NCBI RefSeq assembly: GCF_000702305.1
Contig: NZ_JNLC01000012.1
Location: 1-64,000, forward strand
Direction: 5' to 3'
DNA: 64,000 bases
Source: Allobosea sp. 117
Lineage (GTDB): Bacteria > Pseudomonadota > Alphaproteobacteria > Rhizobiales > Xanthobacteraceae
A program made the position numbers and the translations under genes. This document shows positions 1 to 64,000 of the stretch, piece by piece (the stretch's first letter is position 1; every line of letters starts with the position of its first letter). Below the pieces are notes generated by a model. It was not told the DNA's origin and did no database searches. It saw nothing but the letters and a program-made list of their open reading frames with translations.

Positions 1-39
1 CACATAAAGATCAAGGAAAGAATTCCTATGATCGGAGTG

Positions 40-480
40 CTCGTGGCACTGCGTGGATGCCCGGATCACGTCCGGGCATGACGGCGTGCGGGGTGATGAG
101 CGCGTATGGAGAAGGACGGAATACCCCTGCCACTCCGCCCCTCGTCATCCTGAGGCGCTCGCGAAGCGAGCCTCGAAGGACGCAGACGGCCGATGCAGCC
201 ACGATGCCGGCGCAACGGTCGCTGGGTCGGGTAGCAACCCGCTGCGTGCTTCGAGGCCGGCCTGACGGCCGGCACCTCAGCATGACGGCGGTGACTTTGA
301 CGCCGCGCGCTCCGGGTCCACGCCTCGCTCTCCGCCGGCGCACGACATGGATGCCCGGCCGGGTCCCCGGATCAAGTTCGGGGGAGAGCATGACGGCGCG
401 TCGGGAGGGACGGCATGTGCGGGAGGACGGAGCGGCGCGGATGAAGAGACGCCCTGCCGGGCCCATCGGGGCCGACCCGC
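40..480. repeat. Intergenic block of palindromic repeats
   Basis: No credible gene is visible before 484. The stretch is a patchwork of short inverted repeats. At 57-79 ATGCCCGGA pairs with TCCGGGCAT. At 152-174 there is a GAGGC-CTCGC / GCGAG-CCTC hairpin beside 'CGTCATCCTGAGG'. Near 250-285 a GCCGG/CCGGC hairpin is followed by 'CAGCATGACG', and a 'GGATGCCCGG...GCATGACGG' unit lies at 350-395. Recurrent 'CATGACGG' and 'TCATCC' tails suggest related units inserted one after another, as in the palindromic intergenic repeats of Hyphomicrobiales. Reading frames across the block are open in several frames because of base composition, not coding. Confidence 0.6.
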
Positions 481-483
481 CCC

Positions 484-1503
484 TCACCCCGCGGGCGGCG
501 TCAGGCCCAGCACGGAGGCCACCGCCGCGGTCAGCCGGGCGCGGGGATCGCCCTCGGGGGGCACCAGCCGGGTGAGCGTGGCGGCGAACTGCTCGGCGGT
601 GACGCTGGCGAGCGGCAGGATGGCGAGGCTCGGCCCGGACGCCATTCCGGCGATCGCCTCATTGGCGTAGGCGTCGTGCACCACCGCCGAGCGCAGCCCG
701 ATCACCGGCCGCCGCGCGGTGAGACCCTCGGCGAGCATGCTCATCGAATCCTCGGTCACCACCACCGCGTCGGCGCCGAACATGTCGCGCGCCGAGCCGG
801 CGCCGGCGGCGCGGTAGTCGATGAATTCGGCGAGGTGGCCCTGCGCGTTCAGGCCGGCGAACATGTCGACCACCTCGTCCGGCGTGCGCCGCGAGGTGGA
901 AACGCGCCATCTGACGCCGTAGCGCGCCGCCACCTCCGCGACCAGCCGCGCCAGCGCCTGCCATTCATTCGCCGGCCAGGTCTTGCGATAGGCGGTGCCG
1001 CCGATCATCAGCGCGATCTCGGCGCCGGCGAGGTCCGCCACGGTGGCGAGCCGCCGCGGCGGCGGATAGGCGTCGGGATCCACCGTCGAGGGGATCAGCG
1101 CATAGGCCGAGCGCGGATTGCCGCCCGAGCGCGGCGAGGCGACGACCTGCAGATCGACCTCGCGCGTGTCGTAGCCGCCGATCTGCCCGGAATAGAGGAA
1201 CGGCACGCCGAAGACGCGCTTCAAAAGGATGCCGGCGGCGACCGTCGGCCGTCCCGAGCCGATCAGCACGTCCGGCCGTTCCAGCGCGGCCACGTCGATG
1301 TGGTACATCGCCTTCAGCCACCAGCCGGGATCGCGGCCCCATTTGCGCATGATGATCTTGCGGATGTCGTCATGCGCGAACCAGCTCGGCCGGATGTCGA
1401 GGCGCGCGATCTCGGCCGGCGCCAGGCGGGCGACGGCGAGCGCCACCCCTTCCGCCTGGTGGAAATGGCCGGGCTTCTTGTCGCGCAGAACCAGGAGCTT
1501 CAC
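484..1503 (-). CDS. ELM1-like (DUF1022) putative glycosyltransferase
   Basis: Encodes 339 residues resembling the bacterial 'mitochondrial fission ELM1' family (DUF1022), a GT-B-like fold of unproven function. Visible family features are an N-terminal segment with KKPGHFHQAEG, a GSGRPT stretch, GQIGGYD, a nucleotide-binding-like IGGTAYRKTW and the C-terminal VTEDSMSMLAEGL. I chose the GTG at 1503 because it overlaps the TGA of the upstream GT8 gene by four bases (GTGA), a sign of translational coupling. The frame stays open far upstream, but that part is a shadow of the GT8 gene. The neighbouring glycosyltransferase suggests a shared role in surface glycan or lipid modification; this is inference. 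Confidence 0.8.
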   Translation of the reverse strand: MKLLVLRDKKPGHFHQAEGVALAVARLAPAEIARLDIRPSWFAHDDIRKIIMRKWGRDPGWWLKAMYHIDVAALERPDVLIGSGRPTVAAGILLKRVFGVPFLYSGQIGGYDTREVDLQVVASPRSGGNPRSAYALIPSTVDPDAYPPPRRLATVADLAGAEIALMIGGTAYRKTWPANEWQALARLVAEVAARYGVRWRVSTSRRTPDEVVDMFAGLNAQGHLAEFIDYRAAGAGSARDMFGADAVVVTEDSMSMLAEGLTARRPVIGLRSAVVHDAYANEAIAGMASGPSLAILPLASVTAEQFAATLTRLVPPEGDPRARLTAAVASVLGLTPPAG

Positions 1504-2405
1504 GCGCGCGCTCCGGGAACCGACGGCACCAGCCGGCCGAGGAACCTGCGCAGCTTGCCGAGCTTCTTCTTCCACTCGCGGCGCAGCGCGCTGTGGAGCG
1601 GCGCGTCCGCCCACGGGGTGAGCCGGCGATATTCGAAATAGATGTCGCGCGCCGGGTGGTTGCAGTCGCTGTGGTTCGGCTTCACCGGGCCCATATAGTG
1701 GACGATGCGCGCGCCCCGCCACGCCTCGGGCGGCTCGGCATAGTCGCCCTTCTTGCTGTAGCGGCAATGCATGTTCCAGCACTCGTCGAGCTTCAGCCAG
1801 TCGCCGCGCAGCGTGCCGTTGATGGCGTCCTGGTCCATCAGCGGCAGGTCGGGATGCTCGATGCTGAACTGCCGCGCCCGCCCGGTGATGTCGCGCCGGC
1901 GCCATTCGGCGACGTCGATCAGCAGCACCCCAGCGTTCAGATAGGGCGTGCCCTCCGGCGCGCCGATCGCCGCGTTGCGGTTGGCGTGGCTCTTCGGGCG
2001 GCGCTGCGCGTCGTCGCCGACCGCCGCCAGCACATGGCCCTCAAGCGGCAGGTCGCGCAGTGGCGAAAGCGGGCCGTGCACCACCGCGTCGCAGTCTATG
2101 TAGAGCAGCCGCCCGTCGGCGGGGTCCACCTTGTGCGGGATGAACAGCCGCGCATAAGTGATGCGCGACATGTACTGCTTCACCGGCATGCCGCAGAGGA
2201 AGGCGAGGTCGGCGTCCGTCACCTCGACAATCTCGATGTCGTCGCGCCCGTAGCTCCTGAGCAGCCTCGCCTTGTCGTCCGCGCTGATGCGGTCGACGAA
2301 GACCAGCACCTTCTCGTAGTCGCCATGCGCGTTGCGGGCGAGCGAGGCGAGCATGGCGCCCGTCAGCTCGGCATAGCCGCCGTCGGTGGCGGTGGCGACG
2401 ATCAC
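1500..2405 (-). CDS. Glycosyltransferase family 8
   Basis: Encodes a 301-residue GT8-type retaining glycosyltransferase (GT-A fold, usually UDP-hexose donors such as in LPS core or glycogenin-like enzymes). Family marks are the DxD metal/nucleotide site Asp104-Cys-Asp106 in YIDCDAVV, the DQDAIN motif at about 191-196, and the HxxGxxKP-like HYMGPVKP at about 236-243. There is no signal peptide or membrane segment, so it probably acts at the cytoplasmic face. The start is a GTG overlapping the Lrp gene stop by four bases, and its own stop overlaps the next gene in the same way, so the three genes form a tightly coupled unit. Confidence 0.88.
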   Translation of the reverse strand: MIVATATDGGYAELTGAMLASLARNAHGDYEKVLVFVDRISADDKARLLRSYGRDDIEIVEVTDADLAFLCGMPVKQYMSRITYARLFIPHKVDPADGRLLYIDCDAVVHGPLSPLRDLPLEGHVLAAVGDDAQRRPKSHANRNAAIGAPEGTPYLNAGVLLIDVAEWRRRDITGRARQFSIEHPDLPLMDQDAINGTLRGDWLKLDECWNMHCRYSKKGDYAEPPEAWRGARIVHYMGPVKPNHSDCNHPARDIYFEYRRLTPWADAPLHSALRREWKKKLGKLRRFLGRLVPSVPGARA

Positions 2406-2878
2406 GTCGCGCCTCCCTCCATCGGGACGATGGCGGCGTCCTTGGTCTGGCGCAGCGTGATCGTCGTCTTGACGTTGCGCACGTTCGGCGCCCCGGTCAG
2501 TTCCAGCACGAAGTTCTGGAAGGTGCGCAGGTCCGGGGCGACGCAGAGCAGCAGGAAGTCGGTCTCGCCCGAGAGCATCCAGCAGGAGCGCACCAGCGGC
2601 CAGCGCTCCACCCGGTCGGCGAAGGCGGCGAGATCGGCCTCGGCCTGGCTGACCAGATGCACCATGGCGAAGGCCATCAGGTCGTAGCCGAGCGCCTTCT
2701 CGTCGAGCAGCGCGCGGTAGCCCCTGATGATGCCGTCCTCCTCGAGCGCGCGCACGCGCCGCAGGCAGGGCGGCGCCGAGATGCCGACCCGCTTCGACAG
2801 CTCCACATTGGTGATGCGGCCGTCGCCCTGGAGTTCACGCAAAATATTCGCATCGATCGCGTCGATCCGGCGCACCAC
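2402..2878 (-). CDS. Lrp/AsnC family transcriptional regulator
   Basis: About 158 residues: an N-terminal AsnC helix-turn-helix (IDAIDANILRELQ...NVELSKRVGIS...CLRRVRALEEDGII) followed by an alpha-beta RAM effector domain with FVL and MLSGETDFLL elements. Lrp/AsnC proteins sense amino acids and form octamers. The frame is open for 40 more codons upstream, but the start is taken at tandem GTG codons (2878 or 2875) preceded by AAAAGAGG at an ideal distance. It lies divergent from trxB and heads the minus-strand unit with the GT8 and ELM1-like genes. The true ligand is not visible. Confidence 0.88.
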   Translation of the reverse strand: MVRRIDAIDANILRELQGDGRITNVELSKRVGISAPPCLRRVRALEEDGIIRGYRALLDEKALGYDLMAFAMVHLVSQAEADLAAFADRVERWPLVRSCWMLSGETDFLLLCVAPDLRTFQNFVLELTGAPNVRNVKTTITLRQTKDAAIVPMEGGAT

Positions 2879-3140
2879 GCGGCCTCTTTTCCGTTGGCGG
2901 GTATGGATAGGCCCCGCGGATCGCGGCGAACCCGATGGCGCGCCGCCGCCAGCGTAATAATATTTCGCGGAGGTCGCCGCAATCTTCTCTCTGGACAACT
3001 AATGGATTAAGGAACGCAGCCTTGCGGTACTGCGGGCGAGCTCCTACATTTTCGCATGGCTGCCGGCGCGTGATCCCGTCGCGGCTGCATGGAGTTCATA
3101 GCTCACGGTCTCTCCGCGCGAGAGACGGGTCGCAAGGGTA

Positions 3141-3161
3141 TTCCAAAGGTCTTCCAAAGGT
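3141..3161 (+). repeat. Tandem TTCCAAAGGT repeats in trxB leader
   Basis: TTCCAAAGGT occurs at 3141-3150 and again at 3152-3161, directly before the trxB start at 3167. Each copy contains AAAGG, and only the second lies at Shine-Dalgarno distance from the ATG. A preceding AAGGGTA is a partial third unit. Confidence 0.5.
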
Positions 3162-3166
3162 TCTCC

Positions 3167-4159
3167 ATGTCGTCGGCTGCTGTCCCGGGTTCATCGACCC
3201 CATCGACCCACGTGAAGGTGCTGATCGTCGGCTCGGGCCCGGCGGGCTACACCGCCGCCATCTATGCCGCGCGCGCCATGTTGGAGCCGGTGCTGATCCA
3301 GGGCATCCAGCCGGGTGGCCAGCTCACCATCACCACCGACGTCGAGAACTATCCAGGGTTCAAAGACCCGATCCAGGGTCCGTGGCTGATGGAGCAGATG
3401 CAGGCGCAGGCCGAGCATGTCGGCACCCGCATCGTCACCGACATCGTCACCAAGGCCGACCTCTCCCGCCGTCCGTTCCGGCTGGAGACCGATTCCGGCA
3501 CGGTCTGGCACGCCGACACGCTGGTCCTCGCCACCGGCGCGCAGGCGCGCTGGCTGGAGCTGCCCTCCGAGCAGGCCTATCGCGGCTTCGGCGTCTCCGC
3601 CTGCGCCACCTGCGACGGCTTCTTCTACCGCGGCAAGGAGGTCATCGTGATCGGCGGCGGCAACACCGCGGTCGAGGAGGCGCTGTTCCTCACCAACTTC
3701 GCCTCCAAGGTCACGCTGGTGCACCGCCGCGACGAATTGCGCGCCGAGCGCATCCTGCAGGACCGGCTGTTCAAGCACCCGAAGGTCGAGGTGGTGTGGA
3801 ACGCCGCGCTGCACGAGGTGAAGGGCGAGAGCGAGCCCTCCCGCGTCACCGGCGCCGTTTTGAAGGACACCCGCACCGGCGCCCTCACCGAACTCGCCGC
3901 CGACGGCGTGTTCATTGCCATCGGCCACGCGCCAGCGACCGAGCTGGTGCAGGGCCAGCTCCGGCTGAAGCCGAGCGGCTATGTGTGGACCGCCCCCTAT
4001 TCGACGGCCACCTCGGTGGAAGGCGTGTTCGCCGCGGGCGATGTCGCCGACGACGTGTTCCGCCAGGCGGTGACCGCCGCCGGCATGGGCTGCATGGCGG
4101 CGCTGGAGGCCGAGCGCTTCCTCGCCCACCAGCAGCCGCTGGCCAGCGCGGCCGAATGA
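3167..4159 (+). CDS. trxB: Thioredoxin-disulfide reductase
   Basis: Encodes 330 residues of the low-molecular-weight thioredoxin reductase family, which uses NADPH and FAD to reduce thioredoxin in the cytoplasm. Visible features are the FAD-binding GSGPAG motif (about 22-27), the redox-active CATC at Cys146/Cys149, the NADPH-binding VIGGGNTA (about 161-168) with the downstream HRRDELRA, and the C-terminal FAD motif GVFAAGDV. The ATG at 3167 is chosen over in-frame upstream codons because AAAGG sits six bases before it and the mature family start follows directly. The stop overlaps the ATG of the LysR gene (ATGA). Its length is normal for the family. Confidence 0.95.
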   Translation: MSSAAVPGSSTPSTHVKVLIVGSGPAGYTAAIYAARAMLEPVLIQGIQPGGQLTITTDVENYPGFKDPIQGPWLMEQMQAQAEHVGTRIVTDIVTKADLSRRPFRLETDSGTVWHADTLVLATGAQARWLELPSEQAYRGFGVSACATCDGFFYRGKEVIVIGGGNTAVEEALFLTNFASKVTLVHRRDELRAERILQDRLFKHPKVEVVWNAALHEVKGESEPSRVTGAVLKDTRTGALTELAADGVFIAIGHAPATELVQGQLRLKPSGYVWTAPYSTATSVEGVFAAGDVADDVFRQAVTAAGMGCMAALEAERFLAHQQPLASAAE

Positions 4160-5085
4160 CGATGGACAGTTCGAACGCGCGGGCACGGGGCATGGACTGG
4201 GACAAGCTGAAGGTTTTCCACGTCGCGGCGGAGGCGGGATCCTTCACCCATGCCGGCGAGGCGCTGGGCTTGTCGCAATCGGCGGTGAGCCGGCAGGTCT
4301 CGGCGCTGGAGCAGGAGCTCAACATCCCGCTGTTCCATCGCCATGCGCGCGGGCTCATCCTGACCGAGCAGGGCGACCTGCTCTACCGCACCGCGCACGA
4401 AGTCTTCATGAAGCTGGAGGCTGCGCGCGCCAAGCTGACCGACTCGCGCGAGAAGCCGAACGGCGAGCTGCGCGTTACCACCACCATGGGCCTCGGCACC
4501 CACTGGCTGACCGCCCGCATCGGCGAGTTCCTCGAGCTCTATCCCGACATCCGCATCACGCTGATCCTCACCGACGAGGAGCTCGACCTCGCCATGCGCG
4601 AGGCCGACGTCGCCATCCGCCTGCGCCAGCCGGTGCAGCCGGACCTCATCCAGCGCAAGCTGTTCACCGTGCATTTCCACGCCTTCGCCTCGGCCGAGTA
4701 CCTGAAGCGCAACGGCCATCCGCGCACGGTGGAGGAGCTCGACAAGCACCGCATCATCCTGCTCGGCGGCCCGATCCCGAGCTATTTCCAGGGTCTCAAC
4801 TGGCTGGAGCGCGCCGGCCTGGAGGATGGCCAGGAGGGACGCGTGCCGGCGCTGTCGGTCAACAACGTGCTGGGGCTGAAGCGCGCCGTCGAGCGCGGGG
4901 TGGGCATAGGCACCGTGCCGGACTATCTGCTGGAGGATTCGGCGACGCTGGTGCAGCTCTTCCCCGAGCGGCCGACGCCGACGCTGGAGGCCTATTTCGT
5001 CTATCCGCAGGAAATGCGCTCGGTCGCTCGCATCCAGGTGTTCCGCGACTTCCTGGTGGCGAAGGCGCAGCGCTGGAGCTTCTGA
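4156..5085 (+). CDS. LysR family transcriptional regulator
   Basis: A 309-residue LysR-type regulator. It has an N-terminal winged HTH (WDKLKVFHVAAEAGSFTHAGEALGLS at about 14-39, then QSAVSRQVSALEQEL) and a periplasmic-binding-like effector domain from about residue 95. The ATG at 4156 overlaps the trxB stop by four bases, so it is probably cotranscribed and translationally coupled with trxB. An alternative ATG lies two codons downstream. The link to trxB suggests a redox or sulfur-related role, but the coinducer is unknown. Confidence 0.9.
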   Translation: MTMDSSNARARGMDWDKLKVFHVAAEAGSFTHAGEALGLSQSAVSRQVSALEQELNIPLFHRHARGLILTEQGDLLYRTAHEVFMKLEAARAKLTDSREKPNGELRVTTTMGLGTHWLTARIGEFLELYPDIRITLILTDEELDLAMREADVAIRLRQPVQPDLIQRKLFTVHFHAFASAEYLKRNGHPRTVEELDKHRIILLGGPIPSYFQGLNWLERAGLEDGQEGRVPALSVNNVLGLKRAVERGVGIGTVPDYLLEDSATLVQLFPERPTPTLEAYFVYPQEMRSVARIQVFRDFLVAKAQRWSF

Positions 5086-5173
5086 GAAACCCGCCCCGAA
5101 CGGCAGGGTGAATCGAGCCGCGCAGCCCCGCTGCGATGGCTTGGTTTCCTCAATAAATCGCCGAAGAGCCTTT

Positions 5174-5284
5174 GCTGGGTCCCGGATCGGCGCCGCGCGA
5201 TGCGCGGCTTGTCCGGGACACGAGGTGCAACGCTGTGTTCCGGACAAGTGACGGCGAAGCCGGAACGAAGAGCCGGAACCCAGC
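5174..5284. repeat. Palindromic intergenic element
   Basis: A composite inverted-repeat element starting GCTGGGTCCCGGATCGGCGC and ending CCGGAACCCAGC, with a perfect internal hairpin GCCGCGC-gat-GCGCGGC (5192-5208) and a CTTGTCCGGGACA/TTCCGGACAAG pair. It shares the GGGTCCCGG...GGGACAC core with the copies at 9223-9452, so it belongs to the same family. It sits between the convergent lysR and DUF3280-like genes. Confidence 0.6.
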
Positions 5285-5358
5285 GGAAACCCTTCGGCAA
5301 TTCCCCCTACGAACCGGACCCATCCGGACAGGGCAGCTCTCGCCTGCCTACCCGCGCC

Positions 5359-5931
5359 TCAGGGCTGCACCCTGCCCTCCGGTGGCGCGCCCTCCTTGGC
5401 GAGCGCCTCGGCCACGTCCTTCGCGACGAAGGAGCCGGCGCGCCGCCAGCCCTCGTCATTGTCGCCGCGGAAGCTGAGCAGGCGCTGCAGCACCACCTTG
5501 CCGGTGGCGACGTCGATGACGCCGACCTTCATCGACAGCACCAGCGTGCTCATCTTGTGCACTCCGGCGACCAGCATCAGCGAGGCGCCCGCCTTCGCCG
5601 CCTCGCCGCGCAGCCGTTCGACGCCGGCCTCGTCGAGCGCGCAGGGCGGGCCGCCGCACGGGATCGCCAGGCTGGCGAGGCGCCCGTCGCGGCCGAGATC
5701 GCTCCGCAGCGCCTGCGCCAGCGCCGCCAGCCGGGCATGGTGGGCGGCGTCCTGATTGACCGGCTCGCCTGACGAATCGGTGAAGCCGACATCCGGCACG
5801 GCAACGGTCAGCGGAGCCGCCGCCCGGACCTCGCGCGACGTGAGGGGCGCGAAAAACAGCGGCATCGCGGCAACACCCACCAGAAAAGCGCGTGCGGCTG
5901 GAGCCCGGACATAACGTCGCAACAGTGTCAT
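5359..5931 (-). CDS. Secreted DUF3280/DUF2380-like protein
   Basis: A 190-residue predicted exported protein. An N-terminal signal-like segment (RRYVRAPAARAFLVG...FFAPLTSREVRAA) is followed by a domain with ALAQALRSDLGRDG, a CGGPPC cysteine pair, a SLMLVAGVHKMSTLVLSMKV strand and VDVATGKVVLQRLLSFRGDNDEGW. That order resembles the DUF3280/DUF2380 periplasmic proteins of alphaproteobacteria. The ATG at 5931 is chosen because the signal peptide starts there; the open frame further upstream has no signal-like content. Function is unknown. Confidence 0.72.
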   Translation of the reverse strand: MTLLRRYVRAPAARAFLVGVAAMPLFFAPLTSREVRAAAPLTVAVPDVGFTDSSGEPVNQDAAHHARLAALAQALRSDLGRDGRLASLAIPCGGPPCALDEAGVERLRGEAAKAGASLMLVAGVHKMSTLVLSMKVGVIDVATGKVVLQRLLSFRGDNDEGWRRAGSFVAKDVAEALAKEGAPPEGRVQP

Positions 5932-6110
5932 GGCGTGTCCCCGGCGTGTCCTCGATCCCGGCCTCTGACGGGCCATAACCCTTATCCTAACGCAATTCCG
6001 GCTTGTGTCCCGCTGCGGTGATTGCGCTAATCTGATCAAATCTGCAGCAATTTCCTGCCGATATTCGCCCAATCTGCAGTTATGCATGCCTGCCATGCAG
6101 GCAGCTCTCA

Positions 6111-6139
6111 TTGAATTTTGCCTCTACGCTGGGCATATT
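6111..6139 (+). promoter_or_regulatory. Predicted sigma-70 promoter for the sRNA
   Basis: TTGAAT (6111-6116) and CATATT (6134-6139) are separated by exactly 17 bases on the plus strand, in a stretch without a gene. Start of transcription would be near 6146. A strong plus-strand terminator follows about 70-100 bases downstream, which supports a short transcript. Confidence 0.5.
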
Positions 6140-6145
6140 CGGTTT

Positions 6146-6243
6146 GCGCTGTAAGCACTCTGTGCTCTCAGCTGTTCCCCTCTGGAAGGTTCGCCGCGCA
6201 AGCGGCGAGACTCATCGGGCTCCCGCAAGGGAGCCCTTTTTTT
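6146..6243 (+). ncRNA. Candidate small regulatory RNA (~98 nt)
   Basis: The plus strand has a promoter-like element ending at 6139 and a canonical intrinsic terminator at 6217-6243, with no reading frame between them. The transcript would fold into a first hairpin AGCAC-tct-GTGCT (about 6154-6166), an unpaired C-rich segment GTTCCCCTCTGG (about 6173-6184), a second hairpin CGCCGC-GCAA-GCGGCG (6192-6207), and the terminator GGGCTCCC-GCAA-GGGAGCCC plus T7. Three hairpins with GNRA loops and an exposed anti-Shine-Dalgarno-like C/U stretch are typical of alphaproteobacterial trans-acting sRNAs. The exact family cannot be assigned by eye. Confidence 0.55.
6217..6243 (+). terminator. Rho-independent terminator
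   Basis: A perfect 8-bp stem GGGCTCCC/GGGAGCCC with a GCAA loop is followed by seven T residues on the plus strand. On the minus strand the same hairpin lacks a T run, so it serves the plus-strand transcript and not the antiporter gene ending at 6270. Confidence 0.85.
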
Positions 6244-6269
6244 GTCCGCTCGCCGGAAACGCCTGCGCT

Positions 6270-7916
6270 TCAGCTTCCGAAGACGTGCTCGACCATGCGG
6301 TTGGCGATCTCGCGCTCGGCGTACACGACGAGGTCCGCTCCCTGCGCGCGCAGATGCTCGACGCCGTCCTCGCTGTGCGCGCGGGCGACGATGAAGATGT
6401 CGCGCCGCCGCTCGCGGGCGGCCTCGATGATGGCGCCGGCCTGCAATTCGTCGGGAACCGTGACCATGAGCATGCGCGCGCCCGGCAGCCCGGCATCGTC
6501 CAGCATGTCGTCCGGCGGCCCGACGGCGATGACCCCTCGCCCGCCGCCCTTGCGCCAGGCCTCGATCTTCAGGCGGTCCTGGTCGACCGCGACCACCGGC
6601 ACCTTGGCCTCGGCGAGCTGGCGCGCCACCGACGAGCCGACCCGGCCGAGCCCCACCACCAGCACCGGCCCGTCGCCATGCGGCCGGTGCGGCCCGATCG
6701 CCGTGTCGGCCGCCGGCGCCTCTTCCTCCTCGTCGTCGAGGCCGAAGATCCGATCGGCGAGGACGAACATGAACGGGTTCAGCGCGATCGAGATCAGCGC
6801 GCCGGCCACCACCAGGTCGCGCGCCTCGCGCGGCACCATGTCGTTGTCGACGCCGAGGCCGACGAGGATGAAGGAGAACTCGCCGATCTGCGACAGGCTC
6901 GCCGCCACCATGGCGGCCATGTTGCGCGGGCGCCGGAGCAGCCGGACGATGGCGATCGCCGCCAGCGACTTGATGAACAGGATGATCAGCAGCGTCGCCG
7001 CGACGTCGAGCGGCCGGCGCAGCAATATGCTCGGGTCGAACAGCATGCCGACCGAGACGAAGAACAGCACGGCGAAGGCGTCGCGCAGCGGCAGCGAGCC
7101 CTCGGCGGCGCGATGGCTGAGATCGGACTCGGCCAGCACCAGCCCGGCGAAGAAGGCGCCGAGTGCGAAGGAGACGCCGAACAGCAGGGCCGAGCCATAG
7201 GCGATGCCGAGCGCGATGCCGAGCACCGAGAGCGTGAACAGCTCGCGCGAGCCGGTCTTCGCCACCTTGCCGAGCATCCACGGCACCATCCGCCGGCCGA
7301 ACACCAGCATCAGCGCGACGAACAGCGCGACTGCGCCGAGCGTGGTGGCGATCTTGCCGGCGAGGTCGGCATAGTCGGCCTCGCGGCCGGCGGCGAGGCT
7401 GCCGAACAGCGGCAGCAGCACCAGCGCCAGCACCATGGCGAGGTCTTCGACGATCAGCCAGCCAACCGCCACATGGCCGTTCTCGGTCTCGATCGCGCGC
7501 CGCTCCTCCAGCGCCCGCAGCAGGACGACGGTGGAGGCGACCGACAGCGACAGGCCGAAGACGAGCCCGCCCGCCACGCTCCAGCCCCACCACATGGCGA
7601 GCCCGAGGCCGACCGCGGTGGCGACCGCGATCTGCCCGATGGCGCCGGGCACGGCGATGCTCCACACCCGCATCAGGTCGCGCGGGGTAAAGTGCAGGCC
7701 GACGCCGAACATCAGGAGGATGACGCCGAGCTCGGCAAGCTGCGGGGCGAGCGAGGTGTCGGCGATGAAGCCCGGCGTGTAGGGGCCGACCAGAAGGCCG
7801 GCGACCAGATAGCCGACGATGGGGGAGAGCCGCAGCCGCGTCGCCAGATAGCCGAAGATCGCCGCCAGCACGAAACCGATGCAGACGGTGGCGATCAACG
7901 GCACATGATGCGGCAT
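6270..7916 (-). CDS. KefB/YbaL-type monovalent cation:proton antiporter
   Basis: A 548-residue CPA2 antiporter. Residues about 1-390 form a Na+/H+ exchanger domain of a dozen hydrophobic segments, with GVILLMFGVGLHF and the FFVSVGMLFD signature. After an acidic linker (DDEEEEAP), residues about 415-548 form a RCK/TrkA-N Rossmann domain (VLVVGLGRVGSSVA) that would gate transport by nucleotide or glutathione-type ligands. It probably exchanges K+ for H+ in the inner membrane. The ATG at 7916 is preceded by GAGGAGGA at a workable distance. YbaL and KefB types cannot be separated by eye. Confidence 0.9.
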   Translation of the reverse strand: MPHHVPLIATVCIGFVLAAIFGYLATRLRLSPIVGYLVAGLLVGPYTPGFIADTSLAPQLAELGVILLMFGVGLHFTPRDLMRVWSIAVPGAIGQIAVATAVGLGLAMWWGWSVAGGLVFGLSLSVASTVVLLRALEERRAIETENGHVAVGWLIVEDLAMVLALVLLPLFGSLAAGREADYADLAGKIATTLGAVALFVALMLVFGRRMVPWMLGKVAKTGSRELFTLSVLGIALGIAYGSALLFGVSFALGAFFAGLVLAESDLSHRAAEGSLPLRDAFAVLFFVSVGMLFDPSILLRRPLDVAATLLIILFIKSLAAIAIVRLLRRPRNMAAMVAASLSQIGEFSFILVGLGVDNDMVPREARDLVVAGALISIALNPFMFVLADRIFGLDDEEEEAPAADTAIGPHRPHGDGPVLVVGLGRVGSSVARQLAEAKVPVVAVDQDRLKIEAWRKGGGRGVIAVGPPDDMLDDAGLPGARMLMVTVPDELQAGAIIEAARERRRDIFIVARAHSEDGVEHLRAQGADLVVYAEREIANRMVEHVFGS

Positions 7917-8131
7917 TACGCGGTGTCCTCCTCGCGCCCCGATGGGTGATGTTGGTGGAAGGCCACGCGAACGAGTAGATCGGCGCCTCGAACGTAAAAT
8001 GCAATCCGAGGCCGCCGAGCGCAAGAGCAGGCCAGTCGAAAAAATGCGCCGCATGGACGAAATATCGTCATGCGGCGCGGATCGACTGAATTATATTGCA
8101 GTGCGGTGACGCTATTGCGTTAACGAAGCCG

Positions 8132-9127
8132 TCACATGAACAGCTTCTCGGTCTTCTCCAGCCCGCTGTAGAGCGAGGCCACCTGCTCACCATAGCCATT
8201 ATAGATCAGCGTCGGGCGGCGCTCGCCGGTGCCGATGTCGCGCTCGCTCGCCTGACTCCAGCGCCGGTGCGGCACCTGCGGGTTCACATTCGCCCAGAAG
8301 CCGTATTCCTGTCCCTGCACCTTTTCCCACAGCCCGACCGGGCGCTCGGCGACGAAGGAGAAGCGTACGATCGACTTCACCGATTTGAATCCGTACTTCC
8401 ACGGCACCGCGAGCCGCAGCGGCGCGCCGTACTGGTTGGGCGCCGGCTTGCCGTAGATGCCGGTGACGAGGAAGGCGAGATCGTTCGTCGCCTCCGCCAT
8501 GGTCAGCCCCTCGACATAGGGCCAGGGATAGATGAAGCGGTTCTGCGCCGGCGCCACCTTCGGGTTCACGAAGGTCTCCATCTGCACGTATTTGGCGCCC
8601 GACAGCGGCTTGGCGAAGGCGACGAAGTCCTTCATCGGGAAGCCGGTCCACGGCACCGTCATCGACCAGGCCTCGACGCAGCGGTGCCGATAGAGCCGCT
8701 CCTCCAGCTTCATGGCGCGGATGATGTCGTCGATGCCGACCTCGCGCGGCTGCTCGACCAGCCCGTCGATCTTCACCGTCCACGGCCGGCGCGGCATGCG
8801 CGCGGCGATGCGGGCGATCGAGTAGTTCATCTGGTCGGAGCCGAACTCGTAGAAATTGTTGTAATTGGCGGAAACATCCTCCGGCGTCAGCGGCGTCGAC
8901 ACCGTGAAGGCCGGATTGCGCGCGGCCGGATAAAGGTCGCGGGTCGGGTCGCCCGCCGGGTCGCCGGCGGCCTGCGCTTGCGCGAGGCCGGGGGCTCCGG
9001 CGAGGGCCACGAGCCCGGCTGCCCCGCCGAGCAAGGCGCGGCGTGACAGGAAGACGTGCTCGGGCGTGGCGGCGCTCTCCGGCAGTTCCCAGGAACGGCG
9101 GCGGCGGATCAGCATCGAAGCCTCCAT
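8132..9127 (-). CDS. msrP: Protein-methionine-sulfoxide reductase catalytic subunit MsrP
   Basis: A 331-residue periplasmic molybdoenzyme of the MsrP (YedY) family, which repairs oxidised methionine in envelope proteins. It begins with a twin-arginine signal (LSRRALLGGAAGLVALAG, about 28-45) for Tat export of the folded cofactor-bound protein. The sulfite-oxidase-fold domain shows HRCVEAWSMTVPWTGFP, where the cysteine is the molybdenum ligand, then the family segments YGAPLRLAVPWKYGFKSVKS and NPQVPHRRWSQASER near the C-terminus. A start four codons later is possible. The heme partner MsrQ is not adjacent: the neighbours are an antiporter and an EF-G-like gene. Confidence 0.93.
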   Translation of the reverse strand: MEASMLIRRRRSWELPESAATPEHVFLSRRALLGGAAGLVALAGAPGLAQAQAAGDPAGDPTRDLYPAARNPAFTVSTPLTPEDVSANYNNFYEFGSDQMNYSIARIAARMPRRPWTVKIDGLVEQPREVGIDDIIRAMKLEERLYRHRCVEAWSMTVPWTGFPMKDFVAFAKPLSGAKYVQMETFVNPKVAPAQNRFIYPWPYVEGLTMAEATNDLAFLVTGIYGKPAPNQYGAPLRLAVPWKYGFKSVKSIVRFSFVAERPVGLWEKVQGQEYGFWANVNPQVPHRRWSQASERDIGTGERRPTLIYNGYGEQVASLYSGLEKTEKLFM

Positions 9128-9222
9128 GATCTCGATGCGGACAATACGTCGCCGCGCGGCGATTTGTTACCGCCGCCGCTTCAACTCGGCGTGCATGGCG
9201 TGGCGCCTACGGCGCAATCTCT

Positions 9223-9334
9223 CCTGGGTCCCGGCTCGGCGCTTCGGCTTCGCCTCCGCTGGGCCGGGACACGAACCCCTCATGCCTTGTCCCGGACAAG
9301 CTGCACGCAGTGCAGCGCCGATCCGGGACCCAGG
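9223..9334. repeat. Palindromic intergenic element, copy A
   Basis: The left arm CCTGGGTCCCGGCTCGGCGCT (9223-9243) pairs with AGCGCCGATCCGGGACCCAGG (9314-9334) with one mismatch, so the whole unit folds into a long hairpin. Its first 64 bases (9223-9286) are repeated almost exactly at 9389-9452. It lies between msrP and the EF-G-like gene. Confidence 0.75.
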
Positions 9335-9388
9335 AAAAACGCGCGCAACGCCTATGCCTCGGATCGAAGCGCCTGCGGCAACGTCTCC

Positions 9389-9452
9389 CCTGGGTCCCGG
9401 CTCGGCGCTCCGGCTTCGCCTCCGCTGGGCCGGGACACGAACCCCTCATGCC
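9389..9452. repeat. Partial direct copy B of the 9223 element
   Basis: Matches 9223-9286 over 64 bases with a single visible difference (GCTTCGG versus GCTCCGG). The right arm of the palindrome is missing. The stop codon of the EF-G-like gene (9446-9448) lies inside this copy, so the repeat supplies the end of the reading frame. Confidence 0.75.
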
Positions 9453-11512
9453 GCTCGCGTCGCGGCCACCACCGTCTCCGCCTGCCGGCCGGCGAGCTCG
9501 GCCATGTGGTCGAAGCGGCGGGTGAAGCAGCCGACGCCGGCGCTCGCCGAGCGCAGCTCGACGATGAGGTCGCCGATCTCCGCCTGCGGCACCAGCGCCC
9601 GCACCGTGTCCCAACCCGACCAGCCCTCGCGCGGCTCGAAGCCGAGGATCTGCGCCCGCCGCGCCGAGAGGATCGCGTTGACGCGCGCGGTCGCCTCGCC
9701 CGGCACCATCACGGTGACGTCGTCGATCGGCTCCAGCAGCACCGGCGTGCAGTTCGGCAGCGCCTCGGCGATGGCGAGCCGCGCCGCCGCGCGGAACGCC
9801 TGATCGGAGGAATCCACCGTGTGGTAGGAGCCGTCCGCCAGCGTCACCGTGAGGTCCACCACCGGGAAGCCGAGCGGCCCCTGTCTCAGGGCCTCCTTCA
9901 CCCCCTCCTCCACCGAGGAGATGTACTGGCGCGGCACCGCCCCGCCGGTGATGGCATCGACGAAGCGGAAGCCCTCGCCGCGCTCCTGCGGCTTGACGTC
10001 GAGCAGAACGTCGCCGAACTGCCCATGGCCGCCGGACTGCTTCTTGTGGCGCCCGCGCTGCACGGTCGGCCGGCGGATCGTCTCGCGATAGCCGACGCGC
10101 GGTGGGCGGGTCACGGCCGGCACTCCGAAGCGCTCGGCGAGCCGTTCCAGCGCGACGCGCAGATGCATCTCCCCCTGCCCGCTCAACAGCACCTCGCCCT
10201 TCTCGGCGTCGTGGCGCACGATCAGCGAGGGGTCCTCCTCGGCGAGCTTGGTCAGTGCGAGGCCGAGCTTCACGTCGTCCTTGCGCTCGCGGGCGGAGAT
10301 GGCGAGCGCCATCACCGGCTCGGGCAGCGGCGGCCCGGCCGCGCCCGCCGGGCGGGTCGAGACCAGATCGCCGCTCGCCGCATGTTCGAGCCGCGCGAGG
10401 CCGACCACGTCGCCCGTCCGCGCCGGGCCGCGCTTCTCCACCGACGCGCCCTGCACCGCCATCACGCCACCGACCCGGTCGGCGACGCCCTGCCCGCCGA
10501 TCAGCGGCGCGCCCTCGGCGATCTCGCCGGCCAGCACGCGGGCGAGCGAGAGCTTGCCGCCATGGCCGGTGTGCAGCGTCTTCATCACATAGGCGACCGG
10601 CGCCGCGGAGCCGACGCCGAGCCGCGCGCGGGTCTCCGCCACGCCGGGCGCCTCGTGCCGCAGCGCCTTCAAAAGCCGCGTCACGCCGTTGCCGCGCAGC
10701 GCCGAGCCGATCAGCACCGGGCACACCTCGCCCTGCCTGAGCTCGCGGGCGAGGTCGTCGAAGACGAGGTCGCGCGGCGGCTCGATGTCCTCGAGGAGCT
10801 GCTCCATCAGCGCGTCGTCATGGTCGGCCAGCTTCTCCAGCATGGAGAAGCGGGCATCGCGCTCGCGCGGCAGTTCCTCGCCGTCGAGCGGCACGATCTC
10901 GGAGGGCGCGTGCTCGCGATAGACGAAGGCGCGTTCCAGCGCGAGATCGACGAAGCCGACCACGATTCCGTCGCGCCAGATCGGGATCTGCCGCATCAGC
11001 AGCGGCACGGAGGAAGCCGGCTGCAGGATCGCCAGCGCTTCCTGGAGATGCTTGTCGGCCTTATCGATCTTGTTGAGGAACAGGAAATGCGGGATGCGCG
11101 CCTCCTCGAGCTCGCGCAGGATGAGCTGGAGCTGCGGCACCTTGCGCTCGTCGGCCTCGCACACCACCACCGCGGCATCCACCGCCGGCAGCACGCCGCG
11201 CGTTTCCTGCAGAAACTCGACCGAGCCGGGGCAGTCGATGAAGGCGAACTCCTCGCCGAGATAGCGCACGGTCGCGACATTCGCCTCGACGCTCATGCGG
11301 TGCGCACGCGCCTGCGGCGAGGCGTCGGCGACGCTGGTGCCGGCATCGACCGAGCCGGCGCGCGCAATGGCGCCGGCATGGACCAGTATTTCCTCGAAAA
11401 GCGTGCTCTTGCCGCTCTGGAACGGGCCGACAAGCGCGATGGCGCGTGTGCCGTCGGCCCCGCTTCGGCTACGCACCGGACGGTCTCCGGCAGCGCGTGC
11501 TGGATCTTCCAT
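9446..11512 (-). CDS. EF-G-like translation-factor GTPase
   Basis: A 688-residue protein with the full EF-G layout: G domain (about 20-260), domain II, domain III, domain IV (GYRETIRRP...HKKQSGGHGQFGDVLL) and a C-terminal domain V. The G motifs are unusual. The P loop is GPFQSGKST rather than AHVDHGKT, the switch I RGIT threonine is absent (MSVEAN), and switch II reads DCPGSVEF instead of DTPGHVDF, so the catalytic histidine is serine. NKID is intact. It is therefore an EF-G paralogue, not the main fusA product, and may hydrolyse GTP slowly. The ATG at 11512 has GAGGAGG six bases upstream. Its last codons fall in an intergenic repeat. Confidence 0.85.
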   Translation of the reverse strand: MEDPARAAGDRPVRSRSGADGTRAIALVGPFQSGKSTLFEEILVHAGAIARAGSVDAGTSVADASPQARAHRMSVEANVATVRYLGEEFAFIDCPGSVEFLQETRGVLPAVDAAVVVCEADERKVPQLQLILRELEEARIPHFLFLNKIDKADKHLQEALAILQPASSVPLLMRQIPIWRDGIVVGFVDLALERAFVYREHAPSEIVPLDGEELPRERDARFSMLEKLADHDDALMEQLLEDIEPPRDLVFDDLARELRQGEVCPVLIGSALRGNGVTRLLKALRHEAPGVAETRARLGVGSAAPVAYVMKTLHTGHGGKLSLARVLAGEIAEGAPLIGGQGVADRVGGVMAVQGASVEKRGPARTGDVVGLARLEHAASGDLVSTRPAGAAGPPLPEPVMALAISARERKDDVKLGLALTKLAEEDPSLIVRHDAEKGEVLLSGQGEMHLRVALERLAERFGVPAVTRPPRVGYRETIRRPTVQRGRHKKQSGGHGQFGDVLLDVKPQERGEGFRFVDAITGGAVPRQYISSVEEGVKEALRQGPLGFPVVDLTVTLADGSYHTVDSSDQAFRAAARLAIAEALPNCTPVLLEPIDDVTVMVPGEATARVNAILSARRAQILGFEPREGWSGWDTVRALVPQAEIGDLIVELRSASAGVGCFTRRFDHMAELAGRQAETVVAATRAA

Positions 11513-11682
11513 GGGTCGCCTCCTCAAGCCGCACCATGTCCGTCGCCCTCGGGGGCGGCTGGTGCCGTCGGTTGCGGCCGGCGCGGGCAGTCGAAAGAGG
11601 CGTCGACCGGACCTCGATGGTCGACCCTTCGGCGCCCGCGCACAAGGAGGCTGTCTCGCGCTGCAGCGAAGCCGGAAACGGC

Positions 11683-11714
11683 GACGGCCCCCGCCGTTCC
11701 CGGCGGGGGCCGTC
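11683..11714 (-). terminator. Strong GC hairpin, probable terminator
   Basis: A perfect 14-bp stem, GACGGCCCCCGCCG paired with CGGCGGGGGCCGTC around a TTCC loop, lies 24 bases after the DUF992 gene stop. No T run follows in either direction beyond GCCGTTTCC on the minus strand, so intrinsic termination is likely but not certain. Confidence 0.65.
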
Positions 11715-11737
11715 TCGTCAGAGCGAAGGTGGAAGGA

Positions 11738-12229
11738 TCAGAGCGCGCGCAGGGTCAGGTCGCCGACGCCGACCGCGATGTTCACGCCGGTCTGGCCCTC
11801 GACGCTGAAGGGCTGCAGCGCGATCGTGTTGTTCGAGCCGCCGAGCAGGGCGTTGCCGGCGACGCCGAGGCCCACCGCGACGCTGCCGGACACGCCGACA
11901 TAGGTGCCGCTGAGGTCCTTCTGCGCGATCCGACGGGTCGGCGCCAGCACCGTCCAGACGAGGACGTTGCGCCCGGTCACGCCGAGGTCGAGGCCGAAGC
12001 GGCGGATCGAACCCTCATAGGGGTAGCGCACGCCGCGCACCGAATTGAAGACGCAATCGAGCGTACGCCGCGAGCCGACGATGAAGCTTATCGACTTGCT
12101 GCCGCGGCATTCGAGCGTGCCGACCTCGACGCGGCGCTGCTGCGCCGCCGCCGGCGTGGCAAGCGCTCCGGCGGCGCCGGCGACAAGCGCGGCACCGAGA
12201 GCGGCGCGGACGATCACTTTACGGAACAT
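11738..12229 (-). CDS. Secreted DUF992 protein
   Basis: A 163-residue protein with a clear signal peptide (hydrophobic run at about 8-28 ending ATPAAAQ) and a DUF992 domain: VGTLECRGSKSISFIVGSRRTLDCVF with two cysteines, a YEGSIRRFGLDLGVT segment, and a glycine-rich C-terminus (VGVSGSVAVGLGVAGNALLGG). DUF992 proteins are periplasmic, characteristic of Hyphomicrobiales, and of unknown function. The gene stands alone and is followed by a strong hairpin. Confidence 0.85.
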   Translation of the reverse strand: MFRKVIVRAALGAALVAGAAGALATPAAAQQRRVEVGTLECRGSKSISFIVGSRRTLDCVFNSVRGVRYPYEGSIRRFGLDLGVTGRNVLVWTVLAPTRRIAQKDLSGTYVGVSGSVAVGLGVAGNALLGGSNNTIALQPFSVEGQTGVNIAVGVGDLTLRAL

Positions 12230-12345
12230 GATTATTCTCCCTGGGAGCTATCTCCCGCGCCGGATCGAGCCACCAAACCGCGCGGCGTGCAATGGTAAAA
12301 TCACGCACCGCGCGGGGAGCTGGCAGGGCCTTGCGTGAGCCCCGA

Positions 12346-13581
<1,236 letters not shown>

Positions 13582-13635
13582 CTAGAGCATGGGCGAAAAA
13601 GTGGAAACCGGTTTTTCGCTTGATCCATGCTCTAG
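13582..13635. repeat. CTAGAGCATG palindromic repeat
   Basis: The outer arms CTAGAGCATG (13582-13591) and CATGCTCTAG (13626-13635) are perfect complements, with an inner GCGAAAAA/TTTTTCGC pair around GTGGAAACCG. This element type is widely scattered between genes in Hyphomicrobiales genomes. Confidence 0.75.
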
Positions 13636-13638
13636 AAT

Positions 13639-13695
13639 GCGTGAATCGATCACGCTTTCCGCATTCGGGCGCCGCCCGAACGCGGCGTGATCTAG
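13639..13695. repeat. Adjoining palindromes of the same mosaic
   Basis: Directly after the CTAGAGCATG unit come GCGTGAatcgaTCACGC (13639-13655), TTCGGGC-gcc-GCCCGAA (13664-13680) and a closing GCGTGATCTAG that echoes the start. Together with 13582-13635 this makes a mosaic of stacked palindromes in the aatA-gst gap. Confidence 0.6.
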
Positions 13696-13810
13696 TCGAG
13701 CCCTTGCGCGCGGGCAAGCGATTCCCCACCTGCGGCGGACCGCAAGGCTGCGGTAAGCTGACGCCTTGGGCTCTTTTACGCGGGGGGCCGCGCCGTTCGG
13801 GGATGATGAC

Positions 13811-14479
13811 GTGCTCAAGCTCTATGCGATGCAGAGTTCAGGCAACTGCTACAAGGTGCGCCTCCTGCTCGCCAAGCTGGGCCTGCCCTTCACGCTGGTC
13901 GACGTCGACCTGCTGCGCGGCGAGAACCGCACGCCCGAATTCCTGATGAAGAATCCGGAAGGCCGGGTGCCGCTCCTGGAGCTGCCCGGCGGGCGCTTCC
14001 TCGCCGAATCGGGCGCCATCCTCGCCTATCTGGCCGAGGGCTCGCCCCTCCTGCCGGACGAGCGCTTCGCCCGCGCCGAGGTGCTGCGCTGGATGTTCTT
14101 CGAGCAGCACTCGCACGAACCGGCGATCGCCGCCGCGCGCTTCTGGCTGAAGTTGGTGCGCGGCGGGCGCGAGCTGCGCACTCACGACGTCGACCGCTGG
14201 CAGGAGGAAGGCTACGCCGCACTCGGCGTGATGGAGCGTCATCTGGCGCGCCGGCCCTTCTTCGTCGACGGGCGGCTGACCATCGCCGACATCGCTCTCT
14301 ACGCGCACACCCATGTGGCAGAGGAAGGCGAGTTCGATCTCACCGGCTTCCCCGCGGTGCGCGGCTGGCTCGCCCGCGTCGCCGCGGCCCCCGGCCATGT
14401 CGGCATGGACTGGCGCCCCGATGCTTCGCTTGGCAGCGATACCGGCGCCGGCGACGCCACATTGGTTAACGCTTCCTAA
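13811..14479 (+). CDS. Glutathione S-transferase family protein
   Basis: A 222-residue GST. The N-terminal thioredoxin-like domain has LYAMQSSGNCYKVRLLLAKLG, the cis-proline NPEGRVPLLEL and the glutathione-contact ESGAILAYLAEG. The helical C-terminal domain includes FFVDGRLTIADIALYAHTHVA with the conserved TIAD N-capping motif. Substrate is unknown. The GTG at 13811, preceded by GGGGA, starts right at the first strand; a TTG at 13766 would add 15 residues of non-family sequence. The gene is apparently monocistronic. Confidence 0.88.
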   Translation: MLKLYAMQSSGNCYKVRLLLAKLGLPFTLVDVDLLRGENRTPEFLMKNPEGRVPLLELPGGRFLAESGAILAYLAEGSPLLPDERFARAEVLRWMFFEQHSHEPAIAAARFWLKLVRGGRELRTHDVDRWQEEGYAALGVMERHLARRPFFVDGRLTIADIALYAHTHVAEEGEFDLTGFPAVRGWLARVAAAPGHVGMDWRPDASLGSDTGAGDATLVNAS

Positions 14480-14613
14480 TAATTTATCGCGAAATTGCCG
14501 CGATTCCGCATGGCGGTGCCCCAATGCGGACCAAGCCGGGCCGCCTTCACCCGCGAAGGTACTCCCATCGGATCGATGCGATTCGCACCGCCCGCCGGCA
14601 AGAGGATTTCGTC

Positions 14614-14931
14614 ATGGCCAACGTCGTCATCGCCCCCATCGAATCGCCCCGCGCGCGGCGCCGGCGCGCCCGCCGCGTCGCGATGCAGGCAGGCGTGGCG
14701 CTGACGCTGACCTTCGCCATCCTCGCCCTCATCTTCTCGCTCGGCATCGACCGCGCCGCGGCGGCGCAGATCGACGCCATCGGCCTCGTGGGCGAGGGCA
14801 GCCGCTTCACCGTCGGCGCCCTGCTGCTGACCATGTTCGCGGGCCTGTGCGCGCTCACCAGCCTGATGCTGCGCGACATGCTCGGCGAGCAGGACGACGT
14901 CTCGGACCGTCCCCGCAACCGCCAGGGCTGA
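14614..14931 (+). CDS. Small two-TM hypothetical membrane protein
   Basis: A 105-residue protein with a basic arginine-rich N-terminus (PRARRRRARR, about 12-21), one hydrophobic segment (ALTLTFAILALIFSLGI) and a second (LLLTMFAGLCALTSLML), then an acidic tail. Both ends are predicted in the cytoplasm. The ATG at 14614 has AAGAGGA upstream. I do not recognise the family. Confidence 0.65.
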   Translation: MANVVIAPIESPRARRRRARRVAMQAGVALTLTFAILALIFSLGIDRAAAAQIDAIGLVGEGSRFTVGALLLTMFAGLCALTSLMLRDMLGEQDDVSDRPRNRQG

Positions 14932-15025
14932 CCGCCCGTCCCCGCCCCGCCGGCACGCCGCCGGCGGGCATTCACGACGTTTTCAAGCCACGGTTGCTTG
15001 AGCCGGGTGCCGGCGCACGCTTCTT

Positions 15026-16225
15026 ATGTGCGCCAGCGCCGGACAACTTGCGCATGCAACCGCGGACATCATCTTGAAGCTCGCTTTTCCGAACGTCGTC
15101 CTGCTCGGCGCCGCCCTCCTCCTCGCTGATGGCGCGCAGGCGCAGGATCGCACGGTCGATTCCTCGGCCGGCAAGCTGGCGGTCGAGCGGATCGCCACCG
15201 GTCTCGAGAATCCCTGGGGGCTCGCCTTCCTGCCCGACGGCCGCATGCTGGTCACCGAGCGCCCCGGCCGGCTGCGCATCGTCAGCCCGAACGGCACCGT
15301 CTCCGCTCCCGTCGCCGGCGTGCCGCCGGTCTACGCCATGGGACAGGGCGGCCTGCTCGACGTCGCGCTGGCGCCGGACTTCTCCGACAGCCGCATGGTC
15401 TATCTGAGCTATGCCGAGCCCCGCGAGGGGATTTCCGGCACCAGCGTCGCCCGCGGCCGCCTCGTCGAGGAGGCCGGCAATGCGCGGCTCGACGGGGTGG
15501 AGGTGATCTTCCGCCAGCAGCCCTCGGCCGGCGGGTCGAGCCATTACGGCTCCCGCCTCGTCTTCGGCCGCGACGGCCGGCTCTTCGTCACTCTCGGCGA
15601 CCGCTATTCGCTGCGCGACAAGGCGCAGGACCTCTCCACCCATCTCGGCAAGATCGTGCGCATCGAGCGCGACGGCGGCGTGCCCTCCGACAATCCCTTC
15701 GCGCGCACCGCCAATGCCCGGCCGGAAATCTGGAGCTACGGCCACCGCAACGTGCAGGGCGCCGCGCTCGATCCGGCAACCGGCCGGCTCTGGACCATCG
15801 AGCACGGCGCGCGCGGCGGCGACGAGCTGAACCATCCCGAGGCCGGCAGGAACTATGGCTGGCCGGTGATCACCTATGGCCGCGACTATAGCGGGCTGCC
15901 CATCGGCGAGGGCACGCAGAAGCCCGGCATGGAGCAGCCGGTGAAATACTGGGACCCGTCATTCGCACCGTCCGGCCTCGCCTTCTACACCGGCAAGCTG
16001 ATCCCGCAGTGGCAGGGTGACCTGTTCGCCGGCGGCCTCGCCGGCACCCGGCTGGTGCGGCTGCGGCTCGACGCGGCAAAGGAGAAGGTCGTCGAGGAGG
16101 AGGTGCTGCTGGAGGACCTCGGCGCGCGCATCCGCGACGTGCAGCAGGGGCCGGACGGCGCGCTCTGGCTGCTCACCGACGACCCCGGCGAGGGCGACGT
16201 GCTGCGTCTTTCCCCGGCGGGGTGA
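15026..16225 (+). CDS. PQQ-type soluble aldose sugar dehydrogenase (GSDH/YliI family)
   Basis: An exported six-bladed beta-propeller quinoprotein of about 399 residues in the GSDH family, which oxidises aldoses in the periplasm with PQQ. A hydrophobic signal (LAFPNVVLLGAALLLADGAQA) precedes the conserved ENPWGLAFLPDGRMLVTERPGRLRIV, GGLLDVALAPDF, SHYGSRLVFGRDGRLFVTLGDR, YGHRNVQGAALDPATGRLWTIEHGARGGDELN and NYGWPV segments. The start is uncertain: a TTG at 15074 would give a more typical signal peptide than the ATG at 15026. No pqq biosynthesis genes are in the window. Confidence 0.87.
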   Translation: MCASAGQLAHATADIILKLAFPNVVLLGAALLLADGAQAQDRTVDSSAGKLAVERIATGLENPWGLAFLPDGRMLVTERPGRLRIVSPNGTVSAPVAGVPPVYAMGQGGLLDVALAPDFSDSRMVYLSYAEPREGISGTSVARGRLVEEAGNARLDGVEVIFRQQPSAGGSSHYGSRLVFGRDGRLFVTLGDRYSLRDKAQDLSTHLGKIVRIERDGGVPSDNPFARTANARPEIWSYGHRNVQGAALDPATGRLWTIEHGARGGDELNHPEAGRNYGWPVITYGRDYSGLPIGEGTQKPGMEQPVKYWDPSFAPSGLAFYTGKLIPQWQGDLFAGGLAGTRLVRLRLDAAKEKVVEEEVLLEDLGARIRDVQQGPDGALWLLTDDPGEGDVLRLSPAG

Positions 16226-16237
16226 GGCCGAGCCGGC

Positions 16238-16594
16238 TCACGCCCATTTGTGGAAGATGAAATAGGCGCCGAGCGCGATGAAGGCGAAGCCCACGAGGTG
16301 GTTCCAGCCGATCGGCTCCTTCAGCCACAGCACCGAGAAGCCGGCGAAGACGAGGAGGGTGATCACCTCCTGCATCGTCTTGAGCTGGGCGGTCGAATAG
16401 ATCTCCGAGCCGAACCGGTTGGCCGGCACGGCGAGGCAATATTCGAAGAAGGCGATACCCCAGCTCGCCGCGATGGCGATGAGCAGCGGCGACGATTTGT
16501 GCTTTAGGTGGCCGTACCAGGCGAACGTCATGAAGACGTTCGAGAGGAACAGCAGCACGATCGGCAACAGGGCCGGCGGAATCAGCGTCGTCAT
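16238..16594 (-). CDS. DMT family protein (DUF486)
   Basis: A 118-residue inner-membrane protein with four hydrophobic helices. The DUF486 pattern is clear: LLFLSNVFMTFAWYGHLKHKSSPL, SWGIAFFEYCLAVPANRFG, LKTMQEVITLLVFAGFSVLWLKEPIGWNH and a C-terminal FIFHKWA. Likely a small drug/metabolite transporter-like protein of unknown substrate. It ends against the convergent sugar dehydrogenase gene and lies just downstream of the SemiSWEET gene on the same strand, so the two may be cotranscribed. Confidence 0.85.
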   Translation of the reverse strand: MTTLIPPALLPIVLLFLSNVFMTFAWYGHLKHKSSPLLIAIAASWGIAFFEYCLAVPANRFGSEIYSTAQLKTMQEVITLLVFAGFSVLWLKEPIGWNHLVGFAFIALGAYFIFHKWA

Positions 16595-16616
16595 ACGGCT
16601 TGTTTCCCAAACACGT

Positions 16617-16883
16617 TCAGCCAAATCGCAGCTTGAGCGAGACGATGCCGAGCACCAGCACGAGGGTGACGGCATTTGCCGCGACCACCGGCACGCTGCC
16701 GATCAGCAGGCCGTAGGCCAGCCACAGCGCGATGCCGAGCGCGAAGGCGCCATAGGTGGTCAGCGACAGGTCCCGCGTCTCGCGCGTGCGCAGAACCTTC
16801 ACGGCCTGCGGCAGCCAGCACAGGGTCGTCAGAACGGCTGCGGTGCCGCCGATGAGTTCGACCGCGAGAGGCGAGAGTGGCAT
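16617..16883 (-). CDS. SemiSWEET-type PQ-loop transporter
   Basis: An 88-residue three-helix protein matching bacterial SemiSWEETs, which dimerise to carry sugars across the inner membrane. The PQ-loop LPQAVKVLRTRETRDLSL follows the first helix, and GAFALGIALWLAYGLLIGSVPVVAANAVTL forms helices 2-3 with the conserved asparagine. The ATG at 16883 begins the family domain. It is 22 bases upstream of the DUF486 gene on the same strand. Confidence 0.85.
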   Translation of the reverse strand: MPLSPLAVELIGGTAAVLTTLCWLPQAVKVLRTRETRDLSLTTYGAFALGIALWLAYGLLIGSVPVVAANAVTLVLVLGIVSLKLRFG

Positions 16884-16962
16884 GGAGGGACGTCCGCGCG
16901 AGAGCGCGCAGGAGGTGTCATGCGTGCCGTCGGCTGTCAACGCGACCAGCGCGGCGCGTTCC

Positions 16963-17646
16963 TCACAGTTCGGCCCAGTGCCGCAACAGATTGTGATAGA
17001 CGTTGGCCAGCGACAGCACGGCCGGGTCGTCGTCCGGCAGCCTGCCGCGCGTGGCGATGATCGCCATGTCGAGGTCGTAGAGCATGGCGCGCTTCTCCTG
17101 CTCGCGGATCATCGACTGCGACCAGAAGAACGAGGCCCAGCGCGAGCCGCGGGTGATCTCGGTCACGCTGTGCAGGCTGCTCGCCGGATAGACCACGGCA
17201 TGGCCGGCCGGCAGCTTCACCTCGTGCAGGCCGTAGGTGTCCTCGATGACGAGCTCGCCGCCGTCATAATCCTCGGGATCGGTGAGGAAGACGGTGGTCG
17301 AGACGTCCGCGCGCATCCGCATGCCGGCGCCCGGGACGGCGCGGATCGAGCCGTCGACATGGGCGCCGAACTTCATGCCGACATCGTAGCGGTTGAACAT
17401 CGGCGGCAGCACGCGCAGCGGCATCACCGCCGAGTTGAAGGTCGGGTTGCGCCCGAGCGCCGAAAGGACCAGGTCGCCGAGCTCGCGCGCCTCGGCCGAA
17501 TCCACCGGGATCTGCAGGTTGAGCTTGGATTTCGCCGCCTGCTGGCCGGCGGTCACCCGCCCGTCGACCCATTGGGAAGCTTCCAGCACGCGCCGGCAAT
17601 GGGCCACGTCCTGCGGGGTGAGGAGGTCGGGAATCTCAATCAGCAT
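16963..17646 (-). CDS. piuC: PKHD-type Fe(II)/2-oxoglutarate hydroxylase (PiuC/YbiX)
   Basis: A 227-residue non-heme iron oxygenase of the PiuC family. The double-stranded beta-helix carries the iron ligands in GAHVDGS (His, Asp) and [14 protein letters not shown] (His), with arginine for 2-oxoglutarate. PiuC genes are linked to TonB siderophore receptors, as here, 127 bases downstream of a Fiu-like receptor on the same strand. The substrate is unproven. A hairpin with a T-rich tail in the gap may reduce read-through from the receptor gene. Confidence 0.9.
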
Positions 17647-17669
17647 GGCACGTCCAAAACGCGAAAAGA

Positions 17670-17697
17670 GGGGAAAGCCGGCGCACCGGCCTTCCCC
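17670..17697 (-). terminator. Hairpin between receptor and piuC genes
   Basis: GGGGAAaGCCGG and CCGGCcTTCCCC form an 11-bp stem with one mismatch around CGCA. On the minus strand it is followed by TCTTTTCGCGTTTT, a weak U-rich tail. It may be a partial terminator that makes piuC expression lower than that of the receptor. Confidence 0.5.
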
Positions 17698-17772
17698 GAG
17701 GAACGGTCGTGAGAAGGTGGGCCCGGACGCGCCCCGTGGAACGCGCCCGGAAAGGCTGCCGCGCTCAGGCGG

Positions 17773-20064
17773 TCAGAACGTCACGCCCATGGTCAGCGTC
17801 ACGGTGCGCCCCGGCGCCGGCGTGGCGCGGTTTCCCCAGCCCTGGCTGTAGTTCAGCTCGTCGGTGAGGTTCGTCGCATTGACCGCCACCCGGTACTTGT
17901 CCCAGTTGTAGGAGGTCATCGCGTCGAGCGAGAAGGTGGAGGGGACCTCCGCCGTGTTGGCGCTGTTGGTGTAGTAGCTGTCCGCATAGGTGATGCCGCC
18001 GCCGACCAGCCACTTTCCGCGCAGCGAGGGGAAGTGCTTGCTGACCTCGTAGGTGGTCCACAGCGTGAAGTTGTTCTTCGAGACGAACGGCACCTCGTTG
18101 CCGATATAGGCGGCGGTGGTCGAGGTCAGGATTTCGCTGTCGTAATAGGCGTAGCCGAGCTGCACCGTCCAGGCTTCGGTGATCTGGCCGGTGACGCCGA
18201 GCTCGACGCCCTGCACCCGCTGTTCCTCGCCGGTGTCGATGCTGTCGCCGGTCACCGGGTCGGTATAGGAGACGTTCGACTTGTCGACGCGGAACAGCGC
18301 GCCGGTGAGGCCGAGCCGTCCGTCGAGCAGCGAGATCTTGGCGCCCGCCTCCCAGGTCTCGTTGTCCTCGGGGTCGAGGTTCGGCTGCGACGGATTGACG
18401 ACGGTGATGTCGTTGGTCGGGAAGGCGCCCTGCGGGGTGAAGGACTTCGCCCAGGAGACATAATAGGTCTGGAACTGGGTCGGCTCCCAGATGAAGCTGA
18501 CCTTGGGGCTCCAGAACTGCGTGCTGCTGTCGGTGTTGACCCATCCGGCGGTGTTGCCAGACACCGACCAGTACTTGTAGTCCGCCGAATAGGTGTCCCA
18601 GCGGGTGCCGGCGAGCAGCGAGATCTGGTCGGTGAACCACACCCGGTCGCTGACGAACAGGCCGAGGTCGGTCGCCGTCGAGCGCCTGATGCCGTTGTTG
18701 CCGGTCGGGTTCTCGTAGAGCCAGTAGCCGGTGGTGTTGCCGTAGATCGGGTTCCAGATGGTCGAGGTGCCCTTCGAGCCGGCGACCGAGACCAGCGTGC
18801 GCTCGTCATTCACGAAATACATGTCGAGGCCGGTCACCAGCTCGTGGCGCAGCGCGCCGGTGTCGAACTTGGCGGTGACCGTCGTGATGTTCTGCCCGCT
18901 CCAGCTATCCTGGACGAAGCCGGGATTGCCGCCGCCGAAGCTGATGGCGGGATTGCCGCCGGCGAAGAACTGGCCCGTGCAGCTCGCCGCATAGGCGCTC
19001 GCCGTGGTGCCGGTGCCGCAGCCCGGCACGGTGGTGGCGAAATCGCGCTCATAGATGCCGATGCGGCTGTCATTGGTCACCGTCAGCCAGTCGTTCACCT
19101 CCTTCTTGTAGTTGGCGGTGAGCAAATGCGTGTCGGTGACGTCCTGATCGGTCGTCTTGCCGTAGAAGGTCGAACGCGGCACCCCGAACTCGGTCACCGG
19201 CTGGCCGAGCGAGCCGAACCGGGCGACGTCGCCGAAGCCGGGGGTCACGATCGGCACGCCGTAATCCGGCGTGCGGCTGCCATGCTGGTAGAGATAGTTG
19301 AGGTGCAGGGTCTGGTCGGTGCCGAGGCCAAAGCCGACATCCGCCATGAAGCCGTAGCGGTTCGATTCGACGTGGTCGCGGTCGACGAATTCCTGCTCGT
19401 TGACCATGCCGACGATGCGGATGGCGGTGGTGTCGCCGATCTGCTTGTTGATGTCGAACACCCCGCGATAGAGCGGGCCCATGCCGAGCTGGCCCTCGAA
19501 GTCGTATTTGTCACCGAGATGCGCCTTCTTCAGCGTGGTGTTGATGGCGCCGCCCGTGGTGCCGAGGCCGAAGCTCTCCGAGGACGGCCCCTTGAACACC
19601 TCGACCGATTCGTAGGCGAAGCTGTCGCGGACATAGACGCCGAAGTCGCGCAGCCCGTTGACGAAGATGTCGCCCTTGGCCTGGAAGCCGCGGATGCGGA
19701 ACTGGTCGCCGTTCATGCCGCCGCCGCCTTCCCCGATGGCGACGGTGACGCCCGGCACATTGCGCAGCGCCTGGTCGAGCGTGGTGACGCCCTGCTGCTG
19801 CATCTGCTCCTGGGTGATGACGGTGATGGTCTGCGGCGTGTCCTGCACGGTGCCAGGCAGGCGCGAGAGGCCGGTGGTGGCCTCGAGCGTATTGGCAGGC
19901 GAGCCCTCGCCTTCGACGGTGACGGTCGGCAGCTCCTCGCCCGCCGCCGGCGCCGCTTGCTGAGCCGATGCGTCCATCATCGGAATGGCCGACATCGTCA
20001 CCGCGAGTCCCGTGGTCAATGCAGCATTCGGCAGAGCCGGACGAAGCGTCTTCAGCTTATTCAT
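17773..20064 (-). CDS. TonB-dependent siderophore receptor (Fiu-like)
   Basis: A 763-residue outer-membrane receptor. It has a signal peptide ending near MMDASAQ, then a plug domain with a TonB-box-like LPTVTVEGE, the canonical QTITVITQEQMQQQGVTTLDQALRNVPGV, RIRGFQAKGDIFVNG and VEVFKGPSSESFG. The 22-strand barrel ends in aromatic GVTF. Together with PiuC and the divergent Sel1 protein it matches the PiuA/Fiu catecholate-siderophore uptake locus. The ATG at 20064 begins a proper signal peptide; the frame is open 21 codons further upstream. Iron control by Irr, RirA or Fur is likely but I cannot identify the box with confidence. Confidence 0.93.
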   Translation of the reverse strand: MNKLKTLRPALPNAALTTGLAVTMSAIPMMDASAQQAAPAAGEELPTVTVEGEGSPANTLEATTGLSRLPGTVQDTPQTITVITQEQMQQQGVTTLDQALRNVPGVTVAIGEGGGGMNGDQFRIRGFQAKGDIFVNGLRDFGVYVRDSFAYESVEVFKGPSSESFGLGTTGGAINTTLKKAHLGDKYDFEGQLGMGPLYRGVFDINKQIGDTTAIRIVGMVNEQEFVDRDHVESNRYGFMADVGFGLGTDQTLHLNYLYQHGSRTPDYGVPIVTPGFGDVARFGSLGQPVTEFGVPRSTFYGKTTDQDVTDTHLLTANYKKEVNDWLTVTNDSRIGIYERDFATTVPGCGTGTTASAYAASCTGQFFAGGNPAISFGGGNPGFVQDSWSGQNITTVTAKFDTGALRHELVTGLDMYFVNDERTLVSVAGSKGTSTIWNPIYGNTTGYWLYENPTGNNGIRRSTATDLGLFVSDRVWFTDQISLLAGTRWDTYSADYKYWSVSGNTAGWVNTDSSTQFWSPKVSFIWEPTQFQTYYVSWAKSFTPQGAFPTNDITVVNPSQPNLDPEDNETWEAGAKISLLDGRLGLTGALFRVDKSNVSYTDPVTGDSIDTGEEQRVQGVELGVTGQITEAWTVQLGYAYYDSEILTSTTAAYIGNEVPFVSKNNFTLWTTYEVSKHFPSLRGKWLVGGGITYADSYYTNSANTAEVPSTFSLDAMTSYNWDKYRVAVNATNLTDELNYSQGWGNRATPAPGRTVTLTMGVTF

Positions 20065-20298
20065 TACCCCTAAACCCCGATTTGTCCTTATTTCTCCCTT
20101 CCTAATGGTGGTATTACAGAATTTCAAACACTATGTTTTTTATGTGTTCCAACAAAGGAAAGTATAATTCTTCAAAAGAAGGTTGTTTATAATTATTATA
20201 ACCTAAATCAGCGAGGTGACAGCTTGTCGATATTGCCCGCTGGTCTTATGCCGTGCAGACACGAATACACGCCGCCAACCCGCAGACCGCCTGCAGCC
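20065..20298. promoter_or_regulatory. AT-rich divergent control region of the iron locus
   Basis: The gap between the TonB receptor and the Sel1 gene is strikingly AT-rich compared with the rest of the window, including an imperfect dyad GGTT...AACC around TATAATTATT (20181-20203). It should hold promoters for both genes and an iron-responsive operator. I cannot match a specific Irr, RirA or Fur consensus by eye. Confidence 0.5.
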
Positions 20299-21270
20299 AT
20301 GCCCGACGAATGGATCTCCTATCCCGCGCTGAAGCGCATGGGAGCGGACGAACTCTCCCGCCGGATCGCCGAAGGACCGCGCGAGGCGGCGCGCTGGGTC
20401 GAGGCCGGCGCCCTGAACGGCCTCGTCAACGCGCAGATCGCCTGGGGCCAGATGCTCGCCGACGGCCATGGCGTGGCGCGCGACCGGGCGGCGGCTCTGC
20501 GCTGGTTCACGATTGCGTCAACCGCCGGGCACCTCGACGGGACCAACATGGTCGGCCGCTGCCACGAGCTCGGCTGGGGCACGCCGGTCGACAAGGCTGA
20601 GGCCGCCCGCCGCTACCGCGCGGCGGCGGAGAAGGGTCATGCCTGGGCGCAGTTCAACCTCGCCACGCTGCTGCTGCACGGCGAGGGCGTCGCGGCCGAC
20701 CGTCGCGCCGCGCTCCTCTGGTATGCGCGGGCGGCGCGCGGCGGCAACGGCAAGGCGGCCACCATGATCGGCCGCTATCTGGAACAGGGCTGGGACCGCC
20801 CCGCCCGCCCCGCCGCGGCACTGCGCTGGTATCGGCGCGGCGCGGCGAGCGGCGACTATCGCGGCCAGTTCGACTATGGCCGCCTGCTCGCCGCCTTCGG
20901 CCGGGGCGAGGAGGCACTTGGCTGGCTGCACGATTCCATCGAGAACGGCGTGCCCGATTTCTGCCGGCAGGCGGCCGCCGGCCTGCGCGAGAGCGACGAT
21001 GCGCGCATAAGGCGGCTGGCGTTGCGCGCGCTGGAGCGCGCCTGCCTGTCCGGCGCGGCATCCGACCTGCGCGCCCATGCGGCGGCGCTGGCGAAAGGGC
21101 TCGGCGTCCCGCCCGATCCCGCCGCCGCGGCCGAACGGTTCGCCGAAGCCCGCCGTGTCGAGACGCAGCCTCCCCCCTCCGAACCCGCCATCCGGAGACC
21201 CAAGCGGATCTCGCGCCTGCGCCGCCTGCTGGCCGGCATGAGGCCCCACCCCTCACCGGACGAGGCATGA
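20299..21270 (+). CDS. Sel1-repeat protein of the piu locus
   Basis: About 323 residues with four to five Sel1-like TPR repeats of roughly 36 residues (AQIAWGQMLADGHGVARDRAAALRWF, GTNMVGRCHELGWG, AQFNLATLLLHGEGVAADRRAALLWY, KAATMIGRYLEQGWD), then a basic C-terminal tail. A Sel1 protein accompanies receptor and PiuC genes in pseudomonads, and here it lies divergent from the receptor. It has no signal peptide, so probably cytoplasmic. The ATG at 20299 is preferred; an in-frame ATG at 20224 adds 25 poor residues. Confidence 0.75.
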   Translation: MPDEWISYPALKRMGADELSRRIAEGPREAARWVEAGALNGLVNAQIAWGQMLADGHGVARDRAAALRWFTIASTAGHLDGTNMVGRCHELGWGTPVDKAEAARRYRAAAEKGHAWAQFNLATLLLHGEGVAADRRAALLWYARAARGGNGKAATMIGRYLEQGWDRPARPAAALRWYRRGAASGDYRGQFDYGRLLAAFGRGEEALGWLHDSIENGVPDFCRQAAAGLRESDDARIRRLALRALERACLSGAASDLRAHAAALAKGLGVPPDPAAAAERFAEARRVETQPPPSEPAIRRPKRISRLRRLLAGMRPHPSPDEA

Positions 21271-21470
21271 CAATAGAGAACAGAACGATTTGAATCGACA
21301 TTTATTCGTATCTGAACAGTTGTTTCATGTAAATTTCGTCGAACCTCATTCATTTCGTTAATAATTGTTTAGCAAAATAAAACTTCCGTTTGAACTCAAC
21401 CGCATCCCGCAACGTTCTCGCGTAAGCGGCGGACTCGATCTGTCGCAAGAACACAAGAGGAGACAAGCAC

Positions 21471-22796
21471 ATGCGGATGGGTTCTTTGTGCAGATCACAC
21501 GGACTTCTGCTGAGCACCACGGTCCTCGCAGCATCGCTCATGGCGGCCGCGCCTATCGCGGAAGGATGGGCCGGCCCGGCCGGCGGAGGCGCGCGCGGCG
21601 GCGGCGGCGGCCGTCTCGGCGGCGCCCTCGGTGACGCGGTGGGAAGCGTCGGCGATACGGTGAGCCGCGTTGGCGATGCCGTGTCCAGCGTGGGCGACAG
21701 CGTGTCCAGCGTCGGCAAGACGGACGGGGCGGTGTCGAATGTCGGCGGCGCCGTCTCGAATGTCGGCGGCACCGTGTCGAGCGTCGGCAATGCGGTTTCC
21801 AGCGTCGGCGATTCGGTCTCCGGCACCAGCACGAGCACCACGGGCTCGGGCCTAGCCGGTGCACTGTCTGGGCTCGGCGGAGCGCTGTCCGGCCGCAACC
21901 GCGCGGTACAGGATGCCACCGCGGCTTCGGCCGCTCCGGCCTCCACGACCCCGGCCACCGACACCGCCGCCACCAGTAGCGCGACCACCACGAGCGCGGC
22001 CTCGCCGAACAAGCCGCTCGCGACCGTGTCGCTGTTCAATCTGCAGCTCGAACTCCTCAAGAAGCGCCAGTTGGCCAAGATCGGCCGCACCGCGCAGCCG
22101 ACCTCCGCCACCGGCAAGGTGCTCGGCGTCGACGCCCTCGGGCGGCGCCCCAACGGCCTCGCTGCCACCGCGGACGTTACGCTCGGCAACGGCAAGCTGG
22201 CCGACGCGAAGGTCCGTGCCAAGGCGCTCGGCGCGCGCGGCGTGAATGCCAAGCTCGACGCGGTGGTGGGCGGCGGCCAGCTCGCCGACGCCCGGCTGCG
22301 TGCCGATGCCCTCGGCCCGCGCGGGCTGAGGACCCGGGCCAACGCCTCCGCGCTCAATGGCGAGCAGGTGGCGGATGTGAGCGCCCGGGCCACCCTCGGT
22401 GCCAATGACGCCGTGCGCGCCAGGGCCGACGTCGATATCGGCGGCCCGGACGTCGCCTCGATCGATGTCGGGATCGGCATTGGTGGGGGCGGCGATCCCG
22501 GCAATGGCGGCGGCAACGGCACCGGCGGCAATAATGGTGGCAATCCCGGCGCCAACAATGGCGGCAATGGCGGCGCCATCGGCAATAACGGCGGCGCCAA
22601 TGGAGGCGGGAACGGCGGCGGCATCGGCGGCGGGAACGGCGGGGGCAATGGCGGTCTCGCCGGCGGCCGCCAGCGCGAACCCGGCTCCAGCATGTCGACC
22701 GCGGCCAAGAAGCAGCGCTGCCTCGGCGTGCTCTCCGAACCGCGCGCCTACGATCCCGGCATCGTCGCGCTGTGCCGCGACCTCGCCCGCCTCTGA
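21471..22796 (+). CDS. Secreted VGD-repeat / Gly-Asn-rich protein
   Basis: A 441-residue exported protein of no recognised family. A signal peptide (LLLSTTVLAASLMAAAPIAEGWA) is followed by a Gly-rich patch and about ten 7-residue units of type VGDxVSS (about 54-118). Then come an Ala/Thr/Ser linker, a middle region with repeated LxDAxxRAxALGxRG units (about 220-310), a Gly/Asn-rich low-complexity tract (about 340-400), and a conserved-looking C-terminus with two cysteines (QRCLGVL...IVALCRDLARL). The start has AGGAG at a good distance. The repeats suggest an extended, possibly fibrous or surface-attached protein; this is inference. Confidence 0.7.
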   Translation: MRMGSLCRSHGLLLSTTVLAASLMAAAPIAEGWAGPAGGGARGGGGGRLGGALGDAVGSVGDTVSRVGDAVSSVGDSVSSVGKTDGAVSNVGGAVSNVGGTVSSVGNAVSSVGDSVSGTSTSTTGSGLAGALSGLGGALSGRNRAVQDATAASAAPASTTPATDTAATSSATTTSAASPNKPLATVSLFNLQLELLKKRQLAKIGRTAQPTSATGKVLGVDALGRRPNGLAATADVTLGNGKLADAKVRAKALGARGVNAKLDAVVGGGQLADARLRADALGPRGLRTRANASALNGEQVADVSARATLGANDAVRARADVDIGGPDVASIDVGIGIGGGGDPGNGGGNGTGGNNGGNPGANNGGNGGAIGNNGGANGGGNGGGIGGGNGGGNGGLAGGRQREPGSSMSTAAKKQRCLGVLSEPRAYDPGIVALCRDLARL

Positions 22797-22804
22797 CCCT
22801 CTTC

Positions 22805-22828
22805 CCGCCCGGGTCACGGCCCGGGCGG
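22805..22828 (+). terminator. GC-rich hairpin terminator
   Basis: A perfect 9-bp stem CCGCCCGGG/CCCGGGCGG with a 6-base loop starts nine bases after the VGD-repeat gene stop. It sits between convergent genes and could act for both. No long T run follows. Confidence 0.6.
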
Positions 22829-22838
22829 CCTTCCGGAT

Positions 22839-23267
22839 CTACGGCTCGTGCTGATGCGCCCAGTCGCGCAGCTCGTGCGTCAGCCGCCAGAAATCCCAGA
22901 ACGCCGCGCCGAGCAGGAGCACCGGCAGCACGGCCAGCGCCAGCGCGCTGTTCACCGAGAAGTCGATCGGCCCACGCGCGAAATCGTAGGCGGTGTAGGC
23001 GGCGATCAGCGTCAGCACGCCGGCGATGATCACATAGGTGAGCCGGTCGAGGCGCGACAGCACGATGCCGAGCAGCACCGCCACCAGAAGGCCGATCAGC
23101 GCCGCCCAGCCGGCGCCGAGCGAGAACAGCGTCGCCGCCCAGCGGCCGACCATGCCGGACACGATGACCAGCGCCAGCAATACGAGGAAACCCGCGCGCA
23201 GCCTGAAGATCGACGGCCGCGCGGCCAGGCGGACGCGGCCTCCCTGCCCGTTGCTCCCCGTCGTCAT
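22839..23267 (-). CDS. Four-TM hypothetical membrane protein
   Basis: A 142-residue integral membrane protein. After a polar N-terminus there are four hydrophobic segments (AGFLVLLALVIVSGMVG, LIGLLVAVLLGIVL, YVIIAGVLTLIAAYTAY, LALAVLPVLLLGAAFWDF) and a histidine-containing tail. I do not recognise the family. The ATG at 23267 is chosen because upstream in-frame sequence overlaps palindromic noncoding DNA. Confidence 0.6.
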   Translation of the reverse strand: MTTGSNGQGGRVRLAARPSIFRLRAGFLVLLALVIVSGMVGRWAATLFSLGAGWAALIGLLVAVLLGIVLSRLDRLTYVIIAGVLTLIAAYTAYDFARGPIDFSVNSALALAVLPVLLLGAAFWDFWRLTHELRDWAHQHEP

Positions 23268-23515
23268 TGCGCCGTGCTCCCCGCTTCGCCCATCAACTGC
23301 CTCATCCGCAGTCGCCGCGCAATCGCCGAAAGGCCTGAGCATAATCCGATCCGGTCGAAACGACCCGATCGACAGGATCCCGCGCAGGCTCTTGGATCGG
23401 GAGCCTGTCCCGATCGGGGTGATTCCGCCGCGTAGGGAAAGGCTTCCGGACGGCATCGCTTGACGTTGGGTCGGCCTGCCGGTCTCCTGACCGCCCTTCT
23501 GAACCCTGGATCGCG

Positions 23516-24415
23516 ATGCGGCACGCCCTCGTTCTCGTCAATGCCGAAGCCGGCACGGTGCTCGATCTCGGCGGCGAGCAGGTGCGCGCCATGATCGAGC
23601 GCGATCTCGGGGCCGAGGCCCGTCGCATCGACATGCGGCTACTCAAGGGCGCCGAGCTCGGCCGCGCCATCGAGGAGGCCGGCCGCGGCCCGCACGATAC
23701 CGTCGTCATCGGCGGGGGCGACGGCAGCGTCAGCCTCGCCGCCCGCACGCTCGCGCGTTCGGGCAAGACGCTCGGCATATTGCCGCTCGGCACTATCAAC
23801 CTGCTGGCCCGCGACATCGGCATGCCGCTCGACCTCGACCGCGCGGTGGCGGCGCTCGCCGTCAGCGAGCCGCGCAAGGTGGACCTCGCGACCATCAATG
23901 GCCGGCGGTTCCACACCATCTCCGGCATGGGCTTCTTCAGCCAGATGGCCCGGGCCCGCGAGACCGCGCGGCGCTGGCGGCTCTGGCGCTTCCTCGCCGT
24001 CGCCATCGCTGCCGTGCTGGCGCTGCGCCGCACCGGCCGCGTCTCGCTCGACATCGACATCGACGGCGCGCGCCACAGCTTCGAGGCCTTCGCCGCACTC
24101 GTAACCGTCAACCGGTTCGACGGCCCCGGCTGGCGGCGCGCCCGGCTCGACGACGGCGTGCTCGAGATCCACATCGCCGAGGATCGCGGCGCCCTCGCCA
24201 AGCTGCGGGCGGGCGCCGACATGGTGACCGACAACTGGCGCGGCAATCCCGGCATCATCAGCCTGACCGGCCGTCGGATCATCCTGAACCGGCCGAGCCG
24301 CCGGCGCATCTGGATCTCGACCGACGGCGAGCTCTCGCGCGAGGACCTGCCGGTCAGCTACGCGGTCGAGCCCGGCGCGCTCAGCCTGCTGATGCCGCCG
24401 GCGGACTTCGCCTGA
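23516..24415 (+). CDS. Diacylglycerol/lipid kinase family protein
   Basis: A 299-residue DAGK-catalytic-domain protein. It has the NAEAGT opening, the nucleotide-binding GGGDGSV (about 67-73) and the family hallmark PLGTINLLARD (about 93-103), followed by the beta-sandwich half with TISGMGFFSQMARARE and DGELSREDLPV. Members phosphorylate diacylglycerol, sphingoid or undecaprenyl-type lipids at the membrane face; the substrate cannot be told. Stop codons of this gene and the convergent SIMPL gene are seven bases apart. Confidence 0.88.
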   Translation: MRHALVLVNAEAGTVLDLGGEQVRAMIERDLGAEARRIDMRLLKGAELGRAIEEAGRGPHDTVVIGGGDGSVSLAARTLARSGKTLGILPLGTINLLARDIGMPLDLDRAVAALAVSEPRKVDLATINGRRFHTISGMGFFSQMARARETARRWRLWRFLAVAIAAVLALRRTGRVSLDIDIDGARHSFEAFAALVTVNRFDGPGWRRARLDDGVLEIHIAEDRGALAKLRAGADMVTDNWRGNPGIISLTGRRIILNRPSRRRIWISTDGELSREDLPVSYAVEPGALSLLMPPADFA

Positions 24416-24421
24416 GCCGGC

Positions 24422-25153
24422 TCAGCGGGGCTCGATCTCGAAGGTGATGGTGACGCGGGCGCGCGCCTCGCTCTCGCCGGCCTCCACCGGCACCGCTTCC
24501 GCCGCCTTCATCATCATCGGCGCCGGCATGGCGCGCGGCATCGGCGGCGAGGCGCCGTCCTCGGCGATGGCGAGCACGCGGGTCAGCCGCACGCCGCCGG
24601 CCTCGGCCATCAGCTCGGCCTGGCGGCGCGCGTCGCGCACCGCCGCCACCCGTGCCTGCTCCTCGAGCTTGGCCGGCTCGGCGAGGCCGAAGCTGATGCC
24701 GCCGATCTGGTTGGCGCCGCGCGAGACCACCTCGTCGAGCAGGCCGGCCAGCTTGCCGAGCTCGCGCACCCGCACCGAGACGGTGTTGCGCACCTCATAG
24801 GCGACGATGCGGCTCTGGTCCTCGCCATCCTTGCGCTGCGCATAGACCGGGCGGACCGAGAAGTTCGAGGTCGCGATGTCCTTCGCCTCGATGCCGACCG
24901 CCTTGATCGCCGCGATCATGTCGGACACCGACTTGCTGTTGGCGTCGAGCGCCTCGCGGGCGGTCTTGGCGCTGGAGACGACGCCGGTCGAGAAGGTCGC
25001 CATGTCGGGCGTCGCGGTGACGATGCCCTCCCCGCTCGCGGTGAGCGTCGGGCGCCGTGCGGCGGAGAGGTCCTGCGCGACGGCGGGCGTCACGCTGAGG
25101 AGGATGGCGGCGAACGCGGCAAGACGCAGGCTGGAAGCGCGCGCAGTAGACAT
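24422..25153 (-). CDS. SIMPL (DUF541) periplasmic protein
   Basis: A 243-residue exported protein. A signal peptide (LRLAAFAAILLSVTPAVAQ) leads into the SIMPL domain: LTASGEGIVTATPDMATFSTGVVSSAKTAREAL, then GIEAKDIATSNFSVRPVY, VRNTVSVRVRELGKLAGLLDEVVSRGANQIGGISF and a C-terminal RARVTITFEI. Bacterial homologues associate with the envelope and oxidative stress tolerance, with no known activity. The start at 25153 fits the signal peptide exactly. Confidence 0.88.
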   Translation of the reverse strand: MSTARASSLRLAAFAAILLSVTPAVAQDLSAARRPTLTASGEGIVTATPDMATFSTGVVSSAKTAREALDANSKSVSDMIAAIKAVGIEAKDIATSNFSVRPVYAQRKDGEDQSRIVAYEVRNTVSVRVRELGKLAGLLDEVVSRGANQIGGISFGLAEPAKLEEQARVAAVRDARRQAELMAEAGGVRLTRVLAIAEDGASPPMPRAMPAPMMMKAAEAVPVEAGESEARARVTITFEIEPR

Positions 25154-25470
25154 GGGCTCTATCCCTCGAACGGTGCCGCGGCGGATGACGAAGCGGCAGG
25201 GGCGCGCAGACGACTGTGCGATCGCGGCGGCAATGGGGCGGCGCGCCGGCGTCGAGGCGCCGGCCACCGGGGACGGGATGGTCCGCGGCGGCCCCAAGGA
25301 GCCGGCCGCTGTTGACCACCCGGCCGCGGATCGACCCCGCAGCCGCGGCGGCCCCTTGCGCAAAGGCGTGGACGATGAGCGGGGTCCGTTCCGGAAAGCC
25401 TTTCGCCATGGTTGGCGCCGGGGAAGCGGTTTGCTAGGTTCCGCCCGCGCCGGTCGCGCCTCCGGCGTCC
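25154..25470. other. Gap before tRNA-Ile, no gene seen
   Basis: About 317 bases of GC-rich sequence between the SIMPL gene and the tRNA. It should contain the promoters of both. No convincing reading frame, repeat or hairpin stands out. Confidence 0.5.
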
Positions 25471-25546
25471 GGGCCTGTAGCTCAATGGTTAGAGCCGGCC
25501 GCTCATAACGGTCTGGTTGCAGGTTCGAGTCCTGCCGGGCCCACCA
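25471..25546 (+). tRNA. tRNA-Ile (CAT, lysidine type)
   Basis: A complete cloverleaf with encoded CCA. The acceptor stem GGGCCTG/CGGGCCC, the D arm with AGCTCAATGGTTAGAGC, the anticodon arm GGCCG-CTCATAA-CGGTC with anticodon CAT, and the T arm GCAGG-TTCGAGT-CCTGC are all present. The G-rich acceptor and the ACTCATAA-like loop match tRNA-Ile2, whose C34 is changed to lysidine by TilS so that it reads AUA. Initiator tRNA would begin CGCGG, and elongator tRNA-Met differs in the acceptor stem. Confidence 0.92.
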
Positions 25547-25637
25547 ATATTTCGACGTTCTGGCGAAGCGGCATCGGCCATCGCCGACGATATCGCCATA
25601 GAACTGCGTCGTCAGCGCTTGCAGGCGCGCCCGGCTG

Positions 25638-25856
25638 TCAGATCGTGCTGTGACCGAGCGCAGCCTCCGCCATCCATATGAACTCACGCCAGTTGGCTTC
25701 GGCGTACTGCTCCGGATCGACTTGATAGTAGTCGGAATCCTCAAAGTCGCCTGATGCTAGATATTCATTGTCTCGGGTCGCCTTGGCGAACGCTATGCGG
25801 CGTGAGGCGCGCTCCACTTCGCGTGCGGTTGGCGGGATTATCGGGCGGATTTGCAT
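25638..25856 (-). CDS. Small hypothetical protein
   Basis: A 72-residue acidic protein (MQIRPIIPPTAREVERA... EDSDYYQVDPEQYAEANWREF). It starts four bases after the stop of the upstream hydrolase-like gene, so they form one unit. Codon usage is less GC-biased than in neighbours. I recognise no family. Confidence 0.5.
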   Translation of the reverse strand: MQIRPIIPPTAREVERASRRIAFAKATRDNEYLASGDFEDSDYYQVDPEQYAEANWREFIWMAEAALGHSTI

Positions 25857-25860
25857 GGCG

Positions 25861-26859
25861 TCACACCGATGACCTTGCTGCGTCATTACAGGCGTTGTCG
25901 ATCCTGATGGCCTGGTCTTCCGCACCGGACTCTCTCATGCGCGCAGACAGCCATTTGGCGGCGGAGGGATCGCCACCCTTGTACAAGTTGTGGGCGGAGC
26001 CCAGTGCGAACAGCATCATGTCGGCGCTGTTGCCAGCCTTCCGGGCGCACTCGAACATGATGTTGTAGCTGAAGTGCCTGTCTGCGCCGTCGCTGAGCGC
26101 TTCTTTGAAGAGGCGCGAGAAGAGCCTCTTGCGGTTAGCCCGATAGGCTCGAGACGACATGTAGAGTTTATAGGTCTGTGATCGCTTCTTGCGCTCCCGC
26201 ATGAACTGGAACGCCGTGGTCGCGTCGAACGGAAGTGCCAGCATCGACTCGAACGCGCGCGTCTCCGATATGACCGAGACGGTGCTGTGCGACGTGCCGA
26301 ACACCGGGATGCACTGCACCGCGTCGCCGATCGACTCCTTCAGCCGGTCGACATGCATCCGGTCGACGATCTCGTACGGGTCGTAGAACACCTGGATATC
26401 GCCGGCGATGTGCTCCGGCCGAATGCCCATGCCCGAGTGAAACTCGGGCTTGAAGAACGCTTCCGTCCGATAGCGGTCGAACGGCGCCTCGGACGGGTCC
26501 ACCGAGAACTGCGGAGAGAACACGAAGCCTCGATGCAGGCCGATAAGAGCGGCATACCGCAGCACGGCGTAACCGCCCATGCTACCTCCGTACCCGATCA
26601 GAGTACCGGAGAGGTATGGTTTTGCTGACTGCGTCGCATTGTAAACCGACATTTCCGGGAAATAGTTCTTACCCTTCGGCACAAAGCCAATAGAACTGAG
26701 TCCAGATTTTTGGATAGGACTCCTCGCCCAGAAGTCTAGATTCCCGAGTGAGTCACCTAGAATCTGACTGAAAGTTATTATCGTGCTAGATGGATTCCCA
26801 GTCATAAAGTAGCACGATATAGACTCATCATCATATATCCGCGTTACGGCGGTCGGCAT
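25861..26859 (-). CDS. Alpha/beta-hydrolase-like hypothetical protein
   Basis: A 332-residue protein with a likely nucleophile elbow GYGGSMGGYAVLRYAALI (about 89-106, Ser in GGSMGG) and VFSPQFSVDP, VFYDP and a possible catalytic histidine in FGTSHSTVSV, as in alpha/beta hydrolases. The C-terminal part (about 220-332) is basic and helical and could be a TPR-like domain. Similar proteins occur in cell-surface glycan regions, but I cannot fix a function. Base composition is visibly AT-richer than the window average, suggesting recent acquisition next to the tRNA gene. Confidence 0.6.
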   Translation of the reverse strand: MPTAVTRIYDDESISCYFMTGNPSSTIITFSQILGDSLGNLDFWARSPIQKSGLSSIGFVPKGKNYFPEMSVYNATQSAKPYLSGTLIGYGGSMGGYAVLRYAALIGLHRGFVFSPQFSVDPSEAPFDRYRTEAFFKPEFHSGMGIRPEHIAGDIQVFYDPYEIVDRMHVDRLKESIGDAVQCIPVFGTSHSTVSVISETRAFESMLALPFDATTAFQFMRERKKRSQTYKLYMSSRAYRANRKRLFSRLFKEALSDGADRHFSYNIMFECARKAGNSADMMLFALGSAHNLYKGGDPSAAKWLSARMRESGAEDQAIRIDNACNDAARSSV

Positions 26860-27196
26860 TCTAGACTCTCAATATTCTATCGAGAGTCTTATAATACCGT
26901 CACGTAAACTGCATGGCAAGTACGCATCATTGCGGAAATTCCGAGCGCCCTTGCGACCTTGCCGACCCGGGCCTCCCCGACCGATTGCAGAGCCTGAGCG
27001 GCCACGCCCGGTCGCTCGATCGCGTCGGATCGCCTGTACCTGCTCGCGCATCCCTCCCCCGAAAACGTCAGCCCCCCCCGCCCGCCACTCCGCCGACCCG
27101 GACAAAAACCGACCGGACGGCTTGTGAGGGAGCGGTCTTCCGTCTATTTCAGTGGGCGCCCCTCAAAGCGGGCTGCCAGCTTTGGCGAGATCGATC
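26860..27196. other. Gap between hydrolase-like and TetR genes
   Basis: The first 80 bases are AT-rich (leader of the hydrolase-like gene), the rest GC-rich. No gene is credible. The palindrome at 27106-27123 is annotated separately. Confidence 0.5.
27106..27123 (+). promoter_or_regulatory. TetR-type operator, upstream copy
   Basis: AAACCGACC|GGACGGCTT is an 18-bp palindrome (half sites AAACCGACC and AAGCCGTCC), 73 bases before the tetR start. TetR regulators usually bind such a site and repress their own gene. The flanking CAAAAACC...TTGT is also shared with the copy at 27874. Confidence 0.6.
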
Positions 27197-27805
27197 ATGG
27201 ACAATGTCTCCCGCTCCGAGCGGACGCGCGCCGCCGTCATCCAGGCCGCGCTGGCTATCATCTCCCGCAACGGTCCCGGCGCCCTCACGCTGGACGCCAT
27301 CGCCCGCGAATGCGGGATCAGCAAGGGCGGGCTGATGCACCAGTTCCGCACCAAGCGGGAGGTGCTGAAGGCGCTGCTCGAACACCAGTGCGAGCATTTC
27401 GAGGATTTCTCGCGCCGCTATCTCGAAGAGCACGCGTCGGAAAGCGCGCAGCCGCACCTGGCGGCGGAGGTCGCCACGATGCGCGAGGCGCTGTCGGAAT
27501 CGCATTCCCTCGCATATGCCATCCTCGGCGTCGTGGCGCAGGACCCGGGACTGCTGGGCACGACGCGCGAGGACGACGAGGCGAAGGTCCAGGCGATCAG
27601 GGCGGAGGCGTCCGATCCGGAGCTCGCCTTGCTGCGCTGGGTCGCCGCCCGCGGCCTGCTTTTCTCCGGCCTGCTGGGGCTCTGTCCGCTCACGCGGGCG
27701 GAGCGCGAAAGCCTGTTCGATCGGCTGCTCGACGATTCCCGCTGGTCCGCCACCCCAAATGAGACATCCCGACCGAGGAAGCGCACGGCCGCGCGCGCCG
27801 GGTGA
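27197..27805 (+). CDS. TetR/AcrR family regulator
   Basis: A 202-residue TetR protein. The N-terminal HTH is clear (RTRAAVIQAALAIISRNGPGALTLDAIARECGISKGGLMHQF, about 10-50) with the typical KGGLMHQFRTKREVL stretch, followed by a helical ligand domain. The ATG at 27197 starts just before the HTH. Palindromic operator-like sites lie on both sides, 73 bases before the start and 69 bases after the stop, but no transporter or enzyme gene, the usual partner, is adjacent. Confidence 0.88.
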   Translation: MDNVSRSERTRAAVIQAALAIISRNGPGALTLDAIARECGISKGGLMHQFRTKREVLKALLEHQCEHFEDFSRRYLEEHASESAQPHLAAEVATMREALSESHSLAYAILGVVAQDPGLLGTTREDDEAKVQAIRAEASDPELALLRWVAARGLLFSGLLGLCPLTRAERESLFDRLLDDSRWSATPNETSRPRKRTAARAG

Positions 27806-27873
27806 CGGCGGGATGAAGGCGCGGGACGCCGCATCTCGCCATCAAGCAGGGGAGCAAATGAGCATGCCATCAA

Positions 27874-27891
27874 AAACCGACCAGATGGTTT
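27874..27891 (+). promoter_or_regulatory. TetR-type operator, downstream copy
   Basis: AAACCGACC|AGATGGTTT matches the upstream site and its flanks at 20 of 23 positions (27871-27893 versus 27103-27125). It lies 69 bases after the tetR stop, where the promoter of a regulated neighbour would be expected, yet no gene follows. Confidence 0.6.
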
Positions 27892-28286
27892 GTAATTTGC
27901 CTTCTCTTGGGTTAGGTTGATTTCGCATTCGGCCGAGCAGGCGGCCTGTGCTGGGAGGTTCGGGACGATCTGAAGCGGCTGCGGCAGCGAAGGGGAATGT
28001 GTCGGGCATGGAAACACCCAGAAACATCCGGCAATAAACAGAAATAAATCCGATATATATCGCCCTATTAAAGCAACGTTCTCGCGCTTTAATTGGATAT
28101 CAAACGAACTGCTTTGCCTTCATGTCGCCATCAATGTCGTCGACGACCTTGCAATGCAATGAATTCGACATTGACCGACTGCCGCGTGCCTCACTTTCTG
28201 CAGATTGCGCGGCTAGTCAGCCCTTCTGACGACCGCGCGAAGAGCTCCGTCGCCATGATCCGCATCATTGGGGAACGGCGGAGACC

Positions 28287-28335
28287 GAGTTGCGGGCGGC
28301 GATCTATTCCGCCCCCCAGACGCCGCCCGCAACTC
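28287..28335. repeat. Perfect 15-bp inverted repeat
   Basis: GAGTTGCGGGCGGCG (28287-28301) and CGCCGCCCGCAACTC (28321-28335) are exact complements around a 19-base loop. No T run follows on either strand. Purpose unknown. Confidence 0.6.
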
Positions 28336-28725
28336 ACCTCTCGCAACGCGGCAGACGAGTGGCAGACGACCGGGGGGGCACGCGGGGGGCGTAACCGGAG
28401 TCGCGTGATGTTCAGCCTGCAGATTACCGCCCTCCCCCTCGTCTACTGGAGCGCCAGGAATCTTCTGCTGTCGCTTGCCTCGAAACGCCCCTGCCCTTCC
28501 CCGTCACGGCGCGACGGCGCATCAGGTCGCCTGTCGGCACGCCCCGCCTACGGTCCCAACGACCAGTGGCGCGGCCATCGACGCCGCGCGGACCGGGCTG
28601 GCGCAGACGCCGCCCGCGACGTCCCGGTGAAGACGCTTCATCTCGACCCGATCGTGCCGCCGGCGTCGCTGGCGCGCCAGCCGCCGCTGTCGTCCCGCTG
28701 GGTCCCGCCCGCAGCACGCTAGCGT

Positions 28726-28749
28726 CGCGAAAGTCTCTCGACTTTCGCG
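28726..28749. repeat. Perfect 10-bp inverted repeat
   Basis: CGCGAAAGTC and GACTTTCGCG flank a TCTC loop, about 90 bases beyond the stop of the minus-strand DUF995 gene. It could be its terminator although no T run follows. Confidence 0.5.
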
Positions 28750-28837
28750 GAACCTGCTCCAGGCCGCCGCCGGGCACGAGGAGCGCCGGGCCACCCGCCG
28801 CGGCACGCACGGCTTCCCTCGACGGAAGCCGCCTGCG

Positions 28838-29350
28838 TCACCCGCGTCCGCCGAGGGCCTTGAGCTCCGCCTTGACCCGCGTCACGCCGCCGCTGGCGAG
28901 GTCGCCGGGCTTCAGCTTGGCGTATTCGTCATCGCTCTTGGCGCTCGGGCTCTTGAACACGTACCAGACGCCGCCCGGCTCCTTCTGCTGGTAGATCGTG
29001 TTGTTCACCGTCCGGTGCCCGAAGCAGTTGGTCGCCTTGGCGTGGCCGCTCGCGCTGCTCCAGACGGCGAAGAAGCACACCCGCCCGGTGGGCGTCACCC
29101 GCCACTCGCCCTCGCCATAGTTGATGGCGTTGCCGGTCCCGGTCCAGGCGATGAACTTGCGGTCGGGGGCGAAATAGGCGGCGCCGTCCGACCAGATCCA
29201 TGTCTTGCCGGAATAGAGCTTGTAGGCCTCGTGCGCGGTGATCACGCTCGAGGCCGGCGGCGCGGCTCCAGTGGTGCCAGCGGCGTCGGCCGCCAGCATG
29301 GAGCCAGCGACCAGGGCTGCCGATATCAATGCGACTGCTGACTTGTTCAT
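28838..29350 (-). CDS. Secreted DUF995 protein
   Basis: A 170-residue exported protein. After a signal peptide (VALISAALVAGSMLAADAAG) comes a DUF995 domain: SGKTWIWSDGAAYFAPDRKFIAWTG, YGEGEWRVTPTGRVCFFAVW, the CFGHRTVNNTIYQQKEPGGVWYVF segment with a cysteine, and a lysine-rich tail. DUF995 proteins are found near exopolysaccharide genes in rhizobia and have no proven activity. It lies 38 bases after the GH26 gene on the same strand, so it may be the last gene of the polysaccharide operon. Confidence 0.82.
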   Translation of the reverse strand: MNKSAVALISAALVAGSMLAADAAGTTGAAPPASSVITAHEAYKLYSGKTWIWSDGAAYFAPDRKFIAWTGTGNAINYGEGEWRVTPTGRVCFFAVWSSASGHAKATNCFGHRTVNNTIYQQKEPGGVWYVFKSPSAKSDDEYAKLKPGDLASGGVTRVKAELKALGGRG

Positions 29351-29388
29351 GATGCTCTCCTCCGCGGGTCGGGCCCGCCAATGAGCGT

Positions 29389-30327
29389 TCAGTTCACGAG
29401 ATTGTTCTGGAGCCGCCAGTCGGGCCGGCCATAGGGCTCGGGCCAGGGATAGGGCTCGACTTCGTTGAAGTAGACGACGGCCGTGAGCCCCGGGAATTCC
29501 GGGCCGACCGCCAGCATGTCGGCATGCCAGCGCGCCTCGAAGGCGGCGTCGCCCTCATAGCCGAGCTCGGCGACGACGATCGGCTTGCCGTAGGGGGTGA
29601 CGCGGTCATAGGAGGGCCGCAGGTTCTCCGCCAGCGTCCGGGCGCGGCCGAAATGGTCGACGTCATACTGCTGGAGATCGAACACCGACAGTCCGATGAC
29701 GTCGACATAATCGCTGCCGGGATAATAGGCCGCAAGGCTCGGCTCGCCGCGCGGCGACCACATGAAATGCGCGCTCGGCGCGTATTTCCGGCACAGCTTC
29801 ACGAAGTGCCGATAGGCCTTCGCGTAGTCCGCCGGCGCCCAGTTCGACCACAGGTAGCGCCCGTTCGCGAGGTCCATCTCGTGGCCCCAGCGGATCGTCA
29901 CGTCGCTGTCGAGACCGGCGCAGGCGGTGCAGACGTCGCGGATCGTGCCGTCATAGGCGCCCGCCAGTATCCCCGCGAGCAGCTTCTGGCTCGACGGATT
30001 GGTGCCGGGCACCCACGACCAGGGCTCGATGGTGATCAAAAGGTCGCGGTCGCGGGCCTGGGCATATTGGTCGGCCCGCTTGAGCGAGGTGAGATCGGCG
30101 TTGAGCCAGGGAATGTAGACGTGCTCCACCCGCACATTGGGATCGTCGCCCAGCGTGCCGTTCGGATCATAGGCGCCGAAGGCCGCGGCCTTGGGGCGCG
30201 CGTCGGTGGCGGCCGGAGCCGTCGTCGTCGGCTGGGCGAACACCGGGATCGCCACGGCCGCGATGAGCGCGATGGCAGCGACGCCACTCAGCGCCGCCAC
30301 GCGCCTGTTGCGCAGTGACTTCGTCAT
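29389..30327 (-). CDS. Secreted GH26-like glycoside hydrolase
   Basis: A 312-residue exported TIM-barrel hydrolase of the GH26 type (beta-mannanase/beta-1,3-xylanase/lichenase clan A). The acid/base glutamate is Glu150 in RWGHEMD and the nucleophile Glu254 in VVAELGYEGD. A signal anchor (VAALSGVAAIALIAAVAIPVFAQ) places it in the periplasm or outside. Its start overlaps the ugd stop (ATGA), so it is the processing or editing hydrolase of this glycan operon, as commonly seen with synthase genes. Linkage specificity cannot be read. Confidence 0.83.
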   Translation of the reverse strand: MTKSLRNRRVAALSGVAAIALIAAVAIPVFAQPTTTAPAATDARPKAAAFGAYDPNGTLGDDPNVRVEHVYIPWLNADLTSLKRADQYAQARDRDLLITIEPWSWVPGTNPSSQKLLAGILAGAYDGTIRDVCTACAGLDSDVTIRWGHEMDLANGRYLWSNWAPADYAKAYRHFVKLCRKYAPSAHFMWSPRGEPSLAAYYPGSDYVDVIGLSVFDLQQYDVDHFGRARTLAENLRPSYDRVTPYGKPIVVAELGYEGDAAFEARWHADMLAVGPEFPGLTAVVYFNEVEPYPWPEPYGRPDWRLQNNLVN

Positions 30328-31739
30328 TTGACCAACTCCTCATGCGATCCCCTGCCCCTCTCTCCGCTCGGCAGGGCGCGATACCTCAACAGCTCGAAGA
30401 CATTCTCGTCGGCCGTGGCCGGCGCGTCGGTGCGGTGCGGCCGGCCAACCCCGACCAGCCGGAAGCCCGCCCGCGCCACCTGCTCGGGCGGATAGATGTT
30501 GCGCAGGTCGATCATCACCGGCGCGCGCATGGCTTTGCGCAGCCGGGTGAGGTCGAGCGCGGCGATGACGTCCCATTCGGTCATCAGCACCACCGCGTCG
30601 GCTCCGGCCGCCGCCTCGTAGGGTCCGGCGCAGAAGGTCACGTCGGACAATTGGTCGGCGGCCTGCCGGTGGCCCTGCGGGTCGAACACCGCGATCGACG
30701 CGCCGGCGCGCTGCAGATGGCGGATCAGCGGCACGGCGGGGGATTCCCGCATGTCGTCGGTGTTCGGCTTGAAGGTGAGCCCGAGCACCGCGATCTTCAG
30801 CCCGTCGACCGAGCCGCCCGTCGCCTCGATGACCTTGAGCGCCATGCGGTGCTTGCGGGCGTTGTTCGCGGCAACCGTGCTCTCGACGATGCGCAGCGGC
30901 ACGCCATATTCCTGCGCGGTATGCAGCAGCGCGCAGGTGTCCTTCGGGAAGCACGAGCCGCCATAGCCGGGTCCGGCTTTGAGGAAGGCGGCGCCGATCC
31001 GCGCGTCGAGGCCGATGGCCGACGCCAGCTCGGTGACGTCGGCGTCGACCTTCTCGCAGAGATCGGCCATCTCGTTGATGAAGCCGATCTTGGTCGCGAG
31101 GAACGCGTTCGACGCATGCTTGATGAGCTCGGAGGTGCGCCGCCGCGTGACGATCAGCGGCACGCCGTCCTCGGTGAGCGGCGCGTAGAGCCCGCGCAGC
31201 GCCTGCTCGGCCTGCGCGTCCTCGACGCCGATCACGATGCGGTCGGGATGCTGGAAGTCGTCGATCGCCGACCCCTCGCGCAGGAATTCCGGGTTGGAGG
31301 CGACCGAGACGGCGACGTCGCGGCGGGTCCGGCAGATGATCTGCTCCACCGCGTCGCCGGTGCCGACCGGAACCGTCGACTTCACCACCACGGTCAGCCT
31401 TCCGGTCATGCCGTGGGCGATGTCCTTGGCCACCGCATAGATGAGCGAGAGATCGGGTTCGCCGTCGCGGTCGCGGGGCGGCGTGCCGACGCAGATGAAG
31501 GCGACATCGGCGCCGGCGAGCGCATCCTGCGCCTGCAGCGTGAAGGACAGGCGCTTGCGCACGAGATTGCGCGCGATCAGCTTCTCGATGCCGGGTTCGA
31601 AGATCGGGCTCTCGCCTCGTCGCAACTTGTCGACCGTCGCGGCATTCTTGTCGACGCAGGTCACCTGATGACCCATTTCGGCGAAGCACGCGCCCGCCAC
31701 GAGGCCGACATAGCCCGTTCCGATGACGGCGACTTTCAT
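30324..31739 (-). CDS. ugd: UDP-glucose 6-dehydrogenase
   Basis: A 471-residue NAD-dependent enzyme that oxidises UDP-glucose twice to UDP-glucuronate. It shows the Rossmann start MKVAVIGTGYVGLVAG, STVPVGTGD, NPEFLREGSAIDDF, and the catalytic cysteine Cys263 in GPGYGGSCFPKD, then GLTFKPNTDDMRESPA in the UDP-binding C-domain. Its product feeds the UDP-glucuronate decarboxylase encoded at the head of the same operon. It lies 58 bases after the glycosyltransferase gene and overlaps the GH26 gene start by four bases. Confidence 0.93.
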   Translation of the reverse strand: MKVAVIGTGYVGLVAGACFAEMGHQVTCVDKNAATVDKLRRGESPIFEPGIEKLIARNLVRKRLSFTLQAQDALAGADVAFICVGTPPRDRDGEPDLSLIYAVAKDIAHGMTGRLTVVVKSTVPVGTGDAVEQIICRTRRDVAVSVASNPEFLREGSAIDDFQHPDRIVIGVEDAQAEQALRGLYAPLTEDGVPLIVTRRRTSELIKHASNAFLATKIGFINEMADLCEKVDADVTELASAIGLDARIGAAFLKAGPGYGGSCFPKDTCALLHTAQEYGVPLRIVESTVAANNARKHRMALKVIEATGGSVDGLKIAVLGLTFKPNTDDMRESPAVPLIRHLQRAGASIAVFDPQGHRQAADQLSDVTFCAGPYEAAAGADAVVLMTEWDVIAALDLTRLRKAMRAPVMIDLRNIYPPEQVARAGFRLVGVGRPHRTDAPATADENVFELLRYRALPSGERGRGSHEELVK

Positions 31740-31797
31740 CTTCCTGCCTCCCAGTTCCGGCCCAGGCCGCTCCCGCTCACGCGGGAACCGGCCGGGC

Positions 31798-33627
31798 TTA
31801 TTGCGCCTTCGGCGCCGCCCAGGGCGGCGTGAAGACGAGCTTGTAGTGTCCGCGCCCCATGCCTGCGCCGGAGGCGGAGAACACGACCTGCGCCACCGAA
31901 GGCGGTGCGAGGCCCCATGCCAGCGCACCGAGCCCCTCGGGCCCGCGCTCGGCGGCGGCCGCCACCGGCAGCCCGAACAGGGCGACGACCAGCGTCGCCT
32001 GCGCCAGTCCGCGCAGGCCGAGCACGTGCTGGCGCCCGCCATTCTCGGCGGCGTGCCGCGCCAGGATGACGAGGACGAGCAGCGCGTAGAGCGCCGCATT
32101 GACGATCGCGAAGATGTAGAAGCCGCTCGCCGAGCCGGCGTCGCCGAACATCAGCACCGCACCGGCCGAGAACGCCGAGATCGCGATATAGGGCGCCAGG
32201 ACGCGCAGCGGCACGGCGTCGACCGCACCCCCGCCCTTCGGCGTGACGCGGAAATCGACAAAGGAGCCGGTGAAGTAGTCGCGCAGCGCCACGATCGAGC
32301 CGATCAGCGACCACGGCCATTTGGCGAGCACGAAGAGGATCTCCTCCCAGCTCAGCAGGCGGGAGTTGACCGGCCGCAGCCACCCGCTCGCCCGCCACCG
32401 GTACATCATGAAGAGCAGGACGACCGACATCGGCACGTAGTGAATGACGAAGTCGGCATAGGTGACGTTGGCGAAATGCGTCCCGCCCGCCAGCGCGATC
32501 AGCGGCATTAGGAACAGCAGCAGCCACATGCTCGAATAGAGCGGATACCAGAACTGGCAGAACAGGAACTGGAAGCGCAGCCGGGCCGGCAGGCGTGGCA
32601 CCAGCGCCGGCGAATAGCGCAGCAGGATGGTCACCAGGCTGCGCGACCACTGGAATTCCTGCGTCGCGAGGTCTGCGAAGGTGCGCGGCCCGTCGCCATG
32701 GGCGATGGCGTCCATGGCGTGGACGCCCCGCCAGCCATGGGCGTTCATCATCAGCGTGGTCGAATGGTCCTCGGCGAGTTCGGGGCCAAGCCCGCCGATC
32801 GCCTTCAGCGCCGCCGTGCGCACCGCGTAATGGGAACCGATGCACAGGGGCGCCCAGCCGCCGGTGTAGCCGGCCTGCAGCGGGCCGTGCATCGAGGCCT
32901 CGGCGAAGAGGCGCGCCCGCGCCGCCCAGCTCTCGCCGGCATTCTTGTCGCAGATGCTGGGCGCCGAGACGTAGCCGACGGCCGGATCGCGGAACGGCGC
33001 CAGCATGCGTTCGAGATAGTCCGGCGCCGGCACGTGGTCGGCATCCATCTGCGCGACGAAGTCGTACAGCTCGTAGCCGTAATGGTCGTAGAAGAATGCG
33101 AGATTGCCTTCCTTGCAGCGCATCCGCCGCGGCCAGTCGGCCCGCTGATAGGCGTCGACGCCCTTGCGGGTCGAGACGCGCACGCCGCGCGCCGCGCACC
33201 AGGCGAGCGTCTGCGGCGCCGGGTCCTCGTCGGCAAGCCAGGTGTCGTGCGGCCAGGTCTGGGCGAGCATCGCTTCGAGCGTCTGCGCCACCACCTCGAA
33301 GGGCTCCGAGGGCGCCTTGGTGACCACCATCGCGACCCGGCTCCCCTGCGGCAGCAGCACCGCGCCGACAGGCTTCCGGCTGCCGTAGAAGACGGTGAAG
33401 AAATAGACCGGCATCAGCGTGAGCCAGGCGAAGGGCAGGCTCGCCAGCACGAAGCGTCCGACGCCGTCGACGTGCTCGGGCCGCAGCCACCATCCCCAGA
33501 AGGTGACGAAGGCGACCGCCCAGGCACCTACAGCGAGCGTGAGCTCGACGCGCTGCGCCAGCGTCAGCAGCGGTACCAGATCGGACGCCGGCGCATCGGT
33601 TCCGGCTCGCCGCACCCCGTCCGTCAT
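31798..33627 (-). CDS. Processive GT2 polysaccharide synthase (cellulose-synthase-like)
   Basis: A 609-residue inner-membrane glycosyltransferase. Two N-terminal helices precede a cytosolic GT-A domain (about 90-340) with VTKAPSEPFEVV..TLEAMLAQTWP, the metal-binding MDADHV, and the acceptor-base motif AEDHST. The gating motif reads QEFQW where cellulose synthases have QxxRW. Five or six further helices follow. This is the BcsA-like layout without a PilZ domain. With ugd, uxs and galE in one operon it probably polymerises a sugar derived from UDP-xylose, UDP-glucuronate or a C4-epimer. Product identity is inference. Its start overlaps the galE stop (ATGA). Confidence 0.85.
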   Translation of the reverse strand: MTDGVRRAGTDAPASDLVPLLTLAQRVELTLAVGAWAVAFVTFWGWWLRPEHVDGVGRFVLASLPFAWLTLMPVYFFTVFYGSRKPVGAVLLPQGSRVAMVVTKAPSEPFEVVAQTLEAMLAQTWPHDTWLADEDPAPQTLAWCAARGVRVSTRKGVDAYQRADWPRRMRCKEGNLAFFYDHYGYELYDFVAQMDADHVPAPDYLERMLAPFRDPAVGYVSAPSICDKNAGESWAARARLFAEASMHGPLQAGYTGGWAPLCIGSHYAVRTAALKAIGGLGPELAEDHSTTLMMNAHGWRGVHAMDAIAHGDGPRTFADLATQEFQWSRSLVTILLRYSPALVPRLPARLRFQFLFCQFWYPLYSSMWLLLFLMPLIALAGGTHFANVTYADFVIHYVPMSVVLLFMMYRWRASGWLRPVNSRLLSWEEILFVLAKWPWSLIGSIVALRDYFTGSFVDFRVTPKGGGAVDAVPLRVLAPYIAISAFSAGAVLMFGDAGSASGFYIFAIVNAALYALLVLVILARHAAENGGRQHVLGLRGLAQATLVVALFGLPVAAAAERGPEGLGALAWGLAPPSVAQVVFSASGAGMGRGHYKLVFTPPWAAPKAQ

Positions 33628-34610
33628 GACGCGGCCTCCAGGGCATGGAACCGCGCCGCCGTGGCGACGATGGTCTCGATGTCGGAGAGCTCCGGCACGA
33701 AGCCGATGCTTGCGCGCGCCTGCGCGATGTCGGCATAGAGCGCCGGCGGATCGCCGGGGCGACGGGGATGGATCTCGACCGGCACCGGGCGGTTGAGCAC
33801 CCGGCGGATGGTCGACATCACGTCCAGGATCGAGGCGCCGTGCCCGGAGCCGAGATTGAGCGCCAGGCTGCCGCCGCCGTCGAGCAGATGCCGCAGCGCC
33901 AGCACATGCGCGCGGGCGAGATCGCTCACATGGATGTAGTCCCGCACGCAGGTGCCGTCCGCCGTATCGTAATCGTCGCCGAACACGGTCAGCGTCCTGT
34001 TGAAGCCCATGGCGGCGAGGATCGCCAGCGGCACCAGATGGGTCTCGGGATCGTGCCGCTCGCCGAGCTCGCGGTCCGGATCGGCGCCGGCGGCGTTGAA
34101 ATAGCGCAGCGCGACGTAGCGGAGGCCATAGGCCGCCGCCTCGTCCGCCAGCATCGCCTCGGCGAACAGCTTGGTGCGCCCATAGGGGCTGATCGGACGC
34201 TGCGCCGTCGTCTCGGCGATCGGCAGGGTGTCGGGGATGCCGTAGGTCGCGCAGGAGCTGGAGAACACGATGCGGCGCATATTGGTCTGCCGGCAGGCGT
34301 CCAGCAGCGAGAGCGTGCCGGCGACATTGGTGCGGTAGTAGTTCGCGGGTTCAGCGACGGATTCACCGACATAGGCGCGTGCCGCGAAATGGATGACCGC
34401 CTCGACGCCGTGCGCGGTCAGGGCCGCGGCCACCGCCCGGCTGTCGAGGATGTCGCCATGGACGAACGGCCCCCAGCGCACCGCGTCGCGATGGCCGGTG
34501 GACAGGTTGTCGAAGGTAACGGGCTCGAAGCCGCCGGCCGCCAGCGCCTTGCAGGTGTGGCTGCCGATATAGCCGGCCCCGCCGGTGACGAGGATCCTCG
34601 GCGCGCTCAT
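33624..34610 (-). CDS. galE: UDP-glucose/UDP-xylose 4-epimerase (GalE family)
   Basis: A 328-residue extended SDR. The NAD motif GGAGYIGS is at about 10-17, FDNLSTGH at 33-40, the catalytic SSSCATYG near 117-124 and Tyr143-x3-Lys147 in [11 protein letters not shown], with the GalE signature [11 protein letters not shown] and [13 protein letters not shown]. It interconverts UDP-Glc and UDP-Gal; in a cluster with UDP-xylose synthase it might instead make UDP-arabinose. Stop and start codons overlap the neighbouring operon genes by four bases on both sides. Confidence 0.9.
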
Positions 34611-35629
34611 GCCACCGCCTCGCGCACCGAGGGTTCGCGGACGATCTCCTCCCGGAAGTAGTCGATCATCCGGGCCAGCCCCTCCTCGAGCGGGACGGTC
34701 GGCTCCCACCCCAGAAGCTGCCGAGCCAGCGCGATGTCGGGGCGGCGGCGGCGCGGATCGTCCACCGGGAGCGGACGGTGGACGATGTCCGACCGCGAGC
34801 CGGTCAGCGCGCGCACCACCAGGGCGAAGTCGCCAATCGTGCGCTCGTCGGGATTGCCGATATTCACCGGCCCCTCGATGCCGTCCGGCGTCGCCATGAG
34901 CCGGATCAGCCCCTCGACGGTGTCGTCGACGTAGCAAAAGGAGCGCGTCTGCGTGCCGTCGCCATAGACCGTCATGTCGGCGCCCCGCAGCGCCTCGATG
35001 ATCAGATTGGAGGTGACGCGCCCGTCGTCGCCGCGCATGCGCGGGCCATAGGTGTTGAAGATGCGCGCGACCTTGATGCGCGTGCCGTGGCGCCGCGCGA
35101 AGTCGAAGAACAGCGCCTCGGCGCAGCGCTTGCCCTCGTCGTAGCAGGCACGCGGCCCGGTGGGATCGACATGGCCCCAATAGCTTTCCGGCTGCGGATT
35201 GACGAGCGGGTCGCCATAGATCTCCGAGGTCGAGGCCTGGAGTATCTTGCAGTTCCGATCGGTCGCCAGTTGAAGAAGGTTGAGCGCGCCGAGCACGCTG
35301 GTCTTCGTCGTGTGGATCGGGTCCGCGGCATAGGCTGTCGGCGAAGCCGGGCAGGCAAGATTGTAGATTTCATCGACATCGACCAGCAGTGGATCGACGA
35401 CATCGTGATTGACCAGCGAGAAGTTCGGCCGGCCGATCAGATGTTCGACGTTTCGGTGGCGTCCGGTCGAGAAATTGTCGAGGCATATGACTTGCTGTCC
35501 GCTTTCGACCAGTCGGTCGCAGAGATGCGACCCGAGAAAGCCGGCACCGCCTGTCACAAGCGCGCGATGCGTCCGATGGTATGATTTTACGGAATAAGGT
35601 GCGAACACATGCGTCATTGCTTTTTGCAT
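34607..35629 (-). CDS. UDP-glucuronate decarboxylase (UDP-xylose synthase)
   Basis: A 340-residue extended SDR of the UXS family, which converts UDP-glucuronate to UDP-xylose with bound NAD. Key features are [14 protein letters not shown] (27-40), [15 protein letters not shown], the active-site STSEIYGDP with Glu136, Tyr163-x3-Lys167 in [21 protein letters not shown] and RSFCYVDD. The combination CPASPTAY and [18 protein letters not shown] is typical of UXS rather than of dTDP-glucose dehydratases. It heads the operon; Ugd, encoded downstream, makes its substrate. The ATG at 35629 has a GAGG ten bases upstream; one at 35617 is possible. Confidence 0.9.
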
Positions 35630-36271
35630 GATGCAACTACCTCAACCTCGGGATGATGTATTGATTTGCGCGCGCGGGTCGTGTCGCACGTCAGCAAGGG
35701 AAAGGATCAGCGGTCCCGATTTCAAGTATTCGGGGAACCGACGCAGCTTCCTATTCCCGCCCGGACCGGGCATATCTTACTCGGCGAGACCCGTTCAGAG
35801 ACCTGCCACAAACTCCAACTGAGCCGATGGGCTCCACCCAACAAGCGCCCTAGAGTTAGGTTTAGTTTTTAATTTGAAATTGTCAAGAAATTAAAAGCAA
35901 TCAGTATGTATTGTTTACCTTATTTAGTTTCAAAACGCTCGTATTGGGATCATACATGCGGCATGCCAGGTCCGAAGACTCGCTCCGAAGGGGTATGCGC
36001 TGCTGAAATTATGCATTTATTTTCAATATCTTATCATAGATCAAAGTAACTGCGGCGCGCTGGCGCAGCCGCCAGCCTGCTTGGTCGCGCAAAAACTACC
36101 CTAGCCCATATACCCGAGGCGGCGCATGGTGAGATCGGGCAGCCGACATCGGCCATTTTTCCACAGACATTAGCCGAATACCGGCGAACGCCCGCCTCTC
36201 GGCGCTCTTGACCGGGCTTTACGCACACATCCGGGTGATGTGCTGCCGGACGGGGCGCGAAGGCCGAACCG
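35630..36271. promoter_or_regulatory. AT-rich regulatory region of the polysaccharide operon
   Basis: Some 640 bases without a gene. 35850-36055 is very AT-rich (TTTAGTTTTTAATTTGAAATTG, ATTATGCATTTATTTTCAATATC), unlike the rest of the window. Such leaders often bind zinc-finger or H-NS-like silencers (MucR/Ros) upstream of exopolysaccharide genes; that is inference. A GCTGGCG-cagc-CGCCAGC hairpin at 36059-36076 may end transcription of the flavin reductase gene. Confidence 0.5.
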
Positions 36272-36772
36272 TCAGAGCGCGCGGCTGCGCGAGCCCAGCG
36301 TGTCGAACTGGCCGCCCGCATAGATCAGCGGATGCAGCGGCCCTTCCGACAGCACGAGGTCGATCACCTTGCCGAGGAAGATGCTGTGGGTGTGCACGCT
36401 CACCTTCTCGGTCAGCTCGCAGTCGAAGCTCGCCAGCGCGCCGACCAGCGCCGGCGCGCCCGTGGCGAGCGGGCGCCATTCATGGGTGCTGAACCGCAGA
36501 TGCCGGTTCTCTGTCGAGCTGAAGGCCCGCGCGAGCTCGACCTCCGGCTCGGCCAGCAGGTTGACGCAGAAGGAGCGCGTCCTGTCGATGAGGTCGTGGC
36601 ACGACACGTTGCGGTTCACGCAGACGAGCAGCGTCGGCGTCGGATCGGCCGCGACCGACGTCACCGAGGTGGCGACGAAGCCGTGCGGCTGCTCGCCGTC
36701 GATGGTGGTGATGACGGACACGCCGGCGGCGAGCCGCCGCATGCCCTGCTTGAACTGAACCGGATCGACCAT
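36272..36772 (-). CDS. Flavin reductase (two-component monooxygenase partner)
   Basis: A 166-residue flavin-reductase-domain protein. The split-barrel FMN fold shows RRLAAGVSVITTIDGEQPHGFVATSVTSVAADPTPTLLVCVN, SFCVNLLAEPEVELARAFSS and a C-terminal HSIFLGKVIDL...PLIYAGGQFDTLG. It supplies reduced FMN from NAD(P)H to separate oxygenases, and the window encodes two LLM monooxygenases that would need it. The ATG at 36772 with GAGG upstream is preferred; another lies at 36784. A near-perfect sigma-54 element points into this gene. Confidence 0.88.
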   Translation of the reverse strand: MVDPVQFKQGMRRLAAGVSVITTIDGEQPHGFVATSVTSVAADPTPTLLVCVNRNVSCHDLIDRTRSFCVNLLAEPEVELARAFSSTENRHLRFSTHEWRPLATGAPALVGALASFDCELTEKVSVHTHSIFLGKVIDLVLSEGPLHPLIYAGGQFDTLGSRSRAL

Positions 36773-36819
36773 GCCAGACCTCATATCGCGGCCTTTGCCG
36801 GCCGCGTGAAGGGCCGGTG

Positions 36820-36835
36820 CGCAAGTCACGTGCCA
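36820..36835 (-). promoter_or_regulatory. Sigma-54 promoter of the flavin reductase gene
   Basis: Read on the minus strand, TGGCAC-GTGAC-TTGCG matches the -24/-12 consensus TGGCAC-N5-TTGCW at ten of eleven specified positions. The start codon lies about 48 bases downstream. It faces away from a second such element serving the ALDH gene. Confidence 0.82.
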
Positions 36836-36887
36836 AGCGGCGCCGGCGATGGACAGGCTTGGAATTCAGCGGTTTTTCGCCCTCCCC

Positions 36888-36927
36888 GTCTCGGCCCGGC
36901 ATGCGACAAGTGTCGCTGATCTGAGAC
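36888..36927. promoter_or_regulatory. Shared enhancer-like sites (flavin reductase / ALDH)
   Basis: Between the two divergent sigma-54 promoters lie GTCTCG (36888), a perfect dyad GCGACA-AG-TGTCGC (36903-36916) and TGAGAC (36922-36927). They are 55-105 bases upstream of the flavin reductase promoter and 125-165 bases upstream of the ALDH promoter, which suits binding of an enhancer-binding protein serving both. Confidence 0.6.
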
Positions 36928-37051
36928 GGATTCCGGCCGTAAGCGCCGCCGGTGCGGCAGCCCCGAGGCACACCCCGGCACGCGCAAAGCAAGGCGCTGC
37001 GCGGCGTTCGGTACGGATGCGGACGCGCCGGCGCGCGCGGGGGCGCACCCA

Positions 37052-37067
37052 TGGCATGGCTCTTGCC
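37052..37067 (+). promoter_or_regulatory. Sigma-54 promoter of the ALDH gene
   Basis: TGGCAT-GGCTC-TTGCC has the invariant GG and GC dinucleotides at the correct spacing. The ALDH start codon is 104 bases downstream, leaving a leader that contains four AGTCCT repeats. Confidence 0.78.
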
Positions 37068-37113
37068 GAACATATGTCATCACGTCGGGCGACGCTGTCC
37101 GCCGCGCGCCGAC

Positions 37114-37167
37114 AGTCCTTCGACCCGACAGTCCTACGACCATCGCAAGTCCTGCATCGAAAGTCCT
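37114..37167 (+). repeat. Four AGTCCT repeats in the ALDH leader
   Basis: AGTCCT begins at 37114, 37130, 37148 and 37162 (spacing 16, 18 and 14 bases), within a wider GACAGTCCTTCGAC-like unit. They lie between the sigma-54 promoter and the start codon. Possible roles are an RNA- or DNA-binding array, or simple local duplication. Confidence 0.55.
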
Positions 37168-37170
37168 GCC

Positions 37171-38658
37171 ATGACCATCAACATGAACGTCCATGCCGAG
37201 ATCGTCCGTGGGCTCCCCAAGCAGATCCTGATCGACGGCAAGTTCGTCCCCGCCCTTTCGGGCCGGACCTTCCAGACCTTCAACCCGGCGACCGGCGAGG
37301 CGATCGCCGACATCGCGGAAGGCGACGCCGCCGACATCGATCTGGCGGTCGCCGCTGCCCGCCGCGCCTTCACCGGGCCGTGGAGCCGCTTCACCCCGTT
37401 CCAGCGCCAGCAGTGCCTGCTGCGCTTCGCCGACCTGATCGAGACGCATTTCGACGAGCTGTGCGTGATCGATGTGCTCGACATGGGCGTGCCGATCTCG
37501 ATGATGCGCGCCCGCAAGCAGCGCGCCCTCGGCCTCGCCCGTTTCTATGCCGGCCTCGTCACCACCATCCATGGCGGCACGCTGCCGAACTCTTTCCCCG
37601 GCGAGGTGTTCAGCTACACGCTGAAGGAGCCGGTCGGCGTGGTCGGCGCCATCACCCCGTGGAATGCGCCGCTCACCTCGACCATCTGGAAGATGGCGCC
37701 GGTCATCGCCACCGGATGCACCATGGTGCTGAAGCCGGCCGAGGACGCCCCGCTGACCGCGCTCCGGCTTGGCGAATTGCTGCTCGAGGCCGGCGTGCCG
37801 GAAGGCGTCGTCAACATCGTGCCGGGCTTCGGCCATACCGCGGGCGCGGCGCTGGCCTCGCACATGGATGTCGACAAGGTGGCGTTCACCGGTTCCGACT
37901 TCACCGGCCGCAAGATCATCGAAGCCTCGAAGGGCAACATCAAGCGCGTGACGCTGGAGCTCGGCGGCAAGTCGCCGGACGTGATCTTCGCCGATTGCGA
38001 CATGGACGCCGCGGTGGCAGGCGCCGGCATGGGCGTGTTCGCCAATTCCGGCCAGATCTGCTGCGCCGGCACCCGGCTGCTGGTGCAGCGGCCGATCTAT
38101 GACGAGTTCATCGAGCGCGTCTCCGCTTATGCGAAATCGCTGAAGGTCGGCAACGGCCTCGATCCCGAGACGCAGATCGGCCCGGTGGTGAACGCCAAGC
38201 AGCTCGACCGCGTCGCCGGCTATATCGATGTCGGGCTCGGCGAGGGGGCGCAGGCCACCGTCGGCGGCAAGCGCCTGACCGAGGGCGCGCTCAAGAACGG
38301 CTATTTCTTCGAGCCGACCGTGCTGAGCTGCGTCACCAACGACATGCGCGTCGCCCAGGAGGAGATCTTCGGCCCGGTCGCCGCGGCCATCCCCTTCGAC
38401 ACGCTGGAGGAGGCCGCCGCCATCGCCAACGACACGGTGTTCGGCCTCGGCGGCGGCGTGTGGACGACCAACGTCTCCACCGCCCACCGCATGGCGAAGG
38501 CGATCCGCGCCGGCACGGTGTGGGTCAACACCTATGGCGGCCTCGACCCGGTGGTGCCGTTCGGCGGCTACAAGACCAGCGGCTACGGGCGCGAGTCCGG
38601 CGTCGAGCACATCGAGGCCTATCTCGAGACCAAGTCGGTCATCATGAAGCTGGGCTGA
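37171..38658 (+). CDS. Aldehyde dehydrogenase (NAD(P)+)
   Basis: A 495-residue ALDH-superfamily enzyme oxidising an aldehyde to the acid in the cytoplasm. Seen are GVVGAITPWNAPL, the cofactor KPAEDAP and FTGSDFTGRKI, the general-base glutamate in VTLELGGKSPDVIF, the catalytic cysteine in NSGQICCAGTRLLV, and the EEIFGPV and PFGGYKTSGYGRESG C-terminal motifs. It resembles betaine/gamma-glutamyl-aminaldehyde-type enzymes, without proof. In context it would oxidise the aldehyde formed by a GMC alcohol oxidase or an amine oxidase of this cluster. It starts at 37171 after a leader with a sigma-54 promoter. Its stop abuts that of the convergent MFS gene (TGATCA). Confidence 0.92.
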   Translation: MTINMNVHAEIVRGLPKQILIDGKFVPALSGRTFQTFNPATGEAIADIAEGDAADIDLAVAAARRAFTGPWSRFTPFQRQQCLLRFADLIETHFDELCVIDVLDMGVPISMMRARKQRALGLARFYAGLVTTIHGGTLPNSFPGEVFSYTLKEPVGVVGAITPWNAPLTSTIWKMAPVIATGCTMVLKPAEDAPLTALRLGELLLEAGVPEGVVNIVPGFGHTAGAALASHMDVDKVAFTGSDFTGRKIIEASKGNIKRVTLELGGKSPDVIFADCDMDAAVAGAGMGVFANSGQICCAGTRLLVQRPIYDEFIERVSAYAKSLKVGNGLDPETQIGPVVNAKQLDRVAGYIDVGLGEGAQATVGGKRLTEGALKNGYFFEPTVLSCVTNDMRVAQEEIFGPVAAAIPFDTLEEAAAIANDTVFGLGGGVWTTNVSTAHRMAKAIRAGTVWVNTYGGLDPVVPFGGYKTSGYGRESGVEHIEAYLETKSVIMKLG

Positions 38659-39858
38659 TCATGTCCCGGCGGCGCGGCGCTGACGTCGCGCCGCATGGGG
38701 GATGATCGCGCCAACCATCGCCGCGATGATCAGCACCGCGGCGGCGATCAGCAGGAAAGCCGCGCGCATGCCGTGCGCATGCGCGACGAAGCCGATGAGC
38801 GGCGGGCCGAACAAGCCGCCGCCATAGGCCATGGTGACGGCCATGGCGATGCCGGCCGCCGGCAGGATTCCCGGCACCCGCCCGCTCACCGAGAACAGCA
38901 CCGGCACCAGATTTGAGATGCCGAGCCCGGCGATCGCGAAGCCGGGCAGCGCCAGCAGCAGCGTCGGCGCCAGAGCGACCAGGACGACGCCGACGCCGGC
39001 GCACAGGGCAGAAAGGCGGACCGTCGGCACGTCGCCGAGCCATTGCACGATCCGGTCCCCTGAAAACCGGCCGACCGTCATCGCCAGCGAGAAGGCCGCG
39101 AGCCCGTAGGCGGCGTTCGCCGGGCTCGCCGACACCGCCTGCACCAGGAACAGCGCACCCCAGTCGAGCACGCCCAGCTCGACCACGAAGGCGAGGACGG
39201 TCATCGCGCCGATGCCCAGCATGGTGCGGTTCGGAAGCTGGAACACCGAGGTGCCGGTCGCCTCGCGCACATGCGCCTCGGGCAGCCACAGCCAGGGCGC
39301 GGCCAGCGCGGCGATCACGATCAGCACGAGGCTGGCGATCGCCAGCCCGTGGACGATGTCGAGGCCGGCGCCGATCAGCGCGCCGGCGATGAGCGCGCCG
39401 GCGACATTGCCCATGCTGAAGAAGCCGTGGATCGACGACAATATGGGGCGGCCGAACTCCCGCTCGACCGCCGTCGCGTGCGAATTCAGGCAGACATCGA
39501 AGAAGCCGAAGCTCACCCCGATCGCGAACGCCGCCACCGCCAGCGTCGGCATCGACCAGCCCAGGGCGGGCGTGAACACCACCGCCGCGAAAACGATGCC
39601 GGCAATGGCACTGGCCCGCACCGGGCCGAGCCGGGGACGCAGCAGGCCGGCGGTCGGCATGCCGCACAGGCAGCCGATGGACACGCAGAGCAGGACGAGG
39701 CCCATCTGGGCGTCGTCGAGGGTGGCCCGTGCCTTGAGGAGGGGAATATAGGTCGCCCATACCGTCAGTCCGGCGCCGCCGGCGAAGAAGATGATGCTGA
39801 CGGCGACACGCGAGGCGGCCAGCGCGCGCTGCTCGCGCGCGGCGGTAAGTTCAGTCAT
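38659..39858 (-). CDS. MFS transporter
   Basis: A 399-residue major-facilitator protein with twelve hydrophobic segments. It shows GLVLLCVSIGCLCGMPTAGLL...RLGPVR between helices 2 and 3, SFGFFDVCLNSHATAVE and GRFSGDRIVQWLGDV as the second-half signature loop, the pattern seen in FucP/YbjJ-like MFS members. It may import or export a pathway compound. The start at 39858 lies 50 bases after a sigma-54-like element on the same strand, which places it in the regulon. Substrate unknown. Confidence 0.88.
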   Translation of the reverse strand: MTELTAAREQRALAASRVAVSIIFFAGGAGLTVWATYIPLLKARATLDDAQMGLVLLCVSIGCLCGMPTAGLLRPRLGPVRASAIAGIVFAAVVFTPALGWSMPTLAVAAFAIGVSFGFFDVCLNSHATAVEREFGRPILSSIHGFFSMGNVAGALIAGALIGAGLDIVHGLAIASLVLIVIAALAAPWLWLPEAHVREATGTSVFQLPNRTMLGIGAMTVLAFVVELGVLDWGALFLVQAVSASPANAAYGLAAFSLAMTVGRFSGDRIVQWLGDVPTVRLSALCAGVGVVLVALAPTLLLALPGFAIAGLGISNLVPVLFSVSGRVPGILPAAGIAMAVTMAYGGGLFGPPLIGFVAHAHGMRAAFLLIAAAVLIIAAMVGAIIPHAARRQRRAAGT

Positions 39859-39907
39859 GCAACTGTCCCAACAACTCGGTTCCGGCGGCCCGGAGATCGG
39901 ATCTCCC

Positions 39908-39923
39908 GGCATGATGCATGCCA
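39908..39923 (-). promoter_or_regulatory. Sigma-54-like promoter of the MFS gene
   Basis: On the minus strand TGGCAT-GCATC-ATGCC keeps GG and GC at the right distance; the -12 box has A instead of the first T. The MFS start codon is 50 bases downstream. Confidence 0.6.
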
Positions 39924-40033
39924 TCCGACGCGCACGGCGCCCCAATGGACCGTGAGGTGCTGCAACGCAAGCGCCGATGCGCGTTCCCCCGTCCACCTCC
40001 CAAGCGCACGAGTGCTCGCCGCGCGAGCGGCCC

Positions 40034-40083
40034 GTCTCGCCGCTGAGATGCGATCGCCCGAATCTCAGCCCGACCGTTGAGAA
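40034..40083. promoter_or_regulatory. Enhancer-like sites between MFS and GMC1 genes
   Basis: GTCTCG (40034), a perfect dyad TGAGAT-N12-ATCTCA (40044-40067) and TGAGAA (40078) resemble the TGAGAC/GTCTCA sites upstream of other operons of this cluster. They lie 110-160 bases upstream of the MFS promoter and just upstream of the weak GMC1 promoter. Confidence 0.5.
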
Positions 40084-40121
40084 GGTGGCACTAAACGAGG
40101 CCGGAGCGCCGTTTCGAAGGG

Positions 40122-40137
40122 CGGACCGGAACTTGCT
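40122..40137 (+). promoter_or_regulatory. Weak sigma-54-like element before GMC1
   Basis: CGGACC-GGAAC-TTGCT has a good -12 box and the -24 GG at correct spacing, but otherwise a poor -24 box. It ends 39 bases before the GMC1 start codon. It is accepted only because the neighbouring enhancer-like sites and the gene type fit. Confidence 0.4.
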
Positions 40138-40175
40138 CACCCGTCCGCGCAGCAGTGCCTTGCGAGGAGATGAGG

Positions 40176-41771
40176 ATGTACGACTACGTCATCGTCGGCG
40201 GTGGCTCCGCCGGCTGCGTGCTGGCCGCCCGACTGTCGGAAGACCCAGACATTTCGGTGCTGCTTCTAGAGGAAGGGCCGCGCGATCTCTCGCCCTACAT
40301 CCACCTCCCCGCGATGGTCTACAAGACGGCGACCGGCAATCTCCTGCAGCGCATCGCCTGGGAGCCGGCGAACGGCGCGAGCGGCGGCGTCGAGGCGCCC
40401 ACCATGGTGCAGGCTCGCGTGCTCGGCGGCGGCAGCTCGGTCAACGGCATGGTCTATGTGCGCGGGATTCCGAGCGATTTCGACGGCTGGGCAGCGCAGG
40501 GCGCCGAGGGTTGGGACTATGAGGGTGTGCTGCCCTATTTCCGGCGCGCCGAGAGCAACGACACCTTCTCCGGCGCCGCGCACGGCACCGACGGCCCGCT
40601 CTGGGTGTCGAGCCAGCCCTCCCCGCATCCGCTGACCAAGGCATGGCTGAGGGCCTGCCAGGAATACGGCATCCCGCCGACGAGCGACTTCAACGCCGGG
40701 GTCCAGACCGGATGCGGCCTCTACCAGATCACCGCGCGCGACGGCCGCCGCGCCTCGACCGCCGTCACCTATCTGCGGCCGGCGCGCCGGCGCCGCAACC
40801 TGACGGTCCGGACCGGCTGCCGCGCCACACGGGTCCTCGTCGAGCAGGGCCGCGCGGTCGGCGTCGGCTATGTCGGGCGCGGCGGAAGAGAGACGATCGA
40901 GCGCGCCGCCCGCGAGGTGATCCTCTCGGCCGGCGCCATCCAGTCGCCGCGCCTGCTGCTGCAGTCCGGCATTGGTCCAGGCGAGCATCTGCGCCGCGTC
41001 GGCGTGCCGGTGGTGCACGACGTGCCCGGCGTCGGGCGCGGCCTCCAGGACCATATGGACGTTTATCTGGTGCATGAGCTCGACGGCGCCGAGAGCTACG
41101 ACGTCTACCGGCGCTTCCATCGCAAGCTCGGCGCCGGGCTGGACTGGCTGCTGTTCCGGCGCGGGCCGCTCTGCTCCAACCTGATCGAGGGCGGCGCCTT
41201 CTGGTGGGGCGACGGCGAGAGCGCCGAGCCCAACATCCAGTACCACTTCCTGCCCGGCACCGGCGTCGAGGAAGGCGTGGCCCCGGCGGCGGGCAGCGGC
41301 TGCACATTGAACGTGTGCCTCACCCGCCCGCGCTCGCGCGGCGTGGTCGAGCTCACCTCGGCCGAGCCCGGTGCGCGCCTGCGCGTCGCCCCGAACTATT
41401 TCGGCGAAGCCTACGACCTCGACTGCATGGCCGAGGGCGTGCGCATCGGCCAGGAGATTCTGGCGCAACCCTCCATGGCGCGGCTTCTCGGCCGCAAGGT
41501 GATCCCGACGCAGCGGCTTGGCACCCCGGACGAGCTGCGCGCCTATGTGAAGGCGCGCGCGCAGGGCGCGCTCCACCCGGTCGGCACCTGCCGGATCGGC
41601 AGGGACGCGGACGCGGTGGTCGATCCGGCGCTGCGGGTGCACGGCATCGCCGGGCTGCGCGTGGCCGACGCCTCGGTGATGCCGTCAACCCCTTCGGGCA
41701 ACACCAATGCCTGCGCCATCATGATCGGCGAGAAGGCCGCCGACCTGATCCGGCACGGCAATGGGAGGTGA
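40176..41771 (+). CDS. GMC oxidoreductase 1
   Basis: A 531-residue FAD-dependent GMC (choline/alcohol/glucose-type) oxidoreductase. It begins MYDYVIVGGGSAGCVLAARLSED (FAD motif), with ARVLGGGSSVNGMVYVRG, the AGAIQSPRLLLQSGIGP signature and the catalytic His467 in HPVGTCRIG, followed by SGNTNACAIMIGEKAADL. It would oxidise a primary or secondary alcohol. The ATG at 40176 has GAGGAG six bases upstream; the ATG at 40170 overlaps that ribosome site. It is the closest relative in the window of GMC2 (same length and catalytic position). Confidence 0.92.
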   Translation: MYDYVIVGGGSAGCVLAARLSEDPDISVLLLEEGPRDLSPYIHLPAMVYKTATGNLLQRIAWEPANGASGGVEAPTMVQARVLGGGSSVNGMVYVRGIPSDFDGWAAQGAEGWDYEGVLPYFRRAESNDTFSGAAHGTDGPLWVSSQPSPHPLTKAWLRACQEYGIPPTSDFNAGVQTGCGLYQITARDGRRASTAVTYLRPARRRRNLTVRTGCRATRVLVEQGRAVGVGYVGRGGRETIERAAREVILSAGAIQSPRLLLQSGIGPGEHLRRVGVPVVHDVPGVGRGLQDHMDVYLVHELDGAESYDVYRRFHRKLGAGLDWLLFRRGPLCSNLIEGGAFWWGDGESAEPNIQYHFLPGTGVEEGVAPAAGSGCTLNVCLTRPRSRGVVELTSAEPGARLRVAPNYFGEAYDLDCMAEGVRIGQEILAQPSMARLLGRKVIPTQRLGTPDELRAYVKARAQGALHPVGTCRIGRDADAVVDPALRVHGIAGLRVADASVMPSTPSGNTNACAIMIGEKAADLIRHGNGR

Positions 41772-41841
41772 GGATGAGACCGGTCGCGCACGCGTCCGCG
41801 ACGCGTGTAGCCGGTTTGAGACTCCTGCGACGGCAATCTCA
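41772..41841. promoter_or_regulatory. Enhancer-like sites upstream of ABC operon 1
   Basis: GGATGAGACCGGTCGCGCA (41772-41790) is nearly identical to the site at 55944 upstream of LLM2. A perfect palindrome CGCGTC-cgc-GACGCG (41791-41805), TGAGAC (41817) and ATCTCA (41836) follow. They lie 65-134 bases upstream of the sigma-54 element. Confidence 0.65.
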
Positions 41842-41905
41842 ATTCCACGCGCGTCACCTTCAACAATCCGTTGATTTATTTTAGTATTTTTTGGTACGAA
41901 GGTGG

Positions 41906-41921
41906 TGGCATGCCTCTTGCT
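41906..41921 (+). promoter_or_regulatory. Sigma-54 promoter of ABC operon 1
   Basis: TGGCAT-GCCTC-TTGCT matches the -24/-12 consensus closely. The substrate-binding-protein start codon is 62 bases downstream, after GAGGGGA. Confidence 0.82.
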
Positions 41922-41982
41922 GTCCCCTTCTCCCGGATGTCGCGGCTTTCATCGGCACGTCTCAAAAAACGAGGGGAACAGC

Positions 41983-43152
41983 ATGGCCGACACGCCTAAC
42001 GGGCGCCCGTTCGGGAGCGCCAACATTTTCCGCAACGACGTACTGTCCCGTCGCAATTTCCTCGGGACGAGCCTTGCGCTCGGCGCGGGCGCGACGCTGG
42101 GCAGTTGGCCGGGCTCCATGCCGGCGCAGGCCGCCACGGGCGGCGACCTGATGACGCTCGCCTGGGAGGGCTTCACGCTCGAGAACGAGCTGAAGGACTG
42201 GCTGGCGACGAACAAGGTGAAGCTCAACGCCTCGATCATCAGCACCCAGGACGACGTGCACGGCAAGCTGATCGGCAGCAATCCGGTCCGGCTCGACGTG
42301 ACCGAATATTCGCAGGGCTTCGAGCGCTTCTACGTCGACGAGCTGAAGATCGTGAAGCCGCTCGACATCGCCAAGGTGCCGAACTTCACGGCGGCGAATA
42401 TCCAGCCGCAGTTCTACCAGGCGCCGACCTGGTACTGGGACAACACCTACTACGCCATTCCGTGGGTGTGGGGCCTCAACGCGCTGGTCTACAACCCGGC
42501 GATGACCAAGCCGATCAAGTCCTATAAGGACCTGCTGGCGCCGGAGATGAAGGGCAAGCTCACCTTCTGCGACGACACCATCGCCACCTGGCCGATGATC
42601 GCCCGCCTCGCCGGCTACGGTCCGAAATTCCCCAACCTCACCAAGGAGGAATTCAAGACCGCCTTCAACGGCCTGGCGCCCTATCGCGACCAGTGCCGCG
42701 TGTTCGCCTCCTCGAACGGCGACACCATCTCGCTGTTCGCCTCCGGCGAGATCGCGGCCTGCTTCTCGGTGTGGAGCGGCACGCCGGTCGAGACCGCCAA
42801 GCGCGGCGTCAAGACCGTCTACACCGTGCCGGAGGAAGGCGCGGTGATGTGGTGCGACGCCTGGTTCATGCCGATCAGCGCGGTGAACATCGACACCGCC
42901 TATGCCTTCATGAACGAGGCGGTTTCTGCGAAGGCGCAGGCCGAGGTCTGCAAGGCGGTCAATGGCGGCGCGGTCAACAAGCACGCGCCGGCGCTGATGG
43001 ACAAGGACACGCTGGCGCTGTTCGACTACAGCAACCTTGCGGAGGTCTTCAAGAAGTCGCCTCTGCAGGGTCAGCCGCCGCGGGTCTCGGACAAATACGC
43101 GACCTATGACGAGTGGACCCAGGCCTGGACCGACTTCAAGTCCTCGTTCTGA
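41983..43152 (+). CDS. ABC importer 1, substrate-binding protein (PotD-like)
   Basis: A 389-residue periplasmic binding protein of the spermidine/putrescine/opine group. A twin-arginine signal (LSRRNFLGTSLALGAGATLG, about 22-41) directs Tat export. The mature protein shows LMTLAWEGF, LDVTEYSQGFERFY, YAIPWVWGLNALVYNP, KGKLTFCDD and a C-terminal AQAEVCKAVNGGAVN, all in the PotD-like pattern. It would deliver its ligand to the permeases encoded next. The ligand is unknown; the fold class favours cationic amines and related small organics. Confidence 0.9.
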   Translation: MADTPNGRPFGSANIFRNDVLSRRNFLGTSLALGAGATLGSWPGSMPAQAATGGDLMTLAWEGFTLENELKDWLATNKVKLNASIISTQDDVHGKLIGSNPVRLDVTEYSQGFERFYVDELKIVKPLDIAKVPNFTAANIQPQFYQAPTWYWDNTYYAIPWVWGLNALVYNPAMTKPIKSYKDLLAPEMKGKLTFCDDTIATWPMIARLAGYGPKFPNLTKEEFKTAFNGLAPYRDQCRVFASSNGDTISLFASGEIAACFSVWSGTPVETAKRGVKTVYTVPEEGAVMWCDAWFMPISAVNIDTAYAFMNEAVSAKAQAEVCKAVNGGAVNKHAPALMDKDTLALFDYSNLAEVFKKSPLQGQPPRVSDKYATYDEWTQAWTDFKSSF

Positions 43153-43191
43153 TCGACGACCAACGACAACCCAACGGAGAGCCTGCCGGGC

Positions 43192-44064
43192 ATGATGAAC
43201 GGTAATCGGCGTGAGGCAACGGGGCTGGCGCTCGTCGCTCCTTCCTTCCTGTTCCTCCTGGTGTTCTTCATCATCCCGGCGGTGCTTCTGTTCGTCTGCA
43301 GTTTCTGGCTGGCTCAGGCCTTCCGCCTGATCCCGACCTTCACCTTCGACAATTACAGCCGCGCGCTCTCTGCGGGCGGCTTCTACCTGCTCACCCTGAA
43401 TGCGCTGAAGAACGGCCTGTGGACCGCCGTCATCTCGGTGCTGCTCAGCTTTCCGGCGGCCTATTTCATCGTCTACCGCACCCGCGGGAACCTGCTCTTC
43501 TACCTGATCCTGGTGTCGTGGTTCGCGAGCTATCTGGTGCGCATCTATGCGTGGCGCACCATCCTCGGCTCGAACGGCCTCATCAACACCACGCTGATGC
43601 AGCTCGGCCTGATCGACCAGCCGCTCGAGGTGCTGCTCTTCAGCCCCTTCGCGACCATCCTCACCCTCGTCCACATCATGGTGCCCTTCGCGCTTCTGCT
43701 GCTCGTCTCGGCGCTGCGCGACGTCCGGAAGGAATATATCGAGGCCGCCCGCGACCTCGGCGCCGGCGGCTTCGAGGTACTGACGCGGGTCATCCTGCCG
43801 ATGAGCTACAAGGGCGTGGTCGGCGCCTTCATGTTCACCTTCGTCATCTCCGCCGGCGACTTCGTGACCCCGCAACTGCTCGGCGGGCGCGACGGCATGA
43901 CCACCGGCATCCTCATCGCCAACCAGTTCCGCACCGCCGGCAACTGGCCGTTCGGCGCCGCCATGGCCTTCATTTTGCTGGCCACCTTCCTGATGACCTA
44001 TTTCATGTTCGTCCGGCTGCTGGACGTCCTGCGGCTGGCGCCGGGCCGCCGCTTCCATGACTGA
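43192..44064 (+). CDS. ABC importer 1, permease (PotB-like)
   Basis: A 290-residue inner-membrane permease with six hydrophobic segments. The cytoplasmic EAA loop that docks the ATPase is EYIEAARDLGAGGFEVLTRVILP, with SAGDFVTPQLLGGRDGMTTGILIANQF after it, as in PotB. It is encoded 39 bases after the binding protein and 24 bases before the second permease. Confidence 0.92.
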   Translation: MMNGNRREATGLALVAPSFLFLLVFFIIPAVLLFVCSFWLAQAFRLIPTFTFDNYSRALSAGGFYLLTLNALKNGLWTAVISVLLSFPAAYFIVYRTRGNLLFYLILVSWFASYLVRIYAWRTILGSNGLINTTLMQLGLIDQPLEVLLFSPFATILTLVHIMVPFALLLLVSALRDVRKEYIEAARDLGAGGFEVLTRVILPMSYKGVVGAFMFTFVISAGDFVTPQLLGGRDGMTTGILIANQFRTAGNWPFGAAMAFILLATFLMTYFMFVRLLDVLRLAPGRRFHD

Positions 44065-44088
44065 TCACGAGCCACGCACGGAGGTCTC

Positions 44089-44883
44089 ATGCTGAGAATC
44101 TATGTCTGGCTCTTCGTGGCGTTCCTCTATGCCCCGATCGCCATCATCACGCTGTTCAGCTTCCACGCCTCGCCGAGCCTGACCTTCCCGTTCGAGGGCT
44201 TCAGCCTGCGCTGGTACAGCCAGATCTTCGCCAATCCGACCTTCGTGGATTCGCTGCGCAACAGCCTCATCGTTGGCGCCAGCACGGCGGTGATAACGAC
44301 CATCCTCGGCTCGCTGACCGCGCTCGGCCTCGCCCGGCTGAAGGGGCGCGTGCAGACGATGTTCGGCCTGCTCGCTTTCGGTCCGGTGGCGCTGCCGGGC
44401 CTGTTCCTCGGCATCGCCCTCGTCATGCTGTTCGCGCAGATCAGCCTGCAGCGCTCGCTGGTGACGGTGACCATCGCGCATGTGCTCTTCACCCTGCCCT
44501 TCTTCATCGAGGCGGTGCGCTCGCGCATCGAATATTTCGACCTCTCGCTGGAGGAGGCGGCGCGCGATCTCGGGGCGACGCCGCTGCAGACCTTCCGCCT
44601 CGTCACGCTGCCGATCATCGGCCCGACCATCGGCGGCGCCGCCATCCTGTCCTTCGCGCTCTCCTTCGACGAGTTCATCATCACCGTCTTCGTCAGCGGC
44701 AACGACACCACCCTGCCGCTGATGATCTGGTCGATGATGCGCCGCGCCGTGAGCCCGGACATCAACGCGGCGTCCGTCCTCTCCCTCGCCATGTCGATCG
44801 GGCTGATCCTGATCGGCGGTCTTCTCGTCTGGTACCAGCGCAGGCTGGCCCTGAGCGCGCGCGCAAAGGACACGGAAGCATGA
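44089..44883 (+). CDS. ABC importer 1, permease (PotC-like)
   Basis: A 264-residue six-helix permease. The EAA motif is LEEAARDLGATPLQTFRLVTLPIIGP, followed by SFALSFDEFIITVFVSGNDTTLPLMIWSMMRRAVSPDINA, typical of PotC. Its stop overlaps the ATPase start (ATGA), so subunit synthesis is coupled. Confidence 0.92.
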   Translation: MLRIYVWLFVAFLYAPIAIITLFSFHASPSLTFPFEGFSLRWYSQIFANPTFVDSLRNSLIVGASTAVITTILGSLTALGLARLKGRVQTMFGLLAFGPVALPGLFLGIALVMLFAQISLQRSLVTVTIAHVLFTLPFFIEAVRSRIEYFDLSLEEAARDLGATPLQTFRLVTLPIIGPTIGGAAILSFALSFDEFIITVFVSGNDTTLPLMIWSMMRRAVSPDINAASVLSLAMSIGLILIGGLLVWYQRRLALSARAKDTEA

Positions 44884-45974
44884 GCACGTCGAAAATCGTC
44901 GAACTGTACGGGGTGAGCAAGGCGTTCGGTGCGCTCACCGTGCTGCACGACATCGACCTCGCCATCCAGGAAGGCGAGATCCTGACGCTGCTCGGCCCCA
45001 GCGGATGCGGCAAGACCACGCTGATGCGCATCATCGCCGGCTTCGAGGCGACCACCCACGGGCGCGTCATCATCAAGGGCGCCAACGTGTCGAACCTGCC
45101 GCCCGACCGGCGGCCGGTGAACATGGTGTTCCAGCGCTACGCGCTGTTCCCGCATCTCGACGTGTTCGACAACGTCGCCTTCGGCCTCAGGCTGAAGAAA
45201 TGGCCGAAGGCGAAGATCCAGGAGGCGGTGCAGCACATGCTGCATCTCGTGCAGCTCGGCGACTACGGCAACCGCTGGATCCACGAGCTCTCCGGCGGCC
45301 AGGCCCAGCGCGTGGCGCTGGCCCGCGCGCTGGTGAACTCGCCCTCGGTACTGCTGCTCGACGAGCCGCTCGCCGCGCTCGACCTGAAGATCCGCCACCA
45401 CATGCTGGCGGAGCTGAAGCGCATCCACCGCGAGACCGGCACCACCTTCATCTACGTCACCCATGATCAGGACGAGGCGACCATCCTGTCGGACCGCATC
45501 GTGCTGATGAACCGGGGACGGATCGAGCAGATCGGCACGCCCGAGGACATGTACGCCAAGCCGCGCTCGCTGTTCTGCGCGCGCTTCCTCGGCGAGACGA
45601 ACATCCTCAGCGGTTCGGTGCGCTCCTCCGAGAGCGGCGTCACCTATGTCGATGTCGGCCCCGGCACGATGAAGGTGATGACCAACGGCACGGCGCTCTC
45701 AGCCGGCCAGAACGTCTCGCTCGCCATCCGCCCCGAGGCGCTGCGGGTGGCGCGCAAGGCCGAATTTCCCGGTGGCGCCGACGACCACAACGCGCTCGAG
45801 GGAACCGTCGAGGAGGTCGTCTTCATGGGCAGCCGGGTCGTCTATTCGATCCGTACCCCCATCGAGACCATCAAATACCAGGAAACCTCCACCATGGGCC
45901 ACGCCATGCTCACGCAGGGCGACGAGGTCCGCGCCACCTGGCGCCCCGAGGCCGCGGTGCTGCTGACGCACTGA
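44880..45974 (+). CDS. ABC importer 1, ATP-binding protein (PotA-like)
   Basis: A 364-residue ATPase. It has Walker A GPSGCGKTT (39-47), the Q loop MVFQRYALFPHLDVFDNVAFGLR, the signature LSGGQAQRVALARAL, Walker B VLLLDEPLAALD and the switch HD in VTHDQDEA, followed by a C-terminal TOBE regulatory domain (about 270-360). It powers the importer by dimerising under the two permeases. Confidence 0.94.
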   Translation: MSTSKIVELYGVSKAFGALTVLHDIDLAIQEGEILTLLGPSGCGKTTLMRIIAGFEATTHGRVIIKGANVSNLPPDRRPVNMVFQRYALFPHLDVFDNVAFGLRLKKWPKAKIQEAVQHMLHLVQLGDYGNRWIHELSGGQAQRVALARALVNSPSVLLLDEPLAALDLKIRHHMLAELKRIHRETGTTFIYVTHDQDEATILSDRIVLMNRGRIEQIGTPEDMYAKPRSLFCARFLGETNILSGSVRSSESGVTYVDVGPGTMKVMTNGTALSAGQNVSLAIRPEALRVARKAEFPGGADDHNALEGTVEEVVFMGSRVVYSIRTPIETIKYQETSTMGHAMLTQGDEVRATWRPEAAVLLTH

Positions 45975-46008
45975 GCGCCGCCGCGACAGCCCGCTTTCGC
46001 CGCGACGG

Positions 46009-46048
46009 TCTCATCCGCGTGACACGTCTCACCGCCCGGATGTCTCAC
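46009..46048. promoter_or_regulatory. Triple GTCTCA enhancer-like array upstream of LLM1
   Basis: GTCTCA occurs at 46009, 46027 and 46043. The middle copy directly abuts TGACAC, forming TGACACGTCTCA, a palindrome apart from one base pair. The array is 55-95 bases upstream of the sigma-54 promoter. Confidence 0.65.
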
Positions 46049-46102
46049 CGGCCCGCGCCCGGCACAAACAAAAGATCGTTGATTCCAAACAGCTTTTTTC
46101 TC

Positions 46103-46118
46103 TGGCACGGCGATTGCG
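46103..46118 (+). promoter_or_regulatory. Sigma-54 promoter of the LLM1-GMC2-FAD1 operon
   Basis: TGGCAC-GGCGA-TTGCG is a near-perfect -24/-12 promoter, preceded by a T-rich tract (CTTTTTTC) often seen upstream of the -24 box. The LLM1 start is 119 bases downstream. Confidence 0.85.
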
Positions 46119-46236
46119 CAAGGACAGGTCAGGCCCCCAGGGGCTTTGGGAGGGCCGCCGCGAGCGGCCATGGGTGAAACAGGAGCGCGGTGCCGCGGAG
46201 ATTTCCCGCAAGGCGCCGCGCCAGGGAGAGAGATAG

Positions 46237-47343
46237 ATGGATCTCGGGCTTTTCATGCAGCCGCTTCACAACCCGGAGCGCAGCATCACCGAAATGCTGG
46301 ATGAAGACCGCGAGGCGGCGATCCTCGCCGACAAGCTCGGCTTCAACGAGTTGTGGGTGGGCGAGCACTATTCGTCCTGCATCGAGCCGATCGTCAATCC
46401 GCTCCAGTTCTTCGCCTCGCTGATCGACCGTACCTCGAACATCAAGTTCGCCACCGGCGTGCTCGCTTTGCCGCAGCACCATCCCGCTAAGATCGCCGGC
46501 GACGCGGCCCAGTTCGACCACCTGAGCAAGGGCCGCTTTATCATGGGCATCGGCCCGGGCGGCCTCGCCACCGACTTCGAACTCTTCGACGTGATGGAAA
46601 AGAACCGCGGCGAGATGCTCGCCGAATGCCTCGACACTATCCACGCCATCTGGTCGTCGGACCCGCCCTACAACATCAAGGGCAAATACTGGACGGTGAA
46701 GATCGAGGACACGATCCTCCCGAAGCTCGGCTTCGGGCCGATGCCCAAGCCCTATCAGAAACCCTTCCCCGAAGTCGCCATCTCGGCGATGTCGCCCAAT
46801 TCCGGCAGCGCCCGGCAGGCCGGCGCGCGCGGCTGGGGCATGGCGTCGGCGAACTTCATCCAGGCCTGCTGGGTCAAGTCGCACTGGGAGCAATATGCCA
46901 TCGGCGCCGAGAAAGCGGGTGTCCGCCCCGACCGCAGCAAGTGGCGCATCGCCCGCTCGATCCTCGTCACCGACACCGACGCCGAGGCGGCCGACTACCT
47001 CGCCGATCACAAGAGCGCCTATGGCTGGTACTACGACTTCGTGATCGACGACATGCGCACCTACAACATCATGCCGGTACTGAAGCACGATCCGGCGATG
47101 TCGGATGACGAGGTGACGCTGCAATATTGCCTCGACACCATGGTCATCTCCGGCTCGCCGCAGACGGTGCTCGACAAGCTGGTCGACCTCGTCGACTACG
47201 TCGGCGGTCCCTTCGGCGGCCTGCTGATGGGCTTCAAGGAGTGGGACAAGCCGGCGCTGCAGCAGAAGTCGATGAAGCTGCTCGCCGAGGAGGTCATGCC
47301 GAAGCTGCGCGCCTATTGCGCCTCCAAGGCCGTCGCCGCATGA
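46237..47343 (+). CDS. LLM-class flavin-dependent monooxygenase 1
   Basis: A 368-residue bacterial-luciferase-like TIM-barrel oxygenase (limonene-monooxygenase-like group). It starts MDLGLFMQPLHNPERS, with ILADKLGFNELWVGEHYSS, KFATGVLALPQHHP, GRFIMGIGPGGLATDFELF and SGSPQTVLDKLVDLVDYVGGPFGGLL. It inserts one oxygen atom using FMNH2 supplied in trans, here plausibly by the flavin reductase at 36272. The paralogue at 56086 has exactly the same length. It is the first gene of a sigma-54 operon with GMC2 and a FAD oxidoreductase. Substrate unknown. Confidence 0.88.
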   Translation: MDLGLFMQPLHNPERSITEMLDEDREAAILADKLGFNELWVGEHYSSCIEPIVNPLQFFASLIDRTSNIKFATGVLALPQHHPAKIAGDAAQFDHLSKGRFIMGIGPGGLATDFELFDVMEKNRGEMLAECLDTIHAIWSSDPPYNIKGKYWTVKIEDTILPKLGFGPMPKPYQKPFPEVAISAMSPNSGSARQAGARGWGMASANFIQACWVKSHWEQYAIGAEKAGVRPDRSKWRIARSILVTDTDAEAADYLADHKSAYGWYYDFVIDDMRTYNIMPVLKHDPAMSDDEVTLQYCLDTMVISGSPQTVLDKLVDLVDYVGGPFGGLLMGFKEWDKPALQQKSMKLLAEEVMPKLRAYCASKAVAA

Positions 47344-47633
47344 CGGCCGACGGGGCCGGCGGGAGCGAAGCGTTCCGGGGGGCGTCGCCCGACGCGTCCG
47401 CGGTGCGGCTCCGCCCGCTGCCGGCTCCCGCGGCGATCCGCTGGGCTGCCGCCGCGCCCTCGGCCGGCGGCGCGCTCGGCATCTGGCCGGACGAGACCCG
47501 CCATCCGCACGCCGTCGGCCCCGGCGACCCGCCACGCCCGGACAACGGCCGGCGCCGGTGGCCGGAGGAGGCCGTCGACCGCATCATCGCCGCTCTGACG
47601 AAACTCATAATACGTGCGACCGGCCTGCGCTGA
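47340..47633 (+). CDS. Possible small coupled protein
   Basis: A 97-residue frame starting at an ATG that overlaps the LLM1 stop (ATGA) and ending ten bases before the GMC2 start, so it fills the gap within the operon. It is rich in Ala, Pro and Arg, with WPEEAVDRIIAALTKLIIRATGLR at its end, which could form an amphipathic helix. No family is recognised. The position argues for a real coupled gene; the low-complexity composition argues against. Confidence 0.4.
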   Translation: MTADGAGGSEAFRGASPDASAVRLRPLPAPAAIRWAAAAPSAGGALGIWPDETRHPHAVGPGDPPRPDNGRRRWPEEAVDRIIAALTKLIIRATGLR

Positions 47634-47643
47634 CGGAGTTCAG

Positions 47644-49236
47644 ATGACCACTAAGAGTTGCGACTACATCGTCGTCGGCGGCGGATCGGCGGGCTGCACC
47701 ATCGCCTCGCGCCTCTCCGAAGACCCTGGCTCCTCGGTACTGCTGTTCGAGTCCGGTCCCTCGGACAGCAGCCCGTTCATCCACATGCCGGTCACCTACT
47801 ACAAGACGCAGCGCATGCTCCGGCGCATCCAGCTCGAACCGCTCACCCACCAGTTCGACATGGCGCCGACCACCGGCCAGGCGAAAGTCCTCGGCGGCGG
47901 CTCGTCGGTGAACGCCATGGTCTATATCCGCGGCAACCCGGAGGATTACGACCGCTGGTCGGACTCCGGCGCCGACGGGTGGTCCTACCGGGAGGTCCTG
48001 CCCTATTTCAAAAAGGCCGAGTCCAACGAGAGCCTGTCGGGCGAGGCGCACGGCACCAATGGGCCACTGTCGGTCTCCGACCAGCGCTACACCAGCCCGC
48101 TGACCAAGGAATGGCTGAAGGCCTGCCAGGAGGCCGGCCTGCCCTATAATCCGGACTTCAATTCCGGCAAGCAGGCCGGCTGCGGCCTCTATCAGGTGAC
48201 GATGCGCGACGGGCGGCGCTGCAGCGCGGCGGTCGCCTATCTGAAGCCCGCGCGCGGCCGCAAGAACCTCACCGTGCTCACCGGCAAGCCGGTGGTCCGC
48301 ATCCTCATCGAGAACGGCCGCGCCGTCGGCGTCGAATATCGCGACGGCAATGAGCACAGGACCGTGCGCGCCGAGCGCGAGGTGGTGGTCAGCGCCGGCG
48401 CCATCGGCTCACCGCGCCTGCTGCTACTCTCCGGCATCGGCCCGGCCGACGACCTGCGCAGCGTCGGGGTCGAGGTGAAGCACGATCTGCCGGGCGTCGG
48501 GCAGAACCTGCAGGACCACACCGACTGCTTCCTGATCTACGATTTGAACGGTCCCTACAGCTACGACAAGTACAAGAAGCTGCACTGGCAGGCGGCGGCG
48601 GGGCTCGAATATGTGCTGTTCCGCTCCGGGCCGGTGGCCTCGAATGTCTGCGAGGGCGGCGCCTTCTGGTGGGGCGACCGCTCCGATCCGCTGCCCGACC
48701 TGCAATATCACTTCCTCGCCGGCGCGGGGGTCGAGGTCGGCGTCGACGGCACGCCGAGCGGCAATGGCTGCACGCTCAACGTCTATGGCTGCCGCCCGCG
48801 TTCCCGCGGCTATGTCAGCCTGCGCTCGGCCGACCCCTCCGTCCCCGTCAAGCTCGACCCCCGCTACCTCTCCGACCAGCACGACGTCGACGTGCTGGTC
48901 GAGGGCGTGAAGGTCGGCGAGGAAATCATGTCGCAGCCCTCCATCGCCAAATACATCAAGGCCTCGCACAAGCCGGACAAGCCGCTGAGGACCCGCGCCG
49001 ACTACGACGAATATGTGCGGCGCGAGACGCAGGGCGCGCTGCACCTTTCCGGGGCGTGCAAGATGGGCACCGACGACATGGCGGTCGTCGATCCGCGGTT
49101 GCGCGTGCGCGGCGTGGACGGCCTGCGCGTCGCCGACTCCTCCGTCATGCCCTATGTCGTCTCGGGCAACCTCAACGGGCCGACCATCATGATCGGCGAA
49201 CGGGCGGCGGATTTTATCCGCGGCAACATGCGCTGA
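47644..49236 (+). CDS. GMC oxidoreductase 2
   Basis: A 530-residue GMC flavoenzyme close to GMC1. It has the FAD motif CDYIVVGGGSAGCTIASRLSED, AKVLGGGSSVNAMVYIRG, SAGAIGSPRLLLLSGIGP and catalytic His467. The usual HPxGTC box reads HLSGACKMG, so threonine is replaced by alanine. It ends SGNLNGPTIMIGERAADF. The start at 47644 has GGAG six bases upstream. It lies between LLM1 and FAD1 in one operon, suggesting consecutive steps. Confidence 0.92.
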   Translation: MTTKSCDYIVVGGGSAGCTIASRLSEDPGSSVLLFESGPSDSSPFIHMPVTYYKTQRMLRRIQLEPLTHQFDMAPTTGQAKVLGGGSSVNAMVYIRGNPEDYDRWSDSGADGWSYREVLPYFKKAESNESLSGEAHGTNGPLSVSDQRYTSPLTKEWLKACQEAGLPYNPDFNSGKQAGCGLYQVTMRDGRRCSAAVAYLKPARGRKNLTVLTGKPVVRILIENGRAVGVEYRDGNEHRTVRAEREVVVSAGAIGSPRLLLLSGIGPADDLRSVGVEVKHDLPGVGQNLQDHTDCFLIYDLNGPYSYDKYKKLHWQAAAGLEYVLFRSGPVASNVCEGGAFWWGDRSDPLPDLQYHFLAGAGVEVGVDGTPSGNGCTLNVYGCRPRSRGYVSLRSADPSVPVKLDPRYLSDQHDVDVLVEGVKVGEEIMSQPSIAKYIKASHKPDKPLRTRADYDEYVRRETQGALHLSGACKMGTDDMAVVDPRLRVRGVDGLRVADSSVMPYVVSGNLNGPTIMIGERAADFIRGNMR

Positions 49237-49248
49237 CGGAAGGCCGCT

Positions 49249-50508
49249 ATGAGCTCCTCGGAACACGCCGATATCGTCGTCGTCGGTGCCGGCATTGTCG
49301 GGCTGTGCGCAGCCCTCTATCTCCAGCGCGCCGGACGGTCGGTGACGATCGTCGACCCGCTGCCGCCGGGCCACAGCACGTCCTTCGGCAATGCCGGCTT
49401 CATCAGCGCCGGCACCATCATGCCGATCGCCCTGCCGGGCATCTGGCGCAATGTCCCGAAATGGCTGCTCGATCCCAAGAGCCCGCTCTCGGTGAGCTAC
49501 CGCTATCTGCCGACGGCCGCCCCCTGGCTACTGAAATGGATCGCCGCCAGCAAGCTCGACACCGTCCACGCCGCCTCGAATGCGCTGAAGGCGCTGCACG
49601 GCGACACCATGGCGCGGTTTCGCGAGCTGCTCGGGCCGGAGCATTTCCCCGACCTGATCCGCACCGAAGGCAGCGTCAACGTCTTCTACGGCGACGCGCC
49701 GAGCAAGAGCGAGGGGTTCATCCGCGACCTGCTCACCCGACAGGGCGTCGTCACCACGCCGATGGGCGCGGCCGAGCTGAAGGAGATGTACCCGGAGATC
49801 AGCCCGGCCATTAAGCGCGCGCTGTATTTCCCCAACAACGGCTACACGGTCAGCCCAGCCCGCCTCACCGCCACGCTGGCACGCCTGTTCGAGGAGGCCG
49901 GCGGCACCCTGCTGTCGCGGCGCATCCTGCGCGTGACCCCGGTCGAGGGTGGCATCGAGCTGTTCACCAATATCGGTGACTTCCGTGCGAAGGCCGTCGT
50001 GCTGGCGGCCGGCGCCTGGACGGGGCGGCTGCTGGAGCCGCTCGGCGTGAAGCTCCCGATGGAGACCGAGCGCGGCTACCACCTGATGCTCAAGGGCGCG
50101 AACATCACGCCCCGCCTGCCGCTGCTGCTGCGCGACGGCGGCATGGCGATCACGCCGATGGAGGACGGGCTGCGCCTCGCCGGCACGGTCGAGATCGCCG
50201 GGCTGGATGCGCCGCCGAACGAGGAGCGCGCGCTGCAGCTCTTGGACCGCGCGCGGATAGTGTTCCCGACGCTGCGCGCCGACGGCTACCAGAAATGGCT
50301 CGGCTTCCGCCCCTCGCTGCCGGACAGCGTGGCGGCGATCGGCCCGGCGCCGGGTATTCCCGGCCTGTTTGTCGCGGCCGGCCACGGTCATACCGGTATG
50401 GTGGGCTCGAGCGAGACCGGAAGGCTGGTGCGCGACCTCGTGCTCGGCGCGCCGCCGGCGATCGATCCGGCGCCCTACAGCCTCGCCCGGTTCAATCGCG
50501 CAGCTTAG
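49249..50508 (+). CDS. FAD-dependent amine/amino-acid oxidoreductase 1 (DadA-like)
   Basis: A 419-residue DAO-superfamily flavoprotein. The N-terminal dinucleotide fold reads ADIVVVGAGIVGLCAALYLQRAG, with STSFGNAGFISAGTIMPIALPG and the C-terminal FRPSLPDSVAAIGPAPGIPGLFVAAGHGHTGM. This is the D-amino-acid dehydrogenase (DadA) arrangement; relatives oxidise C-N bonds of amino acids or secondary amines. It follows GMC2 by twelve bases and is the last gene of the operon, ended by a 16-bp hairpin. It pairs with the paralogue at 54616. Confidence 0.9.
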   Translation: MSSSEHADIVVVGAGIVGLCAALYLQRAGRSVTIVDPLPPGHSTSFGNAGFISAGTIMPIALPGIWRNVPKWLLDPKSPLSVSYRYLPTAAPWLLKWIAASKLDTVHAASNALKALHGDTMARFRELLGPEHFPDLIRTEGSVNVFYGDAPSKSEGFIRDLLTRQGVVTTPMGAAELKEMYPEISPAIKRALYFPNNGYTVSPARLTATLARLFEEAGGTLLSRRILRVTPVEGGIELFTNIGDFRAKAVVLAAGAWTGRLLEPLGVKLPMETERGYHLMLKGANITPRLPLLLRDGGMAITPMEDGLRLAGTVEIAGLDAPPNEERALQLLDRARIVFPTLRADGYQKWLGFRPSLPDSVAAIGPAPGIPGLFVAAGHGHTGMVGSSETGRLVRDLVLGAPPAIDPAPYSLARFNRAA

Positions 50509-50546
50509 TTCCTGTCGTTCGGACGTGTATGTCCGAACGACAGGAA
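50509..50546. terminator. Perfect 16-bp hairpin after FAD1
   Basis: TTCCTGTCGTTCGGAC and GTCCGAACGACAGGAA flank a GTGTAT loop, beginning at the base after the FAD1 stop codon. It sits between convergent genes and could stop both transcripts, although neither side has a T run. The perfect symmetry would also suit a DNA-binding site. Confidence 0.65.
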
Positions 50547-50625
50547 AGTGACTCGAATTCAATCGGCTGCAATATTTTCCTCATCAATCGGATGACTTCA
50601 TCCGATCGGGGGGATGCTTCAGAGA

Positions 50626-52551
<1,926 letters not shown>

Positions 52552-52880
52552 AGCGTTCGATCCTGTTCTTCATGCTGGGCATGCAGAGCGTGGAAACAGC
52601 GTCATGTGCAACGATGGCGGGGCACCGCAGTGCCGAAGCCGGCCAAAGAAGATTTTGAAAGATATTATGAAGTTGTAAAGCGCCGCGATCGGAAAGCTGC
52701 CGATTTCCTATGCCGCCACGCGCTCAATTTGACAGCATAACGCCACGAAGTGGCGCTTTCCTGTCCACAGGCAGCCTATGACGCTCGGCAACCGTCTGGC
52801 GCCCCGCTTCAAGCCGGTGACATATTGCACCGCACCGACGCACCGCTGGCCATCGACGAACGAAATAGGCTATAGGCACG
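52552..52880. promoter_or_regulatory. Leader of activator 1
   Basis: About 330 bases without a gene upstream of the activator. It contains a moderately AT-rich part (52640-52690). I see no sigma-54 element pointing into the activator gene, so it is probably read from a sigma-70 promoter that I cannot place. Confidence 0.45.
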
Positions 52881-52888
52881 GCAATGCA

Positions 52889-52926
52889 TTCTCAGTCGTG
52901 AGAATAGAATGTCTCAACTCTGAGAT
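52889..52926. promoter_or_regulatory. Symmetrical array of TGAGA/TCTCA sites
   Basis: TTCTCA-N4-TGAGAA-N6-GTCTCA-N4-TGAGAT makes two nested palindromes (TTCTCAgtcgTGAGAA is perfect). They use the same half site seen before the ABC, LLM and ALDH promoters. It lies between activator 1 and GMC3, about 70-105 bases upstream of the candidate GMC3 promoter. This is the most regular of all sites in the cluster. Confidence 0.68.
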
Positions 52927-52992
52927 TTCGGAAGCTATTCACTTCATACTATACTTCACATAATTATTGTCATATGCGTTGACCTAAGCCAA

Positions 52993-53008
52993 GGGAAGTC
53001 CCCTTGCC
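52993..53008 (+). promoter_or_regulatory. Weak sigma-54-like element before GMC3
   Basis: GGGAAG-TCCCC-TTGCC keeps the GG/GC spacing and a good -12 box, but has a poor -24 box. It ends 20 bases before the ATG at 53029. Confidence 0.4.
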
Positions 53009-53028
53009 TCGTGAAAAGCCTGTGTTCC

Positions 53029-54612
53029 ATGGAATTTGATTACATCGTCATTGGTTCCGGCTCGGGCGGCAGCGCCGTGGCCGGACGGCTTGCCGAGGAC
53101 GGACGGGCTCGCGTTCTGGTGCTGGAAGCCGGCGGCTCAGACCGCCGCCTCGCCGTGCTGATGCCGGCGGCGAGCTATCTCTACGCCATCGGCAATCCGA
53201 ACTATGACTGGCGCCTGACCTCGCAGCCCGACCCCTCGCGTGGCGGGCGCACCGACTACATGCCGCGCGGCAAGGTGCTCGGCGGGTCGAGCTCGATCAA
53301 CGGCATGCTCTATGTGCGCGGCCAGCCCGAGGATTTCGACGACTGGGCGGCCGCCGGCTGCAAGGGCTGGGACGCCACCAGCGTGCTTCCCTATTTCAAG
53401 CGCGCCGAGGACAACGAGAACGGCGCCAACGACATCCACGGCGCGGGCGGCCCGCTCTCGGTGCAGAACCTGCGCACCTCGCACCCGCTGTCCGACGCCT
53501 TCCTCCATGCCAGCCTGGAGGCCGGCCTGCCGCTGACCTCGGACCTCAACCGCCCGCCGCAGGGCGGCGTCGGCTATGTGCAGGCGACGCAGAAGCGCGG
53601 CTGGCGGTGCAATTCCGCGCGCGCCTATATCTGGAAGCGTCGCCCCAACCTGACGGTGCTGACCGGCGCCCATGTGCGGCGCATCACCTTCGAGGGCAAG
53701 CAGGCGAACGGCGTCGAGTTCCAACGGGGCGGCGAGACGGTCAACGCCCGCGCCGCGCGCGGTGTCGTGCTGGCCGCCGGCGCCTTCGGCTCGCCGCAGA
53801 TCCTCCAGCTCTCCGGCGTCGGCCCGCAGGCGCATCTGCGCGAGAAGGGCGTCGCCGTGGTGCATGATCTGCCGGGTGTCGGCGAGAACTTCCACGACCA
53901 TGCCGGCACCAGCCACATCGCCTGGGTCAACCAGCCGACCTACAATGTGCAGCACAATCTGTGGAACGCGCTGCTGTTCGGTGCACTCTGGCTGTTCGCC
54001 GGGCGCGGGCCCGGCACCACGCCGGACACCCATGTGCTGGCCTTCACCCGCTCGCGGCCGGACCTGCCGCGCTGCGACACCCAGTATCACTTCACCCCGG
54101 CTGGCTACGACCTCACCGACACCGGGCCGATCCTGTTCGACCGGCCGGCGGTGACCGCGCTGAACAACGTGCATCGCCCCTGGTCGCGCGGCACGGTGCG
54201 CCTCGCCTCCGCCGATCCCTTCGCCCCGCCCGCCATCCAGCCCAACCTGCTGGGCGACGAGCGCGACATCGACACGCTGATCGCCGGGGCGAAGCAGTTG
54301 CGCGCCATCTTCGAGGCGCCCTCCATGGCCCGCCACGTCATCGGCGAGTTCAAGCCGGGGCCGGAAGTGAGAAGCGACGACGAATGGGCGGACTATGTCC
54401 GCTCCACCGCCATCGGCATCTACCACCCCTCCGGCACCTGCAAGATGGGCAGCGATCCCATGGCCGTGGTCGACGAGACGCTGAAGGTGCGTGGCCTGTC
54501 GAACCTCTATGTCGCCGACGCCTCGATCATGCCGGTGATCGTCAGCGGCAACCTCAACGCCAACTGCATCATGATCGGCGAACGCTGCGCCGACTTCGTC
54601 AAGGCGGCCTGA
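53029..54612 (+). CDS. GMC oxidoreductase 3
   Basis: A 527-residue GMC flavoenzyme. It has FDYIVIGSGSGGSAVAGRLAEDG, the GKVLGGSSSINGMLYVRG box, LAAGAFGSPQILQLSGVGP, His466 in YHPSGTCKMG and SGNLNANCIMIGERCADF. It is more like choline/alcohol dehydrogenases of the AlkJ/BetA group than GMC1 and GMC2 are. The ATG at 53029 starts at the conserved MEFDYIVIG; a GTG at 53011 would add six residues. Three bases separate it from FAD2, so both are cotranscribed, mirroring GMC2-FAD1. Confidence 0.9.
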   Translation: MEFDYIVIGSGSGGSAVAGRLAEDGRARVLVLEAGGSDRRLAVLMPAASYLYAIGNPNYDWRLTSQPDPSRGGRTDYMPRGKVLGGSSSINGMLYVRGQPEDFDDWAAAGCKGWDATSVLPYFKRAEDNENGANDIHGAGGPLSVQNLRTSHPLSDAFLHASLEAGLPLTSDLNRPPQGGVGYVQATQKRGWRCNSARAYIWKRRPNLTVLTGAHVRRITFEGKQANGVEFQRGGETVNARAARGVVLAAGAFGSPQILQLSGVGPQAHLREKGVAVVHDLPGVGENFHDHAGTSHIAWVNQPTYNVQHNLWNALLFGALWLFAGRGPGTTPDTHVLAFTRSRPDLPRCDTQYHFTPAGYDLTDTGPILFDRPAVTALNNVHRPWSRGTVRLASADPFAPPAIQPNLLGDERDIDTLIAGAKQLRAIFEAPSMARHVIGEFKPGPEVRSDDEWADYVRSTAIGIYHPSGTCKMGSDPMAVVDETLKVRGLSNLYVADASIMPVIVSGNLNANCIMIGERCADFVKAA

Positions 54613-54615
54613 ACC

Positions 54616-55884
54616 ATGGCGGACACTGGGATTTCGCGGCGCACCGTGGCGGTCATCGGCGGCGGCGCCATCGGCGTCGCGGCGGCGAGCTTCCTGCTGC
54701 GCGACGGGCACGACGTCGTCCTGATCGAGCGCGGCGGCATCGGCGAAGGCGCCTCCTTCGGCAATGCCGGCTGCCTCAATCCCTCCTCGATCGTGCCGAT
54801 GTCGACGCCCGGCACGCTCGCCAAGGTGCCGGGCTATCTGCTCGACCCGCTCGGGCCCCTGTCGATCAAATGGAGCTATCTGCCGACGCTGGCGCCGTGG
54901 CTGATCCGCTTCGTGCAAGCCGGCCGGCTCGACAAGGTGGAGGCGCAGGCACGCGCGCTGCGGCCCATGCTCGACGATTCCTACGGCGCCTGGCTGCCGC
55001 TGGTTCGCAATGCCGGCGCCGACGATCTCATCCACCGGCACGGCCATCTCGCCGTCTACCGCTCGCAGGCGGATTTCGACGGCGATGCGCTCGGCTACCG
55101 GCTGCGCCGCGACAACGGCATCGCCTATGAGGTGCTGCGCGACGACGAGCTCTGGCAGTTCGAGCCGAGCATCTCGCACGACTACAAGATCGGCGTGCTG
55201 TTCCAGCAGAACGGCCACACCGTCAATCCGAACCGGCTGGTGCGCACGCTCGCCGAGGCCTTCGAGCGCGACGGCGGGCGGCTCCTGCGCGCGGAGGTGC
55301 GCGGCTTCGTCCGCGAGGGCGCGACGCTCAAGGGCATCGAGACCGATGGCGGGCTTGTGGCGGCCGACGCGGCCGTTGTCGCTGCCGGCGCGCATTCGAA
55401 GAAATTCGCCGCCAGCCTCGGCGACAACGTCCCGCTCGACACCGAGCGCGGCTATCACGTGCTGATCCGCGATCCCGAGACGCTGCCGCGGCTTCCGATC
55501 CTCGACGCCAGCGCCAAATTCGTCTCGACGCCGATGGAGACCGGCCTGCGCATGGCCGGCACGGTCGAGTTCGCCGGCCTCGACGCCCCGCCGAACTGGC
55601 AGCGCGCCGACTACCTGCTCACCCTCGGCCGCCGGCTGTTCCCCGGGCTCGCGGCGAACTATCCGCAGGAGCGCTATACGCGCTGGATGGGCTTCCGCCC
55701 CAGCATGCCGGATTCGCTGCCCGTCATCGGCCGCGCCAGCCTCTGCCCGCACGTCGCCTATGCCTTCGGCCACGGCCATGTCGGCCTCGCCGCCGCCGCC
55801 CGCACCGGGCAGGCGGTCGCCGATCTCATCGCCGGCCGCCCGCCGGCCTTCGACCTCGCGCCCTTCGCGCCGACGCGCTTCTGA
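54616..55884 (+). CDS. FAD-dependent amine/amino-acid oxidoreductase 2 (DadA-like)
   Basis: A 422-residue DAO-superfamily protein, paralogous to the one at 49249. Shared features are TVAVIGGGAIGVAAASFLLRDG, EGASFGNAGCLNPSSIVPMSTPG, AGAHSKKFAASLG, TERGYHVLI, RMAGTVEFAGLDAPPN and GFRPSMPDSLPVIGRA...AFGHGHVGL. It probably oxidises a C-N bond of a pathway amine and passes electrons to quinone or oxygen. It is tightly coupled to GMC3. Confidence 0.9.
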   Translation: MADTGISRRTVAVIGGGAIGVAAASFLLRDGHDVVLIERGGIGEGASFGNAGCLNPSSIVPMSTPGTLAKVPGYLLDPLGPLSIKWSYLPTLAPWLIRFVQAGRLDKVEAQARALRPMLDDSYGAWLPLVRNAGADDLIHRHGHLAVYRSQADFDGDALGYRLRRDNGIAYEVLRDDELWQFEPSISHDYKIGVLFQQNGHTVNPNRLVRTLAEAFERDGGRLLRAEVRGFVREGATLKGIETDGGLVAADAAVVAAGAHSKKFAASLGDNVPLDTERGYHVLIRDPETLPRLPILDASAKFVSTPMETGLRMAGTVEFAGLDAPPNWQRADYLLTLGRRLFPGLAANYPQERYTRWMGFRPSMPDSLPVIGRASLCPHVAYAFGHGHVGLAAAARTGQAVADLIAGRPPAFDLAPFAPTRF

Positions 55885-55943
55885 GCGATCGCGCGCCTCA
55901 GCCGTGAGCGCACTGCTTCGCACGCCTGTCGCCACTTTCTCTG

Positions 55944-55962
55944 GGATGAGACGCGTCGCGCG
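55944..55962. promoter_or_regulatory. Enhancer-like site upstream of LLM2
   Basis: GGATGAGACGCGTCGCGCG shares GGATGAGACNNGTCGCGC with the site at 41772, identical at every position outside the two central bases. It lies 54 bases upstream of the sigma-54 element. Confidence 0.68.
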
Positions 55963-56015
55963 CCGGATGCCGCCGCGCACGCCCATACGCCAGCAAAATC
56001 AACGGATTGACCATC

Positions 56016-56031
56016 TGGCATGCGGCTTGCC
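56016..56031 (+). promoter_or_regulatory. Sigma-54 promoter of the LLM2 operon
   Basis: TGGCAT-GCGGC-TTGCC matches the -24/-12 consensus. The GTG start of LLM2 is 55 bases downstream. Confidence 0.82.
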
Positions 56032-56085
56032 GAAGGGAAGCCATGGGCCGGCGCCACGCCGGCGAGCCTTCAAGGGAGTCCGGTC

Positions 56086-57192
56086 GTGCAGCTTTCCTTC
56101 TTCATGATGCCGCTTCATTCCGTCGGCCGGGATTACCCGACCGCGCTCGACGAGGACATCGAGGCGTTCAAGCTGGCCGACGAGCTCGGCTTCGCGGAGG
56201 GCTTCGTCGGGGAGCATTATTCGGCAGAAATCGAGCAGATCTCCTCGCCGCTGATGTTCCTCGCGCACATGGCGTCGCAGACCAAGCGCATCAAGCTCGG
56301 CACCGGCGTCATCACCCTGCCGCTCTACCATCCGGTGATGGCGGCCGCCCATATCGCGCTGGCCGATCACCTCACGCGCGGCCGGCTGATCCTCGGCATC
56401 GGCACTGGCGGCCTCGGCTCGGATTTCGAAGTGTTCAACATGGAGAACGCCGACCGCACCGCGATGATGCTGGACTCCATCGACATCATCAAAAAGATCT
56501 GGACGTCCGATCCGCCCTACGACATCCCCGGCAAGTTCTGGGACATCAAGCTGAGCAAGATGTACTGGCCCGACCTCGGGGTGGGCATCATGCCCAAGCC
56601 CCTCACCAAGCCGCATCCCCCGCTCGCCGTCTCGGTGTCGAGCCCCTATTCGAGCTCGATGCGGATGGCCGCGCGGCACGACTTCATGCCGATCTCGGCG
56701 AACTTCGTCGCCTCCTGGGTGGTGAAGACCCATTGGGAGACCTATTGCGACGAGATGGCCAAGCTCGGAAAGACACCCGACGGCTCGAAATGGCGTGTCG
56801 CCCGCTCGATCTTCGTCGCCGACACCGACGAGGCCGCCGCCCGCCATGTGAAGACCCCCGGCGGCGCCTTCAGTTGGTATTACGACTACATGTACCAGGT
56901 CTATGAGCGCATGGGCGCCGGTGCGCTGCTCGCCCCGTTCCGCGACACTGACCCGGCGACCATCACCCCGGAGCTGGTGCGCGACAACTTCGTGATCTAT
57001 GGCAGCCCGGAGACGGTCGCCCGCAAGATCCTCGAATTGCGCGAGGAGGTCGGCCCCTTCGGGACGCTGATGATGACCTCGCATGAATGGGACGACAAGC
57101 CGGCCATGCGCCGCTCCATGGAACTGCTGGCGCGGCGCGTGATGCCCGCCGTCAATGCGGAGCTCGGCGACGTGCCGGCGATCGCGGTCTGA
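56086..57192 (+). CDS. LLM-class flavin-dependent monooxygenase 2
   Basis: A 368-residue luciferase-like oxygenase, clearly paralogous to LLM1 (VQLSFFMMPLHSVGRDYPTAL, ADELGFAEGFVGEHYS, KLGTGVITLPLYHP, GRLILGIGTGGLGSDFEVF, YGSPETVARKILELREEVGPFGTLM). It needs FMNH2 from a reductase. The start is GTG at 56086, seven bases after GGGAG; earlier in-frame codons would lie across the sigma-54 promoter. It is followed by the aldonolactone-oxidase-like gene, with which it forms an operon. Confidence 0.88.
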   Translation: MQLSFFMMPLHSVGRDYPTALDEDIEAFKLADELGFAEGFVGEHYSAEIEQISSPLMFLAHMASQTKRIKLGTGVITLPLYHPVMAAAHIALADHLTRGRLILGIGTGGLGSDFEVFNMENADRTAMMLDSIDIIKKIWTSDPPYDIPGKFWDIKLSKMYWPDLGVGIMPKPLTKPHPPLAVSVSSPYSSSMRMAARHDFMPISANFVASWVVKTHWETYCDEMAKLGKTPDGSKWRVARSIFVADTDEAAARHVKTPGGAFSWYYDYMYQVYERMGAGALLAPFRDTDPATITPELVRDNFVIYGSPETVARKILELREEVGPFGTLMMTSHEWDDKPAMRRSMELLARRVMPAVNAELGDVPAIAV

Positions 57193-57208
57193 AGGCGGGG
57201 TTGGCGGG

Positions 57209-58477
57209 ATGTTGAGCGTTGACACCGCCGGGGTGCTGAAGCCCGGCAAGCTGTGGTGGAACTGGTTCGGGGAGCAGTATTTCGTCCCCCGCTACACCGC
57301 GCGGCCGACCTCCGAGGAGGAGGTCTGCGCCGTGGTGCGCGAGGCGCGCAAGCTCGGCCTGCCGATCCGCGCGAGCGGCGCCGGCCACTCCAATCCGGCC
57401 GTCGTGCCGACGCCGGGCGTGCACGTCGATTTCGACGCCTTCAACCAGGTCGTCTCGGTCGACAAGGAGAAGCTCCAGGTCACCGTGCGTCCCGGCATGC
57501 GGGTCAGCGAGCTGACCCGCTTCCTGCGCGCGAACGGCATGTCGCTCAACAACCAGGGCGACATCGACCGGCAGGCGGTTCCCGGTGCGCTGATGACCGG
57601 CACGCATGGCGCCGGCAAAAAGCTCGGCTGCCTGTCCACCCAGCTCATCGCCGCCCGCATCGTCACCGCGGACGGCGAGCTGCGCGACCTCACGGCCGCC
57701 GACGGCGAGCTGTTCAAGGCGTTCCGCACCTCGATCGGCCTGTTCGGCCTCATCGTCTCGCTGACGATACAGGCCGTGCCGTCCTACAACATCCTCAAGC
57801 GCTCCTGGAACACCGATACCGAGGACTGCATCGGCAACCTCCACGAGCTGCTCGACGCCAACCGGACCTTCTGGTTCTTCTGGCTGCCGCGCAAGGAATC
57901 CGCCGATCTCTATGAGCTGCCGGGCGGCGTGGTGCCCTCCAAGGCGACGCGCGACTTCGACATCTGCCACATGCGGACCTACAACGCCGTGCCGGTCGCC
58001 GAGCCGGCGCCCGATCTCGGACCGGGCGAGCAGTTCGACCACTCCTCGATCATCTACCCGAACGACTACATCCCCAACTTCCGGGAGATCGAATACGCGG
58101 TGCCGTTCGCGCGCTTCGAGGAGTGCTTCGCGGAAGTGCGGCACATGTTCCAGACCAAATATCCGGACGCGCTCTACCCGGTGGAGTGCCGCGCGGTGAA
58201 GGCCGACGACACCTATCTATCCGCCTATGCCGAGCGCGATGGTTACGCCCTCTCCATCTCCGGTCCGCTGGAGGAATCCACCTGGGCCATGCTGCGCGAC
58301 GCCGACGCGATCCTCGACCGCTATGACGCGCGCCCGCACTGGGGCAAGCACCACTTCATGACGCCCGAGCGGCTGGAGCGCATCTATCCGAAATACGACG
58401 CCTTCAAGCGCCTGCGCCGCGAGATGGACCCCGACGGGGTCTTCCTGAACGACCATCTGCGCATGCTCTTCGCCTGA
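57209..58477 (+). CDS. VAO-type FAD oxidase (aldonolactone-oxidase-like)
   Basis: A 422-residue protein with an N-terminal FAD-binding (PCMH) domain. IRASGAGHSNPAVVPTPGVHVDF contains the histidine that usually carries covalent FAD, then QGDIDRQAVPGALMTGTHGAG, GLFGLIVSLTIQAVP and a C-terminal ARPHWGKHHF, the HWGK motif of gulono/arabinono-1,4-lactone oxidases. It oxidises an alcohol or lactol, reducing O2 or cytochrome. It lies 16 bases after LLM2 and is ended by a strong hairpin. The real substrate may be a pathway intermediate rather than a sugar lactone. Confidence 0.88.
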   Translation: MLSVDTAGVLKPGKLWWNWFGEQYFVPRYTARPTSEEEVCAVVREARKLGLPIRASGAGHSNPAVVPTPGVHVDFDAFNQVVSVDKEKLQVTVRPGMRVSELTRFLRANGMSLNNQGDIDRQAVPGALMTGTHGAGKKLGCLSTQLIAARIVTADGELRDLTAADGELFKAFRTSIGLFGLIVSLTIQAVPSYNILKRSWNTDTEDCIGNLHELLDANRTFWFFWLPRKESADLYELPGGVVPSKATRDFDICHMRTYNAVPVAEPAPDLGPGEQFDHSSIIYPNDYIPNFREIEYAVPFARFEECFAEVRHMFQTKYPDALYPVECRAVKADDTYLSAYAERDGYALSISGPLEESTWAMLRDADAILDRYDARPHWGKHHFMTPERLERIYPKYDAFKRLRREMDPDGVFLNDHLRMLFA

Positions 58478-58478
58478 G

Positions 58479-58507
58479 GGAACGGGCCGGCTCAGCCGGC
58501 CCGTTCC
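58479..58507 (+). terminator. Terminator hairpin after the LLM2 operon
   Basis: A perfect 13-bp stem GGAACGGGCCGGC/GCCGGCCCGTTCC with a TCA loop begins two bases after the oxidase stop, followed by GCATTTCC. It separates the LLM2 operon from activator 2. Confidence 0.75.
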
Positions 58508-58605
58508 GCATTTCCGCCGGTCCGTCCTCGCGAAGGGGATTCAGGTTGACGACCAAGATTTGTGCTGCGCAAAATTTAATCGAGGGACCTGACCCGGAGC
58601 CCCCG

Positions 58606-60606
<2,001 letters not shown>

Positions 60607-60632
60607 AAACCGCCGCGCTGCGCGGAGGAGAA

Positions 60633-60727
60633 TGTCGCATTGGCGCGACACACTGGCTCATTCACGCAACGTCGCGACGCTGACACCTGTGTGTCTCATT
60701 CCTGCACGTACATTTCGACGTGTCTCA
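60633..60727. promoter_or_regulatory. Enhancer-like sites upstream of ABC operon 2
   Basis: The cluster holds TGTCGC-N6-GCGACA (60633-60650, perfect), GTCGCGAC (60671-60678), TGACAC-N6-GTCTCA (60681-60698) and a further GTCTCA (60722-60727). They lie 130-225 bases upstream of the sigma-54 element. The half sites TGTCGC and GTCTCA both recur in the flavin reductase/ALDH region. Confidence 0.65.
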
Positions 60728-60857
60728 TGGATGATCCCGACATATACGCTCGCATATTCTTCGATCGGCACGCGGATAAATCATTTTTATTGTGAAACAG
60801 TAGGTATTTTGCCTATCACACAGGCCTGATTGTTTTTCGTATCCTGATCATTTCGGC

Positions 60858-60873
60858 TGGCACGATAGTTGCC
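60858..60873 (+). promoter_or_regulatory. Sigma-54 promoter of ABC operon 2
   Basis: TGGCAC-GATAG-TTGCC is close to the ideal -24/-12 sequence. The binding-protein start codon is 45 bases downstream. Confidence 0.85.
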
Positions 60874-60917
60874 GAACCCTGCAGAGGCCGCCAGAGGCCC
60901 AACCACAGGGGATAAGA

Positions 60918-62021
60918 ATGACCAGCCTCAATGGAAGCGGGGCGCCGTCGCGGCGCAGCGTAATCAAGAGCATGGGCGTCGCGGCTGCCGCCCTGGCCGC
61001 CCCCGGCGTCCTGCGGCGCGCCTATGCGCAGGACCCGATCGTGCTCCTGACCTGGGAGACCTACCACGATCCGGCATGGTGCAAGGAATGGAGCGAGGCG
61101 AACGGCGTCGAGGTGAAGCCGGTGGTCATCGGCTCGGTCGACGAGCTGTTCTCCCAGCCCTTCTCCGGCGCCATCAAGCCGGACGTCATGTACATCGAGA
61201 CCGGCTCGCTGCCGCGCTTCAAGGAGGCCGGGCTGATCACCGCGTTCAACACCGCGAAGGTGCCGAACATCGCCAACATCACCCCGAAGCTCGACTGGAA
61301 GAAATACACCACGGTCGGCGGCGAGGTGGTCGGCGTGCCCTATAACTGGGGCACCCAGCCGCTGATGTTCAACGCCGACGTCGTCAAGTCGCCGGATAGC
61401 TGGGCGATCCTGTGGGACGAGAAGTACAAGGGCAAGGTCAACGTGTTCGACGACTGCACGATCGTCTTCCCGATGATCGCGCTCTATGTCGGCGCCAAGG
61501 ATCCGTTCAACCTGACCGACGCCGACTTCACCGCCTGCGAGAAGGCGCTGCGTGCGCTGCGCGGCCAGGTGCGCACCATCGCCCGCGGCTTCGACGACGC
61601 CACGACGATCTACGCCGCCGGCGACGCCGTGATCGGCTATTGCCAGAACATCGCGGTGGTCACCTCGCTGCAGGACAAGGGCAAGAACTTCAACTACTCG
61701 CTGCCCAAGGAAGGCACCCCGACCTGGATCGACTGCACCGGCGTCTCCAAGAAGGGCGACCGCGACATCGTCTACAAGTTCATCAACGACAACCTCGCCA
61801 CCAAGTGGCAGGCCCGCTTCATCGAATCCTCCACCAACAACGGCGTGCTCACCGCCGCCGAAGCCAAGAAGGGCGGCGTCACCGAGAAGACCCTGAAGCG
61901 CACCAATCTTGAGGACGCCGAGGCCGGCGACTTCTGGCAGAAGCTCGTCATCCTGCAGAAGCCGGAGGATTTCGACCGGCGCCTGCAGATCTGGAACGAC
62001 TTCAAGGCCGGCACGCTCTGA
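60918..62021 (+). CDS. ABC importer 2, substrate-binding protein (PotD-like)
   Basis: A 367-residue periplasmic binding protein with a Tat signal (APSRRSVIKSMGVAAAALAAPG, about 9-30). The mature part has IVLLTWETYHDPAW, IKPDVMYIETGSLPRFKEAGLI, VVGVPYNWGTQPLMFNADVV and KGKVNVFDD, the same PotD-like pattern as the protein at 41983 but clearly divergent in sequence. It is the first gene of the second importer. Confidence 0.9.
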   Translation: MTSLNGSGAPSRRSVIKSMGVAAAALAAPGVLRRAYAQDPIVLLTWETYHDPAWCKEWSEANGVEVKPVVIGSVDELFSQPFSGAIKPDVMYIETGSLPRFKEAGLITAFNTAKVPNIANITPKLDWKKYTTVGGEVVGVPYNWGTQPLMFNADVVKSPDSWAILWDEKYKGKVNVFDDCTIVFPMIALYVGAKDPFNLTDADFTACEKALRALRGQVRTIARGFDDATTIYAAGDAVIGYCQNIAVVTSLQDKGKNFNYSLPKEGTPTWIDCTGVSKKGDRDIVYKFINDNLATKWQARFIESSTNNGVLTAAEAKKGGVTEKTLKRTNLEDAEAGDFWQKLVILQKPEDFDRRLQIWNDFKAGTL

Positions 62022-62057
62022 CAAGCGCGCGTTCCCTCGAACATCGGAGCACGGGTG

Positions 62058-63155
62058 ATGGCGAAGGATTCGCAGCCGATCCTCAACGTGGCGGGCGTCG
62101 ACAAGACCTATGAGGGGGCGGTGCGTCCGGCCCTCGACAGGATCTCATTCTCGGTCGAGCCCGGCGAATTCTTCTCCATCCTCGGCCCGAGCGGCTCCGG
62201 CAAGACGACGCTGCTGCGCCTGATCGCCGGTTTCGAGCGCCCGGACATCGGGCGCATTATCATTGACGGCGAGGACGTCACCCACGTCCCGCCGTTCCGC
62301 CGCGACGTGCGCACGGTGTTCCAGAGCTATGCGCTGTTCCCGCATATGAGCGTGCTGGAGAACGTCGCCTATCCGCTGCGCATGGCCGGCGCCCGCAAGG
62401 CCGAGCGCATGGCGAAGGCGCAGGAAGGGCTGGAGCTCGTCAGCATGGGCGAGTTCGCCGCCCGCCTGCCGCACCAGCTCTCCGGCGGCCAGCGCCAGCG
62501 CGTGGCGCTTGCCCGCGCCATCGTCTGCCGGCCGCGCATCCTGCTGCTCGACGAGCCGCTCGGCGCGCTCGACCTGCGCCTGCGCCAGCAGATGCAGCAT
62601 GTGCTGGTCTCGCTGCAGCGCGAGCTCGGCATCGCCTTCGTCTACGTCACCCACGACCAGGGCGAGGCCCTCTCCATGTCCGACCGCGTGGCGGTGATGA
62701 GCGAGGGCCGCATCGCCCAGCTCGGCACGCCGCGCGAGATCTATTTCGACCCCTCCTCCGAGTTTGTCGCCCAGTTCGTCGGCTGCTCGAACCTGCTGCC
62801 GATCGAGTTCGTCACCCGCGGCAGCGAGGTGACGGCGATGCTCGGCGGCCAGCCACTCGCCGGCCTCGACGCGCCGCGCGGCGATGCCGGATCGCGGGCC
62901 GGGCCGGCGCGCATGGCGGTGCGCTTCGAATGCGTCCGCCTCGGCGCCCCCGGCGAGCCGGCGAACGGCGCCTGCAGCCTCGAAGGCACGGTCGAGGACG
63001 TGCTGTTCCTCGGCAATGCTCTGGAGGTGAACGTGCGTTGCGGCGAGATGAGCATCATCGCCCATGTGCCCTCGACGGGTGGGGAAGGCGCCGCGCCCGG
63101 CCAGAGGGTGCGGGTCATGTTCGAGCCGGACAACGCGACGGTGTTCCATGGCTGA
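62058..63155 (+). CDS. ABC importer 2, ATP-binding protein (PotA-like)
   Basis: A 365-residue ATPase. It has Walker A GPSGSGKTT, a Q loop VFQSYALFPHMSVLENVAYPL, the signature LSGGQRQRVALARAIV, Walker B LLLDEPLGALDLRLRQQMQ and VTHDQGEA, with a TOBE domain at the end. Gene order differs from importer 1: here the ATPase comes second, there it comes last. The ATG at 62058 has GGAG eight bases upstream; a GTG lies one codon earlier. Confidence 0.93.
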   Translation: MAKDSQPILNVAGVDKTYEGAVRPALDRISFSVEPGEFFSILGPSGSGKTTLLRLIAGFERPDIGRIIIDGEDVTHVPPFRRDVRTVFQSYALFPHMSVLENVAYPLRMAGARKAERMAKAQEGLELVSMGEFAARLPHQLSGGQRQRVALARAIVCRPRILLLDEPLGALDLRLRQQMQHVLVSLQRELGIAFVYVTHDQGEALSMSDRVAVMSEGRIAQLGTPREIYFDPSSEFVAQFVGCSNLLPIEFVTRGSEVTAMLGGQPLAGLDAPRGDAGSRAGPARMAVRFECVRLGAPGEPANGACSLEGTVEDVLFLGNALEVNVRCGEMSIIAHVPSTGGEGAAPGQRVRVMFEPDNATVFHG

Positions 63156-64000
63156 CATCGCCACCGAAGCCGTCGAAGCCGGAACCATGGCCACGCCCGT
63201 CGCCCGCCCTCTCCGGCTCCGGTCCTTCAGCATGCTCGGCTGGCCGGTCTATGCCTGGTTCGTCGCCCTCGTCCTGGTGCCGAACCTGCTGCTGATCGGC
63301 ACCAGCTTCCTGCGCACCTCCAACGGGCTGATCGTCTTCGATCCGAGCGTCGCCAGCTATCTGCGGCTGTGGAACTCCGCCAGCTTCCAGTGGCTGCTGA
63401 TGCGCACGCTGGCGACCAGCGCCGCCGCCGCCGTGCTCGGCTGCCTCATCGCCTACCCGATGGCCTATTACGCGGCGCGTGTCGTGCAGCGCGGCCGCTC
63501 GGTGCTGATCGTATTGGTGATCATCCCGCTGTGGATCAGCCTGCTGATGCGCGTCTTTGCCTGGCGCATGATCCTCGGCCAGAACGGCATATTGAACTCG
63601 TTCCTGGTGAACAGCGGCATCCTCGACCAGCCGAGCGAGGCCTTCCTCTATACCGGCTTCTCGGTGCTGCTGACCTATACCTACATCTCCATTCCCTTCG
63701 CCTTCATCGCCATCTTCACGGCGCTGGAGAAGATCCCGCATTCGCTGATCGAGGCCTCGCAGGACAGCGGCGCCTCCGCCTGGCAGACCTTCCGCCACGT
63801 GGTGTGGCCGCTCTCGCGCCCGGGCGTCGCCATCGGCTTCGCACTCGCTTTCCTGACCACGGTGGGCGACTACATCACGCCCTCCATGGTCGGCGGCATC
63901 GACGGCACCATGATCGGCATGGTGATCGCCTCGCAGTTCGGCATCGCCAACAACTGGCCCTACGGCTCGGCCATCGCGGTCTGTCTCATGGTGAGCGCGG
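63149..64000 (+). CDS. ABC importer 2, permease (PotB-like, partial)
   Basis: The first 284 residues of a permease that runs off the right edge. Its start overlaps the ATPase stop by seven bases. Hydrophobic segments include LGWPVYAWFVALVLVPNLLLIG and VLIVLVIIPLWISLLMRVFAW, and the EAA loop is SLIEASQDSGASAWQTFRHVVWPLS. The GDYITPSMVGGIDGTMIGMVIASQF segment is the PotB-like signature. A PotC-like partner is expected beyond the window. Confidence 0.92.

Follow-up and report, generated by a model that had tools for sequence, protein, structure and literature searches.

A putative sigma-54 regulon spanning two parallel uptake and oxidation modules, probably for an organic amine, in an Ancylobacter-like genome

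Positions 36272-64000 (the island) of a 64,000-nucleotide stretch (the window) from an Ancylobacter-like genome appear, on well-supported sequence grounds, to form one sigma-54 regulon, in which two modules, A and B, share a pattern of promoter elements and candidate activator sites. The modules appear to be parallel, each comprising an importer, a luciferase-like monooxygenase (LLM), an alcohol oxidase and an amine oxidase. The regulon is probably a substrate-induced sigma-54 switch over both uptake and oxidation modules, with an organic amine as the likely substrate. The first-pass annotation had also proposed a single sigma-54 regulon, and this proposal gains support from the shared GTCTCA half-site, the shared recognition helix of the activators and conservation across genera. 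Its further reading of the genes as one catabolic route holds for the inducible regulon but not for the single route; two parallel routes under one switch are indicated instead, since modules A and B occur apart in other genomes and their monooxygenases belong to separate old clades. No described pathway fitting the island gene set was found in literature searches.

Both strands of the 64 kb were scanned with a -24/-12 matrix of approximate weights, and the six top-scoring matches, at 36836(-), 41905(+), 60857(+), 46102(+), 56015(+) and 37051(+), all sit just upstream of island genes named in the first-pass annotation. The best in the window is that of the flavin reductase (TTGGCACGTGACTTGCG, 36820..36836, minus strand, score 17.0), which is present in 8/8 relatives scanned. 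The others are the plus-strand elements before SBP1 (GTGGCATGCCTCTTGCT, 41905..41921, score 16.9) and LLM1 (CTGGCACGGCGATTGCG, 46102..46118, score 15.9), each with equivalents in five relatives, and those before SBP2 (CTGGCACGATAGTTGCC, 60857..60873, score 16.1), LLM2 (CTGGCATGCGGCTTGCC, 56015..56031, score 15.6) and the aldehyde dehydrogenase (ATGGCATGGCTCTTGCC, 37051..37067, score 14.7), which also have equivalents in relatives. The weight-matrix comparison with background proposed earlier revealed enrichment: at scores of at least 14.5 the island holds six matches and the rest of the window none, against a mean of 0.31 and a maximum of 3 in 200 dinucleotide shuffles, and at scores of at least 13 it holds six and the rest of the window one, against a shuffle mean of 0.84, with at least one of the 200 shuffles reaching six. 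Genome-wide, the strict consensus TGGCACNNNNNTTGCW, tried first, gave two matches, none of them in the window, and the relaxed pattern TGGCAYGNNNNTTGC, written after the window had been seen, occurs 13 times in the 4.64 Mb genome, six of them in the island (p 3e-11).

Eight of the nine promoter places named earlier stand, six strong and two weak but conserved. The elements called good before 36772(-), 37171(+), 41983(+), 46237(+), 56086(+) and 60918(+) are the six best of the window. The one before 39858(-), ahead of the MFS gene, exists (39908..39924, minus strand) in the same form in 8/8 relatives scanned, but its score of 11.5 does not match the strength claimed. The element described as weaker before 40176, ahead of GMC1, does score poorly, yet its non-consensus GG-N10-GC form (CGGACCGGRACTTGCT, 40122..40137, plus strand) is kept in 6/6 aligned sequences, window included, between diverged flanks. 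The element suggested before 53029 was not supported: it has no -24 GG and occurs in none of the six aligned relatives, and GMC3 has no conserved -24/-12 element. A possible sigma-70 -10 hexamer, TATACT, which could act in either direction, lies at 52950..52955 (plus strand; TATAC in 7/7 and TATACT in 6/7 aligned sequences). Ahead of AcoR1, AcoR2 and GMC2, no genome scanned has more than a poor -24/-12 match.

The hexamer GTCTCA/TGAGAC, which is absent from the first-pass annotation, shows the strongest enrichment of any hexamer in the regions before island genes, which hold 11 of its 17 copies in the window (p 3e-11), and it also ranks first in each of three groups of relatives. By hexamer count, single half-sites lie between the divergent promoters of the flavin reductase and aldehyde dehydrogenase (36922..36927) and upstream of LLM2 (55947..55952), and two lie before SBP1 (at 41775 and 41817, within 41775..41822). 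A third TGAGAC copy, at 41959, is downstream of the SBP1 promoter element. Two half-sites precede SBP2 (60693..60727, plus strand) and three precede LLM1 (46008, 46026 and 46042, within 46008..46047, plus strand); the genome has four GTCTCA-N5-30-GTCTCA pairs, and the three half-sites before LLM1 form two of them. Inverted half-sites, CTGAGAT...AATCTCAG, are found upstream of GMC1 (40042..40069), their right-hand TCTCA and next GAGA kept in 6/6 aligned sequences, and operator-like TCTCA/TGAGA/TGTCTCA/TGAGA repeats lie upstream of GMC3 and AcoR1 (52888..52926), where TGAGA, TGTCTCA and TGAGA are kept in 7/7 aligned sequences, window included. One of these seven, L071, has no AcoR1 match. 

Gene-proximal sigma-54 matches in relatives carry a half-site within 300 bp upstream in 44/46 cases in Ancylobacter (random 300 bp, about 0.11; the 14 loci stem from nine related genomes and are not independent), 15/15 in Rhizobiales/Burkholderia (about 0.16) and 11/16 in further genomes (about 0.06). 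All 118 half-sites keep a distance of at least 53 bp from the -24 element. The GTCTCA half-sites are candidates for the upstream activator sites of a sigma-54 regulon. Sigma-54 matches away from matched genes carry half-sites in 4/6, 9/29 and 1/7 cases in the three groups, indicating that the half-site occurs beyond the query genes; some of these matches stand before cluster genes that were not in that set.

The genome contains a sigma-54 factor gene, and the island encodes two sigma-54 activators recognised by Pfam and sequence, AcoR1 (50626..52551, minus strand; helix SRATLYRRL) and AcoR2 (58546..60606, plus strand; helix SRATLYRKL), both with the intact GAFTGA loop that had been claimed for them. 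The SRAT-YR recognition helix is common to the pair and occurs in none of the seven other activators compared from the same genome, and SRAT[LIF]YR[KR] is present in 25/25 cluster activators of relatives compared. The two proteins resemble AcoR/DhaR-type systems in the central AAA+ domain with GAFTGA, the Fis-type helix and a gene position beside their own operons. Neither has a Pfam GAF match at 1e-3, and AcoR2 aligns with the DhaR model over residues 47-684 but, with a score of 254, stays far under the cut-off of 551. In the island, two paralogues seem to use one operator for two transport-oxidation modules.

The gene set listed earlier (importers, MFS, LLMs, flavin reductase, GMCs, DadA-like, VAO and ALDH) was confirmed by Pfam; gene starts were judged by eye, and several ORFs open upstream of the starts given in the first-pass annotation. 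The left part holds the flavin reductase (36272..36829, minus strand, start probably 36772; Flavin_Reduct 9e-40), the aldehyde dehydrogenase (36952..38658, plus strand, start probably 37171; Aldedh 2.5e-173 from residue 103) and the MFS transporter (38659..40140, minus strand, start probably 39858; MFS_1 1.3e-14 from residue 116). On the plus strand follow GMC1 (40155..41771, start probably 40176; GMC N and C domains), the PotD/F-like solute-binding protein SBP1 (41983..43152; Pfam, alignment), the permeases PotB1 and PotC1 with the ATPase PotA1 (43192..45974; Pfam), LLM1 (46237..47343; Bac_luciferase 1e-44), GMC2 (47614..49236; Pfam) and the DAO-family FAD oxidoreductase DadA1 (49249..50508; DAO 4e-61). 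Beyond AcoR1, also on the plus strand, lie GMC3 (53011..54612, start probably 53029; Pfam GMC), DadA2, again of the DAO family (54616..55884; DAO 7.5e-62), LLM2 (56020..57192, start probably 56086; Bac_luciferase 4e-46) and a VAO-type FAD oxidase of the lactone/alditol oxidase group (57155..58477; FAD_binding_4 and ALO; TIGR01679 296.5 bits, over the cut-off of 292.25). After AcoR2 come SBP2 (60918..62021; Pfam, alignment), the ATPase PotA2 (62055..63155; Pfam, family model) and the start, placed by eye, of a permease fused from PotB and PotC and extending beyond the window (63148..64000), as judged from relative locus L013, where positions 3065-4903 encode a fused permease with two BPD_transp_1 stretches. 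Among solved structures, GMC3 is nearest to a chloramphenicol-inactivating oxidoreductase (9e-137), and DadA2 matches glycine oxidase (3e-21). LLM1 appears by sequence closest to 3,6-diketocamphane monooxygenase, a type II Baeyer-Villiger enzyme (4uwm, 5e-41), but their neighbouring genes differ. GMC1-3 were also considered as choline dehydrogenase BetA and fell under the cut-offs (TIGR01810, 469-488 against 732; PRK02106, 544-558 against 605).

The modules were earlier described as duplicated, which is apt as a description but not as local duplication. Only the LLM family was treed, and the tree places LLM1 and LLM2 apart, in two supported clades that both include members from other families, so that they are not each other's nearest kin and a lineage-specific tandem duplication was rejected. 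Identity is 41-45% within the LLM, DadA and AcoR pairs and 26% between the solute-binding proteins. Module A without LLM1 occurs in other Ancylobacter genomes and in a plasmid stretch of Agrobacterium vitis, and module B without module A in the stretches examined of Rhizobium, Sinorhizobium and Agrobacterium. Since module A there has one activator, as has module B in the stretches examined, the island might instead hold two adjacent separate regulons, AcoR1 serving module B and AcoR2 module A, with inducers of their own and operators alike by kinship. This arrangement is less probable, as both modules share an identical hexamer and a near-identical recognition helix, and there is only one flavin reductase in the island, its promoter flanking one half-site together with that of the aldehyde dehydrogenase.

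The pathway's substrate is probably a nitrogen-containing compound, and we infer amine/imine chemistry from the DAO enzymes in the island and from the genes for RidA and PuuB-like proteins carried by relatives. Most relatives with module B have these genes, which the window's cluster lacks; RidA-family proteins elsewhere in the genome reach 50% and 42%, and the window's own route may be incomplete because the best own-genome match to the missing PuuB-like gene is 34%. Relatives' clusters adjoin genes for malate synthase G and a D-2-hydroxyacid dehydrogenase (one relative), a D-2-hydroxyacid dehydrogenase (another) and L-serine ammonia-lyase with glycerate kinase (a further one), neighbours that can be read as glyoxylate/serine outlets and count towards the preferred explanation.

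NTA/EDTA degradation employs NtaA/EmoA, a flavin reductase and iminodiacetate oxidase, and the island shares its logic of ABC import, FMNH2-dependent LLM and FAD amine oxidase, as the first-pass annotation had remarked. An opine-like or aminopolycarboxylate-like secondary or tertiary amine, imported and oxidised in this style to glyoxylate, would suit the presence of module B-like genes on two Agrobacterium plasmids, one of them a Ti plasmid, the proximity of DadA2 to glycine oxidases, the malate synthase G beside one relative's cluster and the imine-reductase-family gene among the regulon members. This substrate class is nevertheless unlikely, because the likeness fails at family level: LLM2 scores 32.5 against the NtaA/DmoA (TIGR03860) cut-off of 279.7, the NtaA/DmoA family is absent from the best 25 of LLM1's 29 matches, and the island adds GMC, VAO and ALDH enzymes, while choline-dehydrogenase-like and lactone-oxidase-like enzymes are, to our knowledge, not part of NTA/EDTA-type routes. 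Trigonelline degradation (TgnA/TgnB/TgnC) likewise combines an LLM, a flavin reductase and an aldehyde dehydrogenase on a nitrogen compound, but is not known to include the GMC, DAO and VAO enzymes of the island.

Ordinary polyamine catabolism, with Pot-type import, PuuB/DadA-like oxidation and an aldehyde dehydrogenase, is less probable still. The importers belong to the PotABCD/PotFGHI family, both PotA ATPases exceed the TIGR01187 cut-off (358.3 and 365.8 against 355.6), relatives carry PuuB-like genes, and SBP1 and SBP2 can be aligned with PotD/PotF, retaining the Trp-x-Asp by which such proteins anchor an amine. However, the binding proteins fall far under the PotF (636) and PotD (582) cut-offs, SBP1 with 72.9 and 60.8 and SBP2 with 48.2 and 56.7, respectively; SBP2 is unlike PotD in the alignment at positions of presumed PotD ligand contacts; and no polyamine route is known to us that uses LLM, GMC and VAO enzymes. 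Finally, a chance origin of the -24/-12 matches in GC-rich DNA is, in our view, refuted at the sequence level and has a negligible probability despite the approximate weights, the pattern loosened after the window had been seen and at least one of 200 shuffles equalling the observed six at score 13, given the genome-wide clustering, the position before genes, the conservation and the separate GTCTCA signal.

In the preferred explanation, a substrate-induced switch over two modules, AcoR1 and AcoR2 would sense an effector, bind the GTCTCA half-sites, most of which lie 60-140 bp upstream, and spend ATP to open sigma-54 polymerase at the -24/-12 elements. Activation would switch on both modules and the aldehyde dehydrogenase. 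In each module, a polyamine-type ABC importer is accompanied by an FMNH2-dependent LLM monooxygenase, which the island's one flavin reductase would supply, by an alcohol-oxidising flavoenzyme (GMC in module B; in module A VAO, alone or alongside GMC) and by a DAO-family amine oxidase. Most likely, an organic amine with a hydroxyalkyl or ring part would be imported and oxidised step by step; C-N cleavage may yield C2/C3 acids such as glyoxylate along with imines or aldehydes, and RidA-type and imine-reductase-family proteins would deal with the imines.

An unlinked gene, assignable by sequence to the imine reductase family (PF21761, reductive-aminase-like C-terminal, 42.7 bits over a cut-off of 27; PF03446, NAD_binding_2, 58.4 over 21; about 1e-39 to solved imine reductases), has the same promoter and GTCTCA layout in 3/3 genus-set genomes having it, and is present in only 2/4 other same-genus genomes with both LLMs. 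Few native roles of such enzymes are known; a literature search on the subject listed no paper in which the term occurs together with sigma-54, and this gene becomes tied to a putative catabolic switch.

Collectively, a catabolic route for which no description was found, carried by chromosomes of soil bacteria and by Agrobacterium and rhizobial plasmids, now has a testable handle. The promoter and operator code can be used for genome scanning, the inducer of the two activators would reveal the substrate, and both binding proteins are open to ligand screening. More tentatively, the GTCTCA half-site and SRAT-YR activator might mark a mobile regulon family across Hyphomicrobiales and Burkholderia that controls an undescribed plant- or tumour-associated amine route, in which the window's lineage would have united two formerly separate modules under two cross-acting activators and the imine reductase would have a native catabolic role.

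The window is C11:1-64000 of a 4.64-Mb genome, which by whole-cluster matches has its nearest kin in Ancylobacter species. Genes were called from codon composition and named with Pfam and NCBIfam, and the resulting order in the island (36272-64000) agrees with the gene list of the first-pass annotation: a flavin reductase (FRed, minus strand), an aldehyde dehydrogenase (ALDH, plus strand), an MFS gene (minus strand), the flavoenzyme gene GMC1, SBP1-PotB1-PotC1-PotA1 (SBP, solute-binding protein), the luciferase-like monooxygenase gene LLM1, GMC2-DadA1, the activator gene AcoR1 (minus strand), GMC3-DadA2, LLM2-VAO, a second activator gene, AcoR2, SBP2-PotA2, and a fused permease that extends beyond the window end (L013:3065-4903 in a fetched locus). 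Both activators, which are 44% identical, carry GAFTGA and Walker A motifs, and a GAF domain had no Pfam match in either. A sigma-54 factor gene is found in the genome.

Both strands of the full 64 kb were scored for -24/-12 elements with an approximate matrix. The six top matches directly precede FRed, SBP1, SBP2, LLM1, LLM2, and ALDH, and the island holds six matches at a score of at least 14.5, compared with a mean of 0.31 and a maximum of 3 in 200 shuffles of the island; at a score of at least 13, the shuffles (again 200) gave a mean of 0.84 and a maximum of 6. The strict consensus TGGCACNNNNNTTGCW, tried first genome-wide, yielded two matches, none in the island. The pattern TGGCAYGNNNNTTGC, loosened afterwards to suit the window's sites, occurs 13 times in the genome, including 6 within the window (p 3e-11), and its reversed control 0 times. 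The weak MFS site is present in 8/8 relatives scanned, and the GMC1 site retains GG-N10-GC in 6/6 aligned sequences (window counted) despite diverged flanks; these two weak, predicted sites are conserved by evolution. The nine sites originally claimed were all borne out except the element at 53029, which was rejected as a -24/-12 element; it is absent from all six aligned relatives.

Inspection of the upstream regions first hinted at a recurring hexamer, GTCTCA/TGAGAC, referred to here as the half-site. When all hexamers were ranked, strand-pooled, by how enriched they are across 3.1 kb of upstream DNA, GTCTCA came first with 11 of its 17 window copies there (p 3e-11), five orders of magnitude ahead of the second-ranked hexamer (5e-6). 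One of these 11 copies (41959) follows a promoter element and precedes that element's gene. Because the window regions had been picked from previously proposed sites, the ranking was repeated on other genomes, and GTCTCA was top-ranked in 14 mutually non-independent Ancylobacter loci of nine genomes (p 6e-42), in seven loci from Rhizobiales/Burkholderia (p 1.5e-25), and in another 14 loci from the order, some of them lacking the cluster (p 3e-9). The half-site lies at most 300 bp upstream of 44/46, 15/15, and 11/16 gene-proximal sigma-54 matches in these three sets, respectively, versus 0.11, 0.16, and 0.06 by chance, and it also occurs at sigma-54 matches preceding no matched gene (4/6, 9/29, and 1/7). 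Its distance to the -24 element is never below 53 bp (0/118) and mostly 60-139 bp (92/118), a spacing that fits a putative enhancer site, as expected. Of the genome's four copies of the paired form GTCTCA-N5-30-GTCTCA, three are in the window; the fourth, at C10:20742, falls within a coding tandem repeat and is attributed to chance. In the FRed/ALDH promoter interval (36880-36930), a second palindrome, GCGACA-NN-TGTCGC, stands near the half-site and is seen in several relatives; it may be a variant of the half-site operator.

The recognition helix SRAT[LIF]YR[KR] is shared by AcoR1, AcoR2, and 25/25 cluster activators compared from relatives, and occurs in 0/7 other activators compared from the same genome. 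The genome contains 13 PF00158 matches, 10 of them strong, and the helix comparison took in nine of the strong ones (including AcoR1 and AcoR2), with locus L099 and the three weak matches excluded. Loci with only module A (which includes LLM2) encode an AcoR2-like activator, and loci with only module B (which includes LLM1) encode another activator of the set. Since GTCTCA is used in both types of locus alike, each with its own activator, AcoR1 and AcoR2 probably recognise the same half-site. Upstream of GMC3 (52888-52955), TGAGA/TGTCTCA/TGAGA repeats are found in 7/7 aligned sequences, as is TATAC (TATACT in 6/7), and these conserved elements look like a sigma-70 promoter and operator. The Ancylobacter polymorphus locus L071 has no AcoR1 match yet keeps the repeats and TATAC; therefore, the repeats probably serve GMC3, beyond AcoR1 alone.

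Seven TGGCAYGNNNNTTGC sites lie outside the window; the 300 bp upstream contain no GTCTCA for six of them and two copies for one. That one precedes an imine-reductase-family gene (G000:C9:285142-286020; L111:6143-7021). The C-terminal domain of its product is reductive-aminase-like, and the protein's nearest relatives include solved imine reductases. A search of 24 other same-genus genomes detected orthologues (E <= 1e-40) in two, each among the four with LLM1 and LLM2 orthologues (Fisher p 0.02). Both orthologues (L113 and L114, Ancylobacter) retain a sigma-54 site and one GTCTCA upstream, the intervening sequence having largely drifted. This gene is a candidate unlinked regulon member, unreported in the first-pass annotation, and like the GTCTCA operator it is new relative to that account. 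The proposal of one sigma-54 regulon, well supported at the sequence level, is strengthened by both.

Module A comprises LLM2, VAO, DadA2, FRed, an AcoR2-like activator, SBP2-PotA2-fused permease, and ALDH, and module B comprises LLM1, SBP1-PotBCA, GMC2, a PuuB-like gene, RidA, and an activator. Module A is present in Ancylobacter genomes without an LLM1 orthologue (L028, L029) and in other genera (L077-L080). Plasmids carry it as well: pB of Ancylobacter polymorphus (L071), where a GMC and RidA accompany it, and pAvCG78b of Agrobacterium vitis (L074; no GMC within the fetched stretch). In the fetched stretches, Rhizobium, Sinorhizobium, and Agrobacterium have module B without module A, and Mesorhizobium and Burkholderia have module B in part. 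Among 35 LLM loci, eight have at least 60% identity, of which 6/8 carry GMC, DAO, and Pot matches and 7/8 an activator match; the 27 more distant loci, some on short contigs, gave no match at 1e-20 to a GMC, DAO, SBP, or activator (0/27). In a tree of the LLM family alone, LLM1 and LLM2 fall in separate clades (97/95 and 100/99), each including members from other families. VAO occurs in 9/397 and LLM1 in 3/397 genomes of the order, own genome counted (1e-100 and 1e-110), and by such matches the cluster's distribution is patchy. The separate LLM clades, the modules found apart, and this patchiness therefore argue that the island is a union of two old modules rather than a product of local duplication.

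RidA and PuuB-like genes have no match in the window (LLM1-GMC2 interval, 47344-47613); in several Ancylobacter relatives, they lie between LLM1 and GMC2 (e.g., L033:11186-13046). Across 22 relatives' loci examined, a PuuB-like gene (at least 43%) occurs in 11 and RidA in 14. The best own-genome PuuB-like match reaches 34%, and two RidA-family proteins (50% and 42%) are encoded on a different contig. Four chosen ORFs of locus L063 gave 0/4 Pfam matches, probably owing to wrong frames, not gene absence. In a genome of another family, parts of both modules share one contig (G292:C23; L075 and L076), ~270 kb apart. The GMC2 match of Rhizobium vallis (L037:15326-16896) is split in two pieces, and a further own-genome LLM relative (33%; L026, G000:C12:253441) has one TAG inside the match. 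A more distant LLM clade, probably with a different substrate, occurs on Phaeobacter and Agrobacterium plasmids (L072, L073) with CoA-pathway and riboflavin genes, and L072 also has an annotated sigma-54-interacting regulator.

By sequence, the nearest solved relative of LLM1 is 3,6-diketocamphane monooxygenase and that of DadA2 glycine oxidase; those of GMC3 are a chloramphenicol-inactivating oxidoreductase, followed by a choline dehydrogenase, and those of VAO are galactonolactone dehydrogenase and xylitol oxidase. SBP1 and SBP2 are nearest to PotD/PotF and kin and retain their Trp-x-Asp; SBP2 deviates at other positions, which we take to be ligand contacts. Module B-like genes are located on the Ti plasmid pTiAF3.44 (L068) and other Agrobacterium/Mesorhizobium plasmids (L070, L069), adjoining glyoxylate, serine, or FMN-supply genes. 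Specifically, malate synthase G adjoins L069, D-2-hydroxyacid dehydrogenases adjoin L069 and L070, and L-serine ammonia-lyase and glycerate kinase adjoin L068; FMN-supply genes lie near L069 and L070 and also at L072 and L073, where the neighbouring LLMs are more distant. Searches of the open-licence literature returned no described pathway with the island's gene set and no useful match for trigonelline-type routes; in the part of PMC3973600 covered here, genes for a luciferase-like monooxygenase and for GMC enzymes stand in separate tables, with no link between them seen.

As the simplest reading, we infer throughout that an organic amine would be imported and oxygenated in an FMNH2-dependent reaction, that an alcohol group would be oxidised to the acid, and that oxidative C-N cleavage would release C2 or C3 units resembling glyoxylate; RidA and an imine reductase would deal with the imine by-products. 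The single inducible catabolic route initially proposed is better described as two putative parallel modules under one probable switch.
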